Assembly (NCBI RefSeq): GCF_026712205.1
Contig: NZ_JAPPUW010000018.1
Coordinates: 1-64,000, forward strand
From: Pelomonas aquatica
Lineage (GTDB): Bacteria > Pseudomonadota > Gammaproteobacteria > Burkholderiales > Burkholderiaceae_C
Length of the DNA: 64,000 nt
Direction of reading: 5' to 3'
The position numbers and the translations under genes are program-made. The notes beneath the pieces were generated by a model. That model was not told the origin of the DNA and did not search any database. It saw only the letters and a list, made by a program, of their open reading frames with translations. Below, one piece after another: positions 1-64,000 of this stretch (position 1 is the stretch's first letter; every line of letters starts with the position of its first letter).

Positions 1-1
1 G

Positions 2-895
2 ACCCGCCTCAAGAACTGCATGCGACAGGGCCGAGAACTTTATACGTCCGGCCTCGCGGGCAGCCTAATGGTCAAGCCGCTAAACTTCTTTTACGCACTG
101 ACAGCATACTCATACGTCGTTGTAATTCTCAACAATCCAATCAGATATTCGCTGGAGAATTTGCCAGGATCGCACGGCATCAACTACCTGCCCAACGATA
201 TCAAGACACAGTTTGGTGGCGACATGCCACAGGGTACCTTCAGCGATCTGTTCGCTGCATTCCCAACTACACAGGTCTTTGGCCGGCAAGTTGACTTTTT
301 CCAAGACAACGAAGCGTCAATTCTGGCGTTTTTTAACAATCGCTACACTGCGTCGTGCGGGACGCTGCTAAGCATGATCCCTGAGATTCGGGAGTACTAC
401 ACATTGGTCACTGGTCGACCATCTAGAACCTATCCACTAGAAATATCGACGACAAAGGATCCGAGAAACGTGAAGTGGGAGTTGCAAGTCGGAGATGGAG
501 AGGCTCGTCCAGCTGCTGACGACGTTGCCCAGTCATTTCCTGGAGCAGATGTGAGCGAGCGGCACGGCAAGTTCGTTGTGACCTTTCCTATCGCAGACGC
601 CCACAAATGCCGCGCGACGATTTATACAGATATTCGAGGTCGTTTCTGGTACATCGAAAATCCGTTCTTCCCTGTCGTCATGCCGGAGACATGTTTGCAC
701 TTTCTGCTTACCAATATTTTCAGCAACATCATGCGTTACTCGCCCGATCATTGGGGTGACGTTCTCTTGAATGAAGTGCGATCAGACATCTCCCTGATTA
801 CGAGAAAATACCTATCGGCGTTCGAGAACAAGTTCCCCGTTCTTCTGCTGCGCTCCATTTCAAAGTTCTTCCCGTACGTTTCGGCAGAGGGCTAA
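2..895 (+). CDS. YaaC-like protein, 5' end cut by window edge
   Basis: The reading frame is open from the first bases of the window, so the true start is probably upstream; the first in-frame ATG is at 20. The visible protein of about 297 residues resembles the YaaC family: an N-terminal helical part with a KPLNFFYAL segment, and a C-terminal part with LHFLLTNIFSNIMRYSPDHW, close to the family's pattern of a helix followed by RYxPxxW. No signal peptide is visible, and YaaC proteins have no established biochemical role. The gene is clearly poorer in G+C than everything from 1060 onward and its codon use differs, which suggests horizontal acquisition or the edge of a genomic island. A strong hairpin follows the stop. 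Family assignment is from motif likeness only. Confidence 0.55.
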   Translation, partial: TRLKNCMRQGRELYTSGLAGSLMVKPLNFFYALTAYSYVVVILNNPIRYSLENLPGSHGINYLPNDIKTQFGGDMPQGTFSDLFAAFPTTQVFGRQVDFFQDNEASILAFFNNRYTASCGTLLSMIPEIREYYTLVTGRPSRTYPLEISTTKDPRNVKWELQVGDGEARPAADDVAQSFPGADVSERHGKFVVTFPIADAHKCRATIYTDIRGRFWYIENPFFPVVMPETCLHFLLTNIFSNIMRYSPDHWGDVLLNEVRSDISLITRKYLSAFENKFPVLLLRSISKFFPYVSAEG

Positions 896-900
896 CACAA

Positions 901-934
901 CCGGCCCGCTAAGGCACTCGTCGTAGCGGGCCGG
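901..934 (+). terminator. Hairpin after the YaaC-like gene
   Basis: CCGGCCCGCTA (901-911) and TAGCGGGCCGG (924-934) form a perfect 11-bp stem with a 12-nt loop, starting 5 nt after the stop codon. There is no U-run, so it may be a bidirectional or Rho-assisted terminator. The remaining bases to 1059 contain nothing I recognise. Confidence 0.7.
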
Positions 935-1059
935 CTAGCTTGAACGCTGAGCAATCGTTTCGGTGCAACCAAGTCACAGGCGCCGACGACCGCACTGGGT
1001 TGAAAACAGCCCGCCGCGAGGCCTGACACGGCCGACTGCTCTCAGCCCGAAGCCGCCCC

Positions 1060-2358
1060 TCACTCCTCCCACCTGAACCTCCAAACCGCCACCCCCGCGA
1101 ACACCGCGCTGAAGCCCAGCATCACGGCGCTGGGCAGCAGGGCTGCCGTGAAGCCCTGGCCGCGCCAGGTCATCGCGTCCAGCGCGTCCACGGCCCAGCG
1201 CGTGGGCACGGCGAAGGACAGGGTCTGCAGCCAGTCCGGGAAGATGAAGGCCGGCACCCAGGCGCCGCCGAGCATGACCATCAGCAGCGTGGCCAGGATG
1301 GCGAGGCCGCGCGTGGCCTCGGGTGTGCGGCCCAGGGCCGCGACGAGCAGGCCGAAGCTGGCCGTCAGCAGCGCGAAGCAGACCAGCACCAGCACGAGGC
1401 CCGCCGGGCTGCCGAGCACGCGCACGCCGAAGCCGGCGATGGCGACCGCATAGAGCACCGCGAAGACGATCAGCGAGATCAGTGCGCTGGCGACGATGCG
1501 GCTGCCCAGCAGCTGGGCGCGCGACAAGGGCGCCGCGCGCAGCCGCTTCCACAGGCCCAGGCGGCGCATCAGCAGCAGGCCCAGGGCCATGTCGATGCCG
1601 GCCATCAGGATGAACTGCACGCCCATGCCGGCAAAGGAGTGGGCATAGCTGTTGTAGGCCACGGGCGCGGCATTGGCGCCGGACTGCACGGCCTCGATCT
1701 CGCGCGTCGTGTAGGGCAGGGACAGACCACCGGCCCGCGGCGCCGATGCGGCCTGGGCCTGGGGCTGGGCGGCCTCGCGCTGCTGCACGGCGGCGATGCC
1801 GTCGAACATGCGGGCCAGGGCGGCGCGGCGTTCGGGATCCAGGTCCCGGGCCTGCTCGACCTGCTGCTTCAGGTCGGCCAGCACGGGGCTGTTGGCGCCG
1901 AAGGTGGCGCGGCTGACTTCCTGCATCAGCGTCTGCGCGAGCAGGCCGCGCACGATGGCCAGCGCGCTGGCCTGCGAGGGGTCGTAGTGCAGCGCGATCT
2001 CGGGCTTGTCGGCGCCGCCGAACATCGCGCCGGGCGCCTGCCGGCCCAGGCCCCGCGGCAGGATGGCCACGGCGCGCAGCTTGCCCGCGCGCACCTGGGC
2101 CAGCGCGTCGGCCGCGTCGGTGACGGTGGTCTTGAGCGTGGCCTCGGCCTGCAGCGCGGCGACGACGCGCTGCGACAGCGGGCTGTGGTCCAGGTCGACG
2201 ACGCCGACCGCGATGCCGGCCGGCTTGGACGAGCCGCCGAACAGGCTGTCGAAGAAGGCCGCGATGAGGATGGGCGCGACGATGCTCATCAGCACCGCGC
2301 GGCGGTTGGAAAAGTGCAGCTTGATCTCTGCACGGACGAGGGCGAGCAAGGCTTGCAT
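1060..2358 (-). CDS. ABC-2 type transporter permease
   Basis: Membrane subunit of an ABC-2 exporter, 432 residues. It begins MQALLALVRAEIKLHFSNRR, followed by a first membrane helix. A long hydrophilic, presumably periplasmic loop comes next (about residues 45-200), and then five hydrophobic helices in the C-terminal half. This is the layout of YhhJ/YbhR-type drug or polymer export permeases. I chose the ATG at 2358 because a longer frame upstream would overlap the ATPase gene and has no protein-like character. The ATPase gene lies 13 bp upstream on the same strand, so the two form an operon. The substrate cannot be read from sequence. Confidence 0.9.
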   Translation of the reverse strand: MQALLALVRAEIKLHFSNRRAVLMSIVAPILIAAFFDSLFGGSSKPAGIAVGVVDLDHSPLSQRVVAALQAEATLKTTVTDAADALAQVRAGKLRAVAILPRGLGRQAPGAMFGGADKPEIALHYDPSQASALAIVRGLLAQTLMQEVSRATFGANSPVLADLKQQVEQARDLDPERRAALARMFDGIAAVQQREAAQPQAQAASAPRAGGLSLPYTTREIEAVQSGANAAPVAYNSYAHSFAGMGVQFILMAGIDMALGLLLMRRLGLWKRLRAAPLSRAQLLGSRIVASALISLIVFAVLYAVAIAGFGVRVLGSPAGLVLVLVCFALLTASFGLLVAALGRTPEATRGLAILATLLMVMLGGAWVPAFIFPDWLQTLSFAVPTRWAVDALDAMTWRGQGFTAALLPSAVMLGFSAVFAGVAVWRFRWEE

Positions 2359-2371
2359 GTCGGAGTCCTCT

Positions 2372-3301
2372 TCAGTCGCGGAGTGCGCGGCCGGTGAGTT
2401 GCAGGAAGACGTCTTCGAGCGTGGCGCGGGCCGAGGCCAGGCCGCGCACGGCGATGCCGCGCCGGGCCAGGGCCGCGAGCAGGGGGCCGGCATCGCTGCC
2501 GATGTCGCCGACGCTGATGTCCAGCCGCTGGCCGACGCGCTGCACGCCGGGCAGGCCGCTGAGCAGCGCGTCGTCGGGCTCGCCGTCGATCTCGACATGC
2601 AGGGTCTGCGCGGCCGGCAGCCGCGCGAAGAGCTGGGCCTGCGTGCCCTCGGCCACGACACGGCCGTGGTCGATGATGGTGATGCGATCGGCCAGGCGCT
2701 CGGCCTCTTCCATGTAGTGCGTCGTGTAGACCAGGGCCTTGCCCGCGCGCTTGAGCCTCACCAGGTTGTCGAAGATGGCGTTGCGGCTCTGCGGGTCGAC
2801 GCCGGCCGTGGGCTCGTCGAGCAGCAGGATCTCGGGATCGTGCACCAGCGCGCAGGCGATGTTCAGCCGCCGCTTCATGCCGCCGGAGAAGGTGGCGGGC
2901 TTGTCGCGGGCGCGGTCGGCGAGGCCCACCATGTCCAGCACCTCGCCGGCGCGGCGCCTCAGCAGGGCCGGCGCCATGCCGTAGAGCGCGCCGAACAGCT
3001 CGACGTTCATGCGCGCCGGCAGTTCCTCGTACAGCGCGATGTCCTGCGGCACGAGGCCGATGCGGCGCTTGTAGCCGACCGCGTCGCTGGCGAGGCCGAC
3101 GCCGCCGGACAGCGTGACCGTGCCCGCGTCCGGCACGGTCAGGCCGCAGATCATGCCCACCGTCGTCGACTTGCCCGCGCCATTGGGGCCGAGCAGGCCC
3201 AGCACCTCGCCCGCGCGCAGCACGAGGCCGACCTCCTGCACCGCCACCCTGTCGCCATAGGCCTTGCGCAGGCCCCGGGCCACCAGCACTTCGTCGCTCA
3301 T
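2372..3301 (-). CDS. ABC transporter ATP-binding protein
   Basis: Nucleotide-binding subunit, 309 residues. Walker A is GPNGAGKS at residues 38-45, the signature is FSGGMKRR, and Walker B is ILLLDEPTAGVD, followed by the switch histidine in TTHYMEE. About 75 residues after the ABC core form the C-terminal extension usual in CcmA/DrrA-type exporters. It is the first gene of a two-gene operon with the ABC-2 permease and is divergent from the lactate-dehydrogenase-family gene. It should energise export from the cytoplasmic face of the inner membrane; drug efflux is the usual guess but is not shown. Confidence 0.92.
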   Translation of the reverse strand: MSDEVLVARGLRKAYGDRVAVQEVGLVLRAGEVLGLLGPNGAGKSTTVGMICGLTVPDAGTVTLSGGVGLASDAVGYKRRIGLVPQDIALYEELPARMNVELFGALYGMAPALLRRRAGEVLDMVGLADRARDKPATFSGGMKRRLNIACALVHDPEILLLDEPTAGVDPQSRNAIFDNLVRLKRAGKALVYTTHYMEEAERLADRITIIDHGRVVAEGTQAQLFARLPAAQTLHVEIDGEPDDALLSGLPGVQRVGQRLDISVGDIGSDAGPLLAALARRGIAVRGLASARATLEDVFLQLTGRALRD

Positions 3302-3411
3302 GTCGCCGTCTCCCAGATTGAACCGGGGCGGATGCTAGGGCGGCGGCCCGGCTGCGCCGGCCAGCTTGCGACGAATCGACAGCGCCCGCCGCCAACGGCA
3401 ATACTGGCGGC

Positions 3412-4329
3412 ATGAAGGCAAGCATCGGCATCATCGGCACCGGCTGGGTCGGCACCAGCGTCGCGTTCTCGACGCTGCTGGCCGGCCATGCCGGCGAGCT
3501 CTGGCTGCACGACCTGCGCGCCGACGTGGCCGAGGGCGAGGCCATGGACCTGGCCGACGGCGCGGCCTTCTACCCGCGCTGCGCGGTCAGCGCCGTGCCG
3601 CTGGCCCGGATGCGCGAGGCCGACATCGTCGTGCTGGCCGCGGGCCGCAACGGCCGGCCGGACGAGAGCCGGCTGGACCTGCTGCGCGACAACGCCCGCG
3701 CCGCCGCCGGCTTCGGCCGGGCGCTGGCCGGCTTTGGCGGCATCGTCATCGTCGTGACCAACCCGGTGGACGTGCTGACCCGCGTGGTGGCCGAGGCCGG
3801 CGGCCTGCCGGTGGAGCGCGTCATCGGCACCGGCACGCTGCTGGACAGCGCGCGGCTGCGCGAGCGGCTGGCGGTGCGGCTGGGCCTGTCCACGCAGTCC
3901 GTGCATGCCCAGGTCGTCGGCGAGCATGGCGACTCGTCGGTGCCGCTGTGGTCGAGCGCGCGCGTCGGCGGCATGGCGCTGCGCGACTGGGCCGGCTGGC
4001 AGCCCGGCGATGAGGCGGCGCTCGGCCTGCAGGTGCGGCGCGCGGCCTACGAGGTCATCCGGCGCAAGGGCGCCACCAACCACGCCATCGGCCTGGTGAC
4101 GGCCGAGCTGATCGGCTGCATCGTCAACGACGAGCACCGGCTGCTGCCGGTCAGCCGCGTGCAGGCCGGCGCCTGCGGCATCCACGGCGTGGCGCTGTCG
4201 CTGCCGGCGCTGGTGGGCGCGGGCGGCGCGCTGCAGGTCGTCGCGCCGACGCTGGACGCGGCCGAGCGCGACGCGCTGGCCGCATCCGCCGCCGTGCTGG
4301 GCGCGGCCTTCGGCTCGCTGGCCGGCTGA
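3412..4329 (+). CDS. L-lactate/2-hydroxyacid dehydrogenase family protein
   Basis: NAD-dependent 2-hydroxyacid dehydrogenase of the LDH/MDH superfamily, 305 residues. The Rossmann glycine motif is GTGWVG (residues 9-14). Asp34 at the end of beta-2 indicates NAD rather than NADP. Substrate-binding Arg87 and Arg148, the proton-relay Asp145 and catalytic His172 (GEHGDS) are all present. The specificity loop reads AAGRNGRPDESRLDL and aligns without gaps to the LDH loop. At the position of the discriminating Gln102 of LDH (Arg in malate dehydrogenase) it has Gly81. The fold and chemistry are secure; the substrate is not, and a bulkier 2-oxo acid is plausible. It is a single-gene unit followed by a palindromic repeat element. 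Confidence 0.85.
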   Translation: MKASIGIIGTGWVGTSVAFSTLLAGHAGELWLHDLRADVAEGEAMDLADGAAFYPRCAVSAVPLARMREADIVVLAAGRNGRPDESRLDLLRDNARAAAGFGRALAGFGGIVIVVTNPVDVLTRVVAEAGGLPVERVIGTGTLLDSARLRERLAVRLGLSTQSVHAQVVGEHGDSSVPLWSSARVGGMALRDWAGWQPGDEAALGLQVRRAAYEVIRRKGATNHAIGLVTAELIGCIVNDEHRLLPVSRVQAGACGIHGVALSLPALVGAGGALQVVAPTLDAAERDALAASAAVLGAAFGSLAG

Positions 4330-4330
4330 G

Positions 4331-4570
4331 CAGCCTAGATTCGGCAGTTGGGCGGGCCCGAGGGGCTGGCGAGGCGGCCGGCTGGCAAGGCGCGCCGACG
4401 AAGTGGGCTGCTGCCCACGAGGAGAAGCAACGCAGTCAGCGGGCCGAAACGCCAGACCAGCGGGCCTGCAGCGTTGCCCACCGAAGTGGTAACCGTCGCA
4501 CCAGCGCCAAGGCCTTGATGCGACGAGACTTTCGATGAGTAGGAAGCGGTCAACTGCCGGATCTAGGCTG
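4331..4570. repeat. Nested palindromic element A (240 bp)
   Basis: Outer inverted repeat CAGCCTAGATTCGGCAGTTG (4331-4350) pairs with 4551-4570 with one mismatch. Inside is one clear module: an imperfect stem (about 4355-4372 with 4450-4466) enclosing the framework GGCAAGGCGCG, hairpin TGGGC-TGCT-GCCCA (4404-4417) and GCAACGC (ending 4433). A second, degenerate module in the opposite orientation follows at about 4465-4525. The layout matches the elements at 26668 and 58438. It fills most of the gap between the LDH-family gene and the next gene; a 72-codon antisense ORF inside it looks meaningless. I do not recognise a named repeat family. Confidence 0.8.
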
Positions 4571-4680
4571 GGTGCATCCCCAGGCTTGTGGATGAGCGCC
4601 ACGGCCGAGGCAACACCGCCACGGGCGTTCCTCTTAAAAGCTAGGGGGTCGAATTCCTCGACACCACAAAGGAGCCCCTC

Positions 4681-5118
4681 ATGCGGAGACTGTCTACGAT
4701 CCTCCTCGCGCTGACGCTGGCCGGTGCCGCGACCCTCGGCTGGGCGCAGGACACCAAGCCCTACAAGGAAGGCCCCGTCACCGAGGTCTCCTACATCAAG
4801 ATCAAGCCGGGCCGCTTCGACGACTACATGCAGTTCCTGTCCACCACCTACCGGGCCAATATGGAGGCACAGAAGAAGGCCGGCCTGATCCTCGGCTACA
4901 AGATCTTCGGCAAGCAGGCCCGCACGCCGCAGGAGCCCGACCTGATCCTGGCCATCACCTACGCCAACATGGCCGCGCTGGACCGCATTGACGAGTCCGA
5001 GGCCGTCATGGCCAAGTTGCTGGGCAACACGGCGGCCCAGAACAAGGCGGCCATCGAGCGCGGCCCGATGCGCGAGGTGCTGGGCAGCGAACTGATCCGC
5101 GAGCTGGTGCTGAAGTAA
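4681..5118 (+). CDS. Secreted small protein, probable dimeric alpha/beta-barrel fold
   Basis: 145 residues with a clear Sec signal peptide (basic MRR, hydrophobic core, cleavage near GWA-QD at about residue 22). The mature part has the beta-strand/helix rhythm of small antibiotic-monooxygenase-like or EthD-like dimeric barrels (VSYIKIKPGRFDDYMQFL at its start), but no catalytic residues I can name. The start is well supported: AAAGGAG lies about 7 nt before the ATG. It is a single gene, convergent with the chemoreceptor gene 12 bp downstream. The function is unknown and the periplasmic location is inferred from the signal peptide. Confidence 0.8.
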   Translation: MRRLSTILLALTLAGAATLGWAQDTKPYKEGPVTEVSYIKIKPGRFDDYMQFLSTTYRANMEAQKKAGLILGYKIFGKQARTPQEPDLILAITYANMAALDRIDESEAVMAKLLGNTAAQNKAAIERGPMREVLGSELIRELVLK

Positions 5119-5130
5119 GGCCGCCGTCGA

Positions 5131-6213
5131 TCAGCGGGTGCGGAAGCTGCCGACCAGCTCGTTGAGCCGGTGGGCCTGGGACTTCAGGCTCTCGGCCGCC
5201 GCCGCGCCCTCTTCCACCAGCGCAGCGTTCTGCTGCATGGACTGGTCCAGCCGGTCCACCGAATCGGCTATCTCGCGCAGGCCGGCGCTCTGGGTGCGGG
5301 CCAGCTCGGTGGCGTCCTTGATCAGATGGGCCACGCGCTCGACGCTGCCCACCACCTCCTGCATCTGCGTGCCGGCATCGTTGACGAGGCGCGAGCCGGC
5401 GTCCACCTGCTCGACGCTGGCGCCGATCAGCGTCTTGATCTCCTTGGCCGCGCCGGCCGAGCGCTGGGCCAGGCTGCGCACCTCGGCCGCGACGACGGCG
5501 AAGCCGCGGCCCTGCTCGCCCGCGCGGGCCGCTTCCACGGCCGCGTTCAGCGCGAGGATATTGGTCTGGAAGGCGATGCCGTCGATGACGCCGATGATGT
5601 CGGCGATCTTGCGGCTGCTCTGGCTGACGCCATTCATCGCCTCCACCGCGTTCAGCACCACGGCGCCGCTCTGGCGGGCCTGGGCCGAGGTGGTCTGCGC
5701 CAGCGCGCTGGCCTCGCCCATGGCCTCGCTGCTGTGGCGGGCGGCCTCGGTCATCTGGCGCATGGAGCTGGCGGCCTGCTGCAGGTCGGCGCTGCCCTGC
5801 TCGGTGCGCTGGCTCAGGTCGAGGTTGCCGGCGGCGATCTCGCTGGCCGCCGTGTTGACCTGCTCGGCGCCGTCGCGCAGCGTGCCCATCATGTTGCGCA
5901 GCGTGTCCTGCAGCCGCACCAGGGCCGACATGCCGGCGCGGGCGCTGGAGTTGCCGCGCAGCACGATGTCCTCGCGCAGGTCGCCCTCGCTCATGCGGTG
6001 GGCGCCGCTGAGCAGGTCGCCGAGGAAGTCGCCGACGCTCTTCGCGCCGTCCAGGTAGACGAAGGCGATGGCCGCGCCGAGCAGCAGGCTGCCGCCGATC
6101 AGCCAGCCCGCCGGCATGCCGTAGAGCACGCCGCCGATGACCCAGGCCTGCAGCGCGAGGGACAGGCCCAGGTAGAGGGCCAGGCGCTGGGCAATGGACA
6201 GGTTGGCGAACAT
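5131..6213 (-). CDS. Methyl-accepting chemotaxis protein without a periplasmic sensor domain
   Basis: 360 residues. Two adjacent hydrophobic helices (about 10-31 and 36-54) are separated by only a few residues, so there is no periplasmic ligand domain. A HAMP-like stretch follows (about 56-110), then a long coiled coil. The conserved signalling tip is intact around residues 211-240 (DGIAFQTNILALNAAVEAAR). It should dock CheA/CheW in receptor arrays at the inner membrane and probably senses a membrane or cytoplasmic cue, or forms mixed trimers with other receptors. Alanine/glutamine-rich methylation helices flank the tip. No che genes are nearby. Confidence 0.92.
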   Translation of the reverse strand: MFANLSIAQRLALYLGLSLALQAWVIGGVLYGMPAGWLIGGSLLLGAAIAFVYLDGAKSVGDFLGDLLSGAHRMSEGDLREDIVLRGNSSARAGMSALVRLQDTLRNMMGTLRDGAEQVNTAASEIAAGNLDLSQRTEQGSADLQQAASSMRQMTEAARHSSEAMGEASALAQTTSAQARQSGAVVLNAVEAMNGVSQSSRKIADIIGVIDGIAFQTNILALNAAVEAARAGEQGRGFAVVAAEVRSLAQRSAGAAKEIKTLIGASVEQVDAGSRLVNDAGTQMQEVVGSVERVAHLIKDATELARTQSAGLREIADSVDRLDQSMQQNAALVEEGAAAAESLKSQAHRLNELVGSFRTR

Positions 6214-6328
6214 CGGGCTTGTCTCCTCTTGCGGGTGGTGCGCAGCAATGTAGCCCAGCGGGCTGCGCGGCGGCGTGGAGGTTTCACGCCAGAACCGCCC
6301 GCCGTTCGCACCGCGGCCGGGGTGATGC

Positions 6329-7471
6329 TCAGGCCAGCGCGCGGCCGATCAGGATCTTCTGCACCTCGCTCGTGCCCTCGTAGATCTGGGTCACGCGCAC
6401 GTCGCGGTAGATGCGCTCGACGGGGAAGTCGCTGAGATAGCCGTAGCCGCCGTGGATCTGGATGGCCTCGGAGCAGACCTTCTCGGCCATCTCGCTGGCG
6501 AACAGCTTGGCCATGGCCGCCTCCTTCAGGCAGGGCCGGCCGGCGTCCTTCAGGCTGGCGGCATGCCAGATCAGCTGGCGCGCGGCCTCGATCTGCATGG
6601 CCATCTCGGCCAGCTTGAACTGCACCGCCTGGTGGTTGAAGATGGGCTCGCCGAAGGTGACCCGCTCCTTGCTGTAGCGCAGCGCCGCCTCGAAGGCCGC
6701 GCGCGCCATGCCCACCGACTGCGACGCGATGCCGATGCGCCCGCCCTCCAGGCCCGACAGCGCGATCTTCAGGCCCTGGCCCTCGTCGCCGAGGCGGTTG
6801 GCGGCCGGCACGCGGCAGTTCTCGAACAGGATCTGCGCCGTGTCGCTGCTGTGCTGGCCCATCTTCTCCTCGATGCGCGCGACCGTGTAGCCGGGCGTGT
6901 CCGTCGGCACGAGAAAGGCGCTGATGCCCTTCTTGCCGGCGGTCCTGTCCGTCACGGCCATCACGATGGCCACGTCACCATGCTTGCCGCTGGTGATGAA
7001 CTGCTTGACGCCGTTCAGCACATAGTCGTCGCCATCGCCATCATTGACACGTTGGGCCGTCGTGCGCAGGCCGCCGGCCTCGGAGCCGACATGGGGCTCC
7101 GTCAGGCAGAAGGCGCCCAGCATGTCGCCGCGCGCCAGCGGCTTCAGGAAGCGTTCCTTCTGCGCGTCGTTGGCGAAGGCCATCAGGATGGAGCAGACCG
7201 GGCAGTTGTTGACGCTGACCACCGTGCTCGTGCCACCGTCGCCGGCCGCGATCTCCTCGAGGATGACGGACAGCGCGAGATAGTCCAGGCCCGCGCCGTC
7301 CCACTCGGTGGGCACGGCGACGCCATAGCAGCCCAGCGCGGCCAGGCCCTTGAGCTGCTCGGCGGGGAAGTGATGGTTCTTGTCCCAGGCCGCCGCATGG
7401 GGGGCGATCTCGGCCTGCACGAAGGCGCGGATGGCGTCCTGGACGGCCAGGTGGTCGTCGCTCAACAGCAT
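6329..7471 (-). CDS. Acyl-CoA dehydrogenase
   Basis: FAD enzyme forming the alpha,beta double bond of acyl-CoA, 380 residues, full length. It has the FAD/substrate signature CLTEPHVGSEAGG and the ITSGKHGD segment, and the catalytic Glu365 is in IYEGTSEVQ, the position used by short- and medium-chain enzymes. The C-terminal four-helix domain is complete (IHGGYGYLSDFPVERIYRDV). Electrons would pass to ETF. It precedes an SDR gene and a LysE-type exporter gene on the same strand, 35 bp or less apart except for their own overlaps, so co-transcription is possible. Chain-length preference cannot be read with confidence; butyryl-CoA-like is likely. Confidence 0.93.
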   Translation of the reverse strand: MLLSDDHLAVQDAIRAFVQAEIAPHAAAWDKNHHFPAEQLKGLAALGCYGVAVPTEWDGAGLDYLALSVILEEIAAGDGGTSTVVSVNNCPVCSILMAFANDAQKERFLKPLARGDMLGAFCLTEPHVGSEAGGLRTTAQRVNDGDGDDYVLNGVKQFITSGKHGDVAIVMAVTDRTAGKKGISAFLVPTDTPGYTVARIEEKMGQHSSDTAQILFENCRVPAANRLGDEGQGLKIALSGLEGGRIGIASQSVGMARAAFEAALRYSKERVTFGEPIFNHQAVQFKLAEMAMQIEAARQLIWHAASLKDAGRPCLKEAAMAKLFASEMAEKVCSEAIQIHGGYGYLSDFPVERIYRDVRVTQIYEGTSEVQKILIGRALA

Positions 7472-7506
7472 GGAGGTCTCCTGTTCTTGTTGTGGGAGGC
7501 GCGACG

Positions 7507-8172
7507 TCAGAAGTCCAGCCGCTGCCCGTCGTAGTTGAAGAAGCTGCCGGTGTCGGCCGGCTTCACGCTGGCCAGCACGGTGCGCATGCCGGCGATGCTG
7601 GTGGGCGCGTCGATGTCGGCGCCGCTGCCGCCCATGTCGGTGCGCACCCAGCCAGGGTGGAAGCTGATGACGGTGGCCTTGGCCGCGAGGGCCAGCGACG
7701 CGTCCTTCATGACCGAGTTCAGCGCCGCCTTGGATGCGCGGTAGAGCCAGCCGCTGCTGCCGGTGCGCAGGCCGATGGAGCCCATGCGCGACGAAATCAG
7801 CGCCACGCGGGCGCCGTCGGCGAGGTGGTCGGCGACCTGGGGCAGCAGGCGCATGGGGCCGAGCACATTGGTGCGCATGACGGCATCGAAATCGGCCTCG
7901 GTGGGCGTCTGCAGCGCATCGGCGCGCGGCCCGAACACGCCGGCGTTGACGACGACGACGTCGAAGCGCTCGCCGTCGATCTGCCAGGCCAGGCCGGATG
8001 CGCTGGCCGCGTCGGCGACGTCCAGCCTCAGCGGCCTGGCGCCGAGCTCGGCGATGCGCTGCTCGCCGGCATCGTCGCGCGCCGTCGCGGTGACGCGTGC
8101 GCCCGCGGCGCGATACTGGCGCACGAATTCCAGGCCCAGGCCGCGCGAGGCGCCGACGATGAGGACGTTCAT
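7507..8172 (-). CDS. SDR family oxidoreductase, C-factor-like
   Basis: Short-chain dehydrogenase/reductase of 221 residues. The cofactor motif is GASRGLG (7-13), NAG is at 76-78, the active-site serines are at 127-128, and the catalytic Tyr144 and Lys148 sit in YRASK. The short length and the C-terminal VKPADTGSFFNYDGQ segment resemble the CsgA/C-factor group of SDRs. ARD after beta-2 gives no firm cofactor call. Its ATG overlaps the stop of the LysE-type gene by 4 bp (ATGA), which indicates translational coupling with that upstream gene. The substrate is unknown. Confidence 0.9.
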   Translation of the reverse strand: MNVLIVGASRGLGLEFVRQYRAAGARVTATARDDAGEQRIAELGARPLRLDVADAASASGLAWQIDGERFDVVVVNAGVFGPRADALQTPTEADFDAVMRTNVLGPMRLLPQVADHLADGARVALISSRMGSIGLRTGSSGWLYRASKAALNSVMKDASLALAAKATVISFHPGWVRTDMGGSGADIDAPTSIAGMRTVLASVKPADTGSFFNYDGQRLDF

Positions 8173-8798
8173 GGCTTGGTCAGTGCCAGCTTGGCCGCCA
8201 GCACGGTGAAGAGGCCGGCGCCGCCGAGGTTGAGGCCGCGCCCGACCCAGGGCCGCGGCCGGCTGCGGCGCAAGGGGGTCACCAGCGCGACCAGCACGAG
8301 CAGGAAGGCCAGACCCTGCACGATGAACCAGGCCCCGAGGAAGAGGAAGGCCAGCGTCTTGTCCGGCGCATCAACTGCGATGAACTGCGGCAGCAGGGCC
8401 AGGAAGAACAGCGCCACCTTGGGGTTGAGCGCATTCGTGAAGAAGCCCTGGCGGGCCGTGCGCCACGGCGAGGTCGGCGCGGCGATCTCGGCCGCGGCGG
8501 AGGCCGGCCTCAGCCCAGCGCGCGCCATGCCCCAGGCGACGTAGAGCAGATAGGCGGCACCGACGAGCTTGACGGCCGTGAAGGCCTCGGCCGACGTGGC
8601 CAGCAGCGCCGCCAGGCCGAAGGCCGCCGCCAGCGTGTGCAGCACGCAGCCGGCCATGATGCCGAGGGCCGCTGCCACGCCCTGGCGCCAGCCGCCCCGC
8701 AGCGTGCTGGCGACCGCATAGGCCATGTCGACGCCGGGCGTGGCGTTCAGGATGAAGACCGTGGCGGCGAAGAGGGGGAGGTCGTGGGTGCCAAGCAT
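8169..8798 (-). CDS. LysE/RhtB family amino-acid exporter
   Basis: Inner-membrane protein of 209 residues with about six hydrophobic helices. Near the start it has the family signature NATPGVDMAYAVASTLRGG, close to the NPGP...GRRAG pattern of RhtB proteins. Members export amino acids or homoserine lactones by proton exchange. It overlaps the downstream SDR gene by 4 bp. The particular solute cannot be predicted from sequence. The preceding VapC gene ends 12 bp upstream and is compositionally different. Confidence 0.88.
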   Translation of the reverse strand: MLGTHDLPLFAATVFILNATPGVDMAYAVASTLRGGWRQGVAAALGIMAGCVLHTLAAAFGLAALLATSAEAFTAVKLVGAAYLLYVAWGMARAGLRPASAAAEIAAPTSPWRTARQGFFTNALNPKVALFFLALLPQFIAVDAPDKTLAFLFLGAWFIVQGLAFLLVLVALVTPLRRSRPRPWVGRGLNLGGAGLFTVLAAKLALTKP

Positions 8799-8809
8799 GG
8801 TGACGGCAG

Positions 8810-9235
8810 TCAGACAGGAATGTAGATGCGAGGCACCAACGCCCGAGCTTGAGCACGGCGGGCGAAGCGGCGGTCGTCGAAGGTGGCAACGCTCTCGCAG
8901 TCGCGGTAACTGACGTGGTGCAGGGCATCCGCGAAGTCGAAGCCATCCAGCAGCATGTCAACCGCAGCCGACACCCGTTCGCGGTCCTCGATGCGTACCT
9001 GAGGCAGCGCCAGCAGATGCAGCATGGCAGCACCAACGTCGCGGCGCTCCAACTCGTAGTGCCCCCGTAGCACCCACTCGAATTCCAGCAAAACCGTTTT
9101 GGCCACAGCCAGTGGGCGGCCTGACTCGATCAGCCTCCGGGCGGCCTCTCGTTGTTTCTGGGTCACCGCATCGGCGTCGTCTTCGACGAAATATCTCGCC
9201 AGCACATTGGTGTCGAGGCCAACGCAGTCCCTCAC
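8810..9235 (-). CDS. vapC: PIN-domain toxin, VapC family
   Basis: PIN-domain ribonuclease of 141 residues. The acidic Mg-binding residues are all visible: Asp8 (GLDTNVL), Glu51 (LLEFEWVL), Asp103 (DFADALH) and Asp120/121 (TFDDRRF). VapC toxins cut tRNA or rRNA loops. It starts with GTG, and this GTG overlaps the TGA of the antitoxin gene by 4 bp, which is the classic antitoxin-first coupling. It is markedly less GC-rich than the flanking genes and part of a small accessory islet with the HNH gene. The target RNA is unknown. Confidence 0.92.
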   Translation of the reverse strand: MRDCVGLDTNVLARYFVEDDADAVTQKQREAARRLIESGRPLAVAKTVLLEFEWVLRGHYELERRDVGAAMLHLLALPQVRIEDRERVSAAVDMLLDGFDFADALHHVSYRDCESVATFDDRRFARRAQARALVPRIYIPV

Positions 9236-9471
9236 CTGGAACCTCGCAGCAACTGAGCCGCGTCAAAGTCAGCTGCCACGGGCTTGCGTTTGGACTTGAG
9301 CATTCCAAATCCTTGGGTGTTCAGGTCGCCCGGTCGGTGTGCGACCGCCAATTCGACACGATCCTCCAACACTCGAAACTCGACGCGACTGCCCTGGCGC
9401 AAGCCGAGCTTGCGGCGGATCTCGACGGGAATGGTGACTTGGCCTTTGAGGGTCACGGCGGCGGTGGTCAT
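9232..9471 (-). CDS. vapB: AbrB/MazE-fold antitoxin, VapB family
   Basis: 79 residues. The N-terminal SpoVT/AbrB swapped-hairpin DNA-binding domain (about 4-48) is recognisable from VTLKGQVTIPVEIRRKLGL. The C-terminal tail (about 55-79) should wrap around and inhibit the PIN toxin. It precedes vapC with a 4-bp overlap, so antitoxin is translated first, and such complexes normally repress their own promoter. The stretch 9472-9498 upstream is short, so the promoter probably overlaps the end of the HNH gene. Confidence 0.92.
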   Translation of the reverse strand: MTTAAVTLKGQVTIPVEIRRKLGLRQGSRVEFRVLEDRVELAVAHRPGDLNTQGFGMLKSKRKPVAADFDAAQLLRGSR

Positions 9472-9498
9472 GCGACGCTCCTTACTTGGTAATGAAGA

Positions 9499-10305
9499 CT
9501 AGCACAAGCCAATTCCCGACGGGCTCGCCTGGGAGAGGTGCAGTCCGCTCAACATCGCCCTGACTTCAACCAGCGAGTAGGCGGGCGTCCGCGAATGAAT
9601 GACGGCGTGGCAGTTCGGGCAGACAGGCTTCAAGTCGGCAACGGGGTCGACCTCATGCTCGCCTTCGCGCGTGGACAGTTGAACTTCGTGGTGGACGTGA
9701 ATCAGCTCAAGCGGCAGGCCGCAGTAAGTCTGCTTCAAGTTGGTTCCGCAAACTTGGCAGTCGAAACCGTAATGCGCCAGACATGCTTGGCGGGCCTTGG
9801 CGGAGCGCTCGAGGCGCTGCATGGACACATCCCGAAGCGCTCCCTCGACGAATCGGTCACCACTCTCGACCATCAGCAGGTCTTCGTCGGCCGCAAGACC
9901 ATGGTCCTGAAAGAGGACTCGAAGCGCCAGCGTGGGGTTCGTGATGATCAGGTAGGTGGTTGTCCTTCCACCCCGACGCACCTGATGCGTTGTGAAATCA
10001 GCTGGCGCACAGCCGTACCGGGAACAAAACGCTGGCACAAGGCTGTCCACGAATTCAGACGGGCAACCATTGCTCGCCTTTCCACGCCAATCCGAAAACC
10101 TGTAGCCAACCACCCCACCTCGGCCAATGACGGTCTGATTGATATAGCCGCAGCGCTCCCCGCCACGAATCAAGTTGACGGTGAGGCCCGAAAATCTTTC
10201 ACTGGCCTCTGCTGCGAATCCGTGCCGTGCAAGGATCGCGAGCAGGCTACCTGCGCGAGACGGCAGCTCACGGCCCACGTAGCCCTGCACAAGCACGACA
10301 GCCAC
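9499..10305 (-). CDS. HNH endonuclease domain protein
   Basis: 268 residues. The C-terminal part (about 170-250) is an HNH nuclease with a structural zinc site: CQVCG at 183-187, the HVHH block at 203-206, and CPNCHAVIH (229-237). The N-terminal 150 residues match no family I know and may be a target-recognition domain, as in McrA/COG3183-like putative restriction endonucleases. The start is a GTG 8 nt after the thiolase stop, with GAGG of that stop region as a possible ribosome site. Composition is lower in GC than the neighbours and it sits next to vapBC, suggesting a transferred defence or stability module. No partner methylase is present. Confidence 0.8.
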   Translation of the reverse strand: MAVVLVQGYVGRELPSRAGSLLAILARHGFAAEASERFSGLTVNLIRGGERCGYINQTVIGRGGVVGYRFSDWRGKASNGCPSEFVDSLVPAFCSRYGCAPADFTTHQVRRGGRTTTYLIITNPTLALRVLFQDHGLAADEDLLMVESGDRFVEGALRDVSMQRLERSAKARQACLAHYGFDCQVCGTNLKQTYCGLPLELIHVHHEVQLSTREGEHEVDPVADLKPVCPNCHAVIHSRTPAYSLVEVRAMLSGLHLSQASPSGIGLC

Positions 10306-10312
10306 CCAGGCC

Positions 10313-11494
10313 TCAAAACATTTCCACCGCCAGGGCCGTGGCTTCGCCGCCGCCGATGCACAGCGCCGCCATGCCGCGCTTGAGGCCGCGCTGCTTCAGC
10401 GCGCCCAGCAGCGTGACGACGATGCGCGCGCCGCTGGCGCCGATGGGGTGGCCCAGCGCCACGGCGCCGCCGTTCACGTTGACGATGTCGTGCGGCAGCT
10501 TGAACTCGGCCATCGCGGCCATCGTGACGGCGGCGAAGGCCTCGTTGACTTCCCACAGGTCGACTTGGGCCGCCTGCCAGCCGGCCTTGGCCAGCGCCTT
10601 CTGGATGGCGCCGACCGGGGCGGTCGTGAACCAGTCGGGCGCCTGGGCGTGCACCGCATGGCTGGCGATGCGGGCGATGGGCGCGAGGCCGCGCGCCCTG
10701 GCCGTGCTCTCGCGCATCAGCACCAGCGCGGCGGCGCCGTCGGAAATGCTGGACGAGGTGGCCGCCGTGATGGCGCCGTCCTTCTTGAACGCGGGCTTGA
10801 GCGTCGGGATCTTGTCGAGCTTGGCCTTGAAGGGCTGCTCGTCGAACTTGATGACGGTGTCGCCCTTGGGGCTGGACAGCGTCACGGGCGCCATCTCCCA
10901 GTCGAAGCTGCCGTTCTCGTTGGCGGCCTTGGCGCGCTGCGTGGACGAGATGGCGTACTGGTCCATGGCCTCGCGCGTGAAGGCGTACTTGGCCACGCAC
11001 TGCTCGGCGAACACGCCCATGGCCTTGCCGCGCTCATAGGCGTCTTCCAGACCGTCCAGGGCCATGTGGTCGTAGACGGCGCTGGCGCCGTACTTGATGC
11101 CCTTGCGCGCGAACAACATCAGGTGGGGCGCATTGGTCATGCTCTCCATGCCGCCGGCGACCATGACCTCGGCGCTGCCGGCCGCCAGCATGTCGTGGGC
11201 GAACATCATCGCGCGCATGCCGGAGCCGCACATCTTGCTCAGCGTGACGGCACCGGCCGAGTCCGGCAGGCCGGCGCGGCGCATGGCCTGGCGGGCGGGG
11301 GCCTGGCCCTGGCCGGCCATCAGGCAGTTGCCCATCAGCACCTCGTCGACGGCATCGCCGGGCACGCCGGCGCGCTCGACCGCGGCCTTGATCGCGACGG
11401 CGCCCAGTTCCCAGCCGGCCAGGCCGGCGAAATCACCCAGCAGGCCGCCGATGGGCGTGCGGGCAGCGGACACGATGACGATGGGGTCGGACAT
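10313..11494 (-). CDS. Acetyl-CoA C-acetyltransferase (thiolase)
   Basis: Thiolase II family enzyme, 393 residues, condensing or cleaving acetoacetyl-CoA. The acyl-accepting Cys89 (LSKMCGSGMRA), His349 (GHPIGASGAR) and the proton-donating Cys379 (CIGGGEATA) are all present. I chose the ATG at 11494 over an ATG 33 bp earlier because CGGAG sits 8 nt before it and the protein then begins at the usual place (MSDPIVIVSAARTPIG). A TTGACG-TTCG-CGTCAA palindrome lies 44-65 bp upstream, like that before the isovaleryl-CoA dehydrogenase gene. A role in leucine/ketone-body or PHA metabolism is inferred. Confidence 0.94.
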   Translation of the reverse strand: MSDPIVIVSAARTPIGGLLGDFAGLAGWELGAVAIKAAVERAGVPGDAVDEVLMGNCLMAGQGQAPARQAMRRAGLPDSAGAVTLSKMCGSGMRAMMFAHDMLAAGSAEVMVAGGMESMTNAPHLMLFARKGIKYGASAVYDHMALDGLEDAYERGKAMGVFAEQCVAKYAFTREAMDQYAISSTQRAKAANENGSFDWEMAPVTLSSPKGDTVIKFDEQPFKAKLDKIPTLKPAFKKDGAITAATSSSISDGAAALVLMRESTARARGLAPIARIASHAVHAQAPDWFTTAPVGAIQKALAKAGWQAAQVDLWEVNEAFAAVTMAAMAEFKLPHDIVNVNGGAVALGHPIGASGARIVVTLLGALKQRGLKRGMAALCIGGGEATALAVEMF

Positions 11495-11537
11495 GGCAAT
11501 ACTCCGTGGGTCGTTCAGATGCGCCATTTTGCGCGAT

Positions 11538-11559
11538 CAATTGACGTTCGCGTCAATTG
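11538..11559. promoter_or_regulatory. Palindrome upstream of thiolase, LiuR-like operator
   Basis: CAATTGACG-TTCG-CGTCAATTG, a perfect 9-bp inverted repeat, centred about 55 bp before the thiolase start. The core TTGACGT...CGTCAA recurs before the isovaleryl-CoA dehydrogenase gene (21665-21680). It resembles sites reported for MerR-type regulators of branched-chain amino acid catabolism (LiuR). The regulator is not in this window. Confidence 0.6.
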
Positions 11560-11609
11560 CGACGCAATGCCTTGGCCGGCCGGACGGGTTTCAATGCCCG
11601 CAGGGCCAC

Positions 11610-12458
11610 TCAACGCCACAGCCGGTAGGCCCAGAAGGCCTCCTCGGCCTGCATGCGGCGGCGCAGTTCCTCGGGGCTGAAACCGGTCAGGCGGCGCGTC
11701 TCGCGGCACAGATGGCTCTGGTCGGCGTAATCGGTCTCGGCAGCGATGTCGGCCCAGTTGAAGCCGGGCCGGCCGTCGGCCGCGGCCACCGCATGGAAGG
11801 CCCGCTCGGCACGCGACACGGCGCGCAGTTCGCGCAGCGGCAGGCCGGCCCAGGCCTTGATGCGGCGCTCCAGTTGGCGCAGGCTGCGGCCGGCGGCGCT
11901 CGTTGCGGCGCGCACGGCCAGGGCCTCGGTCCAGTCGGCGTAGCGGTGGCCGGGTCGCTGGGCGCCCAGCGCCTGCCAGCGCGGCTGCAAAAAACCCTCG
12001 ACGAGGCCCAGTCGCGCCGCGTCGTCGGCCGCGCCGGCAACGGCCTCGGCCCAGGCCAGCCAGTCGGGCGGCAGCCGCCTGTTCGCATCGACGACCTGGT
12101 TGACGAGGCGATCCACCGCGACGCCCGTCAGCGCCGTGAACGCATCCGGCAGCAGCAGCAACTTGAAGGCGCACATCTCGCCCGGGTTGCGCGTGTGCGT
12201 GGGCAGCGTGAAGGGCCCGGCGAACAGCAGGCTGGCATGCCGGCGCTCGGCCGGCGGCGGCGAGAAGCCCAGCGTCGCGAGCCACTCGCTGCTGCCGGCG
12301 ATCCACCAGAACAGCGCGACCAGCGGCGTCGCGGGGAAGTAGTTCTCGCGCTGCACGGCATCCAGCCCGCGGCCGCGCGTGTCGCGCAGCATCACGCCGC
12401 GCACGCAGCCGGCCAGGGCCAGCGGCGGCAGCCAGAGCCGGGTGCCCGCGTCGTCCAT
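11610..12458 (-). CDS. AraC family transcriptional regulator
   Basis: 282 residues. The C-terminal AraC/XylS double helix-turn-helix occupies about 175-275. It includes FNWADIAAETDYADQSHLCR, the second HTH with the usual DQSHL/FxRxFRRxTGxSP pattern (here TGFSPEELRR). The N-terminal 165 residues match the DUF6597-type sensor domain seen in many AraC proteins of this order, but no ligand can be inferred. It is divergent from the cytochrome P450 gene, only about 50 bp apart, so P450 control is a reasonable guess. Confidence 0.88.
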   Translation of the reverse strand: MDDAGTRLWLPPLALAGCVRGVMLRDTRGRGLDAVQRENYFPATPLVALFWWIAGSSEWLATLGFSPPPAERRHASLLFAGPFTLPTHTRNPGEMCAFKLLLLPDAFTALTGVAVDRLVNQVVDANRRLPPDWLAWAEAVAGAADDAARLGLVEGFLQPRWQALGAQRPGHRYADWTEALAVRAATSAAGRSLRQLERRIKAWAGLPLRELRAVSRAERAFHAVAAADGRPGFNWADIAAETDYADQSHLCRETRRLTGFSPEELRRRMQAEEAFWAYRLWR

Positions 12459-12509
12459 GCCGGTCAGTGTCGCATTCGTTCAAGACCGCAGCCGCCGCGC
12501 AAGCGCAGC

Positions 12510-13898
12510 ATGGCGGCCATGACAAGCCTGAGCTGGAACGACCTGCCCGCCCACCCCGACCGCTGGTGGGGCCTGCCCGTGCTCGCCGCGATGCGGCGCG
12601 ACTACCTCGCCGTCATCGCGCGGCAGCAGCCGCTGGGCGACCTCGTCGGCCAGCGCATCCTGGCCGAACGCGGCGTCGACGTGTTCGACCCCGAGCTGCT
12701 GCGCGAGGTCATGGTCGAGCATGCCGACGCGCTGGTGCGCTGGGAGCGCGGGCCCGAGGTGTTCGAAGAGCTGATGGGCCAGTCCGTCCTCGTCACCGAG
12801 GGCGCGACCTGGCAACGCCAGCGCCGCATGCTGATGCAGGCCTTCACGCCCCGGCGCGTGGCCGGCTATGCGGCGCTGATGACCGAGGCCGCCGTGGCCG
12901 GGCTGGACGCGGTGCGCGGCGGCGAGGTCGCGATGGACGGCCTGTTCAGCCATCTGACGATGGACGTCATCTCGCGCACGCTGTTCAGCACGCCCATCGG
13001 CGACGACACCGCGGTGGCGGCCCACGCGGTGCAGGTGCTCAGCGAGACGGCCCTGGCCGAGATGTTCTGGCCCTTCACGCTGCCGGACTGGCTGCCCCTG
13101 CCCGGCAAGGCCGCCAAGCGCCGCGCGCAGCGGCTGATGCACGGCCTGCTGGCCGGCCACATCGCCGCGCGGCGCCAGTCATTGCAGACCGGGGGCGAGA
13201 GCCGCAGCGACCTGCTCGGCATGCTGATGACTCTGCGCGACGAGGCCAGCGGCGAGGCCCTGTCGGCGCAGGAGGTCTACGACCAGTGCATGGTGAGTTT
13301 CCAGGCCGGCCACGAGACCAGCGCGACGGCCCTGCTGTGGTGGAGCTGGCTGCTGGCCGCCCACCCCGAGGCCCAGGCGCGGGCGCGGGCCGAGGTCGAC
13401 GCCGTGCTGGGCGGCCGCGTGCCGACGGCCGACGACGCGGGCGCCCTGCCCTTGCTGTCGGCGACGCTGAAGGAGGCGATGCGCCTCTACCCGCCGGTGG
13501 CCGCCATGCTGACGCGGCGGCTGACGCGCGACATCACGCTGGGCGGCGTGCGGCTGCCGGCGCGCACGCTGATCCGCGTGACGCCCTGGCTGCTGCACCG
13601 CGACCCGCGCTGGTGGCCGCACGAGCCCGAGGGCTTCCGGCCGGAGCGCTTCATGCCCGATGCCCCTGACGAGATCCCGCGCGGCGCCTACATCCCCTTC
13701 GGCCTCGGGCCGCGGGTCTGCCTGGGCCAGCATTTCGCGGTGCTGGAGATGACGCTGATCGCGGCGCTGCTGCTGCAGCGCTTCGAGCTGAGTCCCGTCG
13801 GGCACGCGGCGCCCAAGCCGCGCATGGCGGTCACGCTGCGGCCCGAGGGCGGGCTGAGCCTGCGGCTCAGCGGTAGAAGGCCTCGACCTGGCCCTTGA
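12510..13898 (+). CDS. Cytochrome P450
   Basis: Haem-thiolate monooxygenase, 462 residues. The C-helix is WQRQR (101-105), the I-helix oxygen-activation motif is AGHETS (266-271), Glu322/Arg325 of the ExxR motif sit in KEAMRLYPP, and the haem loop is FGLGPRVCLG with Cys404 as iron ligand. There is no membrane anchor, so it is soluble. No ferredoxin or reductase partner gene is adjacent. Overall features resemble CYP102/fatty-acid-like clans, but the substrate is unknown. ATGs at 12510 and 12519 are both possible; neither has a clear ribosome site. Its last 32 bp overlap the convergent DUF3297 gene. Confidence 0.93.
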   Translation: MAAMTSLSWNDLPAHPDRWWGLPVLAAMRRDYLAVIARQQPLGDLVGQRILAERGVDVFDPELLREVMVEHADALVRWERGPEVFEELMGQSVLVTEGATWQRQRRMLMQAFTPRRVAGYAALMTEAAVAGLDAVRGGEVAMDGLFSHLTMDVISRTLFSTPIGDDTAVAAHAVQVLSETALAEMFWPFTLPDWLPLPGKAAKRRAQRLMHGLLAGHIAARRQSLQTGGESRSDLLGMLMTLRDEASGEALSAQEVYDQCMVSFQAGHETSATALLWWSWLLAAHPEAQARARAEVDAVLGGRVPTADDAGALPLLSATLKEAMRLYPPVAAMLTRRLTRDITLGGVRLPARTLIRVTPWLLHRDPRWWPHEPEGFRPERFMPDAPDEIPRGAYIPFGLGPRVCLGQHFAVLEMTLIAALLLQRFELSPVGHAAPKPRMAVTLRPEGGLSLRLSGRRPRPGP

Positions 13899-14109
13899 GC
13901 TTGATCGTCAGCGGGCGGCCCTTGCGGTCCAGCGTCTTGCCGGCGGGCACCTTGATCCAGCCTTCGCTGATGCAGTATTCCTCGACGTCGCTGCGCTCCT
14001 TGCCGTTGAAGCGGATGCCGATGTCGTGCTCGAACACGGCGGCGACGTGGTGGGGGCTGCGCGGGTCGACGCTGAGATGGTCGGGCAGTTCGGGGCGGGG
14101 TTCGGTCAT
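13867..14109 (-). CDS. DUF3297 family protein
   Basis: A small acidic-basic protein of 80 residues starting MTEPRPELPDHLSVDPRSPH. It carries the family's HDIGIRFNGKER and EEYCISEGWIKVPAGKTLDR segments through GRPLTIKLKGQVEAFYR, and it is full length. DUF3297 proteins are common in proteobacteria and have no established function. The ATG at 14109 is chosen because the 33 residues a longer frame would add are not conserved-looking. It overlaps the P450 gene tail-to-tail. Confidence 0.88.
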   Translation of the reverse strand: MTEPRPELPDHLSVDPRSPHHVAAVFEHDIGIRFNGKERSDVEEYCISEGWIKVPAGKTLDRKGRPLTIKLKGQVEAFYR

Positions 14110-14219
14110 GGTGCTGCGGGTCTGAAACCTGTTGAGGCGACATTGTGGCCGTGCCTGCTGACAGGTCCTGTCGCAGCCGGCGCCGAGCATGGCGGTGCTC
14201 ACCCACACCGGAGACCGAC

Positions 14220-14588
14220 ATGCAACCCGACTGCCTCATCCTCTACGTGCACAGCCCCGCCGAGAGCGTGCTCTTCTATCGCTCGCTGCTGGGCCGCGAG
14301 CCCATCGAGCAAAGCCCCAATTTCGCGATGTTCATGCTCAACGACAAGACCCTGCTCGGCCTCTGGGCCGCGCACGACGTGCGGCCGACAGGCCCGCATC
14401 GCGGCGGCGGCGCGGAGATCGGCATCACGGTCGGCAGCGACGACGAAGTCAACGCTGCCGTCGCTGCCTGGAAGGCCTCGGGCTGGCCGGTGCTGCAGGC
14501 GCCGACGGCCATGGACTTCGGCTTCACGGCCGTGACGGCCGACCCGGACGGGCATCGCGTGCGGGTATTCCGGCCGACGCAGGGCTGA
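14220..14588 (+). CDS. VOC (glyoxalase/bleomycin-resistance fold) protein
   Basis: 122 residues with two beta-alpha-beta-beta-beta units of the vicinal-oxygen-chelate fold: LILYVHSPAESVLFYRSLLG at the start and TADPDGHRVRVFRP at the end, the latter matching the usual DPxGxxxxxxP closing strand. It resembles phenazine/bleomycin-binding-like members rather than a specific enzyme. The start is the ATG that places the first beta strand at residue 4. The 177 bp after it (14589-14765) contain no gene I can support. Confidence 0.85.
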   Translation: MQPDCLILYVHSPAESVLFYRSLLGREPIEQSPNFAMFMLNDKTLLGLWAAHDVRPTGPHRGGGAEIGITVGSDDEVNAAVAAWKASGWPVLQAPTAMDFGFTAVTADPDGHRVRVFRPTQG

Positions 14589-14765
14589 AGGGCCGAGCAA
14601 TTGCGCGGCGGCGCCTGTTTCAGACGGCAGCGGGTTCATGGTCACCGGCTGGTCGTCTAGAAAGGCCGGCTATGCCTGCATCCGACCCGTTGCCGTCATT
14701 GGCGCCGTCGGATTCGGCGCCCATCAGCAGTCGCTCAACGTTCGATGCAAGTGGCAGCTTGCGCC

Positions 14766-15623
14766 CTAGCCGCGCACCGCGCTTTTGAAGGCAGCTGAAA
14801 GTGCGGCCAGTGCATCGCGCGCTCGACCGTTGCCGCCCCTTGAGTGAAGCAGAACTGGCAAGTGCGGTAAATCGGGAAGCCCGAGCTTGGCGCCGACGTC
14901 AACCGCGCCAAATGGCAGCATGCGCGGAGCTAGCGCGGCAATGCCGAGCCCGGCCATAACGGCCGCGGCGACCGCCGCAACGCCACCGCCGACGAAAATT
15001 TCCGTCCAAGCTACGCCTGCGGCATCAAGAAACTGCCCGGCCAACGCACGCACACCGCAGGGCTCGGCAAGCGTGGCAACCGGCAAGGGCTCGCCCGCGC
15101 GATGCTGCCAGCGTGGCGCTGCGAACCAGCCGAACTTTTCTTCGGTCAGGATTTCCCCGTCGCTGCGCCCGGCATGCAGGCGGACGATCACCGTGTCGAG
15201 CTCCCGCCGGTCGAAGCTTTGAAGCAGATCGCCCGACGATCCGATCCGGATTTCGATCAACAGCTGCGGGTCTTGCGAGTTCATGCGCGCGATCAGCGCG
15301 GGGAGTTCCGGCCCCGCGACATGGTCGCTGATGCCAATCGTGAGGCGCTGCCGGGCTCCGGCAAATGCGGCGAGCGCGCGATCGTGTACCTCCAAGAGTT
15401 CGCGAGCGTGTTCGAGGAAGGCCGCACCTCGCGCCGAAAGCTCCACGTACCGGGGGGTCCGCTCGACGAGCCGGAAACCGAGCCTCTCCTCGAGCCGCTT
15501 CAGCTTCAAGCTGACCGCGGCCTGCGTCGTCCGCATGGCTTCAGCCGCGCGCGTAAAGCTTCCAAGCTCGGCAATGCGGACGAAAGCCTGGACGGCATCC
15601 AGGTCGAGGGGACGCTCCATCAT
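14766..15623 (-). CDS. LysR family transcriptional regulator
   Basis: 285 residues. The winged HTH spans about 7-66 (DAVQAFVRIAELGSFTRAAE then QAAVSLKLKRLEERLGFRL), with an effector-binding domain from about 92. It starts with two consecutive ATGs. It is divergent from the tautomerase gene across 94 bp, a standard arrangement in which the regulator controls the neighbour and itself. The gene is somewhat less GC-rich than its surroundings, as are the following genes to about 17700. Confidence 0.92.
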   Translation of the reverse strand: MMERPLDLDAVQAFVRIAELGSFTRAAEAMRTTQAAVSLKLKRLEERLGFRLVERTPRYVELSARGAAFLEHARELLEVHDRALAAFAGARQRLTIGISDHVAGPELPALIARMNSQDPQLLIEIRIGSSGDLLQSFDRRELDTVIVRLHAGRSDGEILTEEKFGWFAAPRWQHRAGEPLPVATLAEPCGVRALAGQFLDAAGVAWTEIFVGGGVAAVAAAVMAGLGIAALAPRMLPFGAVDVGAKLGLPDLPHLPVLLHSRGGNGRARDALAALSAAFKSAVRG

Positions 15624-15717
15624 TTCAGAACATTATCTCTGATATCTCTCTCAATAGTTTGTTGAAATAGCTAGCGGCATTTACCGTTTGGCCAGGACAA
15701 CATGGAAAGGACGCGCG
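15624..15717. promoter_or_regulatory. Divergent LysR/tautomerase promoter region
   Basis: AT-rich 94-bp gap with the imperfect dyad AACATTATCTCT...CAATAGTT centred on GATATC (15641-15646). It fits the usual location for a LysR-type operator; no consensus can be proved from one copy. Confidence 0.4.
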
Positions 15718-16098
15718 ATGCCGCTCACCCACATCTCTCTACGCGCTGGAAAGCCTGAGGCCTACCGGCAGGCGATCTTCGACAGCCTTTACCGGGCGCT
15801 GCACGAAACATTCAACGTGCCCGAAGACAACGAGTTCATGACCCTCAGGGAGCATGACGCCGCGGACTTCCGCTATGGCGCGTCTTATCTTGGCGTCGCC
15901 CGCAGCGACGATGTCGTATTCATCCAGATCACGGTGAACAACACCCGCACCGTCGAACAGAAGAAAGCGCTGTTTCGGCGGATCGCGGAGCTGCTCCGCG
16001 ACCGCCCCGGCATCCGGCCGGAGGACGTGTTTGTGAACCTTGTTGAGGTCGCGAAAGAGAACTGGTCCCTCGGCAACGGTCTCGCGCAGTACGCTTGA
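15718..16098 (+). CDS. Tautomerase family protein
   Basis: 126 residues starting MPLTHISLRAG. The proline directly after the initiator Met is the catalytic base of 4-oxalocrotonate tautomerase/MIF-type enzymes, and this fixes the start at 15718 rather than 10 codons upstream. The length is double the 62-residue 4-OT, consistent with a fused two-unit member. It probably acts on an enol/keto or dehalogenation substrate. It is divergently paired with a LysR gene. Confidence 0.85.
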   Translation: MPLTHISLRAGKPEAYRQAIFDSLYRALHETFNVPEDNEFMTLREHDAADFRYGASYLGVARSDDVVFIQITVNNTRTVEQKKALFRRIAELLRDRPGIRPEDVFVNLVEVAKENWSLGNGLAQYA

Positions 16099-16406
16099 GG
16101 CGATTCCGTTAAGCGCGACCGCAGTCTGCGGGCTGCTGGTCGCTTCATTCCCGAGCGCGTCGCTCGCCATTGTGTCGACAGGACGCTCGCCTATTTGCCA
16201 CAGAAGCACGAGCCGCATGAAGGAGCGATTCTGAAGCGCTATCGGATCAACGCCCTAGGCATGTTCGCGGTTGATCCCGCAGCGATGTGCCCCCGTGGAT
16301 GCGGCAACGATGGACAAGGCGCTGTTGAAACCGGCCGGTCGCGAACAGCCGCAAATGGCCGCAAGTGAATATCCGCATCAGGTTGAAAGAAGCCTGCTTC
16401 GACCAA
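16099..16406. other. 308-bp gap without a supported gene
   Basis: Between the tautomerase and the solute-binding protein gene. Only short frames without protein-like character or ribosome sites are present. No hairpin or repeat of the families seen elsewhere in the window is visible. Composition is below the window average, which fits a transferred or decayed segment. Confidence 0.5.
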
Positions 16407-17222
16407 TCAACGCGCCCGCACCGAATCGCTCAGATTGCGTTCCGGGTAGTAGTGCTGGAATTCGCGCCACGCCGCGCCGGACCGGTCGATGTTCTGAAGC
16501 ATCGCCCGCACGCGCTGGCGATCGGCGGCATTCAACGAAGAGTGCCGCGCCACGTAGGCGCCGCTCTCGGCCCAGGACAACTCTTCCACGGGCTCTGAGC
16601 GCAAGCGTTCGATCAGGTGGCCCCACTTGCTGTCGCCGCGCAGCGCGCCCGTGACGGCAGTGGGCGTGACCACGGCCAGATCGATTGCGCCGGTGTCCAG
16701 CATGCGGGCCAGCGACACGGGATCCGCGGTCATTGTCAGCCGACTCTGCGCGAGGAGCTGTTTGAGCAGCGACTGGTAGCTCGCGTCGTAGTCATAGCCA
16801 CGTACAACGCCAACGCGCAGTTCACGATGATCGAGAAGCTCTGCCAGGCTATGGACAGTCAGTGAACGCGGTTGCATCCACAGTAGCTCAGCACGGCTGA
16901 GAATCATAGGAACGAAGATGCCGTACTCGTCGCGCCGCGCCGAGCGTCGTGCCGGAATCAGCAGGTCTGCCAGGCCGATCTCGAACAACATCTCCTGGCG
17001 CGAGCGAGGCACGACCTGGAATTCGACCGTGCAGCCTGCCTTGGCCGCCTCGACCCGTAACAGATCAGGGTAAATGCCGCCGACTTGCTGGCCGACCACC
17101 GTGACCGCAAAACCGATCGGTGCCACTGGTATCTGCAGCGGACGAGCGCATTGGGGCTGTGCCAGGACAGGGGCGAAGCCGATGAGCAGGACGATAAGAG
17201 CGCGTGACCAGGACTTCGTCAT
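16407..17222 (-). CDS. Periplasmic solute-binding protein (family 3-like)
   Basis: 271 residues with a Sec signal peptide (cleavage near VLA-QPQ, about residue 21). The mature part looks like a bacterial extracellular solute-binding protein family 3: a VGGIYPDLLRVEAAKAGCTV segment, then a middle lobe and LRVGVVRGYDYD. Such stand-alone proteins often serve as sensors or amino-acid binders. No ABC permease or ATPase is next to it. The ligand-contacting Arg/Asp pair of amino-acid binders is not obvious. The gene has lower GC than its neighbours. Confidence 0.75.
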   Translation of the reverse strand: MTKSWSRALIVLLIGFAPVLAQPQCARPLQIPVAPIGFAVTVVGQQVGGIYPDLLRVEAAKAGCTVEFQVVPRSRQEMLFEIGLADLLIPARRSARRDEYGIFVPMILSRAELLWMQPRSLTVHSLAELLDHRELRVGVVRGYDYDASYQSLLKQLLAQSRLTMTADPVSLARMLDTGAIDLAVVTPTAVTGALRGDSKWGHLIERLRSEPVEELSWAESGAYVARHSSLNAADRQRVRAMLQNIDRSGAAWREFQHYYPERNLSDSVRAR

Positions 17223-17385
17223 GTTGATTTGTGGGCGCGGGAGATGGGCGATCGCGTCTCCATCCTGTCGGACACGAGCATAGTCTGCTGGAAGCTGACA
17301 TTCATCGATGTCTGAGCATGGCCGGCACCCGCCGGATGTTCGCCCCCCTTTTCAGCGCGTCTGCACCGACCGCGCCACGACATCG

Positions 17386-17691
17386 TCAAGCCGTCGGTCG
17401 CTGCTCGAATCGATCGAACTTTGGAAAGGGGGGCGGCAACTCAGTAGTGTCCATTCTCTCGACCAGCGCCGCCGGCATGTCATCGCGCATCCAGGTGCAC
17501 ATCAGAGCCAATTGCCGTGGCGTGCCCTGCAGCATCGCTTCCACGGAGTCGTCCATGCGGTTGCGTACCCAGCCGGTGATGCCCAGCGCAAGCGCCTGCT
17601 GCACGCAGGCATGGCGGTAGCCGACGCCTTGCACGCGGCCATACACCCGGACCAATCGGGTGTTGAGCGGGGTGTCGTCATCGCTGTCCAT
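17386..17691 (-). CDS. acyP: Acylphosphatase
   Basis: 101 residues. The core is VYGRVQGVGYRHACVQQALALG, whose Arg (in GYRH) binds the phosphate. The catalytic asparagine is in GITGWVRNRMDDSVEAML. Acylphosphatase hydrolyses carboxyl-phosphate bonds such as 1,3-bisphosphoglycerate and acetyl phosphate. There are about 12 extra residues before the first strand and a short extra C-terminal tail. Single gene; the preceding 163 bp (17223-17385) hold nothing I recognise. Confidence 0.92.
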   Translation of the reverse strand: MDSDDDTPLNTRLVRVYGRVQGVGYRHACVQQALALGITGWVRNRMDDSVEAMLQGTPRQLALMCTWMRDDMPAALVERMDTTELPPPFPKFDRFEQRPTA

Positions 17692-17810
17692 GGCGCTTCT
17701 CCCTCAGTCGAGCGGGCGGCAATCAGCGCTGCCATTGCGTAGTGATGGTACGCACGGCCGGCCGCTACTTCGCCAACGGCCCAGGACACCAAACGCTACG
17801 CCGGCTTCCC

Positions 17811-19574
17811 TCAACCCGCTGCAAACCGCCGCGCCGGGTCGTACGGAAACACGTCGTGCACATGCCCCGCCAGGATGCGTTCCTTGTGGGCCTGCCAGAA
17901 GCCGGCGTCCAGCAGGTCGGCGTGGTGGCGCATGAAGCTCTCGCGCACCTGCGGGTTGCCGAGCAGGAAGGGGCCGAAGGTTTCGGGGAAGACGTCGCGC
18001 GGCGCCACCGGCCACCAGACCTCGCCCGACATCTCCTCCTCCTCGTTGCGCGGCTCGGGCAGGCGGCGGAAGTTGCAGTCGCTCAGGTATTCGATCTCGT
18101 CGTAGTCGTAGAACACGACCTTGCCGTGGCGGGTCACACCGAAGTTCTTCCACAGCATGTCGCCCGGGAAGATGTTGGCCGCGACGAGATCCTTGATCGC
18201 GTTGCCGTACTCGACGACGACGCGCGCCACCTGCTCGGGCGTGGCGTCCTGCAGATAGATGTTGAGCGGCACCATGCGGCGCTCGATGTAGAGGTGGCGG
18301 ATGACGAGGTCGTCACCCGTCTCCTCGACGAGGCTGGGGCAGAAGTGCCGCAGTTCGGCGATCAGCTCCGGCTCGAAGCGGTGGCGCGGGAAGGCCACGC
18401 GCGTGTACTCCAGCGTGTCGGCCATGCGGCCGACGCGGTCGTGGGTCTTCACGAGCAGGTATTTGCTCTGGATGAGTTCGCGGCTGGTGTCCTTCTGCGG
18501 CGGGTAGAAGTCCTTGATGACCTTGAACACGAAGGGCCAGCTCGGCAGGTCGAACACCAGCATGACCATGCCCTTGATGCCCGGCGCGATGCGGAAGCTG
18601 TCGCTGCTGTGCTTCAGGTGGTAGAGGAAGTCGCGGTAGAAGAGGTTCTTGCCCTGCTTCTGCAGGCCCAGGGCCGAATAGATCTCGGAGCGCGGCTTGC
18701 GCGGCATCATCGAGCGCAGGAACTGCACATAGGCGCTGGGCACCTCCATGTCGACGAGGAAGTAGGCCCGCGCGAAGCTGAACAGCATCAGCAGGTCGTC
18801 CTCGCCGAACAGCGCCGCGTCGATGAAGAACGCACCGTCCCGGTCGCGCCGCAGGATGGGCAGCGCGAACGGCGTCTCGCTGAAGCCGTTGATGATCTTG
18901 CCGACGACGTAGGCGCCCTTGTTGCGGTAGAACAGGCTGGACAGCACCTGCAGCTGGAAGTTGGCGCGCCAGCGGAACTCGCCGAGCTGCTGCTTCACGG
19001 CGGCCAGCACGCGGTCCACGTCGGCGTCCAGGTGGGCGAACTCGCCGTCGAGCTGGAAGTTGGTGATGACGCGCCGCAGCGTGTCGCGCAGCGTGCCGGG
19101 CGCCGGGTAGTAGGCACGGTAGGTCGGCAGCGCGGCGGGCTCGTCGTTCTCGATGTACTCGGTCGAGATGGCCGGCCGCACGAAGATGAAGTCGTTGTGG
19201 AAGTAGGCGTGGTGCAGGATGCGCGTGCAGACCGAGTTGAAGAAGGTCTCGGCCAGCTCGGGCTGGTGGTGGTTGGTCAGCAGGCCGATGTAGTGCAGCT
19301 TGACCTGCTGCCAGACCGCCATCGGCAACCCGGACGCCGCGAAGCGCGCCTCCAGCAGCGCACTGGCCTCGGCGACGCGGGTGTCGTAGAACTCGATGCG
19401 CAGCGCCTGCGCACGCTGCTGGCCCTGCCAGTCGCCGCGCTCGAAGCGGACCTTGGCCTCGGCGGACGTGGCGCGGAACAGCCGGTAATGGCGGTCGAAG
19501 CCTTCGAGCAGGGCCAGCGCGATCTCGAAGGCGCGCGGGTCGGTGAGCTTGGGAGGGAAGGCGGCGGCGGTCAT
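17811..19574 (-). CDS. aceK: Isocitrate dehydrogenase kinase/phosphatase
   Basis: 587 residues, the expected AceK length. It switches isocitrate dehydrogenase off by phosphorylation and on by dephosphorylation at one active site, sending carbon into the glyoxylate shunt during growth on acetate or fatty acids. Visible family segments are [20 protein letters not shown] (nucleotide loop and lysine), [15 protein letters not shown], and the catalytic [20 protein letters not shown] region with FYDYDEI. It lies downstream of the carbonic anhydrase gene on the same strand. Its presence beside acyl-CoA genes fits fatty-acid/branched-chain catabolism. No aceA/aceB is in view. Confidence 0.97.
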
Positions 19575-19622
19575 CGGGCGCGGGGGTGGCCGGTTCGGCG
19601 CAAGGCCGGCGCCGGCACGCCT

Positions 19623-20306
19623 TCAGGCCGGGGCGCCCGGGGCCGGGTAGCGCGCCTTCAGGGCCGCCAGCGCGCGCCTGAACGAGGGCTCGACGGCCGA
19701 TGCGTCGTCCACCGTCATCGCGAGGTCGTTGAGCAGGCCGTTGTGCAGGCCGTAGACCCAGCCGTGGATGACCACGGGCTGGCCGCGCGCCCAGGCGTCC
19801 TGCACCACCGTCGTGTGGCAGGCGTTGCGCGCCTGGTGCAGCACGTTGAGCTCGCACAGCGCGTTCACGCGGCTGGCCCCGGGCAGCGTGTCCAGCCATT
19901 CCTGGTGCACATTGCGCACGTCCTGCACATGGCGCAGCCAGTTGTCGACCAGGCCCACGCGCAGATCCTTCAGCGCCGCGACGACGCCGCCGCAGTTGCT
20001 GTGGCCGACGATGATGATGTGGCGCACCTGGAGCTGGTCGACGGCGAACTGCATGACGGACAGGCAGTTCAGGTCCGAGTGCACGACGACATTGGCGACG
20101 TTGCGGTGCACGAACAGCTCGCCGGGCAGCAGGTCGACGAGCTCGTTGGCCGGCACGCGGCTGTCGGCGCAGCCTATCCACAGGTATTGCGGCGTCTGCT
20201 GCTTGAGCAGGCGCGAGAAGAAGCCCGGCTCGCCGGCCTCGGTCTCCGCGGCCCAGCGCTTGTTGTTGTCGAGCAGATCCTGCAGTTCGTGATTGGTCGT
20301 CGTCAT
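19623..20306 (-). CDS. can: Beta-class carbonic anhydrase
   Basis: Zinc enzyme interconverting CO2 and bicarbonate, 227 residues, matching E. coli Can in length. Zinc ligands Cys46, His102 and Cys105 and the Asp48/Arg50 dyad are in CADSRVPANEL and GHSNCGG. It should supply bicarbonate to carboxylases in the cytoplasm. It lies between aceK and the isovaleryl-CoA dehydrogenase gene, all on the minus strand; 118 bp separate it from the latter and hold a small ATCCGC-TTT-GCGGAT hairpin (about 20345-20359). Confidence 0.96.
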   Translation of the reverse strand: MTTTNHELQDLLDNNKRWAAETEAGEPGFFSRLLKQQTPQYLWIGCADSRVPANELVDLLPGELFVHRNVANVVVHSDLNCLSVMQFAVDQLQVRHIIIVGHSNCGGVVAALKDLRVGLVDNWLRHVQDVRNVHQEWLDTLPGASRVNALCELNVLHQARNACHTTVVQDAWARGQPVVIHGWVYGLHNGLLNDLAMTVDDASAVEPSFRRALAALKARYPAPGAPA

Positions 20307-20424
20307 GCCGCCATTTTCTCATCCAGGGGTTACATCGTTTGGCTACGGCACACATCCGCTTTGCGGATATGACCCTTCGCCGCAACGGCGCCGCTCTGCG
20401 GCTTGTTGTCCGTCCCCTCGACCA

Positions 20425-21603
20425 TTACATGGTCTCGGCAAACAGCTCGCGGCCGATCAGCATGCGGCGGATCTCGCTGGTGCCGGCGCCGATCTCGTAG
20501 AGCTTGGCGTCGCGCCACAGCCGGCCCAGCGGGTACTCGTTGATATAGCCGTTGCCGCCGAAGATCTGCACGCCCTCGCCGGCCATCCAGGTGGCCTTCT
20601 CGGCGCACCACAGGATCACCGAGGCGCAGTCCTTGCGCACCTGGCGCACATGCTCGGCGCCCAGCATGTCGAGGTTCTTGGCCACCGTGTAGGCGAAGCT
20701 GCGGCCGGCCTGCAGCACGGTGTACATGTCGGCCACCTTGCCCTGGATGAGCTGGAACTCGCCGATGCTCTGGCCGAACTGCCTGCGGTCGTGGATGTAG
20801 GGTACGACGTTGTCCATGACCGATTGCATGATGCCCAGCGGGCCGCCGGTGAGCACGGCGCGCTCGTAGTCCAGGCCCGACATCAACACCTTGGCACCCC
20901 CATTCACCGTGCCCAGCACGTTCTCGGCCGGCACCTCGACGTCCTGGAACACCAGCTCGCCGGTGTGCGAGCCACGCATGCCGAGCTTGTCGAGCTTCTG
21001 CGCGATGGAGAAGCCCTTCATGCCCTTCTCGATCAGGAAGGCCGTCACGCCGCGCGCGCCCAGCTCGGGCTCGGTCTTGGCGTAGACCACCAGCGTGTCG
21101 GCGTCGGGGCCGTTGGTGATCCACATCTTGCTGCCGTTGAGGACGTAGTAGCCGCCCTTGTCGTCGGCGCGCAGCTTCATGCTGATGACGTCGGAGCCCG
21201 CGCCCGGCTCGCTCATCGCCAGCGCGCCGACATGCTCGCCGCTGATGAGCCTGGGCAGGTACTTGGCGCGCTGCGCGTCGTTGCCGTTGCGCTTGATCTG
21301 GTTCACGCACAGATTGCTGTGCGCGCCATAGGACAGGCCCACCGACGCGCTGGCGCGGCTGATCTCCTCCATCGCGACCATATGGGCCAGATAGCCCATG
21401 TTGGCGCCGCCGTACTGCTCGGGCACCGTGATGCCGAGCACGCCGAGTTCGCCCATCTTGCGCCACAGGTCCATCGGGAACCGGTCGCTGCGGTCGATCT
21501 CGGCCGCGCGCGGCGCGATCTCTTGTTCGGCAAAGGCGCGCACCGCGTCGCGCAGTGCGTCGATGTCCTCGCCGAGTTGGAAGTTGAGGCCGGGCAGATT
21601 CAT
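20425..21603 (-). CDS. ivd: Isovaleryl-CoA dehydrogenase
   Basis: FAD enzyme of leucine degradation, 392 residues. It has the acyl-CoA dehydrogenase signatures [14 protein letters not shown] and [19 protein letters not shown]. The diagnostic feature is the catalytic Glu247 in [16 protein letters not shown]. The usual C-terminal glutamate position is instead occupied in [12 protein letters not shown], as in human IVD. Electrons pass to ETF. The rest of the leucine (liu) genes are not here. A TTGACGTAAACGTCAA palindrome lies 62-77 bp upstream. Confidence 0.95.
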
Positions 21604-21664
21604 GGTGGAGTCTCCTGTCCGCCAGGCCTGACCCGCGGGTGGCGGGGCGCCGGGCGCTCGTTAA

Positions 21665-21680
21665 TTGACGTAAACGTCAA
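21665..21680. promoter_or_regulatory. Palindrome upstream of ivd, LiuR-like operator
   Basis: TTGACGTAAACGTCAA shares its arms with the palindrome before the thiolase gene (11538-11559) at a similar distance from the start codon. It is likely a site for a regulator of branched-chain amino acid or fatty acid catabolism (MerR-type LiuR by resemblance). Confidence 0.65.
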
Positions 21681-21700
21681 CTGTAGCAAGCGCGGCTGAC

Positions 21701-22585
21701 TCAGGCCGTTTGCGGCAGCAGCCGACGCACCAGCGGGTGGCTGATCTTCTTGTCGGTGCCGACCGCGTAGAACTGCTCGGCCAGGCCCTCGGCGCGGCCG
21801 ACGTTGACGACGCCGTAGCGGCTCGTCAGCGCATCGTCCACGGCCGTCGCCGCCGGGAACACGCCCAAGCCCTCGCTGCCGAAGGTCGCCAGCAGCGCGC
21901 TGTCCTCGAACTCGCCGGCCACGCGCGGGCGCAGGCCGAGGTCGGCCAGCCACTGGTCCAGGCGCGGGCGCAGCGCCGCGTGCGAGGTCGGCAGCAGCAG
22001 CGGCACATCGGCCAGCGAGGCGGGAAAGTCACGCGCCGCGTCCGCGGCCCAGCGCGGATGCGCATACCAGGCGATGGGCGAGCTGCCCAGCGAATGGCTG
22101 TAGACGCGCAGATTGGGGTTGGACGGCGCGGGCCGGTCGGCCAGCACGACGTCGAGCCGGTGCAGGGCCAGGTCACCGAGCAGGTCGTCGAACTCGTCCT
22201 CGTGGCAGAGCAGGCGCAGCTGCGGCGTGTCGAGGATGGGGGCCAGCAGGCGCTGCGCGACGAGCTTGGGCAGGCCGTCCGAGATGCCCACGGCCAGGCG
22301 CAGGGTCGGCACGTCGACGGCCTCGCGCACGCGCTCGGGCAGGGTCTCGCCGAGCGAGAATATCTGCTCCGCCAGGTCCAGCGCCGTGCTGCCGGCCTCG
22401 GTCAGCGCCACCCCCCGGCCGGCCGGCTTCAGCAGCGCCGCGCCCAGGGCCTGCTCCAGCTCGCGCACCTGGGTCGACACCGTCTGCACCGACAGGCCCA
22501 GCCTGGTCGCCGCGCGCGTCAGGCCGCCCTCCTTGGCCACGGCCCAGAAGTAGTACAGGTGGCGGTAGCTGAAGCTCAGGCTCAT
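21701..22585 (-). CDS. NhaR-like LysR family regulator
   Basis: 294 residues. The N-terminus YRHLYYFWAVAKEGGLTRAA followed by VQTVSTQVRELEQALG and LKPAGRGVALTEAG matches the NhaR branch of LysR regulators, which in E. coli activates the Na+/H+ antiporter gene nhaA in response to sodium. Here it is divergent from a YccA/Bax-inhibitor-like membrane protein gene with no antiporter adjacent. An AGAAT-N12-ATTCT dyad lies in the shared intergenic region. Confidence 0.88.
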   Translation of the reverse strand: MSLSFSYRHLYYFWAVAKEGGLTRAATRLGLSVQTVSTQVRELEQALGAALLKPAGRGVALTEAGSTALDLAEQIFSLGETLPERVREAVDVPTLRLAVGISDGLPKLVAQRLLAPILDTPQLRLLCHEDEFDDLLGDLALHRLDVVLADRPAPSNPNLRVYSHSLGSSPIAWYAHPRWAADAARDFPASLADVPLLLPTSHAALRPRLDQWLADLGLRPRVAGEFEDSALLATFGSEGLGVFPAATAVDDALTSRYGVVNVGRAEGLAEQFYAVGTDKKISHPLVRRLLPQTA

Positions 22586-22606
22586 CGCGGACTCAGCAAG
22601 TTATCC

Positions 22607-22628
22607 AGAATTAATGCTTCCTGATTCT
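22607..22628. promoter_or_regulatory. Possible LysR-type dyad between nhaR-like and yccA-like genes
   Basis: AGAAT-N12-ATTCT, 22 bp after the regulator's start codon region and 63 bp before the yccA-like start, in an AT-rich divergent gap. Consistent with a T-N11-A type LysR site; a single copy, so weak. Confidence 0.35.
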
Positions 22629-22690
22629 CTGCTTTTATTTGCTGCATGGCCTGCCTAAGCTGCGCCGTTTCTTCCAGCTGGAGGTCTGCC

Positions 22691-23368
22691 ATGCAAACCC
22701 GCTCCGCTGCCGTGGCCCTGCCCCACGGCACCACGCTCGACCGCGGCACCGCCCACCGCGTGCTGCGCAACACCCATGCCCTGCTGGCCATGACGCTGCT
22801 GCTCAGCGCCGCCGTCGCCGCGGCGGCCGTGGCCTTCCGGCTGCCGGCGCCAGGCCCGATCCTGACTCTGGCGGCCTATTTCGGCCTGCTGTTCGGCATC
22901 CACAGGCTGAAGAACCGCGGCGCCGCCGTCGGCCTCGTGTTCGCGCTGACCGGCTTCATGGGCTGGACGCTGGGCCCGCTGCTCACGCGCACGCTGGCCA
23001 TGCCTGCCGGCGGCCAGGCCGTCATGCTGGCGCTGGGCGCCACCGGCGCGGTCTTCCTGGCGCTGTCGGCCTATGCAACGACGACCAAGCGCGACCTGTC
23101 GTGGATGGGCGGCTTGCTGTTCTCCGGCATGGTCGTCGCGCTGCTGGCCGGCCTGGCCGCCGTGTTCTTCGAGATCCCGGCGCTGGCGCTGGCGGTCTCG
23201 GCCGTCGTCGCCCTGCTGTCCGCGGGCCTGATCCTGTTCGAGACCCGGCAGATCGTGGACGGCGGCGAGACCAACTATGTGCTGGCCACGGTCAGCCTGT
23301 TCGTGTCGGTCTTCAACCTGTTCACGAGCCTGCTGCAGCTGTTCGGCTTCATGGGCTCGGACGACTGA
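22691..23368 (+). CDS. Bax inhibitor-1/YccA family membrane protein
   Basis: 225 residues with seven hydrophobic helices after a short N-terminal tail. The C-terminal signature is ILFETRQIVDGGETNYVLAT, with the paired acidic residues typical of BI-1/YccA proteins. In E. coli YccA modulates the FtsH protease; other members are pH-sensitive Ca leak channels. The start at 22691 is fixed by GGAGG 6 nt upstream. It is convergent with the GNAT gene, with 9 bp between stops. Confidence 0.92.
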   Translation: MQTRSAAVALPHGTTLDRGTAHRVLRNTHALLAMTLLLSAAVAAAAVAFRLPAPGPILTLAAYFGLLFGIHRLKNRGAAVGLVFALTGFMGWTLGPLLTRTLAMPAGGQAVMLALGATGAVFLALSAYATTTKRDLSWMGGLLFSGMVVALLAGLAAVFFEIPALALAVSAVVALLSAGLILFETRQIVDGGETNYVLATVSLFVSVFNLFTSLLQLFGFMGSDD

Positions 23369-23377
23369 TACGGCGCG

Positions 23378-24022
23378 CTAGGCCGCCGGCGGGAACATCA
23401 GCTCGAACAGCGCCCGGGTGCGCGGCGTCAGGTGGGCCGGATCGGGGCGCAGCATCTCGGCGTCGGACACGAGGATCTTGCCGAACACGGCCTCGTAGAC
23501 CCGCTTCACGAGCCCGTCCCGGCCGACCTCGCGGTCATAGCCCGGCGCGAAGCCGACCAGCTGGTAGCCGGCGCGCTCCAGCGCCATCTGCATATGCGGC
23601 GTCTTCAGCGTCGCCATCGTGTAGACGAACTCGGCGCCGCAGGCACGGCAGACGCGCTCCGTGCCCAGCATGCAGCTGACCGCCACCTTCGAGCCGCGGT
23701 GCTCGGGGGCGACGATCAGGATGCGGCCGTAGATGGACAAGGCGTCGTCCTCGCGCTCGAAGGACCACATGCCCGCCAGTTCCCCGGCGCACTCGATCAG
23801 CAGCACATAGATGTCGCGCTCGGCCTCGCCGGCCAGGCAGGTCTTGTCCAGGTAGAACGCCTCGCGCACATAGCAACTGCCCGCGCCGACGACGATGTCC
23901 GGGTGCCACTGGCGCACCTTCGCGGCAAGCTCGGGAACGTCTTCGCGGCGCAGCTGCCTGAAGGCATAGCCGGCCGGCAAGGGGATGAGTTCGCTGGTCT
24001 CGGCAATGCTGGTCCACCTCAT
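23378..24022 (-). CDS. GNAT-like acetyltransferase
   Basis: 214 residues. The central part (about 70-150) looks like a GNAT fold: a strand with YVLLIECAGELAGMWSF, then RILIVAPEHRGSKVAVSCML in the place of the acetyl-CoA-binding beta4-alpha3 (R/Q-x-x-G-x-A/S-like, here HRGSKVA). The ATG at 24022 is preferred over an upstream TTG because GGAGGGAG lies about 7 nt before it. The substrate is unknown. Not linked to the flanking genes by spacing. Confidence 0.7.
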   Translation of the reverse strand: MRWTSIAETSELIPLPAGYAFRQLRREDVPELAAKVRQWHPDIVVGAGSCYVREAFYLDKTCLAGEAERDIYVLLIECAGELAGMWSFEREDDALSIYGRILIVAPEHRGSKVAVSCMLGTERVCRACGAEFVYTMATLKTPHMQMALERAGYQLVGFAPGYDREVGRDGLVKRVYEAVFGKILVSDAEMLRPDPAHLTPRTRALFELMFPPAA

Positions 24023-24082
24023 GTCCAACTCCCTCCGATGCGTTGCTGAAACAGGAAACCGGCCGGCCGCCGCGAGTGCCGC

Positions 24083-25171
24083 TCAGGCCGAGGCGCCCAG
24101 GCGCAGCGGCGGCCGCAGCCGCGGCGCGGCGTCGGACTGACGACGCACGAGCTCGAAGTCCATCAGCTCGTGCTCGGGCGCCAGCGGCTCGCCGGCGCGG
24201 CGCGCGCGGATGTGGCGCACCAGCAGGTCCACGGCCGCGCCGGCCATCTCCATGATGGGCTGGCGCACGGTCGTCAGCTCGGGCCAGATCGTCGTGGCCA
24301 GCGGCGCATCGTCGAAGCCGACGACGGTCAGGTCGCTGGGCACGTCAAGTCCCAGGCGGTGCGCGATGGCGACGGTGGCGGCGGCCATGTCGTCGTTGCT
24401 GGCGAAGACGGCCGTGGGCCGGCGCTCCTGCGCCAGCAGCTGCTCGGCCGCGTCCAGGCCCGAGCGGTAGGTGAACATGCCCTGGGCGACGACCTCCTCC
24501 TCGGCGATGTCGAGGCCGGCATCGGCCATCGCCGCATGGAAGCCCGCGAGGCGGCGCGCGCTGCTGCTCTGGTAGGGGTCGCCGATGATGAAGCCCAGCC
24601 GGTGGTGGCCCAGGCTGAGCAGATGGCGCGTCATCTCGTAGGCGGCCTGGTAGTCGTCGATGCCGACGGCGCAGACGGCCTCGGGCGGCATGCCGCTGGA
24701 CACGACGACGGCCGGCGTGCCGGTGTCGGCCACCAGCTTGAGCAGGGGCTGCGAGTCGCAGAAGGGCGGCGGCAGGATGAGGCCGTCGATGCCGTTGGCG
24801 ATCATCTCGGCGACCGGCTTCTCCTCGCCGTCGCGCGCGGCCTCGCAGCGCTGCACCACCAGCTGCACATGGCGCAGGCTGGCCTTGTTCAGCAGGCCGA
24901 TCAGGAACTCGTTGAGGTAGCCGGCCGTCGGGTCGATGTAGAGCATGCCGATGCGGATGGGCTCCGAGCCGGCCAGGTGGCGGGCGGCCTGATTGGGCAC
25001 GTAGTTCAGCTCGGCGACGGCGGCCTGGACCTTCTCGCGCGTGCCGGGACGCACGTTCTGCTCGCCGTTGATGACCCGCGACACCGTCATGGGCGACACC
25101 CCGGCGAGACTCGCCACGTCGGCGATGGTGGCGACCTTGGGGCTGCGCCCGGCACGAGCGGTTGGCTTCAA
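24083..25171 (-). CDS. LacI family transcriptional regulator of the xylan locus
   Basis: About 362 residues. The LacI HTH is VATIADVASLAGVSPMTVSR, followed by the hinge and a periplasmic-binding-protein-like effector domain ending in the usual VGFDDAPLATTIWPELTTV segment. No ATG fits. I use a TTG at 25171, which puts the HTH near residue 13; another TTG at 25237 is possible but would lie inside an operator. The gene is divergent from the ROK gene. Palindromes of LacI type (TGGTTGCGCAATCA and TGGTAGCGCTACAT) lie in the shared gap, and near-identical sites recur at two other promoters of the locus, so it is the probable pathway repressor responding to xylose or xylo-oligosaccharides. Confidence 0.9.
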   Translation of the reverse strand: MKPTARAGRSPKVATIADVASLAGVSPMTVSRVINGEQNVRPGTREKVQAAVAELNYVPNQAARHLAGSEPIRIGMLYIDPTAGYLNEFLIGLLNKASLRHVQLVVQRCEAARDGEEKPVAEMIANGIDGLILPPPFCDSQPLLKLVADTGTPAVVVSSGMPPEAVCAVGIDDYQAAYEMTRHLLSLGHHRLGFIIGDPYQSSSARRLAGFHAAMADAGLDIAEEEVVAQGMFTYRSGLDAAEQLLAQERRPTAVFASNDDMAAATVAIAHRLGLDVPSDLTVVGFDDAPLATTIWPELTTVRQPIMEMAGAAVDLLVRHIRARRAGEPLAPEHELMDFELVRRQSDAAPRLRPPLRLGASA

Positions 25172-25226
25172 AGGGGTCTTTCGAGTGTTGATCCGGCCAA
25201 TGTAGCGGGCCGGCGGCGGCGCGATT

Positions 25227-25240
25227 TGGTTGCGCAATCA
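25227..25240. promoter_or_regulatory. LacI-type operator 1
   Basis: TGGTTGCGCAATCA, a near-perfect palindrome of consensus TGRTWRCGCWAYCA, 56 bp before the chosen lacI start. It suggests autoregulation and is the first of five copies in the xylan locus. Confidence 0.75.
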
Positions 25241-25366
25241 TAGACCGCGAACCAGTGTCGCACCGGGCGGATGCCGCGACGGCTTGGAAGTGCCCGGGCC
25301 GGCAGCGGTCTGCCCAGATCGGGTTTTGCCCGGATGTTAGAGATTCCAGGCTTGCGCAAAGCAAAA

Positions 25367-25380
25367 TGGTAGCGCTACAT
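25367..25380. promoter_or_regulatory. LacI-type operator 2
   Basis: TGGTAGCGCTACAT, centred 140 bp from operator 1 and about 95 bp before the ROK gene. It closely resembles the TGTTAGCGCTACCA-type xylose operators known from Caulobacter. A weaker TTGCGCAA core lies 18 bp to the left. The pair could allow looping across the divergent promoters. Confidence 0.75.
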
Positions 25381-25468
25381 TTAAGCCCGCAAACCCGCCG
25401 CGCCACTAGCGCCGCACGCCGGAGACCCCCTTGAGCCCACGCGCCGCCGACCGCACCCCGCCCCCACC

Positions 25469-26668
25469 ATGCAGCTGACCGGCGACCAGCATCTGCTGAA
25501 GACCCTGAACCGCATGGCCATCGTGCGGCGGCTCAGCGCCCACCCCGGCCAGTCGCGCGCGGCCCTGGCCGAGGCGCTGATGCTGACCAAGTCCACCGTC
25601 AGCGGCCTGGTGCGCGAGCTGATCGACGAGGGCTGGCTGCTGGAGCGCGAGGTCGTCGCCACCGGCGAGCTGGGCCGCCGGCCAACGCCGCTGTTCATCC
25701 ACCAGGGCCGGCTCGTGCTGCTGGGCGCCGAGGTCGGCGTGGACGGCGTGCACGCCATCGCCACCTCGTTGACCGGCGACATCCTCGCGCGGCTGCGCAG
25801 CCCGCTGGACGCCGGCCACGACGCGCACGCGGCGCTGGCCCGGCTCGCGCGCCTGCTGCTGCAGCTGCAGGCGCCGCTGGACGGCGCCAGCCAAAGGGTC
25901 GTCGGCATCGGCGTGGGCCTGCCCGGCGGCGTGGACGAGCCCAGCGGCCACCTGCACTTCGCGCCCAACCTCGGCTGGCGCGACCTGCCCGCCGCGCGGC
26001 TGCTGGCCGGCCATCTGCGCGGCACGGCGCTGCAGGCCGCGCCCCTCTACCTGCAGAACGAGGCCGACGCGGCCGTCATCGGCGAGCTGGAGTTCGCCGC
26101 CGAGCGCCGGCCCGACCCCTTGGTCTACCTGAGCCTCGGCCTGGGCGTCGGGGCCGGCGTCGTCGTCGAGGACCGGCTGCTGACCGGCGCGCGCGGCCTG
26201 GCCGGCGAGGTCGGCCACACGACGCTGCAGCTCGACGGCCCGGCCTGCTCCTGCGGCCGCCTGGGCTGCGCCGAGGCACTGGTGGGCTTTCGCGCGATGC
26301 TGCCCGCCGACGCGGCCGGCGCCGGCCTGGCCGAGGTGCAGCGCCGGCTGGCCGACGCCCCGGCCGACACCGCCGCCGCCATCGCGCGCGCGGGCCGCTA
26401 CCTCGGCATGCTGCTGGGCAACCTCTGCGCCGCCTACGACCCCGGCAGCATCGTGCTCGGCGGCCCCGCCGTCGAGCTCGGCGCGACCCTGCTGCAACCC
26501 GCCTTCCAGATGCTGGAGCGCCATGCCGGCGCCGCCGGCCTGCGGCCGCCGCTGGTGACCGTCTCGCGCTTCGGCGCCGACGCGGTCGCCGTGGGCGCCG
26601 CAGCGCTGGCCCGCTACCGACTCACCCGCCCCCTGATCGCCGCCAGCCGCCTGGCCGCGGCCGCCTAG
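25469..26668 (+). CDS. ROK family transcriptional regulator, XylR-like
   Basis: 399 residues. A winged HTH comes first (about 10-70: SRAALAEALMLTKSTVSGLV), then a ROK sugar-kinase-like domain with the zinc motif CSCGRLGCAEAL preceded by GEVGHTTLQL. The HTH plus ROK layout is that of XylR/Mlc repressors. It is the first plus-strand gene of the xylose segment and is followed by the xylosidase, transporter, xylA and xylB genes. Two sugar regulators back to back suggest dual control, one perhaps sensing xylose and the other an oligosaccharide. A 266-bp palindromic element starts at its stop codon. Confidence 0.9.
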   Translation: MQLTGDQHLLKTLNRMAIVRRLSAHPGQSRAALAEALMLTKSTVSGLVRELIDEGWLLEREVVATGELGRRPTPLFIHQGRLVLLGAEVGVDGVHAIATSLTGDILARLRSPLDAGHDAHAALARLARLLLQLQAPLDGASQRVVGIGVGLPGGVDEPSGHLHFAPNLGWRDLPAARLLAGHLRGTALQAAPLYLQNEADAAVIGELEFAAERRPDPLVYLSLGLGVGAGVVVEDRLLTGARGLAGEVGHTTLQLDGPACSCGRLGCAEALVGFRAMLPADAAGAGLAEVQRRLADAPADTAAAIARAGRYLGMLLGNLCAAYDPGSIVLGGPAVELGATLLQPAFQMLERHAGAAGLRPPLVTVSRFGADAVAVGAAALARYRLTRPLIAASRLAAAA

Positions 26669-26933
26669 GGGCCTGTTTACACGGCGGGGATCGGATGCGT
26701 TGTCACTCAAAAGCCCGCGAGCAAGGCGCGAAGTCGAAGCTGGGGTCATCCCCAGCGAGGCTTCGCAACGCCGCGCGCGGGCTTTTGAGTAACAACCCTT
26801 CGGGAGAGGGTCTGCGCGGGTGCAGGGCTAGGCGTGCGACGCCGCCTGGGCTCATGCCCAGGCAAGGCGCGCAACGACGCCATGCGCCCGCGCAGACCCT
26901 CTCGCACCGATTCCCGCCGTGTAAACAGGCCCC
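26668..26933. repeat. Nested palindromic element B (266 bp)
   Basis: Outer arms 26668-26694 and 26907-26933 are inverted repeats of 27 bp with one mismatch, and contain GGCCTGTTTACACGGCGGG. Module 1: 15-bp stem 26705-26719/26776-26790, with an inner hairpin CTGGGG-TCAT-CCCCAG (26740-26755). Module 2: 17-bp stem 26804-26820/26887-26903, with inner hairpin CCTGGGC-TCAT-GCCCAGG (26845-26862). Module 1 carries GCAAGGCGCG on the left and GCAACGCC on the right; module 2 carries a variant. It starts on the stop codon of the ROK gene and ends 7 nt before the GH43 start. No ORF of note is inside. Confidence 0.9.
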
Positions 26934-26939
26934 TGCCCC

Positions 26940-28592
26940 ATGATCACCAACCCCATCCTGCCGGGCTTCCATGCCGACCCCTCGATCTGCCGCGTTGGCA
27001 ACGACTACTACATCGCCACCTCCACCTTCGAGTGGTGGCCCGGCGTGCGCATCCACCACTCGCGCGACCTCAAGCACTGGCGCCACCACAGCTACGCCGT
27101 CACTCGCCGCAGCCAGCTCGACCTGACCGGCCACCCCGACTCGGCCGGCGTCTGGGCGCCCTGCCTCAGCCATGCGAACGGCCAGTTCTGGCTGATCTAC
27201 ACCGACGTGCGCTCCACCATCGGCGCCTTCAAGGACACGCACAACTACCTGATCACGGCGCCCGGCATCGACGGCCCCTGGAGCGACCCCATCTACCTGA
27301 ACAGCTCGGGCTTTGACCCCAGCCTGTTCCATGACGAAGACGGTCGCCACTGGCTGGTCAACCAGCAGTGGACGCACTGGCCCGGCAAGAACCATTTCAA
27401 CGGCATCCTGCTGCAGGAGTACGACCACGAGGCGAAGCAGCCCGTCGGTCCGGTCAAGAACATCTACCGCGGCACGGAGCTGGGCGTCGTCGAGGGCCCG
27501 CACCTCTACCGCCGCAACGGCTGGTACTACCTGCTGACGGCCGAGGGCGGCACCTTCTACGAGCATGCCGTCACGCTGGCCCGCTCGCGCCTCATCGACG
27601 GCCCCTACGAGACCCTGCCCGGCAACCCGCTGCTGACCGCCTGGCAGAAGAAGACCGACGGCCTGCAGCGCAGCGGCCACGCCAGCCTCGTCGAGACGGC
27701 CAGCGGCGAGTGGTTCATGGCGCATCTGGCCGGCCGACCGCTGGAGTGGAGCGGTCCCAACGCCGCCAACAACAAACCCGAGGACGGTTACGCCGGCCTG
27801 CACTGCCCGCTGGGCCGCGAGACCGCGCTGCAGCGCATTCGCTGGCGCGACGACGACTGGCCGGAGGTGGTCGGTGCGGACGGCCAGGCGAGCCAGCAGC
27901 CCGGCGCCCACGTCGCGCTGCCCGACCTGCCGCCCCACCCCTTCCCTGCCGAGGCCGCCCGCGACGACTTCGACTCGACCACGTTCAACGGCCACCTGAA
28001 CTCGCTGCGCAAGCCCTTCGACGAGAGCTGGGCCTCCCTCAGCGCCCGCCCCGGCCACCTGCGCCTGACGGGCCGCGAGTCGCTGATGAGCCTGTTCGAC
28101 CAGAGCCTGGTCGCGCGCCGCCAGCAGCACTTCAACTGCCGCGTCGAGACGCGCGTGGCCTTCGAGCCCGACAGCTTCCACCAGACGGCCGGCCTGGTCG
28201 CCTACTACAACACCCGCAACCACGCCTACCTGCACGTCACGCGGGACTTCGACAGCGAGCAGCGCGTCGTCTACCTGACCGTCAACCGCGACGGCCAGAT
28301 CAGCGGCCCGGCCGCGCCCGTCGCGCTGGCTGCCGGCCCGGTGGACCTGGCCGTCGAGTTCAGCCACGACACCTACCAGTTCCAGTTCCGCCAGGGCAGC
28401 GACGCATGGCAGGCCATCGGCCCGGCGCTGGACGCCGCGATGCTTAGCGACGAATTCGCGACCCGCTTCCTCAATGGCTTCGCCAACAGCTTCGGCTTCA
28501 CCGGCAACTTCATCGGCATCGCCTGCCAGGACCTGGCCGGCACGCGCAAGACGGCGGACTTCGACCACTTCAGCTACGAAGCCAAGGCCTGA
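26940..28592 (+). CDS. GH43 beta-xylosidase
   Basis: 550 residues with no signal peptide, so cytoplasmic. The five-bladed propeller domain (about 3-310) holds the three GH43 acids: Asp13 (FHADPS, base), Asp126 (GFDPSLF, pKa modulator) and Glu185 (VVEGPH, acid). A C-terminal concanavalin-like beta-sandwich (about 345-545), usual in GH43 xylosidases, follows. It should release xylose from xylo-oligosaccharides taken up by the transporter encoded next. No Shine-Dalgarno sequence precedes the ATG because the arm of repeat element B abuts it. Some activity on arabinosides is possible. Confidence 0.93.
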   Translation: MITNPILPGFHADPSICRVGNDYYIATSTFEWWPGVRIHHSRDLKHWRHHSYAVTRRSQLDLTGHPDSAGVWAPCLSHANGQFWLIYTDVRSTIGAFKDTHNYLITAPGIDGPWSDPIYLNSSGFDPSLFHDEDGRHWLVNQQWTHWPGKNHFNGILLQEYDHEAKQPVGPVKNIYRGTELGVVEGPHLYRRNGWYYLLTAEGGTFYEHAVTLARSRLIDGPYETLPGNPLLTAWQKKTDGLQRSGHASLVETASGEWFMAHLAGRPLEWSGPNAANNKPEDGYAGLHCPLGRETALQRIRWRDDDWPEVVGADGQASQQPGAHVALPDLPPHPFPAEAARDDFDSTTFNGHLNSLRKPFDESWASLSARPGHLRLTGRESLMSLFDQSLVARRQQHFNCRVETRVAFEPDSFHQTAGLVAYYNTRNHAYLHVTRDFDSEQRVVYLTVNRDGQISGPAAPVALAAGPVDLAVEFSHDTYQFQFRQGSDAWQAIGPALDAAMLSDEFATRFLNGFANSFGFTGNFIGIACQDLAGTRKTADFDHFSYEAKA

Positions 28593-28650
28593 TCCTCGCC
28601 AGACCCGCCAACGGGCGGAGACAAGCTCAGAAAAACACAAGAGGAGACCT

Positions 28651-30165
28651 ATGAACCAGCGACTTTCCTTCCTGGAAAAGGCGGGGTACAGCTGCGGCGA
28701 CGCGGCGGCCAACTTCGTCTTCATGACGATGGTGCTGTTCCAGCTGAACTTCTACACGGACGTGTTCGGCCTGTCGGCCAACACGGCCGCGGCCATCCTG
28801 CTGTGGCCGCGCCTGTGGGACGCCATCTTCGACCCCGTCATGGGCGTGCTGGCCGATCGCACCAGCACCCGCTGGGGCAAGTTCCGCCCCTGGGTGCTGT
28901 GGACGACCATTCCCTGGTGCGTCGTCATGGTCGCCGCCTACACGACGCCCGACCCGAGCTGGGGCTGGAGCACCGGCATGGTCATCGCCTACGCCGGCAT
29001 CACCAACACGCTGCTGATGACGCTGTACTCGATGAACAACATGCCCTACTCCGCGCTCGGCGGCGTCATGACGGGCGACCTCAACGAACGCACCAAGCTC
29101 AACTCCTACCGCTTCGTGTCGGTCAACGTGGCGCAGTTCATCGTCGGCGGCTTCACGCTGCCGCTGGTGGCCAAGTTCGCGCAAGGCCATGACCGCGCCC
29201 ACGGCTGGCAGGTCACGATGACGATCTGGGCCGCACTGTGCCTGGTGCTGTTCCTCGTCACCGTCTTCACGACGAAGGAGCGCATCAAGCCCATCGTCGA
29301 GACGCACTCCTCGCCGCGCCAGGACTTCGCCGACCTGCTGAAGAACGCGCCGTGGATCGCGCTGGTGGCCTACACCGTCTTCAACTTCGGCATGCTGTCC
29401 CTGCGCGGCGGCGCCCACTACAGCTTCTATCACCACTACGTCGACAAGGCCGCGATGTTCGACTTCGTCGCGGCTCTGGGGCTCACGACGCCGGACCCCG
29501 CCGGCACGGGCGGCCTTGCCGACACGCTGGGCTACATCGTGCATGGCACCCGCGACAGCCTGGCCCAGTCCAACGTGGCCGACGTCTACAACAGCATCCT
29601 GAACATGGCCGGCTTCGGAACGACCATCGTCGTCATCATGCTGACCTCGGGCCTGTCGGCGCGCTTCGGCAAGCGCACCGTCGCGATCGCGGGCTTCGCG
29701 CTGGCATCGCTGCAGGCCTGCGCGCTCTACCTCATGCCGCCGACGGCCGTCTGGGGCATGCTGTTCCTGCACATGCTCGGCTCCGTGTTCTACGCACCGA
29801 CCATCGCCGTCATGTGGGCCATGTACGCCGACGCGGCCGACTACTCCGAATGGCAGACCGGCCGCCGCTTCACCGGCATGGTCTTCGCCACCATCGGTTT
29901 CTCGCTGAAGTCGGGCCTGGCCCTCGGCTCGGCGGGCCTGCTGTGGTGCCTGGCCGGCTTCTTCGGCTACGACACCCAGCACCCCACGGCGCCCAACGCC
30001 ATCGAGGGCTACCGCGTCATGTCCAGCTTCGGCGTCGGCGCACTGTTCGCCGCCTGCACGATCTGCATGCTGGCCAACAAGCTGAACAAGCGGACGACGC
30101 TGAAGATGGCCGACGACCTCGCCCAACGGCGCCTGCAGGCTGGCCTTGCGCCGGCCGCCGCCTGA
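28651..30165 (+). CDS. GPH-family sugar:cation symporter, probable xyloside transporter
   Basis: 504 residues with about twelve hydrophobic helices. It has the glycoside-pentoside-hexuronide (MelB/XynP) signatures RLWDAIFDPVMGVLADRTST and MYADAADYSEWQTGRR. A ribosome site AGAGGAG lies 7 nt before the ATG at 28651. It sits between the GH43 xylosidase and xylA genes, so it should import xylobiose/xylo-oligosaccharides or xylose through the inner membrane. A region of about 60 residues after TM7 (about 265-325) is longer than in MelB and may be a loop insertion. Confidence 0.92.
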   Translation: MNQRLSFLEKAGYSCGDAAANFVFMTMVLFQLNFYTDVFGLSANTAAAILLWPRLWDAIFDPVMGVLADRTSTRWGKFRPWVLWTTIPWCVVMVAAYTTPDPSWGWSTGMVIAYAGITNTLLMTLYSMNNMPYSALGGVMTGDLNERTKLNSYRFVSVNVAQFIVGGFTLPLVAKFAQGHDRAHGWQVTMTIWAALCLVLFLVTVFTTKERIKPIVETHSSPRQDFADLLKNAPWIALVAYTVFNFGMLSLRGGAHYSFYHHYVDKAAMFDFVAALGLTTPDPAGTGGLADTLGYIVHGTRDSLAQSNVADVYNSILNMAGFGTTIVVIMLTSGLSARFGKRTVAIAGFALASLQACALYLMPPTAVWGMLFLHMLGSVFYAPTIAVMWAMYADAADYSEWQTGRRFTGMVFATIGFSLKSGLALGSAGLLWCLAGFFGYDTQHPTAPNAIEGYRVMSSFGVGALFAACTICMLANKLNKRTTLKMADDLAQRRLQAGLAPAAA

Positions 30166-30207
30166 CCTTCCATCACCACCACTTTCCCGCTAGTCAAGGA
30201 CCTCGCC

Positions 30208-31524
30208 ATGAGCACCGCCTATTCCGATCTCCCCGTCGTCCGCTACGAAGGCCCCCAATCCACCAACCCGCTGGCCTACCGCTGGTACGACGCCCAGCGC
30301 GTCGTGCTCGGCAAGACCCTGGCCGAGCACCTGCGCCCGGCCGTCTGCTACTGGCACAACTTCTGCTGGAAGGGCGAGGACGTCTTCGGCCTCGGCCAGA
30401 CCGTCTTCCAGCGCACCTGGTTCGCCGAGAGCGACCCGGTCAAGGCCGCGCACCTGAAGCTCGACGCCGCCTTCGACTTCTTCGCCAGGCTGGGCCTGCC
30501 CTGGTGGTGCTTCCATGACCGCGACGTGGCTCCCGAGGGCGCGACGCTGGCCGAGTCCAACCGCATCCTCGACGGCCTGCTCGAAGCCGCCGCCCGCAAG
30601 ATGCAGGACGGCAAGGTCGGCCTGCTCTGGGGCACGGCCAACCTGTTCTCCAACGGCCGCTACATGAGCGGCGCGGCCACCAACCCCGACCCCGAGGTCT
30701 TCGCCTACGCGGCCGCACAGGTCAAGCACGTGCTGGAGTGGACCCACCGCCTCGGCGGCGAGAACTATGTGCTCTGGGGCGGCCGCGAGGGCTACGAGAC
30801 CCTGCTGAACACCGACCTCAAGCGCGAGTTGGCCCAGTACGGCCGGTTTCTCACGGCCGTCGTCGAGCACAAGCACAAGATCGGTTTCAAGGGCAGCATC
30901 CTGATCGAGCCCAAGCCGCAGGAGCCCACCAAGCACCAGTACGATTACGACAGCGCCACGGTCCACGGCTTCCTGAAGACCTATGGGCTGGAGAACGAGG
31001 TGAAGGTCAACCTCGAGGTCAACCACGCCACGCTGGCCGGCCACAGCTTCGAGCACGAGGTCGCGACCGCCTGCGCCTTGGGCATCTTCGGCTCCATCGA
31101 CGCCAACCGCGGCGACGAGCAGCTCGGCTGGGACACCGACCAGTTCCCCAACAACCACGCGGCCCTGGTGCCGGCCATGCTGGAGATCATCCGCGCCGGC
31201 GGCTTCACGACGGGCGGCACCAACTTCGACGCCAAGGTGCGCCGCCAGAGCATCGACCCCATCGACCAGCTCGAAGGCCATATCGGGGGCATGGACACCA
31301 TGGCCCGCGCCTTCCTCAGCGCCGCCGCGCTGTACGAAAGCGGTCAGCTTGAGAACGCCGTCAGCGAACGCTATGCCGGCTGGAACGGCGCGTTGGGCCG
31401 GCGGATCCAGGCCGGCGCCAGCCTCGACGACCTGGCCGCCGTCGTGCACGCGCAGGGCATCTCGCCTCAACCGCGCTCGGGACGCCAAGAGCGTTTGGAA
31501 AACATCGTCAACGCCTTCGTCTGA
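30208..31524 (+). CDS. xylA: Xylose isomerase
   Basis: 438 residues, the class II size. It converts D-xylose to D-xylulose in the cytoplasm. The catalytic pair His103/Asp106 is in [11 protein letters not shown], and the metal-binding Glu234 and Lys236 are in [16 protein letters not shown]. The further metal ligands in [20 protein letters not shown] and GWDTDQFP are also present. An AAGGA lies before the start. It is followed 3 bp later by xylB and preceded by the transporter gene, forming one likely operon. Confidence 0.98.
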
Positions 31525-31527
31525 TCC

Positions 31528-32991
31528 ATGTTTCTTGGCATCGACCTCGGCACCTCCGAGCTGAAGCTGCTGCTGCTCGACGAGCAGCACCGCATCGCCG
31601 CGACCACCGGCGTGGCCCTCACCGTGCAGCGCCCGCAGCCGCTGTGCAGCGAGCAGGACCCGGCCGCGTGGTGGGCCGCACTCGACGAAGGCATGGCGCG
31701 GCTGAGGCAGGACCACGGCGCCGATCTGGCCGCGGTGCGCGGCATCGGCCTGTCGGGCCAGATGCACGGCGCCGTCACGCTGGACGCGGCCGGCCAGGTG
31801 CTGCGCCCGGCCATCCTGTGGAACGACGGCCGGGCCGGCGCGCAGTGCGCCGGGATGATGGCCGCCTGCCCCGAGCTGCCGGCCATCACCGGCAACCTCA
31901 CGATGCCGGGCTTCACGGCCCCCAAGCTCGCGTGGATGCGCCAGCACGAGCCCGAGCTGTTCGCCCGCGTCGCCCGGGTGCTGCTGCCCAAGGACTGGCT
32001 GCGCCTGCAGCTGTCGGGCGAATACGTCAGCGAGATGAGCGACGCCGCCGGCACGCTGTGGCTGGACGTGGCGCAGCGCCGCTGGTCGCCCGAGGCGCTG
32101 GCGTTGACGGGCCTGGACGAGGGCCGGATGCCGCGCCTCGTCGAAGGCAGCGAAGCCAGCGCGATGCTGAAGCCCGCGTTGGCCGCGCGCTGGGGCCTGG
32201 GCGCCGGCATTCCCATCGCGGGCGGCGGCGGCGACAACGCGGCCAGCGCCGTCGGCATGGGCGTCGTGAAGCCGGGCCAGGGCTTCCTGTCGCTCGGCAC
32301 GTCGGGTGTCATCTTCCTGTGCAACGAAAGCTTCAGCCCCAACCCGGCCCGCGCGGTGCACGCCTTCTGCCACGCGCTGCCCGGCACCTGGCACCAGATG
32401 AGCGTCATGCTCAGCGCGGCCAGTGCGCTGCGCTGGGTCACGCAGACGCTGGGCCAGCCGGGCGAGGCCGTGCTGATCGACCAGGTCGCCCGGCTGACGC
32501 CGGCCCAGCGCGAACGGGCGCCGCTCTTCCTGCCCTACCTCAGCGGCGAGCGCACGCCGCACAACGACGCCAACGCCCAGGGCGTGTTCTTCGGCCTCAC
32601 GCACGAGCATGACGCGGCGGCGCTGGGTTATGCGGTGCTGGAGGGCGTGGGCTTCGGGCTGCTGGATGGCTGGCAGGCCTTGCAGGCGGGAGGCGGCGCG
32701 GCGGAGTCGCTTTGGCTGGTCGGTGGCGGCGCGCGCAGCGCCTGGTGGGCGCGGCTGCTCGCGTCGCTGCTGGGCACCCGTCTCGTCAACGGCGTCGGCG
32801 CCGAAGCCGGTGGCGCTTTGGGCGCGGCGCGGCTGGCCTGGCTTGCCTGCGGCGGCACGCCGGGCGAGGTCTGCCGCACGCCCGACATCGCCCGCGTCGC
32901 CGAGCCCGATGCCGCGCTGGCGGCGGCACTGCGGCCTCGCCACCAACGCTTCCAGCGCCTGTACGGCGCGCTGCGCGCCGAGTTTGGTTAG
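31528..32991 (+). CDS. xylB: Xylulokinase
   Basis: FGGY-family kinase of 487 residues phosphorylating D-xylulose to xylulose 5-phosphate for the pentose phosphate pathway. The phosphate-binding loop is GIDLGTSELKLLL, the substrate region is GIGLSGQMHGAV, and the catalytic aspartate is in GGGGDNAASAVG. The conserved GGGARSAWW lies near the C-terminus. It is the last gene of the xyl operon; a long hairpin overlaps its stop codon. Confidence 0.97.
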   Translation: MFLGIDLGTSELKLLLLDEQHRIAATTGVALTVQRPQPLCSEQDPAAWWAALDEGMARLRQDHGADLAAVRGIGLSGQMHGAVTLDAAGQVLRPAILWNDGRAGAQCAGMMAACPELPAITGNLTMPGFTAPKLAWMRQHEPELFARVARVLLPKDWLRLQLSGEYVSEMSDAAGTLWLDVAQRRWSPEALALTGLDEGRMPRLVEGSEASAMLKPALAARWGLGAGIPIAGGGGDNAASAVGMGVVKPGQGFLSLGTSGVIFLCNESFSPNPARAVHAFCHALPGTWHQMSVMLSAASALRWVTQTLGQPGEAVLIDQVARLTPAQRERAPLFLPYLSGERTPHNDANAQGVFFGLTHEHDAAALGYAVLEGVGFGLLDGWQALQAGGGAAESLWLVGGGARSAWWARLLASLLGTRLVNGVGAEAGGALGAARLAWLACGGTPGEVCRTPDIARVAEPDAALAAALRPRHQRFQRLYGALRAEFG

Positions 32992-33045
32992 GGCCTGTTC
33001 ACACGACGGCAGCAGGTCGCCTGCCGCCGTGTGAACAGGCCCTAG
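32990..33045. terminator. Long hairpin after xylB sharing the stem of element B
   Basis: AGGGCCTGTTCACACG... pairs with its complement to give a stem of about 24 bp with one bulge and a GGTCGCC loop. The stem sequence (GGGCCTGTTYACACGRCGG) is nearly that of the outer arms of element B at 26668. It lies between convergent xylB and tonB-like genes and probably stops transcription from both sides. Confidence 0.8.
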
Positions 33046-34397
33046 TAGAGCCGGATGGCCGAGTCGAAGCGCCAGGTGCGGCGGATCTCGATGACGTCGT
33101 AGTCCCGCGCCAGCGCCGGCGGGAAGGCCGGATAGTTCTGCAGGTCCAGCACGACGCGCCGGATCGCCTCGTCCAGCGCCGGCGCGCCGCTGGAGCGCAC
33201 GAAGCTGACCGACTCCACCGAGCCGTCGCTGCGGATGGCCACGATGACCAGCGGGTCGGTGTGCTCCGCCCGCGCGGCCTCGCGGACCCGCTCGAAGGTC
33301 TGGTTGAGCTGGATCTTGCGCGCCCAGGCCTCGGCGTAGAGCACCAGCTCGGTGTTGGCGTCGATCAGCCCGAACAGCCGGCCGCGGCGCGGGCTGCTGT
33401 AGGACGTCGGCAGGGCCGACGAGGGGCCGCGCGCCGCCGCATCGCGCCGCGCCGCCTCCTCGTCGAGCTGGCGGCCGATGGCGCGCAGCCGGGCCTCGCG
33501 CTGCTCCACCTCGGCCTGCGCCTGCTGCTGGGCCGCCGCCAGCCGGGCCGCGTCCGCGCGCGCGGCGTCCTGGCGTGCGGCGTCGGCACGGGCCGCCTGC
33601 TGGCGCGAGCCGTCCAGCCGGGCCAGCTCGGCACTGCGCTCGGCCGGCTCGGCGCGCACGCGCAGCGCGTCGCCCGCGCGGCGCAGCGTCTCCACGGCCG
33701 GGCTGGATGCGCTGGCGAATGCGGCGATGGCGGCGGGCTTGTCCGGCGCCCGCGCGTTCTCCAGCTCGGCCAGCGCCGTGGCGCGGTCGGCCGTGCGCGG
33801 GCGCAGGTCGACGCCGGCGCGGTCGAGCGCGTCGACGGCCGGGCTCGATGCGCCCGGCAAGGCCGCGATGGCGCCCGTCGGCGGCGCCTGCCGGGCTGCG
33901 TCCAGCGATGCCGATTCAACAGACCGCTCGGGCGGACGCAGCGCCTCGCGGCTCAGCGCCGGCACGACGGGGCTGGATGCGCTCGAGAAGGCCGCGATCG
34001 CCGAGGTCGGCACCGCCGACGCCGCCGCGACGGTCCAGGCGGCCGGCCGCTCGACGGCCAGCACGGCCAGGCCGCTCTCGGGCAGCGGCGCCACGTCGCC
34101 GGCCGGCTCGGCCAGCCGCAGCGTCGCGGCCGCCGGCTCGTTGGGCGCATCGGCATGGGCCGGCGGCGGCATGACCGCCTCGGGCTCGGGCGCCGCGGCC
34201 GGTGCCAGCACGACGCGCAGTTCCGCCGCCTCGCCACGGCGGGTCTGCCACGGGAAATCCAGGCCCGGCAGGCCCAGGCCCTGGCCGAAGCTCAGGCTCA
34301 GCAGCAGGCCGTGGACGAGCAGCGAGAACAGCAGCGCCCGGTTCAGGCGCGAGCCGAGAACCGGGGCCGAAGCCACGCCGGCAGCGCTCAGCCGCAC
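33042..34397 (-). CDS. TonB-like energy transducer with internal repeats
   Basis: 451 residues. A single N-terminal membrane helix (about 20-38, ALLFSLLVHGLLLSLSFG) is the TonB anchor position. A long periplasmic Ala/Pro-rich spacer follows, with three repeats (from residues 133, 176 and 223) built on AIAAFxxASSPAVxxLxRAG. A basic, Ala-rich coiled coil occupies about 255-325. The C-terminal 90 residues resemble the TonB C-terminal domain (DPLVIVAIRSDGSVESVSFV and DVIEIRRTWRF). It starts with GTG. It is downstream of the GH115-GH8 gene and near a TonB-dependent receptor gene, so it may energise that receptor. ExbB/ExbD are not encoded here. Confidence 0.75.
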   Translation of the reverse strand: MRLSAAGVASAPVLGSRLNRALLFSLLVHGLLLSLSFGQGLGLPGLDFPWQTRRGEAAELRVVLAPAAAPEPEAVMPPPAHADAPNEPAAATLRLAEPAGDVAPLPESGLAVLAVERPAAWTVAAASAVPTSAIAAFSSASSPVVPALSREALRPPERSVESASLDAARQAPPTGAIAALPGASSPAVDALDRAGVDLRPRTADRATALAELENARAPDKPAAIAAFASASSPAVETLRRAGDALRVRAEPAERSAELARLDGSRQQAARADAARQDAARADAARLAAAQQQAQAEVEQREARLRAIGRQLDEEAARRDAAARGPSSALPTSYSSPRRGRLFGLIDANTELVLYAEAWARKIQLNQTFERVREAARAEHTDPLVIVAIRSDGSVESVSFVRSSGAPALDEAIRRVVLDLQNYPAFPPALARDYDVIEIRRTWRFDSAIRLY

Positions 34398-34463
34398 GCC
34401 GCCGCTCCCTGCTCCGTGGTGGGGATGCCCTCGCTCCTCATCCGGCGCATTGTCCGGCCAGCT

Positions 34464-37400
34464 TCACCAGGCCCGGAACCGCCCCGTCACATGCAGCAGG
34501 GCCATGAACTGCAATAACCCGTCGTAGTAGCGCCAGCGGCCGGCGGGCGGGTCCAGCGCCCACAGGTCGTTGACGAAGCGCGTGGCCAGCGGCTTGTCCA
34601 CGAGCAGGGCCGCGACGGCATTGCTGGCGACCAGGCCCTTGGACGGCTCGTCATTCAGCGGCTGGCCGGCCAGCGTGTAGAGGTGGGGATAGGGCTGGGT
34701 CGGCTGGGCCGCGAAGAAGCCGAGCAGCCTGCGGCTCAGCTCGGGCGCGGCGGGGTTCTCGTCCCACCAGGCCTGGTCGACGCTCCAGTTCACGGCCGTG
34801 CGGAAGGCGTCGTAGCGGAAGTCCTCGTGGCCTTCGTGCACATGCGGGTGGCCATCGAACTCGGCGTAGTCGGGCGTCAGCCCGGTTTCCGGGTTGGCGG
34901 CCTTGGAGAAGTAGGCGCGGCTGGCCTGCGCGATCTCGGCCCAGCGCGCGCGGTCCTCGGGCCGGGCGGCGCGCCGGGCCCAGAGCTCGTAGAAGGCGGG
35001 CAGGTGGTAGGACGGGTCGCTGAAGTCGGCCGCGTCGCCAATCGGCACGAAGACGACCTGGCCATGCGCGGGCGAGAACATGGAGCGCACGCCGTCGACG
35101 ATGCCGCCGTTCATGTCCTCCTTGTGCAGCATCGTGGCAAGCAGAGCCTGGGCCTGGGCGTCGTAGTCGTACAGGCCCAGGCCCTTGCCCCAGCGCGAGG
35201 CGGCCATCAGCAGCGCGGTGGCGAAATATTCCTCGCCGTCCGAGGCCGGCACGGCATCCCGGGCGCAGCCCTGCGGCTGGCACTGCCAGCGGAAGTAGCC
35301 GGCGCGCGGGCCCGAGGCATAGCGCATATGCGTCGCGGCCCAGTTCCACAGCGCGTCGAACTCGGCCTTGCGGCCCATCTGCACGGCAATCATCATCCCG
35401 TAGGACATGCCTTCACTGCGCACATCGGCGTTGCCGACGTCCAGCACATAGGCGGCCGGGCCGTCGGCCGTGGGCGCGGCGGGGTAGACGACGCGGTGCT
35501 CGGCATCGCCCTCGAACAGCGAGCGCCAGTAGCCGGCGAGCCTGGCGCCGATGTCGGCCTCGGAGATGTCGGGGCGGATCTCGCGCAGCAGGTTGCGGTA
35601 ATGGCCGGTCAGCGCCGCGCCCCGTGGTGCAGCCTCGCCGGCCAGCGGCACGATCACGAGTTTCTGCAGCACGACGTTGTCGTCCAGGCGCCAGACGCGC
35701 ACGACGTGGCGGCCGGGCGCGACGCCGTCGAAGCGCGCGCTCAGCACGGCGTCGTTGTCCTTGACGGCCTGGGCCCAGGCCTTTTCCGCGGCGGTCTGCT
35801 CGGCACCGGCCGTGGGCTGCAGGCCGAGCCGCAGCTCCTGCGGCGGGCGCTCGTCCAGGCCCACGGCCAGGCGCAGGCCGCCGCTGCCGCGCGTGTCCAG
35901 CGCGGGCAGCAGGTGCAGGTCGAGGCGCAGGTCCGCGCCCTGCGGGAGTTCGACGTCGTAGTCCAGCCGCAGGCCGTCGGCCAGCGTCGTCGCGGCGCGC
36001 CCCTGCGGCAGGGCCACCATGGCGCCCAGGCCCTGGCCGAGATGGGGGATGGCCGTCCAGGCGAGGCCCCGGCCGTTGACGGCGCGGCTGAACCGCGTGG
36101 CCTCCAGCGTGATGGCCTGCGCGGGCGCGGCAGGTTCCAGCTGCCGCGCCACGGCGGCATGGGCCGCCGCGCCGGCCACGCGCTGCACGGCCGGCATCAC
36201 ATTCCGCTCCGGCTGCTGCCAGCCCGTGTAGCCGATATGGGTCTGCAGCATCATGCCGGCCCATTTGCCGCCCTGCAGGGCGTGGTACTGGTCGGCCAGG
36301 GCCTGGTCGCGGGCGAAGGCGGCCTCGGCGCGGTCGGCGAAGGCATTGGCGCGTGCGTCGCCGGCCGGGGCGAGCCGGCGGTTCCAGGCCACCGCCTCGT
36401 AAAGGCGGTAGAGGTTGGCCAGCGCCAGCACCGGGTGCTCGACGAGCTGGAAATAGGCGTCCAGCTGATCCGGCCGCAGCGCGGCCTTGACCTGGGCCAC
36501 GCGGGCTTCCAGCGCGGCCCACTCGGCCACGCGCCGGCCGAAGTCGCCGCCGTCCAGCGCCTCGGGCGTCGCCCGGCCGAGCGTGAAGCTGTTCTCGTCC
36601 ACCAGCTCGGGCTTGCGCCGCGCGGCGTACTGGCCGTAGCGCGTCAGGATGTCGCCGATCTCGGCCGCCCGGGCCGGCCCGAAGTTCGCCGCCGCCCAGT
36701 CGCGCGGGTAGGCCGCCAGCGCCGCCGGCGTCATGCGCTCCGGCGACCAGGCCATGTCCAGGAAGAAGCTGATCGGGAACTCCATCGGCTTGATGTCGCC
36801 GACATTGACGATCCACAGCGCATCGGCGCCGCGCTCGTGCGCGAGGTCCAGCTGCTGCCAGGTCTTCCCGATGGCGTTGGTGTTGAACCACTTGTAGCTG
36901 CGCGGCGCGCCGACGTAGTCGAAGTGGTAATAGACGCCGTAGCCGCCGGGGCGCCTGGCACCCGGCTCGGGCAGGCGCCGCAGCTGGCCCCAGTTGTCGT
37001 CGCAGAACAGCAGCAGCACGTCGTCGGGCACCCGCATGCCGCGGTCGTGGTAGTCCTGCACCTCCTTGTAGAGGGCCCAGACCTGCGGCGTGCGCTCGGC
37101 CGGCCGGTGGGTCGCGTCGGCAATGAGGCGGCGCTGGTCGCTGACGATGCCTTCGAGCAGGCCGATGGCCGTACCCTCGCCCATCGGCTCGTCGCCGTCG
37201 CCGCGCATGCCGACGGTCACGAGGCTGTCGAAGGGCGTGCCGTCGGGCCGACCCAGCATGCGCTGCAGGCCGCCGCGCCAGAACTCGCGCAGCCGCTCGG
37301 CGTTCTTCGCATAGTCCCAGGCCCCGCCCTTGGAGCGGGCCCATTCGTCGTGGGCGCGCATCATCGGCTCGTGGTGGGAGGTGCCCATGACGACGCCCAT

Positions 37401-38204
37401 CTCGTCGGCCAGGGCCGCGTTCCGCGGGTCGTCGGCGGCGAAGGCGCGCGGCGGCCACATCGCCGGCCACAGGGTGTTGCCGCGCAGGCGCAGGATCAGC
37501 TCGAACACATGTTCGTAGAAGGCCGCGTTGCTGCCGCCGAACTTCGCCTGCGCCCAACTGCTCAGCGCCGGCGCCTCGTCGTTGATGAAGATGCCGCGGT
37601 ACCTGACCGTAGGCCGGTCGCCGCGCGCGCCGGCGCCGGCGCCGACGAAGACATCGGCCTTGCGCTCGACGGGCACGTCCGCCCACCAGGCCCAGGGGCT
37701 GACGCCGATGCGGGCCGACAGCTCGTAGGTGCCGAAGACCGCGCCGCGCCGGTCGCTGCCGGCGATGACCAGCGCGCGGGCGACGCCCGGCCAGGGCTGC
37801 TCGACGACGACCTGGCGATAGGCCTCCCACTGCCCCTGCAGCCCGTCGAGCTGCAGCTTGCGCCGCGCGACGAGATCGTCAAGTACGGCGCTGCGGCCCA
37901 GCGCCGCGATGACGACGAGCTCGCCGCGCGCATCGGCCAGGCTGGCCGGCCGCGGCGCGGCGCGGCCCGACACGCGCGCCAGGTCGGCCGCGAAATTGGC
38001 CGCCGCATGGCGCAGCGCCGGGTCGGCATCGGCCTCGACGAAGACGGCCGCCGGCTCGCCGGCGCGCACCAGGGCCAGGCCACGGCCCGGGTCGTGGTCG
38101 CAGACCGACACCGGCGCCTCGCAGGCCAGGGCCGTGCCGCAGGCCAGGGCCGTGCCGCAGGCCAGGGCCAGCAGGCCGGCCATCGATTTCAAGAAACGCA
38201 TCAC
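34464..38204 (-). CDS. GH115 alpha-glucuronidase fused to GH8 exo-oligoxylanase
   Basis: 1246 residues, starting GTG-ATG with GGAGG in front. A signal peptide (1-28) contains a tandem ALACGT repeat. Residues about 35-850 are GH115: the conserved MRGDGDEPMGEGTA, FCDDNWGQLRRLP and NVGDIKPMEFPISFF blocks, and a C-terminal beta-sandwich starting VNGRGLAWTAIPHLGQG. Residues about 865-1246 are GH8 of the reducing-end exo-oligoxylanase type. By family pattern Glu931 (RSEGMSYGMM) is the acid, with Asp989 (SDGEEYF) and Asp1132 (FRYDAF) as the other active-site acids. GH115 removes (methyl)glucuronic acid from xylan and GH8 Rex releases xylose from the reducing end, so one periplasmic polypeptide would debranch and trim. 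Each domain looks complete. Confidence 0.93.
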   Translation of the reverse strand: MMRFLKSMAGLLALACGTALACGTALACEAPVSVCDHDPGRGLALVRAGEPAAVFVEADADPALRHAAANFAADLARVSGRAAPRPASLADARGELVVIAALGRSAVLDDLVARRKLQLDGLQGQWEAYRQVVVEQPWPGVARALVIAGSDRRGAVFGTYELSARIGVSPWAWWADVPVERKADVFVGAGAGARGDRPTVRYRGIFINDEAPALSSWAQAKFGGSNAAFYEHVFELILRLRGNTLWPAMWPPRAFAADDPRNAALADEMGVVMGTSHHEPMMRAHDEWARSKGGAWDYAKNAERLREFWRGGLQRMLGRPDGTPFDSLVTVGMRGDGDEPMGEGTAIGLLEGIVSDQRRLIADATHRPAERTPQVWALYKEVQDYHDRGMRVPDDVLLLFCDDNWGQLRRLPEPGARRPGGYGVYYHFDYVGAPRSYKWFNTNAIGKTWQQLDLAHERGADALWIVNVGDIKPMEFPISFFLDMAWSPERMTPAALAAYPRDWAAANFGPARAAEIGDILTRYGQYAARRKPELVDENSFTLGRATPEALDGGDFGRRVAEWAALEARVAQVKAALRPDQLDAYFQLVEHPVLALANLYRLYEAVAWNRRLAPAGDARANAFADRAEAAFARDQALADQYHALQGGKWAGMMLQTHIGYTGWQQPERNVMPAVQRVAGAAAHAAVARQLEPAAPAQAITLEATRFSRAVNGRGLAWTAIPHLGQGLGAMVALPQGRAATTLADGLRLDYDVELPQGADLRLDLHLLPALDTRGSGGLRLAVGLDERPPQELRLGLQPTAGAEQTAAEKAWAQAVKDNDAVLSARFDGVAPGRHVVRVWRLDDNVVLQKLVIVPLAGEAAPRGAALTGHYRNLLREIRPDISEADIGARLAGYWRSLFEGDAEHRVVYPAAPTADGPAAYVLDVGNADVRSEGMSYGMMIAVQMGRKAEFDALWNWAATHMRYASGPRAGYFRWQCQPQGCARDAVPASDGEEYFATALLMAASRWGKGLGLYDYDAQAQALLATMLHKEDMNGGIVDGVRSMFSPAHGQVVFVPIGDAADFSDPSYHLPAFYELWARRAARPEDRARWAEIAQASRAYFSKAANPETGLTPDYAEFDGHPHVHEGHEDFRYDAFRTAVNWSVDQAWWDENPAAPELSRRLLGFFAAQPTQPYPHLYTLAGQPLNDEPSKGLVASNAVAALLVDKPLATRFVNDLWALDPPAGRWRYYDGLLQFMALLHVTGRFRAW
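38121..38169. repeat. 18-bp tandem repeat in the signal-peptide codons of GH115-GH8
   Basis: Unit GCAGGCCAGGGCCGTGCC occurs at 38121-38138 and 38139-38156, then 13 bp of a third copy. In frame it duplicates six residues (ALACGT) in the hydrophobic core of the signal peptide. It could vary in copy number by slippage. Confidence 0.85.
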
Positions 38205-38254
38205 CGCTTGCCTCCAGACTCCGGCGACCTGGGCGGGCGCTCGTTCGCCATCGA

Positions 38255-38268
38255 TGGTTACGCAATCA
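38255..38268. promoter_or_regulatory. LacI-type operator 3
   Basis: TGGTTACGCAATCA, 51 bp upstream of the GH115-GH8 start, in the divergent gap to the aldose epimerase gene. Matches the consensus of operators 1, 2, 4 and 5. Confidence 0.75.
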
Positions 38269-38300
38269 ACACCAGCCAGGCCGGCGCATCAGCAGATTTA

Positions 38301-38314
38301 TGGTAGCGTAACCT
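38301..38314. promoter_or_regulatory. LacI-type operator 4
   Basis: TGGTAGCGTAACCT, centred 46 bp from operator 3 and 47 bp before the epimerase start codon. One arm departs slightly from the consensus. Two sites in one divergent promoter region suggest coordinated repression of both genes. Confidence 0.7.
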
Positions 38315-38360
38315 TTTGCCCATCGACCGCAGCCGGCACAGCCACGCCCGTCACCCAGCC

Positions 38361-39410
38361 ATGATCCGCAATCCCGTGCCGCCGCCCGGCGCCCACCCGG
38401 CCCCCGCGGTCTTCACGCTCGGCACGGCCGACGGCGGCCTGCAGATCCAGGTCAGCGACCTTGGCGCGCGCTGGCTGTCCTGCCTCGTGCCGCTGCCCGA
38501 CGGCAGCCGGCGCGAGGCCATCCTCGGCCACGCGACGGTCGCGGCTCATGCCCGCGAGCCCGGCTACTTCGGCGCCGTCGTCGGCCGCTATGCCAACCGC
38601 CTGGCCGGCGCGGCCTTCACGCTCGGCGGCCGGCGCCACGCGCTGACGGCCAACGAAGGCGCCAACCAGCTGCACGGCGGCCCCGAGGGCTTCGACCGCC
38701 GCCGCTGGAGCGTCGTCGACCACGGCCCCCGGCATCTGCGCCTGGCGCTGCACTCGCCCGACGGCGACCAGGGCTACCCCGGCGCGCTGGACGCCGAGGT
38801 CGAGTACCGCGTCGACCCCGCTCGCCCCGCGCTGACGCTGCGCTTCGGCGCGCGCGTCACCGCGCCCTGCCCCGTCAGCCTGACCAGCCACCCCTACTTC
38901 AACCTCGACGGCGACGCCGCCTCCGTGCGCGGGCACCGCCTGAGCGTCGTCGCCGCCGCGATGCTGCCGGTGCGGGCCGACATGATCCCCACCGGCGAGC
39001 TCGCGCCGGTGGCCGGCACGGCCTTCGACCTGCGCCAGGCCCGGCGCCTCGGCGACGGCCTCGGCCGGGGCGGGCAGCAGTTGCTGGCCGGCGGCTACGA
39101 CCACTGCTTTGCGCTGGATGCGCCGGCCGCGCGCGGCGAGCTGGCGGCGGCCGAGCTCGCGTCCACGGACGGCCGGCTCGCAATGCGCCTCTACACCGAC
39201 TACCCCGGGCTGCAGGTCTGCAGCGGCAACTTCGTGCAGAACTCGCGCGGCCGCGACGGCCGGCCGTTCGCGCGCCACGCCGGCATCGCACTGGAGCCGC
39301 AGTTCTTCCCCGACGCGCCCAACCAGCCGGCCTGGCGCGAGCAGGGCTGCGTGCTGCGCCCCGGCCAGCGCCTGTCGCGCTGGATGCGGCTGGAGTTCGA
39401 CGCGCGCTGA
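38361..39410 (+). CDS. galM: Aldose 1-epimerase
   Basis: 349 residues, usual length. It interconverts alpha and beta anomers of aldoses, here most likely xylose released by the xylosidase. Substrate-binding and catalytic residues are visible in GRYANRLAGA, the histidine of ANQLHGG, the catalytic-histidine block SLTSHPYFNLDG, and the acid glutamate in GIALEPQFFPDAPN. I use the ATG at 38361; a TTG 45 bp earlier lies beside operator 4. No signal peptide is visible, so cytoplasmic. Divergent from GH115-GH8. Confidence 0.92.
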   Translation: MIRNPVPPPGAHPAPAVFTLGTADGGLQIQVSDLGARWLSCLVPLPDGSRREAILGHATVAAHAREPGYFGAVVGRYANRLAGAAFTLGGRRHALTANEGANQLHGGPEGFDRRRWSVVDHGPRHLRLALHSPDGDQGYPGALDAEVEYRVDPARPALTLRFGARVTAPCPVSLTSHPYFNLDGDAASVRGHRLSVVAAAMLPVRADMIPTGELAPVAGTAFDLRQARRLGDGLGRGGQQLLAGGYDHCFALDAPAARGELAAAELASTDGRLAMRLYTDYPGLQVCSGNFVQNSRGRDGRPFARHAGIALEPQFFPDAPNQPAWREQGCVLRPGQRLSRWMRLEFDAR

Positions 39411-39415
39411 GCCGC

Positions 39416-40699
39416 TTACCGGGCGGTGGCGCAGCGGCGCTCCAGCACCTCCAGCGGGAAGGCCGCGGCCATCGCGCGGTAGCCGGCCAGCGACGGATGC
39501 AGGCCGTCGTTGTCGACCTCGGCGCGCAGCCGGGCCGGCCGCGCCGGGTCGCGCAGCAGCGCGTCGAAGTCCAGCAGCGCGTCGAAGCGGCCCGGCTCGC
39601 GCAGCCAGGCGTTCAGCGCCTGGCGGTCGGCCTCGTTCTCGGGGCCGGGGGCGTAGTAGCCGCTGCCCGCATAGGGCATGAGGGTCGCACCGATCAGGCA
39701 GACGCCGCGGGCCCGCGCGCGCCTGGCGAGATCGGCGAAGCCGGCCTGCAGCTCGGCCAGCAGCGCGGCGCGCGACTCGGGCGTCGTCGCCCGGCCGCGG
39801 TGGCTGACGCCGAGGTCGTTCACGCCGATCAGCACGACGGCGTGCGTGACGCCGCTGCGCGCCAGCACGTCGCGCTCGAAGCGCGCGGCCAGGCTGGGGC
39901 CGAGGCCGTCGCGCAGCAGCCGGCCGCCGCCGATGCCCGTGTTCACCACCACCGCGTCGCGGCCCTGCGCGGCCAGCCGGCGCGACAGCGCATCGGTCCA
40001 GCGCTGGTAGCTGCCCGAGGGCACGCCATAGCCGTCGGTGATGGAGTCGCCCGTCGCGACGAGCACGGCGCGCGGGCTGGCGCGCACATCGACCGCAGCC
40101 AGATGCCACCAGCCCTCCTCGACGACGGCCTCTGGCCAGGCGGCGGCGTCCACGCGGTTGCCGGCCACGGCCCAGCTGCGCATGCGCGAGCCCAGGTGCA
40201 CACTGGCCACCGCCGGCCCGCGCAGCAGGTGCAGCTGCACGGCCACGTCGGCCTGGCGCGGCAGCGCGATCTCGACGGGGTCGCTCCAGGCCTCCGCATG
40301 CGGCGCGACGACAAGCTCGCGCCGGCCCGCGAAGCTCAGCGGCCTCAGGCTGGCCGCGTCCAGCCGCGGCTGCGGCGCGAGTTCGGCGACGCGGGCCACG
40401 CTGGCGGCGCCGACGAGCAGCGGCTCGGCGCCGAAGAGATTGCTGATGCGCACGCGCAGCGCCGTGCCGGCGGCGTCGACGCGCACGACCTGGCGCAGGC
40501 TGACATCGCGCATCGGCTGCTGCCAGGGCGCCGACGCGGCCGGCGCTGGCGGCGCCTGCCCCAGCATCGCGCTGCCCCAGGCTGCCACCCAGCCATCGCC
40601 CGGCCCGCGCTGCAGCGGGCCGGCGCAGCCGGCCAGGGCCAGCAGCAGCGCCGCCCAACCGATGCGGGGCCGGCGGCCGGCGTTCGAAGCTTCAGTCAT
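39416..40699 (-). CDS. SGNH/GDSL esterase lipoprotein
   Basis: 427 residues. The lipobox LAGC puts the lipidated cysteine at residue 25, so it is membrane-anchored in the periplasm or outer membrane. An N-terminal beta-rich region (about 35-210) precedes the SGNH hydrolase domain: block I VATGDSITDG, block II NTGIGGG, block III GVNDLG, block V DNDGLHPS. This arrangement is typical of GDSL esterases of the rhamnogalacturonan/acetylxylan group. In this locus deacetylation of xylan is the natural guess, but specificity is unproved. A LacI-type operator is 32-45 bp upstream. Tail-to-tail with galM (5 bp). Confidence 0.88.
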   Translation of the reverse strand: MTEASNAGRRPRIGWAALLLALAGCAGPLQRGPGDGWVAAWGSAMLGQAPPAPAASAPWQQPMRDVSLRQVVRVDAAGTALRVRISNLFGAEPLLVGAASVARVAELAPQPRLDAASLRPLSFAGRRELVVAPHAEAWSDPVEIALPRQADVAVQLHLLRGPAVASVHLGSRMRSWAVAGNRVDAAAWPEAVVEEGWWHLAAVDVRASPRAVLVATGDSITDGYGVPSGSYQRWTDALSRRLAAQGRDAVVVNTGIGGGRLLRDGLGPSLAARFERDVLARSGVTHAVVLIGVNDLGVSHRGRATTPESRAALLAELQAGFADLARRARARGVCLIGATLMPYAGSGYYAPGPENEADRQALNAWLREPGRFDALLDFDALLRDPARPARLRAEVDNDGLHPSLAGYRAMAAAFPLEVLERRCATAR

Positions 40700-40730
40700 G
40701 GCCCTGCCGCTCCTGGTATGCGATCAAAAA

Positions 40731-40744
40731 TGATAGCGCAACCA
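40731..40744. promoter_or_regulatory. LacI-type operator 5
   Basis: TGATAGCGCAACCA, 32 bp upstream of the SGNH esterase start. Fits the consensus TGRTWRCGCWAYCA on both half-sites and ties the esterase gene to the same regulon. Confidence 0.75.
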
Positions 40745-40772
40745 GTCCGGCAGCCAACGGCCGGAAACCCCG

Positions 40773-41564
40773 TCAGCGCGCGGCCGGCGAAGCGGTGTCG
40801 GACTCGGCCTTCACGATGGCGCAGTCGTGGTCCTGGATGTCGTGCTCGGCCAGGCCGCTGCTCAGGTCGGCGTCGTCGCTGCGCGTGGCCATCAGCACGA
40901 AGCCGGGCTTGCCGCCCTTGAAGCTCATGGCCACGACGCCGATGCCGACGCTGCCCATGTCGTCCACCGCGCCCGGCACATGGGCCGCGATGTCGGTGAT
41001 GGGGTTGACGCCGTCCAGCGCCTCGCCGTCGACGCGGCGCACCAGCCAGCCGTGGCGCAGCCAGCCGCCCGGCAGCGGCGCCCAGTTCGTCGACAGCTCG
41101 GACTCGGCCGCCAGCAGGCGCGCGCGCAGCTCGGGCTGGGTGCAGGAGATGTGGATGTGGAACTGGTCCTGGGTGCGGCGGCGCACCGGGTTCAGCGTCA
41201 GCGACACGGCGTCGCGCGGCAGCGGCCGGCCGTTGAGCTGGTCGAGCAGGTCGCGCGCATGCCAGGCCTGGGCGAAGAAGTTGGGCGTGCCGGCCTTCAG
41301 CAGCTCCGCGCTCTCGATGCCGCTGATGCGGGCCGTGGGCAGCAGCAGGTACTGCAGCACGCCGCGGATGTCCTTCATGACGGCCCAGCCGTATTCGCGG
41401 CCGGCCGGCATCTCGACGCGCTTGCAGGGCGGCGGTATCTGGCCGCTGGCCGCGCCGGGCACGCAGCCGCCGTCGATGATCTTCCAGAGCACGTCACGGT
41501 CCGCCAGGGCCTGGCCGGAGGCGGTCAGCAGCGCCAGGGCCGCGGCAAGAACATGAAGACGCAT
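40773..41564 (-). CDS. cdh: CDP-diacylglycerol diphosphatase
   Basis: 263 residues with a Sec signal peptide (MRLHVLAAALALLTASGQALA, cleaved at about 21). It has the family blocks RDVLWKIIDGGCVPG, KDIRGVLQYLLLPTARISGIES, and the HIT-like catalytic HIHI (His136/His138) in QDQFHIHISCTQPELR. It hydrolyses CDP-diacylglycerol to phosphatidate and CMP in the periplasm. The ATG at 41564 is chosen because the 38 residues before it in the longer frame lack a signal peptide. No functional link to xylan use is evident; it separates the esterase from the receptor gene. Confidence 0.9.
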   Translation of the reverse strand: MRLHVLAAALALLTASGQALADRDVLWKIIDGGCVPGAASGQIPPPCKRVEMPAGREYGWAVMKDIRGVLQYLLLPTARISGIESAELLKAGTPNFFAQAWHARDLLDQLNGRPLPRDAVSLTLNPVRRRTQDQFHIHISCTQPELRARLLAAESELSTNWAPLPGGWLRHGWLVRRVDGEALDGVNPITDIAAHVPGAVDDMGSVGIGVVAMSFKGGKPGFVLMATRSDDADLSSGLAEHDIQDHDCAIVKAESDTASPAAR

Positions 41565-41792
41565 CGGGAAGACAGTGCCGGCGCAGGCCGCGCAACATGG
41601 AGGATTCGGGGCTGGAAGTTTAGGCGGCCCGCCCCGCACGCCTTGTCGGGGGCCCGTGAAGCCCCCGCGCCGACGCATCCGAAATCACTATACGAAGACG
41701 CAAAGAAGTCATATCTGCCGGCTGTAACCGCTCCGTACCATGGCTCGCACCGGCCCCTCGTGGGCCGTTGCCACAAAGAAATCGGAGACCCC

Positions 41793-44387
41793 ATGCCCAA
41801 GATTCCCTTCACCCCGACCCGGCTGTGCCTGCTGATCCAGGCCCTCATGCTGCTGCCCGCCGCCGCCCAGACCGCGCCCGCCGATGCCGACAGGCTGGAC
41901 ACCGTCGTCGTCAGCGGCATCCGCGCCTCGGTGCGCAAGGCGCTGGACACCAAGGAGGCGTCCAACGGCCAGATCGAGGTCATCGCGTCGGAGGACATCG
42001 GCAAGCTGCCGGATACGACCATCGCCGAGTCGCTGGCGCGGCTGCCGGGCCTGTCGGCCGGCATCGACCGCGGCAACGCCAGCCAGATCGTCGCGCGCGG
42101 CCTGGGCCCGCGCTTCGTCGGCGCGACGCTGAACGGGCGCGAGTTCGCGTCCTCCGAGCCCGACCGCGCGGTGCGCTTCGAGATGTTCCCGGCCGAATCG
42201 GTGTCGGGCGCCACCATCTACAAGACCCAGCAGGCCGACATCGCCGAGGGCGGCATCGCCACCACCATCGACCTGCAGACCGTCAGCCCGCTGGACTACA
42301 AGGGCCGCGAGCTGTCGCTGAAGGCCGACGCCAACTACTACCAGCTTGCCGCCAGCATAGCCGGCGCCAAGAAGTGGTCGCCGCGCCTGGGCGGCATCTA
42401 CGTCGACCAGTTCGCCGGCCGCACCATCGGCGTGGCGCTGGCCTTCAGCTATTACGACCAGCCGGTGCTGCAGGACGGCGTGCAGAACTGGGGCTTCGAC
42501 AGCGGCAACGGCAACAAGAACGCCGCCATCGAGTCCTGGGGCTTCCAGAACGCTGTCAAGAACGGCACGAACAAGCGCAGCAGCTTGCTGGGCAAGGTCG
42601 AATACAAGCCCAACGGCATGTTCGCGCTGACCGGCGACGTCTACGCGGCCCGCTCCAACATCAAGGAGCAGCAATACATCCACACGGCCGACACCTGCCA
42701 GTGGGCCAACGCCGGCTGCGCGGCCGCCTACGGCACGCCGCCCACCATCAGCGGCGGCTATGTGACCGGCGGCACCCTGCCCAACGCCGCGCTGAAGACC
42801 ATCAACGGCCTGTGGAAGCAGGACATGAAGGACTTCGCCACCGGCCTGAACGCGAAGTGGAAGCTCGACGACTGGCAGATCGACGCCGACCTGGCCCACT
42901 CCACCGCGGACCGCGACACGCTCTGGACGGCCGTCGAGCTGGACATGAACAACCCCGGCACCGGCACGCTGAGCTGGAGCTTCCCCAAGGACGGCTGGAG
43001 CACCTACAACTTCAGCGCCGACAGCGGCAACCCCGCCAACTTCAACAACTGGACCGGCGAGACCTGGGGCCCGACCTATGCGGGTACGCTGCACGACAAG
43101 CTGGACTCCGAGCAGCTCAACTTCACGCGCAAACTGAACTTCGGCGACCTGAACAAGCTGAAGTTCGGCCTGCGCGCAACGCAACGCGAGAAGCGCTACG
43201 ACCAGACCTCCTGGGACTACAACTGGGTCCAGTTCAACACCGGCGACCTGCACCGCGTGGCCGTGTCCGGCCGCCCCGACTTCGTCGCCTTCGGCAACGT
43301 CGAGGACGCGATTACCCAGCTCTTCGGCGCATCGACGCTGAGCGCCGATGGCCGCACGCCCACGACCAGCGACCTCGTGGCCAAGGACTGGCGCGCCAAG
43401 GAGAGCAGCACGGCCGCCTATGTCCAGGGCGACCTGCTCGGCACCGTCGGCAGCCTGAACTACCGCGGCAACGTCGGCCTGCGCGTCGTGCACACCAGCC
43501 AGACGGGCTATGGCAATTCGCTGATCGACAACGTCGTGACGCCCACGCAGGACGGCATCGGCTACACCCGCGCGCTGCCCAGCCTCAACCTGGTGCTGAG
43601 CCTGGACGAGAACGACGCGAACCAGCTGCGCTTCGGCCTGGCCCGTGCGCTGTCGCGTGCGCCGCTGGACGTGATGACCTCCGCGCAGACCGTCACGACC
43701 GACCCCAACGGCGTCAACCCCACCATCGTCTCCGGCGGCAACCCGCGCCTGAAACCCATGATGGCCGACCAGCTCGACCTGGCCTACCAGCACTACTTCG
43801 GCAAGGGCAACTTCTTCTCCGCCGGCCTGTTCTACAAGCAGGTGAAGGACTACATCGGCCTCGCCTCCGTGGCCTGCAGCTATGCCGGCAAGGCGGCCTA
43901 CTGCACGCAGCAGGTCAACCGTGACGGCGGCAACGTGCACGGGCTGGAGCTGGTCTACCAGCAGTCCTTCGCCAGCGGCCTCGGGCTGATGGCCAACTAC
44001 ACCTACAGCACCGGCAACATCAAGGAGAACGGCGACCAGAGCGGCAAGACCTTCGCGCCCATCTCTGCCAACGGCCTGATGAAGGGCAACGGCGGCCTGA
44101 CGGCCTGGTATGAGCACAAGGGCTTCGAGGCCCGCCTGTCGGCCAACCACCACACGGCCTACAACCGCGCGCCGACCTGGGACTCGACACTGATCCAGCA
44201 GAACGGTGCCGAGACCTGGGTATCGCTGAACCTGTCGCAGAAGCTCAACGAGCATGTCTCGGTGCGCTTCGGCATCGAGAACGCGACCAGCCAGAAGGTC
44301 TTCTACACCTACTCCAACGACCCCTACCGCCAGGAGAACTTCCAGTTCGGCCGCCGCTTCAACGTGGGAGCGACCTACAAGCTGTGA
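41793..44387 (+). CDS. TonB-dependent receptor (Caulobacter-type)
   Basis: 864 residues with a signal peptide (about 1-26). The plug domain starts at ADRLDTVVVSGIRASVRKAL and continues through SEDIGKLPDTTIAESLARLPG and ADIAEGGIATTIDLQT. The 22-strand barrel follows and ends FGRRFNVGATYKL. It belongs to the large receptor subfamily common in Caulobacter and xanthomonads that imports carbohydrates such as xylo-oligosaccharides or maltodextrins. Position at the end of the xylan locus supports xylo-oligosaccharide uptake, though no operator of the LacI type lies before it. GGAG precedes the ATG. The final residue is Leu rather than the usual Phe. Confidence 0.93.
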   Translation: MPKIPFTPTRLCLLIQALMLLPAAAQTAPADADRLDTVVVSGIRASVRKALDTKEASNGQIEVIASEDIGKLPDTTIAESLARLPGLSAGIDRGNASQIVARGLGPRFVGATLNGREFASSEPDRAVRFEMFPAESVSGATIYKTQQADIAEGGIATTIDLQTVSPLDYKGRELSLKADANYYQLAASIAGAKKWSPRLGGIYVDQFAGRTIGVALAFSYYDQPVLQDGVQNWGFDSGNGNKNAAIESWGFQNAVKNGTNKRSSLLGKVEYKPNGMFALTGDVYAARSNIKEQQYIHTADTCQWANAGCAAAYGTPPTISGGYVTGGTLPNAALKTINGLWKQDMKDFATGLNAKWKLDDWQIDADLAHSTADRDTLWTAVELDMNNPGTGTLSWSFPKDGWSTYNFSADSGNPANFNNWTGETWGPTYAGTLHDKLDSEQLNFTRKLNFGDLNKLKFGLRATQREKRYDQTSWDYNWVQFNTGDLHRVAVSGRPDFVAFGNVEDAITQLFGASTLSADGRTPTTSDLVAKDWRAKESSTAAYVQGDLLGTVGSLNYRGNVGLRVVHTSQTGYGNSLIDNVVTPTQDGIGYTRALPSLNLVLSLDENDANQLRFGLARALSRAPLDVMTSAQTVTTDPNGVNPTIVSGGNPRLKPMMADQLDLAYQHYFGKGNFFSAGLFYKQVKDYIGLASVACSYAGKAAYCTQQVNRDGGNVHGLELVYQQSFASGLGLMANYTYSTGNIKENGDQSGKTFAPISANGLMKGNGGLTAWYEHKGFEARLSANHHTAYNRAPTWDSTLIQQNGAETWVSLNLSQKLNEHVSVRFGIENATSQKVFYTYSNDPYRQENFQFGRRFNVGATYKL

Positions 44388-44475
44388 ACGCATGAGCTTG
44401 TGATTTCTTGTTCTTTGCCAGCACTCGGGCCACTGCCTAGAGTGCGGGCGTCCAAGCACTCCAAGCCTTCACTTC

Positions 44476-45477
44476 ATGCGCCGCCGCCTGCTCGCCACCC
44501 TCGCCCTTGGCCTCGCTGCCGCCCTCCCCGCCCTGGCCCAGGGCTCGCTGCTGAACGTCTCCTACGACCCGACGCGCGAGCTCTACCAGGACTTCAACAA
44601 GGCCTTCGCCGCACAGTGGAAGGCCAAGACCGGCGAGACGCTGAGCCTCAAGGCCTCGCACGGCGGCTCGGGCAAGCAGGCCCGCTCGGTCATCGACGGC
44701 CTGGAGGCCGACGTCGTCACGCTGGCCCTGGCCTACGACATCGACGCGCTGGCCGACCGCAAGCTGCTCGCGCCCGACTGGCAGAAGAAGCTGCCGGCCA
44801 ACGCCAGCCCCTACACGTCCACCATCGTCTTCCTGGTGCGCAAGGGCAACCCCAAGCACATCGCCAACTGGCCGGACCTGGCCCGCTCGGGCGTCGACGT
44901 CATCACCCCCAACCCCAAGACCAGCGGCGGCGCGCGCTGGAACTACCTGGCGGCCTGGGGCTTCGCGTTGAAGCAGCCGGGCGGCAACGCCGAGAGCGCC
45001 AAGGCCTTCGTGAAGCGCATCTACGCCAACACCAAGGTGCTGGACTCCGGCGCCCGCGGTGCGACGACGACCTTCGTCGAGCGCGGCATCGGCGACGTGC
45101 TGATCGCCTGGGAGAACGAGGCCTATCTGGCCGTGAAGGAACTGGGGCCGGACAAGTTCGAGATCGTCACGCCGGCCGTCTCGGTGCTGGCCGAGCCGCC
45201 GGTGGCCGTGGTCGACAAGGTCGTCGACAAGCGCGGCACGCGCAGGCAGGCCGAGGCCTATCTGAACTACCTCTACAGCCCCGAGGGCCAGGAGATCGCC
45301 GCGCGCAACTTCTACCGCCCGCGCGACGCCAAGGTCGCGGCCAGATACGCCAGGCAGTTCGCCAAGGTCGAGCTGTTCACCGTGGACGAGCTCTTCGGCG
45401 GCTGGCGCAACGCGCAGAAGACCCACTTCGACGACGGCGGCGTGTTCGACCAGATCTACGCGCCGGGCGCGAAGTAA
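44476..45477 (+). CDS. Sulfate ABC transporter substrate-binding protein
   Basis: 333 residues with a Sec signal peptide (cleaved near ALA-QG, residue 22). The mature protein has the Sbp/CysP features [38 protein letters not shown] and [17 protein letters not shown]. It binds sulfate (or thiosulfate) in the periplasm by hydrogen bonds. No CysT/CysW/CysA genes are nearby, so it must work with a transporter encoded elsewhere. The ribosome site is not obvious. Confidence 0.93.
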
Positions 45478-45558
45478 GCGTGGCTCAGTCCGACGCTTCC
45501 GGGCCAAGCCATGGCTCGGCTCTCCATCCGCAGCGGATAGAGAAGCAAATACAGAAAT

Positions 45559-45634
45559 GCAACCACAGAGGCACAGAGCCACAGAGAAAAGCCTTCTCCG
45601 GGCTTCCTCTGTGGCTCTGTGCCTCTGTGGTTGC
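45559..45634. repeat. Perfect 28-bp inverted repeat
   Basis: Arms 45559-45586 and 45607-45634 are exact reverse complements built from three tandem near-copies of CCACAGAG. The 20-nt loop can pair a further 5 bp (AAGCC/GGCTT). It lies between the convergent sulfate-binding and WYL regulator genes and probably acts as a bidirectional terminator. Similar CACAGAGGCACAGAG palindromes are known as dispersed repeats in unrelated genomes. Confidence 0.9.
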
Positions 45635-45648
45635 CTTTGATTTGGGCT

Positions 45649-46344
45649 TCAGGCGCCGCCGCTCTCCTGCGCCTCGCGCCGGCGGTTCATGTCGGCCAGC
45701 GTCTTGCCGGGCTCGTCGCGGAAGCTCTCGTCCAGCGCCTGCAGCGTCTCGATGCGGTCGACGCGGAAGCTGCGGAAGTCGTTGCGCAGCTCGCACCAGG
45801 CGGCCACGGTCCAGACCGGCCCCCAGAACAGGCAGGCCAGCGGGCGCACGGTGCGCTCGCTCTTCACGCCGCCGAGGTCGAGATAGCCCATCCTCAGCTT
45901 GCGCCTGGCCTCGGTGGCCTCGCGCAGCGCGGTCAGGTGGGCGCTGGTGGCCGGGTCCAGCGCCGGCAGCGGCGCATACAGGGCCAGGCTCTCGGCCGCG
46001 GCGCGCGCGTCCAGCGGCAGCACGGCGAGGATCTTGGACAGCGCGTTCTCGGCCTGGCGGGCCAGCGCCGCGTCCAGCCGCGACTCGGCCATGCGCACGG
46101 TGGCGACCAGGGCTTGCGCTTCCTGCTTGCTGAACATCAGCGGCGGCAGGTCGAAGCCGGCCCGCATGCGGTAGCCCACGCCGGCCTCGCCCTCGATGGG
46201 CACGCCCTGCTGGCCGAGCGCGGCGATGTCGCGGTAGACCGTGCGCATCGACACCTCCAGCCGCTGGGCGAGGTAGTCCGCCGTCGTGAGGCGGCGCCCA
46301 CGGATGAGCTGGACAATCTGGAAGAGGCGGTCGGCACGGCGCAT
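45649..46344 (-). CDS. HTH/WYL-domain transcriptional regulator
   Basis: 231 residues. An N-terminal DeoR-type winged HTH is clear (RLFQIVQLIRGRRLTTADYL then VSMRTVYRDIAALGQQGVPI). A WYL domain follows from about 125 (RKLRMGYLDLGGVKSERTVR, ending at SFRVDRIETLQAL). WYL proteins are thought to sense nucleic acids or other ligands. The ATG at 46344 starts directly before the HTH. A glyoxalase-fold protein gene lies 109 bp upstream on the same strand and is often paired with such regulators. Confidence 0.9.
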   Translation of the reverse strand: MRRADRLFQIVQLIRGRRLTTADYLAQRLEVSMRTVYRDIAALGQQGVPIEGEAGVGYRMRAGFDLPPLMFSKQEAQALVATVRMAESRLDAALARQAENALSKILAVLPLDARAAAESLALYAPLPALDPATSAHLTALREATEARRKLRMGYLDLGGVKSERTVRPLACLFWGPVWTVAAWCELRNDFRSFRVDRIETLQALDESFRDEPGKTLADMNRRREAQESGGA

Positions 46345-46453
46345 GGGCGGGCATTGTGGGTCAGCCGGCATGCCCCTTGCGGAAGGCATGTGTCACCGGC
46401 AACGACGCCGCCCCCGCTCATGGCTCCCTGCGCCGCTCTGCGAAAGCCAAGCC

Positions 46454-46849
46454 TCAACCCAAGGCCGTGCAGAGCTCGACGAGGCAACCGTCCGGGCAGC
46501 GCACATAGGCCACGACCTGGCCCCAGGGCTTGGCCACGGGCGCCGCGAGCGGCTGGGCGCCGGCAGCGACGGCGCGGTCGTAGGCGGCCTGCACGTCGGC
46601 CACCGTGAAACCGATCTCCATGCCCAGCGGCCGCGGGCTGGCGTCAGCGGCGACATAGTCGTGCTGCAGGCTGTCGCGCGCGGTGGCGTGGTCGACAAAG
46701 GCCAGCCGCGCGCCGCCGGCACCGGTCTCGACCTCGCCATAGGCGCCGCTCTCGTGCAGGAAGCGAGTCGACAGGCCGAAGGCGCGGTCGAAGAAGGCCA
46801 GCGCCGCGGCCACGTCGGGCACATAGACGATGGTGTAGGCGAAGTTCAT
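46454..46849 (-). CDS. VOC family protein
   Basis: 131 residues with the vicinal-oxygen-chelate fold. It starts MNFAYTIVYVPDVAAALAFF and ends with VAYVRCPDGCLVELCT, the second-module strand with its glutamate metal-ligand position. It resembles the glyoxalase/bleomycin resistance group. The start is chosen so that the first beta strand begins at residue 3. It precedes the WYL regulator gene on the same strand; the function is unknown. Confidence 0.87.
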   Translation of the reverse strand: MNFAYTIVYVPDVAAALAFFDRAFGLSTRFLHESGAYGEVETGAGGARLAFVDHATARDSLQHDYVAADASPRPLGMEIGFTVADVQAAYDRAVAAGAQPLAAPVAKPWGQVVAYVRCPDGCLVELCTALG

Positions 46850-46932
46850 GCGCGGCTCCTGGGGTGACGATGCCGGCATGCTGCGCCGGCCCGGCTGCCA
46901 GCGCGTGTCAGCAGCGGCGCCGTGGCTCAGCC

Positions 46933-48399
<1,467 letters not shown>

Positions 48400-48425
48400 G
48401 GCTGTTGTTCACTTAGAGTGGTTGT
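48400..48425. promoter_or_regulatory. 26-bp divergent glpK/glpD gap
   Basis: Too short to hold two separate promoters, so the promoters must overlap each other or lie within the opposite gene's first codons. The gap contains a TTCACT...AGTGG partial dyad; no GlpR consensus can be asserted. Confidence 0.4.
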
Positions 48426-49910
48426 ATGGATCATTTTGACGTTGTGGTGGTGGGGGGCGGCATCAACGGCACGGGGCTGGCGCGCGATCTGGCCGGGCGC
48501 GGCTGGAAGCTGCTGCTGGCCGAACGCGACGACCTCGCCTCGCACACCTCGTCCGCATCGACCAAGCTCGTGCACGGCGGCCTGCGCTACCTGGAGACCT
48601 ACGAGTTCTCGCTGGTGCGCAAAGCGCTGCAGGAGCGCGAGGTGCTGCTGCGCAGCGCGCCGCAGCTGATCCGGCCGCTGCGCTTCGTGCTGCCGCATGC
48701 GCCGCATCTGCGCCCGGCCTGGATGATCCGCATCGGCCTCTTCCTGTACGACCACCTCGCGCGCCGCGAGCTGCTGCCGGGCTCGCAGGGCCTGCGCCTG
48801 TCGAACAGCCCCTATGGCGCGCCGCTGAAACCCGAGTTCACGCGCGGCTTCGTCTACTCCGACGGCTGGGTGGACGACGCCCGCCTCGTCGTGCTGAACG
48901 CGCAGGACGCCCAGGCCCGCGGCGCCGAGGTGCTGACGCGCTGCGCCGTCACGCGGGCCGTGCGCGGCGCCGACGCCTGGCAGATCACGCTCGCCAACGG
49001 CCGCAGCCTGCGCGCCCGCGCCCTCGTCAACGCGGCCGGCCCCTGGGCCGAGCGCTTCCTGCGCGACCACACGCAGGGCGCCGGCGGCCAGCCACTGCCG
49101 ACGCGCGGCCTGCGCCTCGTGAAGGGCAGCCACATCGTCGTGGCCCAGCGCTTCACGCACGACCACGCCTACATCTTCCAGAACCCCGACGGCCGCATCA
49201 TCTTCGCCATCCCCTACCAGGGCCGCTTCACGCTGATCGGCACGACCGACGTCGAGCTGCCCGAGCACGAGGACCCGCCCGCCCGCGCCGAGATCGAGCA
49301 GGCCGAGGTGGACTACCTCTGCGCCCAGGCCAGCCGCTACCTGGCCCAGCCGGTCAGGCCGGCCGACCTGCTGTGGAGCTATGCCGGCGTGCGCCCGCTG
49401 CTCGACGAGGGCGGCTCGGCCTCGGCCGTCACGCGCGACTACCTGCTGGAGGCCGACGCGGCCGGCGGCGCGCCGCTGCTCAATGTCTGGGGCGGCAAGC
49501 TGACGACCTACCGCAAGCTCGCCGAGGACGGCGCCAGCCAGCTCGGCCAACTTCTTGGCGACGCCCGCAAGCCCTGGACGGCCGGCGCCCACCTGCCCGG
49601 CGGCGACCTCGGCCGGCATGGCGTGGACATAGCCGCCTTCGCCGCCGAGCTGCAGGCCCGCCACCCGGGCCGCGCGCCCGACGACGTGCGCCGCATCGCC
49701 GGCGCCTATGGCAGCCGCGCGGCCGGGCTGCTCGCAGCGCCCACCGGCGCCGAGGTCGCGCCGGGGCTGTTCGAGTCCGAACTGCGCCATCTGGTGGAGG
49801 CCGAATGGGCGCGCGACGCCGAGGACGTGCTGTGGCGGCGCAGCAAGCTCGGCCTGCACTACACGGCCGAGCAGCGCGCGGCCGTGGCCACCTGGTTCGG
49901 CACCCGCTGA
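48426..49910 (+). CDS. glpD: Glycerol-3-phosphate dehydrogenase (respiratory)
   Basis: FAD enzyme of 494 residues oxidising glycerol 3-phosphate to dihydroxyacetone phosphate and feeding quinones. The FAD motif is VVVGGGINGTGLARDL (8-23), with the family signatures ASTKLVHGGLRYLETYEFSL and LRLVKGSHIVV, and GTTDVELPEHEDPP in the substrate domain. The C-terminal helical DAO domain is complete. It is peripheral to the inner membrane and divergent from glpK. Confidence 0.96.
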   Translation: MDHFDVVVVGGGINGTGLARDLAGRGWKLLLAERDDLASHTSSASTKLVHGGLRYLETYEFSLVRKALQEREVLLRSAPQLIRPLRFVLPHAPHLRPAWMIRIGLFLYDHLARRELLPGSQGLRLSNSPYGAPLKPEFTRGFVYSDGWVDDARLVVLNAQDAQARGAEVLTRCAVTRAVRGADAWQITLANGRSLRARALVNAAGPWAERFLRDHTQGAGGQPLPTRGLRLVKGSHIVVAQRFTHDHAYIFQNPDGRIIFAIPYQGRFTLIGTTDVELPEHEDPPARAEIEQAEVDYLCAQASRYLAQPVRPADLLWSYAGVRPLLDEGGSASAVTRDYLLEADAAGGAPLLNVWGGKLTTYRKLAEDGASQLGQLLGDARKPWTAGAHLPGGDLGRHGVDIAAFAAELQARHPGRAPDDVRRIAGAYGSRAAGLLAAPTGAEVAPGLFESELRHLVEAEWARDAEDVLWRRSKLGLHYTAEQRAAVATWFGTR

Positions 49911-49927
49911 GCCTGCAAGGCGGTCTC

Positions 49928-50896
49928 ATGCTGCTCGGCCTGCTGTTCGCCCTCGTCGCCGGCCTGATGTGGGGCCTGGTCTTCGTCGCCCCCGTCATGC
50001 TGCCCGGCTATGCCCCCGCGCTGCTGACGGTGGGCCGCTACCTCGCCTTCGGCCTGATCGCGCTGCCGCTGGGCCTGCTGCTGGACCGGCGCGCGCTGCG
50101 CGAGCTGCAGCCCGGCGACTGGCGCGAGGCGGCCCGGCTCAGCCTGATCGGCAACTTCCTGTACTACCTCTGCCTGTCGGCCGCCATCCAGCGCGCCGGC
50201 GCGCCGCTGCCGACGATGATCATCGGCACGCTGCCCGTCGTCATCGCGCTGTGCGCCAACCACCGCAACCGCGTGCGCGACGGCCATCTGCCGTGGCCGC
50301 GGCTGGCCCCGTCGCTCGCGCTGATCGCCGCCGGCCTGGCCCTCGTGAACCGCGACGAGCTGGCCGCGCTGCAGGCCGGGGCCGGCGACCCGCGCCGCTA
50401 TGCCGAGGGCGCGCTGCTCGCCATCGCGGCCGTGGCCTGCTGGACCTGGTACCCGATCCGCAATGCCGACTGGCTGCGGGCGCATGCCGACCGCAGCCCA
50501 CGCGCCTGGGCCACGGCGCAGGGCCTGGTCACGCTGCCAATGGCGCTGGCGTGCGTGCTGCTGCTGGCACTGCTGCAGCTGATGGCGCCGGGCACGCTGA
50601 TCCCCACCGGCTACGCCTTCCCCTTCGGCGACAAGCCCTGGGCCTACGCGGGCCTGATGGTGGCCATCGGCCTGTGCTCGTCATGGCTGGGCACGCTGTG
50701 CTGGAACGAGGCCAGCCAGCGCCTGCCGACCTCGCTGTCGGGCCAGCTCATCGTCTTCGAGACGCTGGCCGCGCTGGCCTATGCCTTCGCGTGGCAGCAG
50801 CGCCTGCCGCCGCCGGCCACGCTGGCCGGCATCGCGCTGCTGATCGCCGGCGTGGTCTGGGCGTTGAGGATCAAGCCGGTGCGAACACCTGAATAG
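49928..50896 (+). CDS. DMT superfamily (EamA) transporter
   Basis: 322 residues with ten hydrophobic helices in two EamA repeats (about 1-140 and 165-315). It begins MLLGLLFALVAGLMWGLVFV and contains the second-repeat LCWNEASQRLPTSLSGQLI. EamA proteins export metabolites or amino acids. It follows glpD by 17 bp and may be co-transcribed. Its last 26 bp overlap the convergent phosphoesterase gene. The substrate is unknown. Confidence 0.9.
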   Translation: MLLGLLFALVAGLMWGLVFVAPVMLPGYAPALLTVGRYLAFGLIALPLGLLLDRRALRELQPGDWREAARLSLIGNFLYYLCLSAAIQRAGAPLPTMIIGTLPVVIALCANHRNRVRDGHLPWPRLAPSLALIAAGLALVNRDELAALQAGAGDPRRYAEGALLAIAAVACWTWYPIRNADWLRAHADRSPRAWATAQGLVTLPMALACVLLLALLQLMAPGTLIPTGYAFPFGDKPWAYAGLMVAIGLCSSWLGTLCWNEASQRLPTSLSGQLIVFETLAALAYAFAWQQRLPPPATLAGIALLIAGVVWALRIKPVRTPE

Positions 50897-51638
50897 TGCG
50901 CAGGCCGTCGAAGCCATCGGCCTCGCCCCGGCGCAGATGGCCGCGCGCGTTGCTCGCGATGCGCGTGTCGCCGATGCGGTAGTCGTGCCGGCAGTGCAGG
51001 TGGCCGTGCAGCCAGAGCCCGGCACCCGGCAGCAGGCCCTCGTCGTCGTTGCAGAAACTGGCCGTGCCGGGCTGGCGGCCGTAGCGCGGATCGGCGCTCT
51101 TCAGGCTGGGCGCGAAATGGGTGATGGCGACGGTGGCGTCCCAGTCGCCCGTGCGCGCAAGCTCGCCGGCCAGCCAGGCGCGGCTCTCCAGCGCCAGCGC
51201 GCGCACCGCGTCCACGCCGAAGGGCTGGCCGTGGCGCTCGGCCCGCATGACCTTCTGGAAATAGCCGCCGGCCCGCATCGCGCGCTCGCGACCGGCGGGG
51301 CCGAAGGCGTCGAAGTCGCACCAGCGCGTGCTGCCGACGAAGCGCACGCGGCGGCCCCCGGCGTCGCTCAACACGACGGACTCGTCATCGAGCATGCGCA
51401 GGCCGATGCCGTGGACATGGGCACGCAGGGCCTCGCGCGCCTCGTCGACGTCGCGCTGGTCGAACTCATGGTTGCCCGGCACGAAGAGCACCGGCACCGG
51501 CCAGCCGCGGAACAGCTCGAAGCTGCGCCAGCTCGTGTCGATGTCGCCGGCCAGCACCAGCAGCTCGGCGCCCGGGGCGGGCAGCGGCTGGTAGGACTCG
51601 GTTTCCAGATGCAGGTCGGAGAGAAGCTGGATTTTCAA
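50871..51638 (-). CDS. Calcineurin-like metallophosphoesterase
   Basis: 255 residues. The dinuclear-metal motifs are in order: Asp8/His10 (SDLHLE), Asp32 (AGDID), Asn56/His57 (GNHEFD), a histidine in ITHFAPS and GHLHCRHD. It should be a cytoplasmic phosphodiesterase or nucleotidase of unknown substrate. The start is a TTG with no clear ribosome site; no in-frame ATG is nearby. It overlaps the DMT gene tail-to-tail by 26 bp. Confidence 0.9.
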   Translation of the reverse strand: MKIQLLSDLHLETESYQPLPAPGAELLVLAGDIDTSWRSFELFRGWPVPVLFVPGNHEFDQRDVDEAREALRAHVHGIGLRMLDDESVVLSDAGGRRVRFVGSTRWCDFDAFGPAGRERAMRAGGYFQKVMRAERHGQPFGVDAVRALALESRAWLAGELARTGDWDATVAITHFAPSLKSADPRYGRQPGTASFCNDDEGLLPGAGLWLHGHLHCRHDYRIGDTRIASNARGHLRRGEADGFDGLRTIQVFAPA

Positions 51639-51693
51639 GTCAGTTGAGGACAGAGCTAGGCGCTACGCGCCGTCGGTCTGTCCCGCAAAGTCA

Positions 51694-52458
51694 TTAGTTG
51701 CTACCGTGGCACTGCTTGTACTTGCGCCCGGAGCCGCAAGGGCAGGGGTCGTTGCGGCCGACCTTGGGCGCGTCGCGGCGGATGGTCTCGACGCGGTAGC
51801 GCTCTTCCTCGGTCAGGTCGGCCAGGTCGGCCACGGCGACGACCAGCTCCTCGATGGCGTCGTCCAGGTCCTTCAGCGGATGCTCGCGGTTCAACGTCGC
51901 GACGACCTCCTTCTCCTCGGGCGTCTCGGCCGGCAGGTGGCGGTAGAGCCGAGCCAGCGCGGCGGCGACATCGTCGTTGGGCAGGTCGGCCAGCTCGGGG
52001 AAGCACAGGACCGCATGCTGGAAGCCGGCCACCCAGGGCATCAGCGCGCGCGACACCGGGCCGAGGGCGTCATAGCTCTCGCGCGCGGCGCGTTCCTCCT
52101 CGGTCGCGTCCTCGGGCAGGGGCTCGGGCTCGCGCTCCTCGTCGATGTCGAGGATGACGGGGTCGAACCAGCCGTCCTCGACGAGGCTGCGGTTCAGCGC
52201 GGCATGGCGGCGTTCGACGAGCTGGGTCAGCTTGTCCAGCCAGGCCGCATCGACGCTCTCGGGCAGCAGGCCGCCGTCGTAGTCGAAGATATTGGGCAGC
52301 CACTCGTCCGTCTCGATCAGGCGGGGCTGCACGATGACGCCGCAGAGGTAGCCGTCCAGCATGGAGGCGTCCAGCGGCTGCAGCGGCGCGGGCGTGGCGG
52401 CCAGCAGTTCGTCGAGCTCGGCGAACTCGGCGTCGGTCAGGTCTTGGAGGGTGCTCAT
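51694..52458 (-). CDS. UPF0149/YecA-like protein with SEC-C zinc motif
   Basis: 254 residues. The N-terminal UPF0149 (YgfB/YecA) helical domain occupies about 10-185 ([18 protein letters not shown] near the start). The C-terminus is [18 protein letters not shown], a SEC-C motif with three Cys and a His binding zinc, as at the end of SecA. Such proteins are linked to ribosome or protein-export quality control, but the role is not established. The protein is strongly acidic in its middle. Single gene. Confidence 0.9.
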
Positions 52459-52485
52459 GGGCGCGATTGTCCGCCCTCGGCCCGC

Positions 52486-53484
52486 TCAGGTCGCGCGGAC
52501 GACGAGTTCGGTCGGCATGATCTCGCTGGCCGCGGCCTGGCCGGCGATCAGGTCCAGCACCTTGCGCGCCAGCAGCACGCCGCCGTGGTGCCAGTCCTGG
52601 CGCACGCTGGTCAGCGGCGGCGCGAAGCTCTGCGCGGCGGGGGAGTCGTCGTAGCCGATGACGGACACGGCCTCGGGCACGGCCAGGCCGGCGTCGGTGA
52701 AGGCGCGCACGGCGCCCATGGCCAGCAGGTCGCTGGCGGCGAACAGGCCGTCCGGCGCGCGCCCGCCCCTGGCCAGATGGGCCTGCACGGCCGTGAAGCC
52801 GGCGCCGAAGGTGAAGGCCGCCGGCGTCAGCGTCTGGGCCCGGATGCCTTCGATGCCGGCCTTCTTCAGCGCCTTCGCAAAGCCCTGCTGGCGGTCGCGG
52901 ATCTCGGCATGGCGCACATCGCCCAGGAAGAGCAGCTCGCGCCGGCCCAGCGCCACCAGCCGTTCGGCCGCGCTGGCGCCGCCGTGGGCGTTGTCGCCGC
53001 CGACGACGACCGAGTCGCCGCGCCCATGCTCGGCCCCCCAGACGACCAGCGGCAGGCCCATGGCCGCGACCGACTTGACGGCCGAGCCGTTGGCGCCCTG
53101 GCCGAGCAGGATGACGCCATCCGCCGAGCTGGCCACGCCCTGGCCCGGGCTCTGCAGGGCCGACAGCAGCACGCTGTAGCCGCGCGAGGTCAGCTCCTGC
53201 GTGATGCCGCCCAGCAGCTGCAGCGGGTAGGCGTCGGTCATCGGCCGGTCGGTGTCGGGCTGCATCTCCAGCATGACGGCGACCATGTGGCTGCGGCGCA
53301 GGCGCAGGTTGCGGGCATGGTGGTTGAAGCGGTAGCCGGCCGCCTCGGCCAGCGTCTTGACGCGCTCGCGCGTGGCCGGCGTGACCGAGGGGCTGTCGCG
53401 CAGCGCACGCGAGACCGTGATGGTGCTGACGCCCGCCAGCGCGGCGATCTGCTCCATCGTGACGGGCTTTGACTCGGTGGTCAT
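52486..53484 (-). CDS. LacI family transcriptional regulator
   Basis: 332 residues. The HTH is TMEQIAALAGVSTITVSRAL, with a sugar-binding-like effector domain ending SVIGYDDSPAAQSFAPPLTS, resembling the GntR/gluconate branch of LacI regulators. The ATG at 53484 overlaps the stop of rlmJ by 4 bp (ATGA), so it is translated coupled to an rRNA methyltransferase, which is odd. No target sugar genes are adjacent. A TGTTAGCG half-site lies upstream of rlmJ, but no full operator was seen. Confidence 0.92.
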   Translation of the reverse strand: MTTESKPVTMEQIAALAGVSTITVSRALRDSPSVTPATRERVKTLAEAAGYRFNHHARNLRLRRSHMVAVMLEMQPDTDRPMTDAYPLQLLGGITQELTSRGYSVLLSALQSPGQGVASSADGVILLGQGANGSAVKSVAAMGLPLVVWGAEHGRGDSVVVGGDNAHGGASAAERLVALGRRELLFLGDVRHAEIRDRQQGFAKALKKAGIEGIRAQTLTPAAFTFGAGFTAVQAHLARGGRAPDGLFAASDLLAMGAVRAFTDAGLAVPEAVSVIGYDDSPAAQSFAPPLTSVRQDWHHGGVLLARKVLDLIAGQAAASEIMPTELVVRAT

Positions 53485-54335
53485 ACCGCCTTTTGTTCCA
53501 GCACGTAATTCGCCCCGTCGTACTGCCCCAGCCGCTCGACCAGCAGCGGCAGGCATTCGGCCAGTTCGTCGTGCAGCGTGAACGGCGGGTTCGCGATGAA
53601 CATGCCGCTGCCCATCATGCCGAAGCCGCGCTCGTCGGCCTGGGCCACGGTCAGGCGCACATGCAGCCAGCCCTTCTTGGCCAGGGCATCGGCGCTGGCC
53701 TTCAGGCGCTGGGCGAGCTGCGTCGATTCGAGCAGCTGCAGCTGCGGGTACCAGACCATGGCGACCGTGTCCGGCGCGCGCTCCAGCGCCTCGCGCAGCG
53801 CCGCCAGCACCTTGGCGTAGTCGGTCTTGATCTCGTAGGGCGGGTCCATCAGCAGGGCCGCGCGGCGCGTCGGCGACGGCAGCTCGGCCTTGATGGACGC
53901 GAAGCCGTCGCGGTCGCTGACCTGGGTGTTGGGCCGCGCCTCAAGGTAGCTGGCCAGGATGCGGTGGTCGGTCGGGTGCAGCTCGTAGGCGCGCAGCCGG
54001 TCGGCCTCGCGCAGCACGAAGTTGGCGATGGCCGGCGAGCCGGGGTATTGGCGCAGCTGGCCGTCGGGGTTGAAGGCGCGCACCAGGCTGACGTAGTCGG
54101 CCAGCGGCGCGGGCAGATCCTTGTCGTCGTAGAGCTTGGCGATGCCACCGGCGTACTCGGCATTCTTCTGCGCATAGCGGCCCTCGACCGAGTAGCCGCC
54201 GGCGCCGGCATGCGTGTCGATCAGCGTGTAGGGCTTGTCCTTTTCACCCATATAGCGCAGCACGCGGGTCAGCACGAGGTGCTTGAGGACGTCGGCATGG
54301 TTGCCGGCATGGAAGGCGTGGCGGTAGGCGAGCAT
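53481..54335 (-). CDS. rlmJ: 23S rRNA (adenine(2030)-N(6))-methyltransferase
   Basis: 284 residues. It starts MLAYRHAFHAGNHADVLKH, the RlmJ (YhiR) signature. The SAM-binding DTHAGAGGY and the catalytic N6-adenine motif DPPYE (in LLMDPPYEIK) are present. It methylates A2030 of 23S rRNA before ribosome assembly. The first gene of a two-gene unit with the LacI regulator, overlapping by 4 bp. Divergent from the old yellow enzyme gene. Confidence 0.95.
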   Translation of the reverse strand: MLAYRHAFHAGNHADVLKHLVLTRVLRYMGEKDKPYTLIDTHAGAGGYSVEGRYAQKNAEYAGGIAKLYDDKDLPAPLADYVSLVRAFNPDGQLRQYPGSPAIANFVLREADRLRAYELHPTDHRILASYLEARPNTQVSDRDGFASIKAELPSPTRRAALLMDPPYEIKTDYAKVLAALREALERAPDTVAMVWYPQLQLLESTQLAQRLKASADALAKKGWLHVRLTVAQADERGFGMMGSGMFIANPPFTLHDELAECLPLLVERLGQYDGANYVLEQKAV

Positions 54336-54437
54336 GGCGTGATTGTCGCTAACACACCCCCATCAACCCCGCTCGGCCGGGGAAAGCCGTGGCGCCGCTA
54401 GCCTTGCGGCCATTCGTTTCATCCCCATTTCCCTGCG

Positions 54438-55520
54438 ATGACCACCCTCTTCGACCCCATCCGCTTCGGCGACATCCCGCTGGCCAACCGCGTCGTCATG
54501 GCGCCGCTGACGCGCAACCGCGCGACGCAGCAGACGCCGCAGGCCCTCCACGTCGAGTATTACCGCCAGCGCGCCGGCGCCGGCCTCATCATCACGGAGG
54601 CGACCCAGATCCGCCCCGACGGCCAGGGCTATTTCGACACGCCCGGCATCCACACGCCCGAGCAGGTGGCCGCCTGGAAGCAGGTGACCGACGCGGTGCA
54701 TTCCGAGGGCGGCAGGATCGTCGTGCAGCTCTGGCATGTGGGCCGCATCTCGGTGAACAGCCTGCAGCCGGGCGGTCAGGCGCCGGTATCGTCAACCCAC
54801 CGCGCAGCCAAGACGCGCACCTACGCCGCCCATGGCGAGCTGGTGCCGACCGACGCGCCGCGCGCGCTGGCCACGCATGAGCTGCCGCAGCTGATCGCCG
54901 ACTATGTGCAGGCCGCGAAGAACGCGATGGCCGCCGGCTTCGACGGCGTCGAGGTGCACGCCGCCAACGGCTATCTGCTCGACCAGTTCCTGCGCGACAG
55001 CGCCAACGACCGCAGCGACGAATACGGCGGCTCCATCGAGAACCGCGCGCGGCTGCTGGTCGAGGTGATGACGGCCGTGGCCCACGCCATCGGCGCGGGC
55101 CGCACGGCGCTACGCCTGAGCCCGGTGACGCCCAGCAACGACATCGGCCAGGACAGCGACCCGCAGGCCCTCTTCAACCACGTCGCCGAGCAGCTCGCGC
55201 CGCTGAAGCTGGCCTTCCTGGAGGTCGTCGAGGGCGCCACCGGCGGCCCGCGCGACCACGCGCCCTTCGACTACGCCGCGCTGCGCCGCCGCTTTGCCGG
55301 CCCCTACATCGCCAACAACGGCTACGACCGCGCGATGGCCCTGGACGCCGTGGCCGGCGGCCGTGCCGACGCGGTGGCCATCGGCCGGCCCTTCATCGGC
55401 AACCCCGACCTCGTCGAGCGCATCCGCCACGACCTGCCCTGGGCCGTGCCGCAGAAGGAGAGCTTCTACGGCGGCGGCGCCGAGGGCTATACCGACTACC
55501 CGGCGCTCAAGCGGGCCTGA
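54438..55520 (+). CDS. Old yellow enzyme family alkene reductase
   Basis: FMN-dependent ene reductase, 360 residues, NemA/morphinone-reductase type. FMN contacts are at PLTRNRA and QLWHVGR. The substrate-binding His/Asn pair is in VEVHAANGYLLDQFLRDSAN, and ANNGYDRAMAL plus AIGRPFIGNPDLV bind the phosphate. It uses NADPH to reduce activated C=C bonds, nitro esters or N-ethylmaleimide. It is followed 5 bp later by an SGNH-like secreted protein gene. The NemR repressor is not present. Confidence 0.94.
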   Translation: MTTLFDPIRFGDIPLANRVVMAPLTRNRATQQTPQALHVEYYRQRAGAGLIITEATQIRPDGQGYFDTPGIHTPEQVAAWKQVTDAVHSEGGRIVVQLWHVGRISVNSLQPGGQAPVSSTHRAAKTRTYAAHGELVPTDAPRALATHELPQLIADYVQAAKNAMAAGFDGVEVHAANGYLLDQFLRDSANDRSDEYGGSIENRARLLVEVMTAVAHAIGAGRTALRLSPVTPSNDIGQDSDPQALFNHVAEQLAPLKLAFLEVVEGATGGPRDHAPFDYAALRRRFAGPYIANNGYDRAMALDAVAGGRADAVAIGRPFIGNPDLVERIRHDLPWAVPQKESFYGGGAEGYTDYPALKRA

Positions 55521-55524
55521 GCCC

Positions 55525-56727
55525 ATGAACCGGGGCCTGCCGCTCCTCGCGCTCGCGGCGGTACTCGCCGGGCCGGCCATCGCCGCCGAGCCCGTCGCCG
55601 TGCTCTTCGTCGGCAACAGCTACACCTTCGGTCGCGCTGACCCGGTGATGGGCTACAACGCCGCCGCCGTGCACGACCTGACGGCCGGCTTCAACGCCGC
55701 AAACCCGGCCGGCACCAACAGCCACCCGGCCGGCACGCCGGGCGCCGGCAGCTTCGAGCCCCATCCCTGGGGCGGCGTGCCCGGCATCGTCAAGAAGATG
55801 GCCGACGAGGCCGGCCTGGCCTGGGACGTATCGCTGTCCACGCGCAACGCGGCCTCGCTGCGCGGCCATTTCCTGCAGGCCTACAACGCCGACTGGCCGC
55901 TGCGCGCCAATGTCGCGAGCCGGCGCTGGGACAGCGTCGTGCTGCAGGAGCAGAGCGACGCGGCCCTGCCTGCCGGCCGCAGCCACAACGCCAACCTGGC
56001 CGCCTTCGATGCCTTTGCGGACCGCTTCGAGCGCTTCATCCACGACGGCGCCGCACAACGCTTCACGGAGGCGGAGCTGTTCGGCGGCCTCGCGGCCTGC
56101 GTGGCCACGGGCCTGCCCGAGGCCGCCTGCAACGCGCCGCACGACATCGCGGCCAACCCCAATGCCAGCGCCGCCACCCGCGTCTGGCTGGAGCAGACCT
56201 GGGCGCGGCCCGACCTCGTCGAGGCCCATGCTGCTACGCGGCCTGACCTCGACAGCCCCGATGGCCGCCCCGTCGGCACCGGTCAGGCGGCGCCGACCTA
56301 CTACGCCAGCCTGGCCGCGATGACGGCCGACCTGCACGCCGCCTTCCAGGCCCGGGCCGCCGCCAACCCCGGCTTTGCCGGCGTGGTGCCGGTGGGCGAC
56401 GCCTTCCAGCGTGCGGTGGGCCAGGGGCTGGCGCGCGGCCACGGCTTCTATGGCAGGGCCGACGCGACCGGCGCCATCGACCTGTGGTGGCTGGACCGCA
56501 CGCACGCCAGCAGATACGGCTCCTACCTGGCCGCGCTGACGCTGTTCGGCCGCCTCAGCGGCCGCGACCCGCTGACGCTGGGCAGCGGCGAGCAGGCCGC
56601 CGCCGACCTCGGCATCGATGCGGCGACGGCGCGCGCGCTGCAGCGCGTGGCCAGCGAGCAACTGGGTTTTGTCCCGGCCGCGGCGCTCAGCCCTGGAACG
56701 CGCCCGGGTTCCGCGCCGACCCGCTGA
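55525..56727 (+). CDS. Secreted SGNH-hydrolase-like protein
   Basis: 400 residues with a signal peptide (cleaved near AIAA-EP, about residue 21). It begins VAVLFVGNSYTFGRADPVMG, where the block-I serine lies in a GNSYT motif, as in DUF4886-type SGNH relatives. A QEQSDAALPAG segment and a late WLDRTHASRYGSYLAAL with Asp/His in the block-V position complete a plausible triad. The probable role is an esterase of unknown substrate in the periplasm. It directly follows the old yellow enzyme gene; its 3' end overlaps the convergent beta-helix gene by 41 bp. Confidence 0.75.
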   Translation: MNRGLPLLALAAVLAGPAIAAEPVAVLFVGNSYTFGRADPVMGYNAAAVHDLTAGFNAANPAGTNSHPAGTPGAGSFEPHPWGGVPGIVKKMADEAGLAWDVSLSTRNAASLRGHFLQAYNADWPLRANVASRRWDSVVLQEQSDAALPAGRSHNANLAAFDAFADRFERFIHDGAAQRFTEAELFGGLAACVATGLPEAACNAPHDIAANPNASAATRVWLEQTWARPDLVEAHAATRPDLDSPDGRPVGTGQAAPTYYASLAAMTADLHAAFQARAAANPGFAGVVPVGDAFQRAVGQGLARGHGFYGRADATGAIDLWWLDRTHASRYGSYLAALTLFGRLSGRDPLTLGSGEQAAADLGIDAATARALQRVASEQLGFVPAAALSPGTRPGSAPTR

Positions 56728-57847
56728 GCGCCTGGCTGCCGTGCGGGTGGCGGTACTCGCGCGTCGGCATCAGCTTCAGGCCGCCGCCCTCGCCGGCATC
56801 CGCCGCCTGGCCGCGCAGCGCCGAACCGGGCTTGAGCCGGTAGTCGTCGCGCGCCGCGCGCACGAACTCGTCCCAGTCGGCGCTGAAGTTGGCGCGCCGC
56901 GTCCAATGCCCCTCGGCCGCCAGCTTAGGGGCGCCGACGAGCAGGTTGTTGGCCAGCACCACCTCGGCCTCGCGCGGCGCCACGCGCAGCCAGATGCCGC
57001 CGCTGGGCAACTGGTCCACCAGCGTGTTGTTGACGAGGTAGAGGGCCTGCTTCGGCCAGGAGGCGCCCTCGACGCCGAAGGAGATGACGTGCGGGTTCTC
57101 CGTCGTCGAGCTCTGCACGATGAGGTTGCCCATGACGACGGCGACGCCGCCGTTCGGGAACTCCAGCTCGTAGCTCGCGCGCCCGCCGATCTCGTCGGAC
57201 AGGCGGTTGTAGAGGATGTGGTTCAGCGCCGCGCGGCTCTTCAGCAGGTGGCCGTGCAGGCCGTGGTGGAAATAGCTGCCCGTGACGGCCAGGCGCTTGA
57301 TGGCACCGACATAGAGGTTATGCGTCTTGCCCTCGCGCGGCAGGATGGTGCCGAAATCGCAGTCGACGATGTCGAGCTCGATGTCGTCGCCGCTGGCCGT
57401 CAGCAGGCCGTTCTCGTTGTCGCGGAAGCCGCAGTCCACCAGCGTCAGCGAGCCGGCCTCCAGCCGGATGCCGGCGCCGTTGCGGTCCGGCACGGTGGCG
57501 CCGCTGAAGTCCAGGCCCTCGATGCGCATGCGCCGGCCCGTCGTCACGAACAGGCCCTTGCCCTGGGCGTGGGCGCCGGCCGCGACCAGCCGCGCGCGGC
57601 CGCCGACGGCGCGCAGCGTCAGCTCGTTCTGCGTCCACGTGGCGGCGTCGCCGACATAGTCGCCCGCGTCGATCTCGACCAGCATGCCGTCGCGGGCCTG
57701 GCGCGCCGCCGCGGCCAGCGACTTGACGGCGCGGCGCGGGCCGACCTGCAGCACCGGCGCCGCGCGGGCCGGCGCCAGCGCCGGCGCCAGGCCGGCCATC
57801 AGCAGCGTGCGCCGGCGCAGCGGCGGGCAGGCCTCGGGCCACATCAT
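56687..57847 (-). CDS. Tat-signal right-handed beta-helix protein
   Basis: 386 residues. The N-terminus PPLRRRTLLMAGLAPALAPA has the twin-arginine pattern, so it is probably exported folded. The mature part has repeated short strands with stacked Asn/Val/Ile (GSLTLVDCGFRDNENGLL, LVNNTLVDQLPSGG), typical of right-handed parallel beta-helix (pectate-lyase/NosD-like) proteins. No catalytic residues can be named. It starts ATGATG and overlaps the MOSC gene stop by 4 bp, indicating coupling. It overlaps the SGNH-like gene tail-to-tail. Confidence 0.82.
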   Translation of the reverse strand: MMWPEACPPLRRRTLLMAGLAPALAPARAAPVLQVGPRRAVKSLAAAARQARDGMLVEIDAGDYVGDAATWTQNELTLRAVGGRARLVAAGAHAQGKGLFVTTGRRMRIEGLDFSGATVPDRNGAGIRLEAGSLTLVDCGFRDNENGLLTASGDDIELDIVDCDFGTILPREGKTHNLYVGAIKRLAVTGSYFHHGLHGHLLKSRAALNHILYNRLSDEIGGRASYELEFPNGGVAVVMGNLIVQSSTTENPHVISFGVEGASWPKQALYLVNNTLVDQLPSGGIWLRVAPREAEVVLANNLLVGAPKLAAEGHWTRRANFSADWDEFVRAARDDYRLKPGSALRGQAADAGEGGGLKLMPTREYRHPHGSQALSGSARNPGAFQG

Positions 57848-58419
57848 GCGATCCTGCGCATCTTGGCCTTGAACAGCTCGACGATGCCGACCTCGCGCGG
57901 CCCCGGCAGCAGCTCGAAGCCCTCGCCCGCGGCGATGCTGCCCTCGCGCCGTACGGCCAGGTAGAAGCCGCACCAGCCGCTCTGCGCCATCAGCTTGGCC
58001 GCCTGGTTGAAGCCCATGTGGGCGTTGAACTTGAAGCAGGGGTAGCGCGGCTCGGACACGACCAGCTCGCAGCCCGCAAAGCGCAGCACGTCGCCGATCC
58101 AGACCCGGCTCTCCGGCAGGCCGGCCAGCGTCAGGTTCTCGCCGCAATCGCCGGGCTGCAGCGCGCCCGCCACCTTGGCCTGGCCGCGCACCGTGCGCCA
58201 GAACTCGTAGTGCTCCTGCGGGTAGGCATAGACGGCCTTGGACAGGCCGCCGTGCACGCTGGGGTCGGCCTGCTCGTCGCCCTCCAGGCCCAGCAGGCCC
58301 ACGGCGACCGGCCCGCCGCGGGCGCGTTTGCGGATGGCCGAGTCCACGGCCTGGCCATCGGTCGCGGTGAAGTGTTCGACGCGGGCGGTGTTGACGCTGA
58401 TGAGCTGCATGGCGCGCAT
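57844..58419 (-). CDS. MOSC domain protein, YiiM-like
   Basis: 191 residues. The MOSC beta-barrel occupies about 35-150. Its signature is the EGDEQADPSVHGGLSKAVYA segment, GDCGENLTLAG, and the cysteine in SEPRYPCFKFN that would hold sulfur or the molybdenum cofactor. YiiM proteins reduce N-hydroxylated compounds with Moco. An ATG at 58410 is an alternative start. It is upstream of, and coupled to, the beta-helix gene. Its own upstream region holds repeat element C. Confidence 0.9.
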   Translation of the reverse strand: MRAMQLISVNTARVEHFTATDGQAVDSAIRKRARGGPVAVGLLGLEGDEQADPSVHGGLSKAVYAYPQEHYEFWRTVRGQAKVAGALQPGDCGENLTLAGLPESRVWIGDVLRFAGCELVVSEPRYPCFKFNAHMGFNQAAKLMAQSGWCGFYLAVRREGSIAAGEGFELLPGPREVGIVELFKAKMRRIA

Positions 58420-58437
58420 TGTCCCGGAGGTCGGCTA

Positions 58438-58699
58438 GGAGCCTGCGCGGCCGAGCGTGGGACCCGCGCCGGGGCGATTTGCGGGGCCAGGCAAGGCGCC
58501 GGCGAGGCGTGGGTCGGGACCCACAACGAGCCGGCAACGCCGCATGGCCCCGCAAATCGCCCCGGCCCTTCGGGTTGGGCCTGGCTGGGGCGCATGCCGC
58601 GTTGCTCGTCGTTGCGGGCGCGAGCCCGCGGCCTCCTCGCGCCTTGCCTGCGCCCCAGCCAGGCCCAACGCGGGTGCCACGCTCGGCCGCGCAGGCTCC
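58438..58699. repeat. Nested palindromic element C (262 bp)
   Basis: Outer arms 58438-58460 and 58677-58699 are perfect 23-bp inverted repeats that extend imperfectly by about 8 bp. Module 1: perfect 21-bp stem 58469-58489/58545-58565, inner hairpin TGGGTC-GG-GACCCA (58510-58523). Module 2: perfect 21-bp stem 58574-58594/58649-58669, inner hairpin GCGGGC-GCGA-GCCCGC (58614-58629). Module 1 carries GGCAAGGCGCC and GGCAACGCCGC; module 2 carries the same framework on the other strand (GGCAAGGCGCGAGG and GAGCAACGC). It lies between the divergent MOSC and antiporter genes. Confidence 0.92.
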
Positions 58700-58778
58700 C
58701 AGGGCATTTCGGCGCCTTGGCCTACAGGCCCATCTGTAAGCAAGCGTTAGCCTCGGGACCCGATCCGAAAGGAGACGC

Positions 58779-60029
58779 ATGACTGCACTCGACAGTGGCG
58801 CCAGGGTCTGGGCCAGCCTGGCCGTCGCGCCCTCCGGCGAGCTGATCTTCGTCGTCGCCGTGCTGCTGGCCGGTGCGCTGGCCGGCGAGTTCATCGCGGC
58901 GACGACGCGGCTGCCGCGCGTCGTCGGCTACACGCTGGCCGGCTGCGTGGCCGCGGCCTTCGGGCATGGCGTGACGATGCCGCTGAACGGCGCGGCCCAG
59001 GTCGTCTGCGACCTCGCGCTGGGCCTGCTGCTGTTCGAGATCGGCTGCCGCGTGCGCCTGCGCTGGCTGCGGCGCAACCCCGGCCTGGCCGCCACCAGCC
59101 TGGCCGAGGCCCTGCTCAGCGCCATAGCCGTCGCGCTGGTGCTGCGCCTGCTCGACGTCGGCTGGCAGACGGCCGTGGCCTGCGCCATCCTGGCCATGCC
59201 GGCGCCGGCCGCCGTGTCGGGACGCGTCGCGCTGGAGCTGGGCGCCGAGGGCCAGGTCACGCAGCGCGCCACGCTGCTGACGGCGCTGAACACGCTCTAT
59301 GCCGTCGTCGCCCTGACGCTGATGCGCACCTGGTGGGCGGCCGACGACGGCGGCAGCCTGTCGCAGGCGCTGATGGGCCTGACCGGCTCGCTGCTGACGA
59401 CGCTGGCCCTGGCCGCGCTGCTGGCCGTGGCCGTCCACCTCGTCGGACGGCGGCTGGACCTGCGCAACGAGAGCGCCGTGCTGCTGCTGTTCGGCCTGGT
59501 CGCCTTCGCCATCGTCGCCGCGCGCGCCGTGGGCGTGTCGACCCTGCTGATGCCGCTGCTGGCCGGCCTGCTGCTGCGCAATTCCAGCGAGCGGCCCTGG
59601 GTCTGGCCGCGCCACTTCGGCACCTCGGGCGGCGCGCTGGTGCTGATGCTCTGCGTCATCGTCGGCTCGGCCTGGACGCCGCAGATCCTGTTCGCCGGCG
59701 GCTTCGCGGCGCTGGCCCTGATGGCGGCGCGCTTCGTCGCCAAGACCGTCGCCATCGTCGCGCTGGCGTCCTGGGCCAAGGCCAGCTGGCGCCAGGGCCT
59801 GGCGCTGTCGATCACGATGACGCCGCTGTCGGCCACGGCCCTGGTCATGCTCAGCGAGCTGCTGCGCGCCGAGCCCAGCCTGGCGGCGGGCGTCGTGCCC
59901 ATCATCCTGACCAGCATCGCCGTGCTGGAGCTGGCCGGCCCCATCGCCGTGCAGCTGGCGCTGCGCCTGGCCGGCGAGCTGCCGCCCGCGGCACAGGCCG
60001 CCCCGCACCACAAGGAGGGCCGCCGATGA
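58779..60029 (+). CDS. CPA2-type cation/proton antiporter
   Basis: 416 residues with about twelve hydrophobic helices. It shows the Kef/CPA2 pattern: [18 protein letters not shown] in helix 2, [20 protein letters not shown], and helices 5-6 around [11 protein letters not shown]. It lacks the C-terminal TrkA-N domain of KefB/C. It should exchange Na+ or K+ for H+ at the inner membrane. AAAGGAG precedes the ATG. The stop overlaps the next start by 4 bp (ATGA), so the antiporter and the glutamate-cysteine-ligase-like protein are translated together. Confidence 0.9.
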
Positions 60030-61150
60030 GCCTCGGGAGCTTCGCGCCATCGCAGCCGCTGACGCTGGGCGTCGAGCTGGAGCTGCAGATCGTCAACAAC
60101 GACGACTACGACCTCGCGCCCGTCTCGGGCGACCTGCTGCGGCTGATGCAAAAGCGCAGCATCCCCGGCGACGTGAAGCCCGAGATCACCAGCAGCATGA
60201 TCGAGCTGTCCACCGGCGTCTGCGCGGGCTACGGCCAGGCGCTGTCGGAGCTGGGCCAGATCCGCGACGCGCTGGTGGACTGCGCTCAAGCGCTGGACGT
60301 GAGCCTGTGCGGCGGCGGCACCCACCCCTTCCAGCACTGGACGCGCCGGCGCATCTTCGAGACGCCGCGCTTCCACGAGCTGTCGTCGCTGTACGGCTAT
60401 CTGTCCAAGCAGTTCACGGTGTTCGGCCAGCATGTGCACATCGGCTGCCCCGGCGCCGACGCGGCCCTGGTGCTGCTGCACGGCATGAGCCGCTTCATCC
60501 CGCATCTGATCGCGCTCGCCGCGTCGTCGCCCTTCGTGCAGGGCGAGGACACGGGCTTCGACTCGGCGCGGCTGAACTCGGTGTTCGCCTTCCCGCTGTC
60601 GGGCCGCGCGCCCTTCGTGCAGACCTGGGACGACTTCGGCGCCTTCTTCACGAAGATGACGCGCACCGGCGTCGTCTCGGGCATGAAGGACTTCTACTGG
60701 GACATCCGCCCCAAGCCCGAGTTCGGCACCATCGAGGTCCGCGTGCTGGACACGCCGCTGACCATCGAGAAGGCCGCGGCCCTGGCCGGCTTCATCCAGT
60801 GCCTGGCGCGCTGGCTGACGGTGGAGAAGCCGTTCAAGCTCAGCGAGGACGACTACCTGCCCTACACCTTCAACCGCTTCCAGGCCTGCCGCTTCGGGCT
60901 GGACGGCACCTTCGTCGACCCCGAGACCGGCGAGCACCGCGTGCTGCGCGACGACCTCAGCGCCGTGCTCGCGCGGCTGGACAGCCATGCCGGCGACCTG
61001 CGCGCCGAGGCCGCGCTGCAGGCCCTGCGCCGCGAGATCAACGGCAGCGGCAACGACGCCGCCTGGCTGCGCGGCATCGAGAGCCAGGATCGCCTGCTGC
61101 CCGAGGTCGTGCGCCGCGCGGCGGCGCGCTGGCACGGCGATCAACCTTGA
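60026..61150 (+). CDS. ybdK: Glutamate-cysteine ligase-like carboxylate-amine ligase (YbdK)
   Basis: 374 residues, the usual length. GCS2-family blocks are [58 protein letters not shown] and [20 protein letters not shown]. coli YbdK has weak gamma-glutamylcysteine synthetase activity; the physiological reaction is uncertain. Coupled to the antiporter gene by a 4-bp overlap, which recalls glutathione gating of Kef-type antiporters, although this antiporter lacks the Kef regulatory domain. Its stop codon lies within an FNR/DNR-type box. Confidence 0.92.
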
Positions 61151-61160
61151 AGCAGATCAA
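61147..61160. promoter_or_regulatory. FNR/DNR-type box before the NirDL-like gene
   Basis: TTGAAGCAGATCAA fits TTGAT-N4-ATCAA with one mismatch and ends 40 bp before the start at 61200. It overlaps the stop codon of ybdK. The DNR-like regulator encoded at 62122-62799 has the matching recognition residues. Confidence 0.6.
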
Positions 61161-61199
61161 GGACGGTTTCGATCGCCGCACCGAGTATTCGGGCTCACC

Positions 61200-62117
61200 A
61201 TGCCCTACTCGTCGCCTCATGCCAGCTGCTGCGCCAGCCTGCGCCAGACCCTGCTGCAGGGCTGGCAGCAGAGCTTCCCGCTGCACGCGTCGCCGTTCCG
61301 GCAGATGGCGGCGCGCAGCGGTGCGACGCCGCGCGAGCTGCTCGGCGTCTGCCAGGAGCTGCACCGCAACGGCACGCTGCAGGCCATCCAGCCCTGCTGG
61401 GGCGACGGGCTGCGCCGCGAGCGCTGGCGCTTCGCCTTCGAGCCCGCGGCCGGCGCCGCGGCGCTGGCGGCCCTGCCCGGCTGCTTCCGCGTCGAGCGCT
61501 GCGAGCCCCAGGCCGGCATGCCCCTGCTGTGGGCCGAGATCGAGGCGCTGGACGACGCCGCGCTGGCCCGCCAGCTGCAGCGCCTGCCGGCCGCGCCCGT
61601 GGCCCGGCTGCGGCTGACGGCGCCACCACCCGAAACCAGCCTGCCCTGCGACGACCCGCGCCTCGCGGAGCGCCTCGAGGAAGGCCTGCTGCTGTGCTCG
61701 CGGCCCTTTGCCGAATGCTCGCGCGAACTCGGCTGCAGCGAGCACCGGCTGCTGGCCAAGCTGCAGTCCTGGCGGCGCGGCCACCAGCTGGCCGGCCTGG
61801 CCCTGAAGCCGGCGCCGACGCGCGTGCCCCAGCCCGGCCTGCTGGCGCTGTGGCGGCACGCCGAGCCGCCGGCCGCCAGCCTCGCCGGCCTGCAGGCGCA
61901 CAGCAATGTGGACCGCCTCGTCGGCGCGCCCGCGTCGCCGGCCTGGCCCTGGCGGCTGAGCCTGGTGCTGCGCGCCGCGCCGCAGCTGGCGCCGGACCTG
62001 CTGCGCGAACTCGTCGCCGAGGCCGGCCTGCCCGCGCCCGACCACTGCGCCCGCCTGCAGATCGACCAGCCGCGCGACCAGGCCCTGCTGTTCCGCACCG
62101 AGGTCGTGGCGAGCTGA
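61200..62117 (+). CDS. NirDL-like (AsnC/Lrp-fold) protein lacking the decarboxylase histidines
   Basis: 305 residues made of two similar halves. Each half has an Lrp-type HTH (about 15-65, WQQSFPLHASPFRQMAARSG; and 155-205, LLLCSRPFAECSRELGCSE) and a following ferredoxin-like part. This is the layout of fused siroheme decarboxylases NirD-NirL of haem d1 synthesis. At the places where those enzymes have HNYxR and HCYxRP the sequence reads VERCEPQ (98-104) and VDRLVGAP (237-244), so the catalytic histidines are replaced. It is flanked by an FNR-type box, a DNR-like regulator and NnrS, so a nitric-oxide or nitrite related role is inferred. No other nir genes are in view. Confidence 0.65.
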   Translation: MPYSSPHASCCASLRQTLLQGWQQSFPLHASPFRQMAARSGATPRELLGVCQELHRNGTLQAIQPCWGDGLRRERWRFAFEPAAGAAALAALPGCFRVERCEPQAGMPLLWAEIEALDDAALARQLQRLPAAPVARLRLTAPPPETSLPCDDPRLAERLEEGLLLCSRPFAECSRELGCSEHRLLAKLQSWRRGHQLAGLALKPAPTRVPQPGLLALWRHAEPPAASLAGLQAHSNVDRLVGAPASPAWPWRLSLVLRAAPQLAPDLLRELVAEAGLPAPDHCARLQIDQPRDQALLFRTEVVAS

Positions 62118-62121
62118 CCCC

Positions 62122-62799
62122 TCAGTCGTGCGGGTAGGCCGCCAGCCGCTCGACCGACGCGATGCGGATGCGGCGCCCCTCCACGGCGATGAGGCCGCCC
62201 TCCTCCAGCTCGCGCAGCACGCGCGAGAAATACTCCGGCGTCAGCGACAGCCGCGAGGCCAGCGTGGCCTTGCTGACCGGCAGCTCGACGGCGCAGGCGC
62301 CCGGGCCGGCCGCGTCGCGCAGCAGATAGCCGATGACGCGCTGCACGCCGGACTGCAGCGCATAGGCCTGCACGTCGGCCACCAGGCCGTGCAGGCGCCG
62401 GCTCAGGCCGGCCAGCATGCGCAGCGCCAGGCGCTGGTCGGCCGCCATCGCTTCGAGCACGGCCTCGCGCGGCAGCACCAGCAGCTGGGTGTCGCCCAGG
62501 GCCTGCGCATGCACCGGGCTGGGCCGGCCGAGGAACATCAGCGCTTCGGCGAAGCTCTGGCCCGCGGCGACCAGCTCGACGACCTTCTCGTTGCCATTGG
62601 CCGCCAGCACGAAGAGCTTCACCGGCGGGCCGAGGTTCACGAAGAAGGCCCCGCAGGCATCGCCGGCGCGCAGCGCGAACGCGCCCTTGGGCAGCGCCTG
62701 CAGCCGCGCGGCCGCGGCCAGCGGCTGTAGCGATTCCGGGCCGACCTCGCTGAACAGCGGCAGCCTTTGCAGCCAGTGCTGGGCCAGTTGGACATCCAT
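62122..62799 (-). CDS. CRP/FNR family regulator, DNR-like
   Basis: 225 residues. A cyclic-nucleotide-binding-like sensor domain (about 10-125) lacks the FNR cysteine cluster (only Cys49 and Cys169 occur). A dimerisation helix and a winged HTH follow; the recognition helix LTPEYFSRVLREL supplies Glu189, Ser192 and Arg193, the set that reads TTGAT half-sites. This combination is that of DNR/NnrR NO-sensing regulators rather than oxygen-sensing FNR. The ATG at 62799 follows the nnrS stop. Convergent with the NirDL-like gene, 4 bp apart. Confidence 0.88.
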   Translation of the reverse strand: MDVQLAQHWLQRLPLFSEVGPESLQPLAAAARLQALPKGAFALRAGDACGAFFVNLGPPVKLFVLAANGNEKVVELVAAGQSFAEALMFLGRPSPVHAQALGDTQLLVLPREAVLEAMAADQRLALRMLAGLSRRLHGLVADVQAYALQSGVQRVIGYLLRDAAGPGACAVELPVSKATLASRLSLTPEYFSRVLRELEEGGLIAVEGRRIRIASVERLAAYPHD

Positions 62800-62803
62800 G
62801 GCT

Positions 62804-64000
62804 TCAGCCCGCCCGGCCGTCGGCGCGCGGCAATCCCAGCCACCGGCCCTGGCGCCAGGCCCAGGCCGTGGCCACGCCGGCCCAGGCCGCGGCCGCCGCC
62901 AGCAGCGCGGCACCGCCGCCCAGGCCCGGCGCGGCCGCCAGGCGCAGCAGCACGCCGAGCTGCAGCAGGCGGTAGAGGCGCCAGCCGGCGCGGTCGATGG
63001 CCAGCGGCCGGCCGCTGTGCGCCGCGGCCACGCGCGTGGCCATCGCGACCAGCGTGCAGCCCAGATAGCCCAGCGTCAGCGCATGCAGAGGCGCCGTCCC
63101 CAGGCCCGCCCGCCCCACGGCCTGCAGCCCCAGCGAGAGCGCCTGCAGCGCCAGCGCCACGCCCAGCCAGCCGAAGCCGCCGCGCAGCATGCGCAGCAGC
63201 CGCCCCGCGTCGCCGGCAGGCGGCCGCCAGCGCAGCGCCAATGCCAGCAGCGCGAGCGCGGCCAGGGCCAGCAGCGCGGCCAGCGGCCAGCGGGGCAGCC
63301 CGGGCACCCGGGCCAGGCCCATCAGGGCCGGGCCGGCAAGCAGCAACAGCAGCTGCGCGCGCTCGCCCAGGGCTTCGAGCCGCGGCAGCGCCGTGGCGGC
63401 GAACAGCGGGATCATGCGGTGCCAGGCCACGGTGAAGACGGGCAGCACGAAGGCCCACAGGCCCAGCTGCGCCGCGGCGCGCAGCTGCGGCACATCGCCC
63501 CGGGCCAGCGCGCGGCAGGCCAGCAGCATCGCGGCCACGCCGATCGCGCCGGCCGCCAGCAGCCAGCGGGCGTGCAGGCGGTCCGGCGCCCGGCTGGCGC
63601 GCAGCAGGGCCGCGAAGCGCAGGAGCAGCCGCAGCCAGCCGACCGCAACAAGCGCCATGCCCAGGGCCGCCAGCAGCGCCGCCGCATGCACGCCGGCCAG
63701 CACGGTCGCCCAGCCGGCGCCGAACTGCAGCAGCGGCGCCAGCAGCGTGCGCGCCGCCACGGCCGGCAGGGCCAGCCAGCGCGGCCCCGCGGTGAACAAA
63801 AAGCCCGCCATGAAGGCCGGCATGAAGCCCAGCGTGAACAGCAGGCCATGGGCCGGCGCGGGCGGCACGGCCCAGCCCGGGTCCAGCCCCAGCGCCATGG
63901 CCGCGAGCACGGCCAGCCACCACAGCGCCAGCAGGCCCATCAGCGCGGCGCCGACGGCAAAGCCCAGCCGGTGCGGCGCGCCGAGCAGGCGCCGCGGGCT
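62804..64000 (-). CDS. nnrS: NnrS family protein, 5' end cut by window edge
   Basis: The frame stays open to the right edge, upstream of the ATG at 63940, and adds the typical NnrS opening RRLLGAPHRLGFA, so the true start lies outside. The visible part has about 398 residues and about twelve hydrophobic helices, with the family segments PAHGLLFTLGFMPAFMAGFL and VAWHRMIPLFAA, whose histidines are candidate haem/copper ligands, and HALTLGYLGCTLVAMATRV. NnrS is an inner-membrane haem- and copper-containing protein protecting against nitric oxide and controlled by NnrR/DNR. It is followed 4 bp later by the DNR-like gene, making one operon. Confidence 0.92.
   Translation of the reverse strand, partial: SPRRLLGAPHRLGFAVGAALMGLLALWWLAVLAAMALGLDPGWAVPPAPAHGLLFTLGFMPAFMAGFLFTAGPRWLALPAVAARTLLAPLLQFGAGWATVLAGVHAAALLAALGMALVAVGWLRLLLRFAALLRASRAPDRLHARWLLAAGAIGVAAMLLACRALARGDVPQLRAAAQLGLWAFVLPVFTVAWHRMIPLFAATALPRLEALGERAQLLLLLAGPALMGLARVPGLPRWPLAALLALAALALLALALRWRPPAGDAGRLLRMLRGGFGWLGVALALQALSLGLQAVGRAGLGTAPLHALTLGYLGCTLVAMATRVAAAHSGRPLAIDRAGWRLYRLLQLGVLLRLAAAPGLGGGAALLAAAAAWAGVATAWAWRQGRWLGLPRADGRAG

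What the first reader, a model, noticed from the sequence alone, without database searches (positions are those of the whole stretch)
4331..58699. Family of large nested palindromes (elements A, B, C)
Three intergenic elements of about 240-266 bp share one architecture with mostly unrelated stem sequences: long outer inverted repeats enclosing two successive hairpin modules, each with its own long stem and small tip hairpin. The outer and module stems are near-perfect but differ between elements, so pairing, not sequence, is conserved. No transposase is linked. They could be RNA structures, non-autonomous mobile elements of a REP/BIME kind, or topology/replication sites.
Basis: seen in the sequence. 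Interest (0 to 1): 0.75.

Follow-up and report, generated by a model that had tools for sequence, protein, structure and literature searches.

The report
Correia-like palindromic mobile elements
Three intergenic hairpin-rich sequences belong to a large group of small mobile DNA elements that lack genes of their own, share a central motif resembling the Correia element of Neisseria, and in two families mostly sit exactly on the stop codons of neighbouring genes.

Summary
B (26667-26934) and C (58435-58702) have the architecture described: outer stem, two hairpin modules, and also a CCC-NNN-GGG mini-hairpin between them. A (4331-4570) has only one proper module. All belong to a genome-wide set: 99 module matches in the 5.1-Mb genome (floor), in families with unrelated stems and ends but a conserved hairpin tip (CAAGGCGC...GCAACGCCG). 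The tip occurs in 60 of 100 genomes of the kinship and 23 of 299 over the phylum (own included in both). Family E's tip matches the Neisseria Correia core (BLAST, 86% over about 55 nt); B/C reach Correia only through intermediates or with structure included. C is absent from 16 of 16 readable orthologous sites in the genus; three single-module copies also have empty sites. So these are non-autonomous mobile elements (MITEs), probably moved in trans by an unidentified enzyme. Stem changes are mostly compensated with little G-U bias, and one B module is inverted relative to its homologues, which fits replication template switching. In families D and E, 22 of 25 copies sit exactly on a neighbouring gene's stop codon (about 10% expected), in a biased orientation. 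New variant of a known kind.

The parts
4331..4570 (+). Element A: outer arms 4332-4350 / 4551-4569 (both with CTAG), one module, weak second half
   Evidence: ten places in the genome at 78% identity or more, A itself included
4386..4433 (+). conserved tip (core) of A
   Evidence: motif scan; R1 hit 4366-4455, E 2.9e-5
26667..26694 (+). B, left outer arm; the CTAG at its edge holds the TAG stop codon of the ROK-family gene ending at 26668
26700..26795 (+). B, module 1 (20-bp stem, tip on + strand)
26796..26804 (.). B, mini-hairpin CCCTTCGGG
26805..26902 (+). B, module 2; tip on + strand, i.e. inverted relative to its homologues L010 and L011
26907..26934 (+). B, right outer arm
58435..58468 (+). 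C, left outer arm, beginning CTAGGAGCCTG
58469..58565 (+). C, module 1 (tip on + strand)
58566..58574 (.). C, mini-hairpin CCCTTCGGG
58575..58668 (-). C, module 2 (tip on - strand); probably a diverged inverted copy of module 1 (C is 76% identical to its own reverse complement)
58669..58702 (+). C, right outer arm
32989..33044 (.). 56-bp hairpin TAGGGCCTGTTCACACG...: outer stem of the B type without modules, starting at the TAG of the ORF ending at 32991

Best explanation
A, B and C are non-autonomous, palindromic mobile elements (MITEs) of a large group whose common part is a short imperfect hairpin tip related to the core of the Neisseria Correia element. SHOWN: multi-copy; absent from orthologous sites in sister species; families with different ends and stems share the tip; stem arms change in a compensated way; a module is inverted relative to its homologues; outer stems without modules exist; most D and E copies lie on stop codons. 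INFERRED: a transposase encoded elsewhere recognises the ends (TA or CTAG in B/C, TNA in D/E) and inserts the element; a target that is part of a stop codon leaves the gene intact because the duplication restores the stop; polymerase template switching between the arms keeps the stems perfect and flips the loop. The tip keeps its mismatches while the stems beside it are corrected, so it is probably under its own selection, as a binding site for the mobilising enzyme or a host protein.
For: Copies: A ten places, B and C families, 99 module matches with R1. Empty sites: C absent from 16 of 16 genus loci in which both flanking genes were read, of 19 other genus genomes; an E copy on C1, and an E and a D copy on C11, absent in G003 with the gene's stop codon at the same place. 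Stop codons: 22 of 25 D/E copies with both ends recognised, against 36 of 344 non-coding TNA sites in the window. Pairing. Arms: G-T 10, A-C 9 in 42 modules; compensated against one-sided changes 28:21 at 1-2 differences and 67:16 at 3-4. Inversion of B module 2. Correia link: family E tip to N. gonorrhoeae, E 2e-7 and 8e-7, 34 places in each of two records. Arm homogenisation and spacer inversion as effects of template switching: PMC8604942 (start of abstract in search listing).
Against: No autonomous partner was found. Among 94 matches to the B/C end (up to 2 mismatches) in the own genome, the only facing pair of 0.3-3.4 kb is 1032 bp apart and does not extend beyond the searched letters; four facing pairs of 3.4-4.1 kb were not followed up, save that one right end belongs to a two-module element. 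The F-end pattern listed only element-sized or shorter pairs (list cut off). A sequence-only profile of B/C tips does not find Correia: E 2.2, behind a hit in the reversed window at 1.9; with all families but E, 0.22. TSDs of B/C are not clean: TA on the left but CA or TG on the right in C and B. In A the outermost bases are symmetric, not duplicated. In G006 the gene at the D locus ends further on. In relatives G-T (28) exceeds A-C (17) in stems, and in ten more own modules 5 to 0, so some RNA-level constraint is possible.
Confidence: 0.82

Rival explanations
1. Structured RNA elements: transcribed with the neighbouring gene, the hairpins act as RNase III sites, 3'-end stabilisers or terminators, and pairing is kept by selection on the RNA.
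For: Correia transcripts are known RNase III substrates (PMC10969869, PMC2649163, passages). Most D/E copies sit at gene ends. G-T excess in relatives, 28 to 17, and 5 to 0 in ten own modules.
Against: C and five other B/C copies of 23 were called between divergent genes. G-T and A-C are about equal in the own-genome set (10 and 9). No Rfam match at gathering score. The copies tested are absent at orthologous sites, so no conserved regulation there. It does not explain copy number or empty sites; it could be a secondary effect.
Confidence: 0.12
2. REP/BIME/REPIN-type elements moved by a Y1 (RAYT) transposase acting on single-stranded hairpins.
For: Inverted pairs of imperfect hairpins; fixed orientation at stop codons in family D (13 of 13) recalls oriented single-strand insertion; two Y1_Tnp matches in the genome, one above the cut-off.
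Against: No GTAG in the first 30 nt of either strand of 46 modules; CGTC in 11 of 46, about what such GC-rich DNA would give by my estimate. No tip motif within 1.5 kb of the two Y1_Tnp matches. Elements are about 105-280 bp with long terminal arms and, in D/E, mostly a duplicated TNA.
Confidence: 0.06
3. Topology, replication or transcription-insulation sites kept by the host at chosen places.
For: Strong hairpin potential; mostly intergenic.
Against: Flanking genes of the 23 B/C elements are codirectional 11, convergent 3, divergent 6, at a contig or locus edge 2, inside a called ORF 1. The sites tested are lineage-specific. Module-less outer stems exist.
Confidence: 0.03

Closest known systems
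Correia element / CREE / NEMIS of Neisseria
   Same: Inversion is reported for Correia elements (PMC10969869, passages).
   Different: The 26-bp Correia repeat is absent from A-C as read. B and C have two modules, a mini-hairpin and an outer stem (about 268 bp). Family E ends are TACGG..., with TNA flanks rather than TA. Two papers say that Correia repeats or CREE are found only in Neisseria (PMC2649163, PMC5039591, passages).
Other bacterial palindromic MITEs (ERIC, RUP, YPAL)
   Same: Small, multi-copy, stable hairpins, mobility inferred from target duplications or empty sites (PMC2229807, passages).
   Different: Not compared sequence by sequence here; no shared tip is known to me (recalled).
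REP / BIME / REPIN with RAYT
   Same: Inverted pairs of imperfect hairpins.
   Different: No GTAG tag, longer, with terminal arms, no RAYT found beside a tip.
Template-switch-corrected quasipalindromes
   Same: Arms homogenised, loop inverted (PMC8604942; PMC8794818 on creation of hairpins: abstract starts in a search listing only).
   Different: There a mutational process; here it would act on a mobile family and might create its members.

Membership tests
MITE (non-autonomous element with terminal inverted repeats) | multi-copy, short, interspersed | tested here: met
MITE (non-autonomous element with terminal inverted repeats) | terminal inverted repeats | tested here: met
MITE (non-autonomous element with terminal inverted repeats) | empty sites in relatives | tested here: met
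   C: 16 of 16 readable loci; two E copies, one D copy and one A copy elsewhere in the genome. B and the window's A not tested
MITE (non-autonomous element with terminal inverted repeats) | target-site duplication | tested here: inconclusive
   D/E: identical triplet at both ends in 14 of 18; single in the empty site of one E copy. B/C: TA on one side, altered on the other in B and C. A: not seen
MITE (non-autonomous element with terminal inverted repeats) | an autonomous element with the same ends | tested here: not met
   none for B/C ends in own genome (four pairs of 3.4-4.1 kb not followed up) or F ends in genus (list cut off); other families not tested
Correia element (CREE/NEMIS) | 26-bp Correia repeat as terminal repeat | tested here: not met
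   ends of A, B, C read directly against the published variants in PMC5039591
Correia element (CREE/NEMIS) | characteristic core | tested here: inconclusive
   family E: met. B/C: with structure E 1.3e-9, sequence only not significant
Correia element (CREE/NEMIS) | 104-108 or 153-157 bp | tested here: not met
   A 240, B 268, C 268 bp; family E mostly 109 bp including both TNA
Correia element (CREE/NEMIS) | RNase III processing, IHF binding, promoters | not testable with these tools
   -
REP/BIME/REPIN | GTAG or CGTC tag at the hairpin base | tested here: not met
   GTAG 0 of 46, CGTC 11 of 46 modules in the first 30 nt of either strand; the CGTC number is near chance by my estimate
REP/BIME/REPIN | RAYT gene flanked by copies | tested here: not met
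   (own genome, two Y1_Tnp matches, 1.5 kb on each side)
Rfam RNA family | match at gathering score | tested here: not met
   whole window

The most novel reading that the evidence does not exclude
The conserved tip is the recognition site, in folded single-stranded DNA, of an unidentified enzyme that moves any sequence made palindromic around it. Template switching at the tip creates and keeps the arms, so one core can 'palindromise' unrelated flanks and found new families. Insertion is directed to stop codons in a fixed orientation. This would make Correia elements, long without a known mobiliser, one branch of a phylum-wide system.
Probability: 0.22. Interest if true: 0.9.

Novelty: new variant of a known kind. 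Interest (0 to 1): 0.7.

Why it matters
Correia elements are described as confined to Neisseria with unknown mobilisation (PMC2649163, PMC5039591, passages seen). Relatives of their core in Burkholderiales and other groups of Pseudomonadota would give many genomes in which to look for the enzyme. Insertion exactly on stop codons, in a fixed orientation, would be an elegant way for a mobile element to avoid harming genes. Stems that stay paired without RNA selection would be a warning for covariation-based RNA discovery.

Tried and rejected
RAYT link: own-genome search for Y1_Tnp, two matches, no tip motif nearby. Autonomous IS with B/C ends: one 1-kb pair, rejected because its ends do not extend beyond the searched letters; F ends: none in a list that was cut off; families A, D, E, G, H not searched. 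Plasmid search with C and with A: no match (B not searched); with the L217 element: no match. Phage search with the Correia-type element: no match. Terminator/insulator idea: rejected because gene orientations are mixed. Ancestral short hairpin that gained modules: less likely than loss, because L069 keeps the module-proximal right arm CGCGACCCATTGCC. Covariation as proof of RNA: rejected as proof, because template switching gives the same pattern. Paper 10.1371/journal.pgen.1001277 is not held.
Full report
OBSERVATION. In the window the longest inverted repeats include those of B and C. Folded as DNA, B has z -15.65 and C z -15.86, with 0 of 200 shuffles as stable. A has z -4.98, with outer arms and one module but no clear second one. 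B and C consist of an outer stem, module 1, a mini-hairpin CCCTTCGGG, module 2 and the outer stem's other arm.

A GENOME-WIDE SET. The window is part of a 5.12-Mb genome in 56 contigs. BLAST with A found ten near-full places, A included, and B and C brought further families. A script that looks for two palindromic modules around a mini-hairpin accepted 23 of 35 loci given to it; the 12 rejected were mainly A-type. Mini-hairpins of the 23: CCCTTCGGG 15, CCCGAAGGG 4, CCCGCAGGG 3, CCCCGGAGGG 1. A covariance model (R1) from 27 distinct modules gave 99 matches in the genome at E <= 0.1; only 150 of 13864 candidates were scored, so this is a floor. Among them are single-module families with other ends: D (TNA + GAGNTTGAGAG), E (TNA + TACGG), F (GCNACGCTGAANAAGTCC), G and H. 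They share the tip CAAGGCGC ... GCAACGCCG, with small variations, while stems and ends look unrelated.

PAIRING. Over 27 modules all 20 closing pairs change on both sides and 97.5% of their cells pair; covariation score 0.885 against 0.19 in shuffles and at most 0.18 when slid. Over 80 distinct modules, mostly from other genomes, 93.5% of all cells pair (that alignment is fitted to the structure). In 42 own modules the outer 18 pairs gave 726 Watson-Crick, 10 G-T, 9 A-C and 11 other. Selection on RNA should favour G-T over A-C; the set found without an RNA model shows no such bias. Sets found with the RNA model lean to G-T: relatives 28 to 17, ten further own modules 5 to 0, with 17 of 80 distinct rows dropped as shifted or partial. 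Between similar modules, compensated differences already equal or exceed one-sided ones: 28 to 21 in pairs with 1-2 differing positions, 67 to 16 with 3-4 (pairs are not independent). Module 2 of B is inverted relative to its homologues L010 and L011. Arm homogenisation and spacer inversion are the two effects given for polymerase template switching (PMC8604942, start of abstract in a search listing). The tip keeps its mismatches beside corrected stems, which suggests separate selection on it (inference).

MOBILITY. C is absent from all 16 same-genus loci in which both flanking genes (MOSC domain; Na/H exchanger) could be read, of 19 other genus genomes: 78-109 nt between the matched gene ends there, against 359 nt between the two genes here. 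Copies of C at up to 95% identity lie elsewhere in those genomes. On C1, an E copy reads TCA|TACGG...CCGTA|TCA, while G003 has a single TCA at that point. On C11, an E and a D copy are both absent in G003 and G004; the host genes there end in a stop codon at about the same position, also in G012 for the E locus, but in G006 the gene at the D locus runs further. An A copy on C1 is absent in G003. Short hairpins (window 32989-33044; L069, L070, L072) look like outer stems that lost the modules.

STOP CODONS. A first, stricter pattern recognised both ends in 18 of 22 D/E copies given to it; a flanking triplet was a stop for a neighbouring frame in all 18, 17 of them with a coding-like frame; the two flanking triplets were identical in 14 of 18. 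With looser patterns and copies from other genomes, both ends were recognised in 25 of 36: own D 9 of 10, own E 10 of 12, other D 5 of 13, other E 1 of 1. In 22 of these 25 the triplet is the stop codon of a coding-like frame (own D 9, own E 8, other D 4, other E 1). Controls: 9 of 539 TNA sites in the flanks; 36 of 344 non-coding TNA sites in the window (binomial p about 5e-19, treating copies as independent). The window control counts called genes, a slightly stricter rule than the one used for the copies. The tip strand is antisense to that gene in 13 of 13 D copies and 7 of 9 E copies. Gene calls are my own codon-usage calls trained on six genes of the window. For B/C, 12 of 23 have a coding-frame stop (mostly TAG) at an edge against 1 of 184 shifted positions; the outer edge was set wrongly for at least two of the 23 (L009, L011), and the stop could also be supplied by the element. 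So I rest the claim on D and E.

DISTRIBUTION. A tip model (R2, 30 sequences) matched 60 of 100 genomes of the kinship at E <= 1e-3, own genome included, and 20 of 20 genomes of the genus. In an even draw over the phylum it matched 23 of 299 at E <= 1e-4: own, 4 same family, 5 same order, 5 same class and 8 that share only the phylum, all in one family. Two modules around a small hairpin are also seen in G161 and G224 (same class) and in G372, G191 and G234 (same phylum only) (in G224 the small hairpin is a variant). Named records with a tip match: Paucibacter sp. KBW04, Mitsuaria sp. 7, Cupriavidus basilensis, Comamonas odontotermitis, Martelella mediterranea, Cupriavidus metallidurans and Neisseria gonorrhoeae.

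CORREIA. L227 and L228 (G204) contain the published Correia repeat tatagtggattaaatttaaatcaggacaa exactly (PMC5039591 passage; check), and a 141-base query from L227 matches 40 places (the limit) in each of two N. gonorrhoeae records. Family E of the window's genome matches N. gonorrhoeae at 86% over about 55 nt, E 2e-7 and 8e-7, 34 places in each of the two records. R1, built from B/C modules only, finds L227 at 52.5 bits, E 1.3e-9, but part of that score comes from the stem. Sequence-only profiles do not reach significance for Correia: E 2.2 from B/C tips, behind a chance hit in the reversed window at 1.9, and 0.22 from all families but E, ahead of the reversed window at 1.7; none of 300 decoys with shuffled cores appeared within E 10 in either search. 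Family E itself is found by those profiles at E 0.022 and 0.0033. The link from B/C to Correia is therefore indirect. PMC2649163 and PMC5039591 (passages) state that Correia repeats or CREE are found only in Neisseria, and the first that the mobilising mechanism was not determined. I saw no report of relatives elsewhere in the listings of searches, nor of stop-codon targeting by such elements in that of one search; most subscription journals are not in that library.

VERDICT. Mobile, non-autonomous palindromic elements: a new, nested variant of a known kind, with a widespread tip related to Correia, arms that look corrected by template switching, and in two families a striking stop-codon preference. 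Function of the tip and the mobilising enzyme are open.

Noticed in passing
45555-45638: 84-bp palindrome AAATGCAACCACAGAGGCACAGAGCCACAGAGAAA (94% complementary arms, 14-nt loop), without the tip motif; may be another repeat family.
   Followed up: no
G000:C10:64007-64172 (7 bases beyond the window's end): A family D element lies just outside the window.
   Followed up: partly
L078 (G000:C16:52136) and L068 (G000:C14:56282): Left ends TAGGGCCTG(C/T)TCAC without an evident partner arm nearby: probably broken elements.
   Followed up: no
L165 (G003:C12): What looks like a two-module element in which module 2 has been lost while module 1, the mini-hairpin and the right outer arm remain.
   Followed up: no
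tips of many modules, e.g. L017, L036, D family: CTAGGCG tips tend to go with CAACGACG, CAAGGCG tips with CAACGCCG; this linked change is not explained by simple pairing and was not counted.
   Followed up: no
A-type copies L004-L008: The outermost bases differ between copies (AACC, AGCC, ATCC) but look like inverted repeats within a copy, not direct duplications.
   Followed up: no
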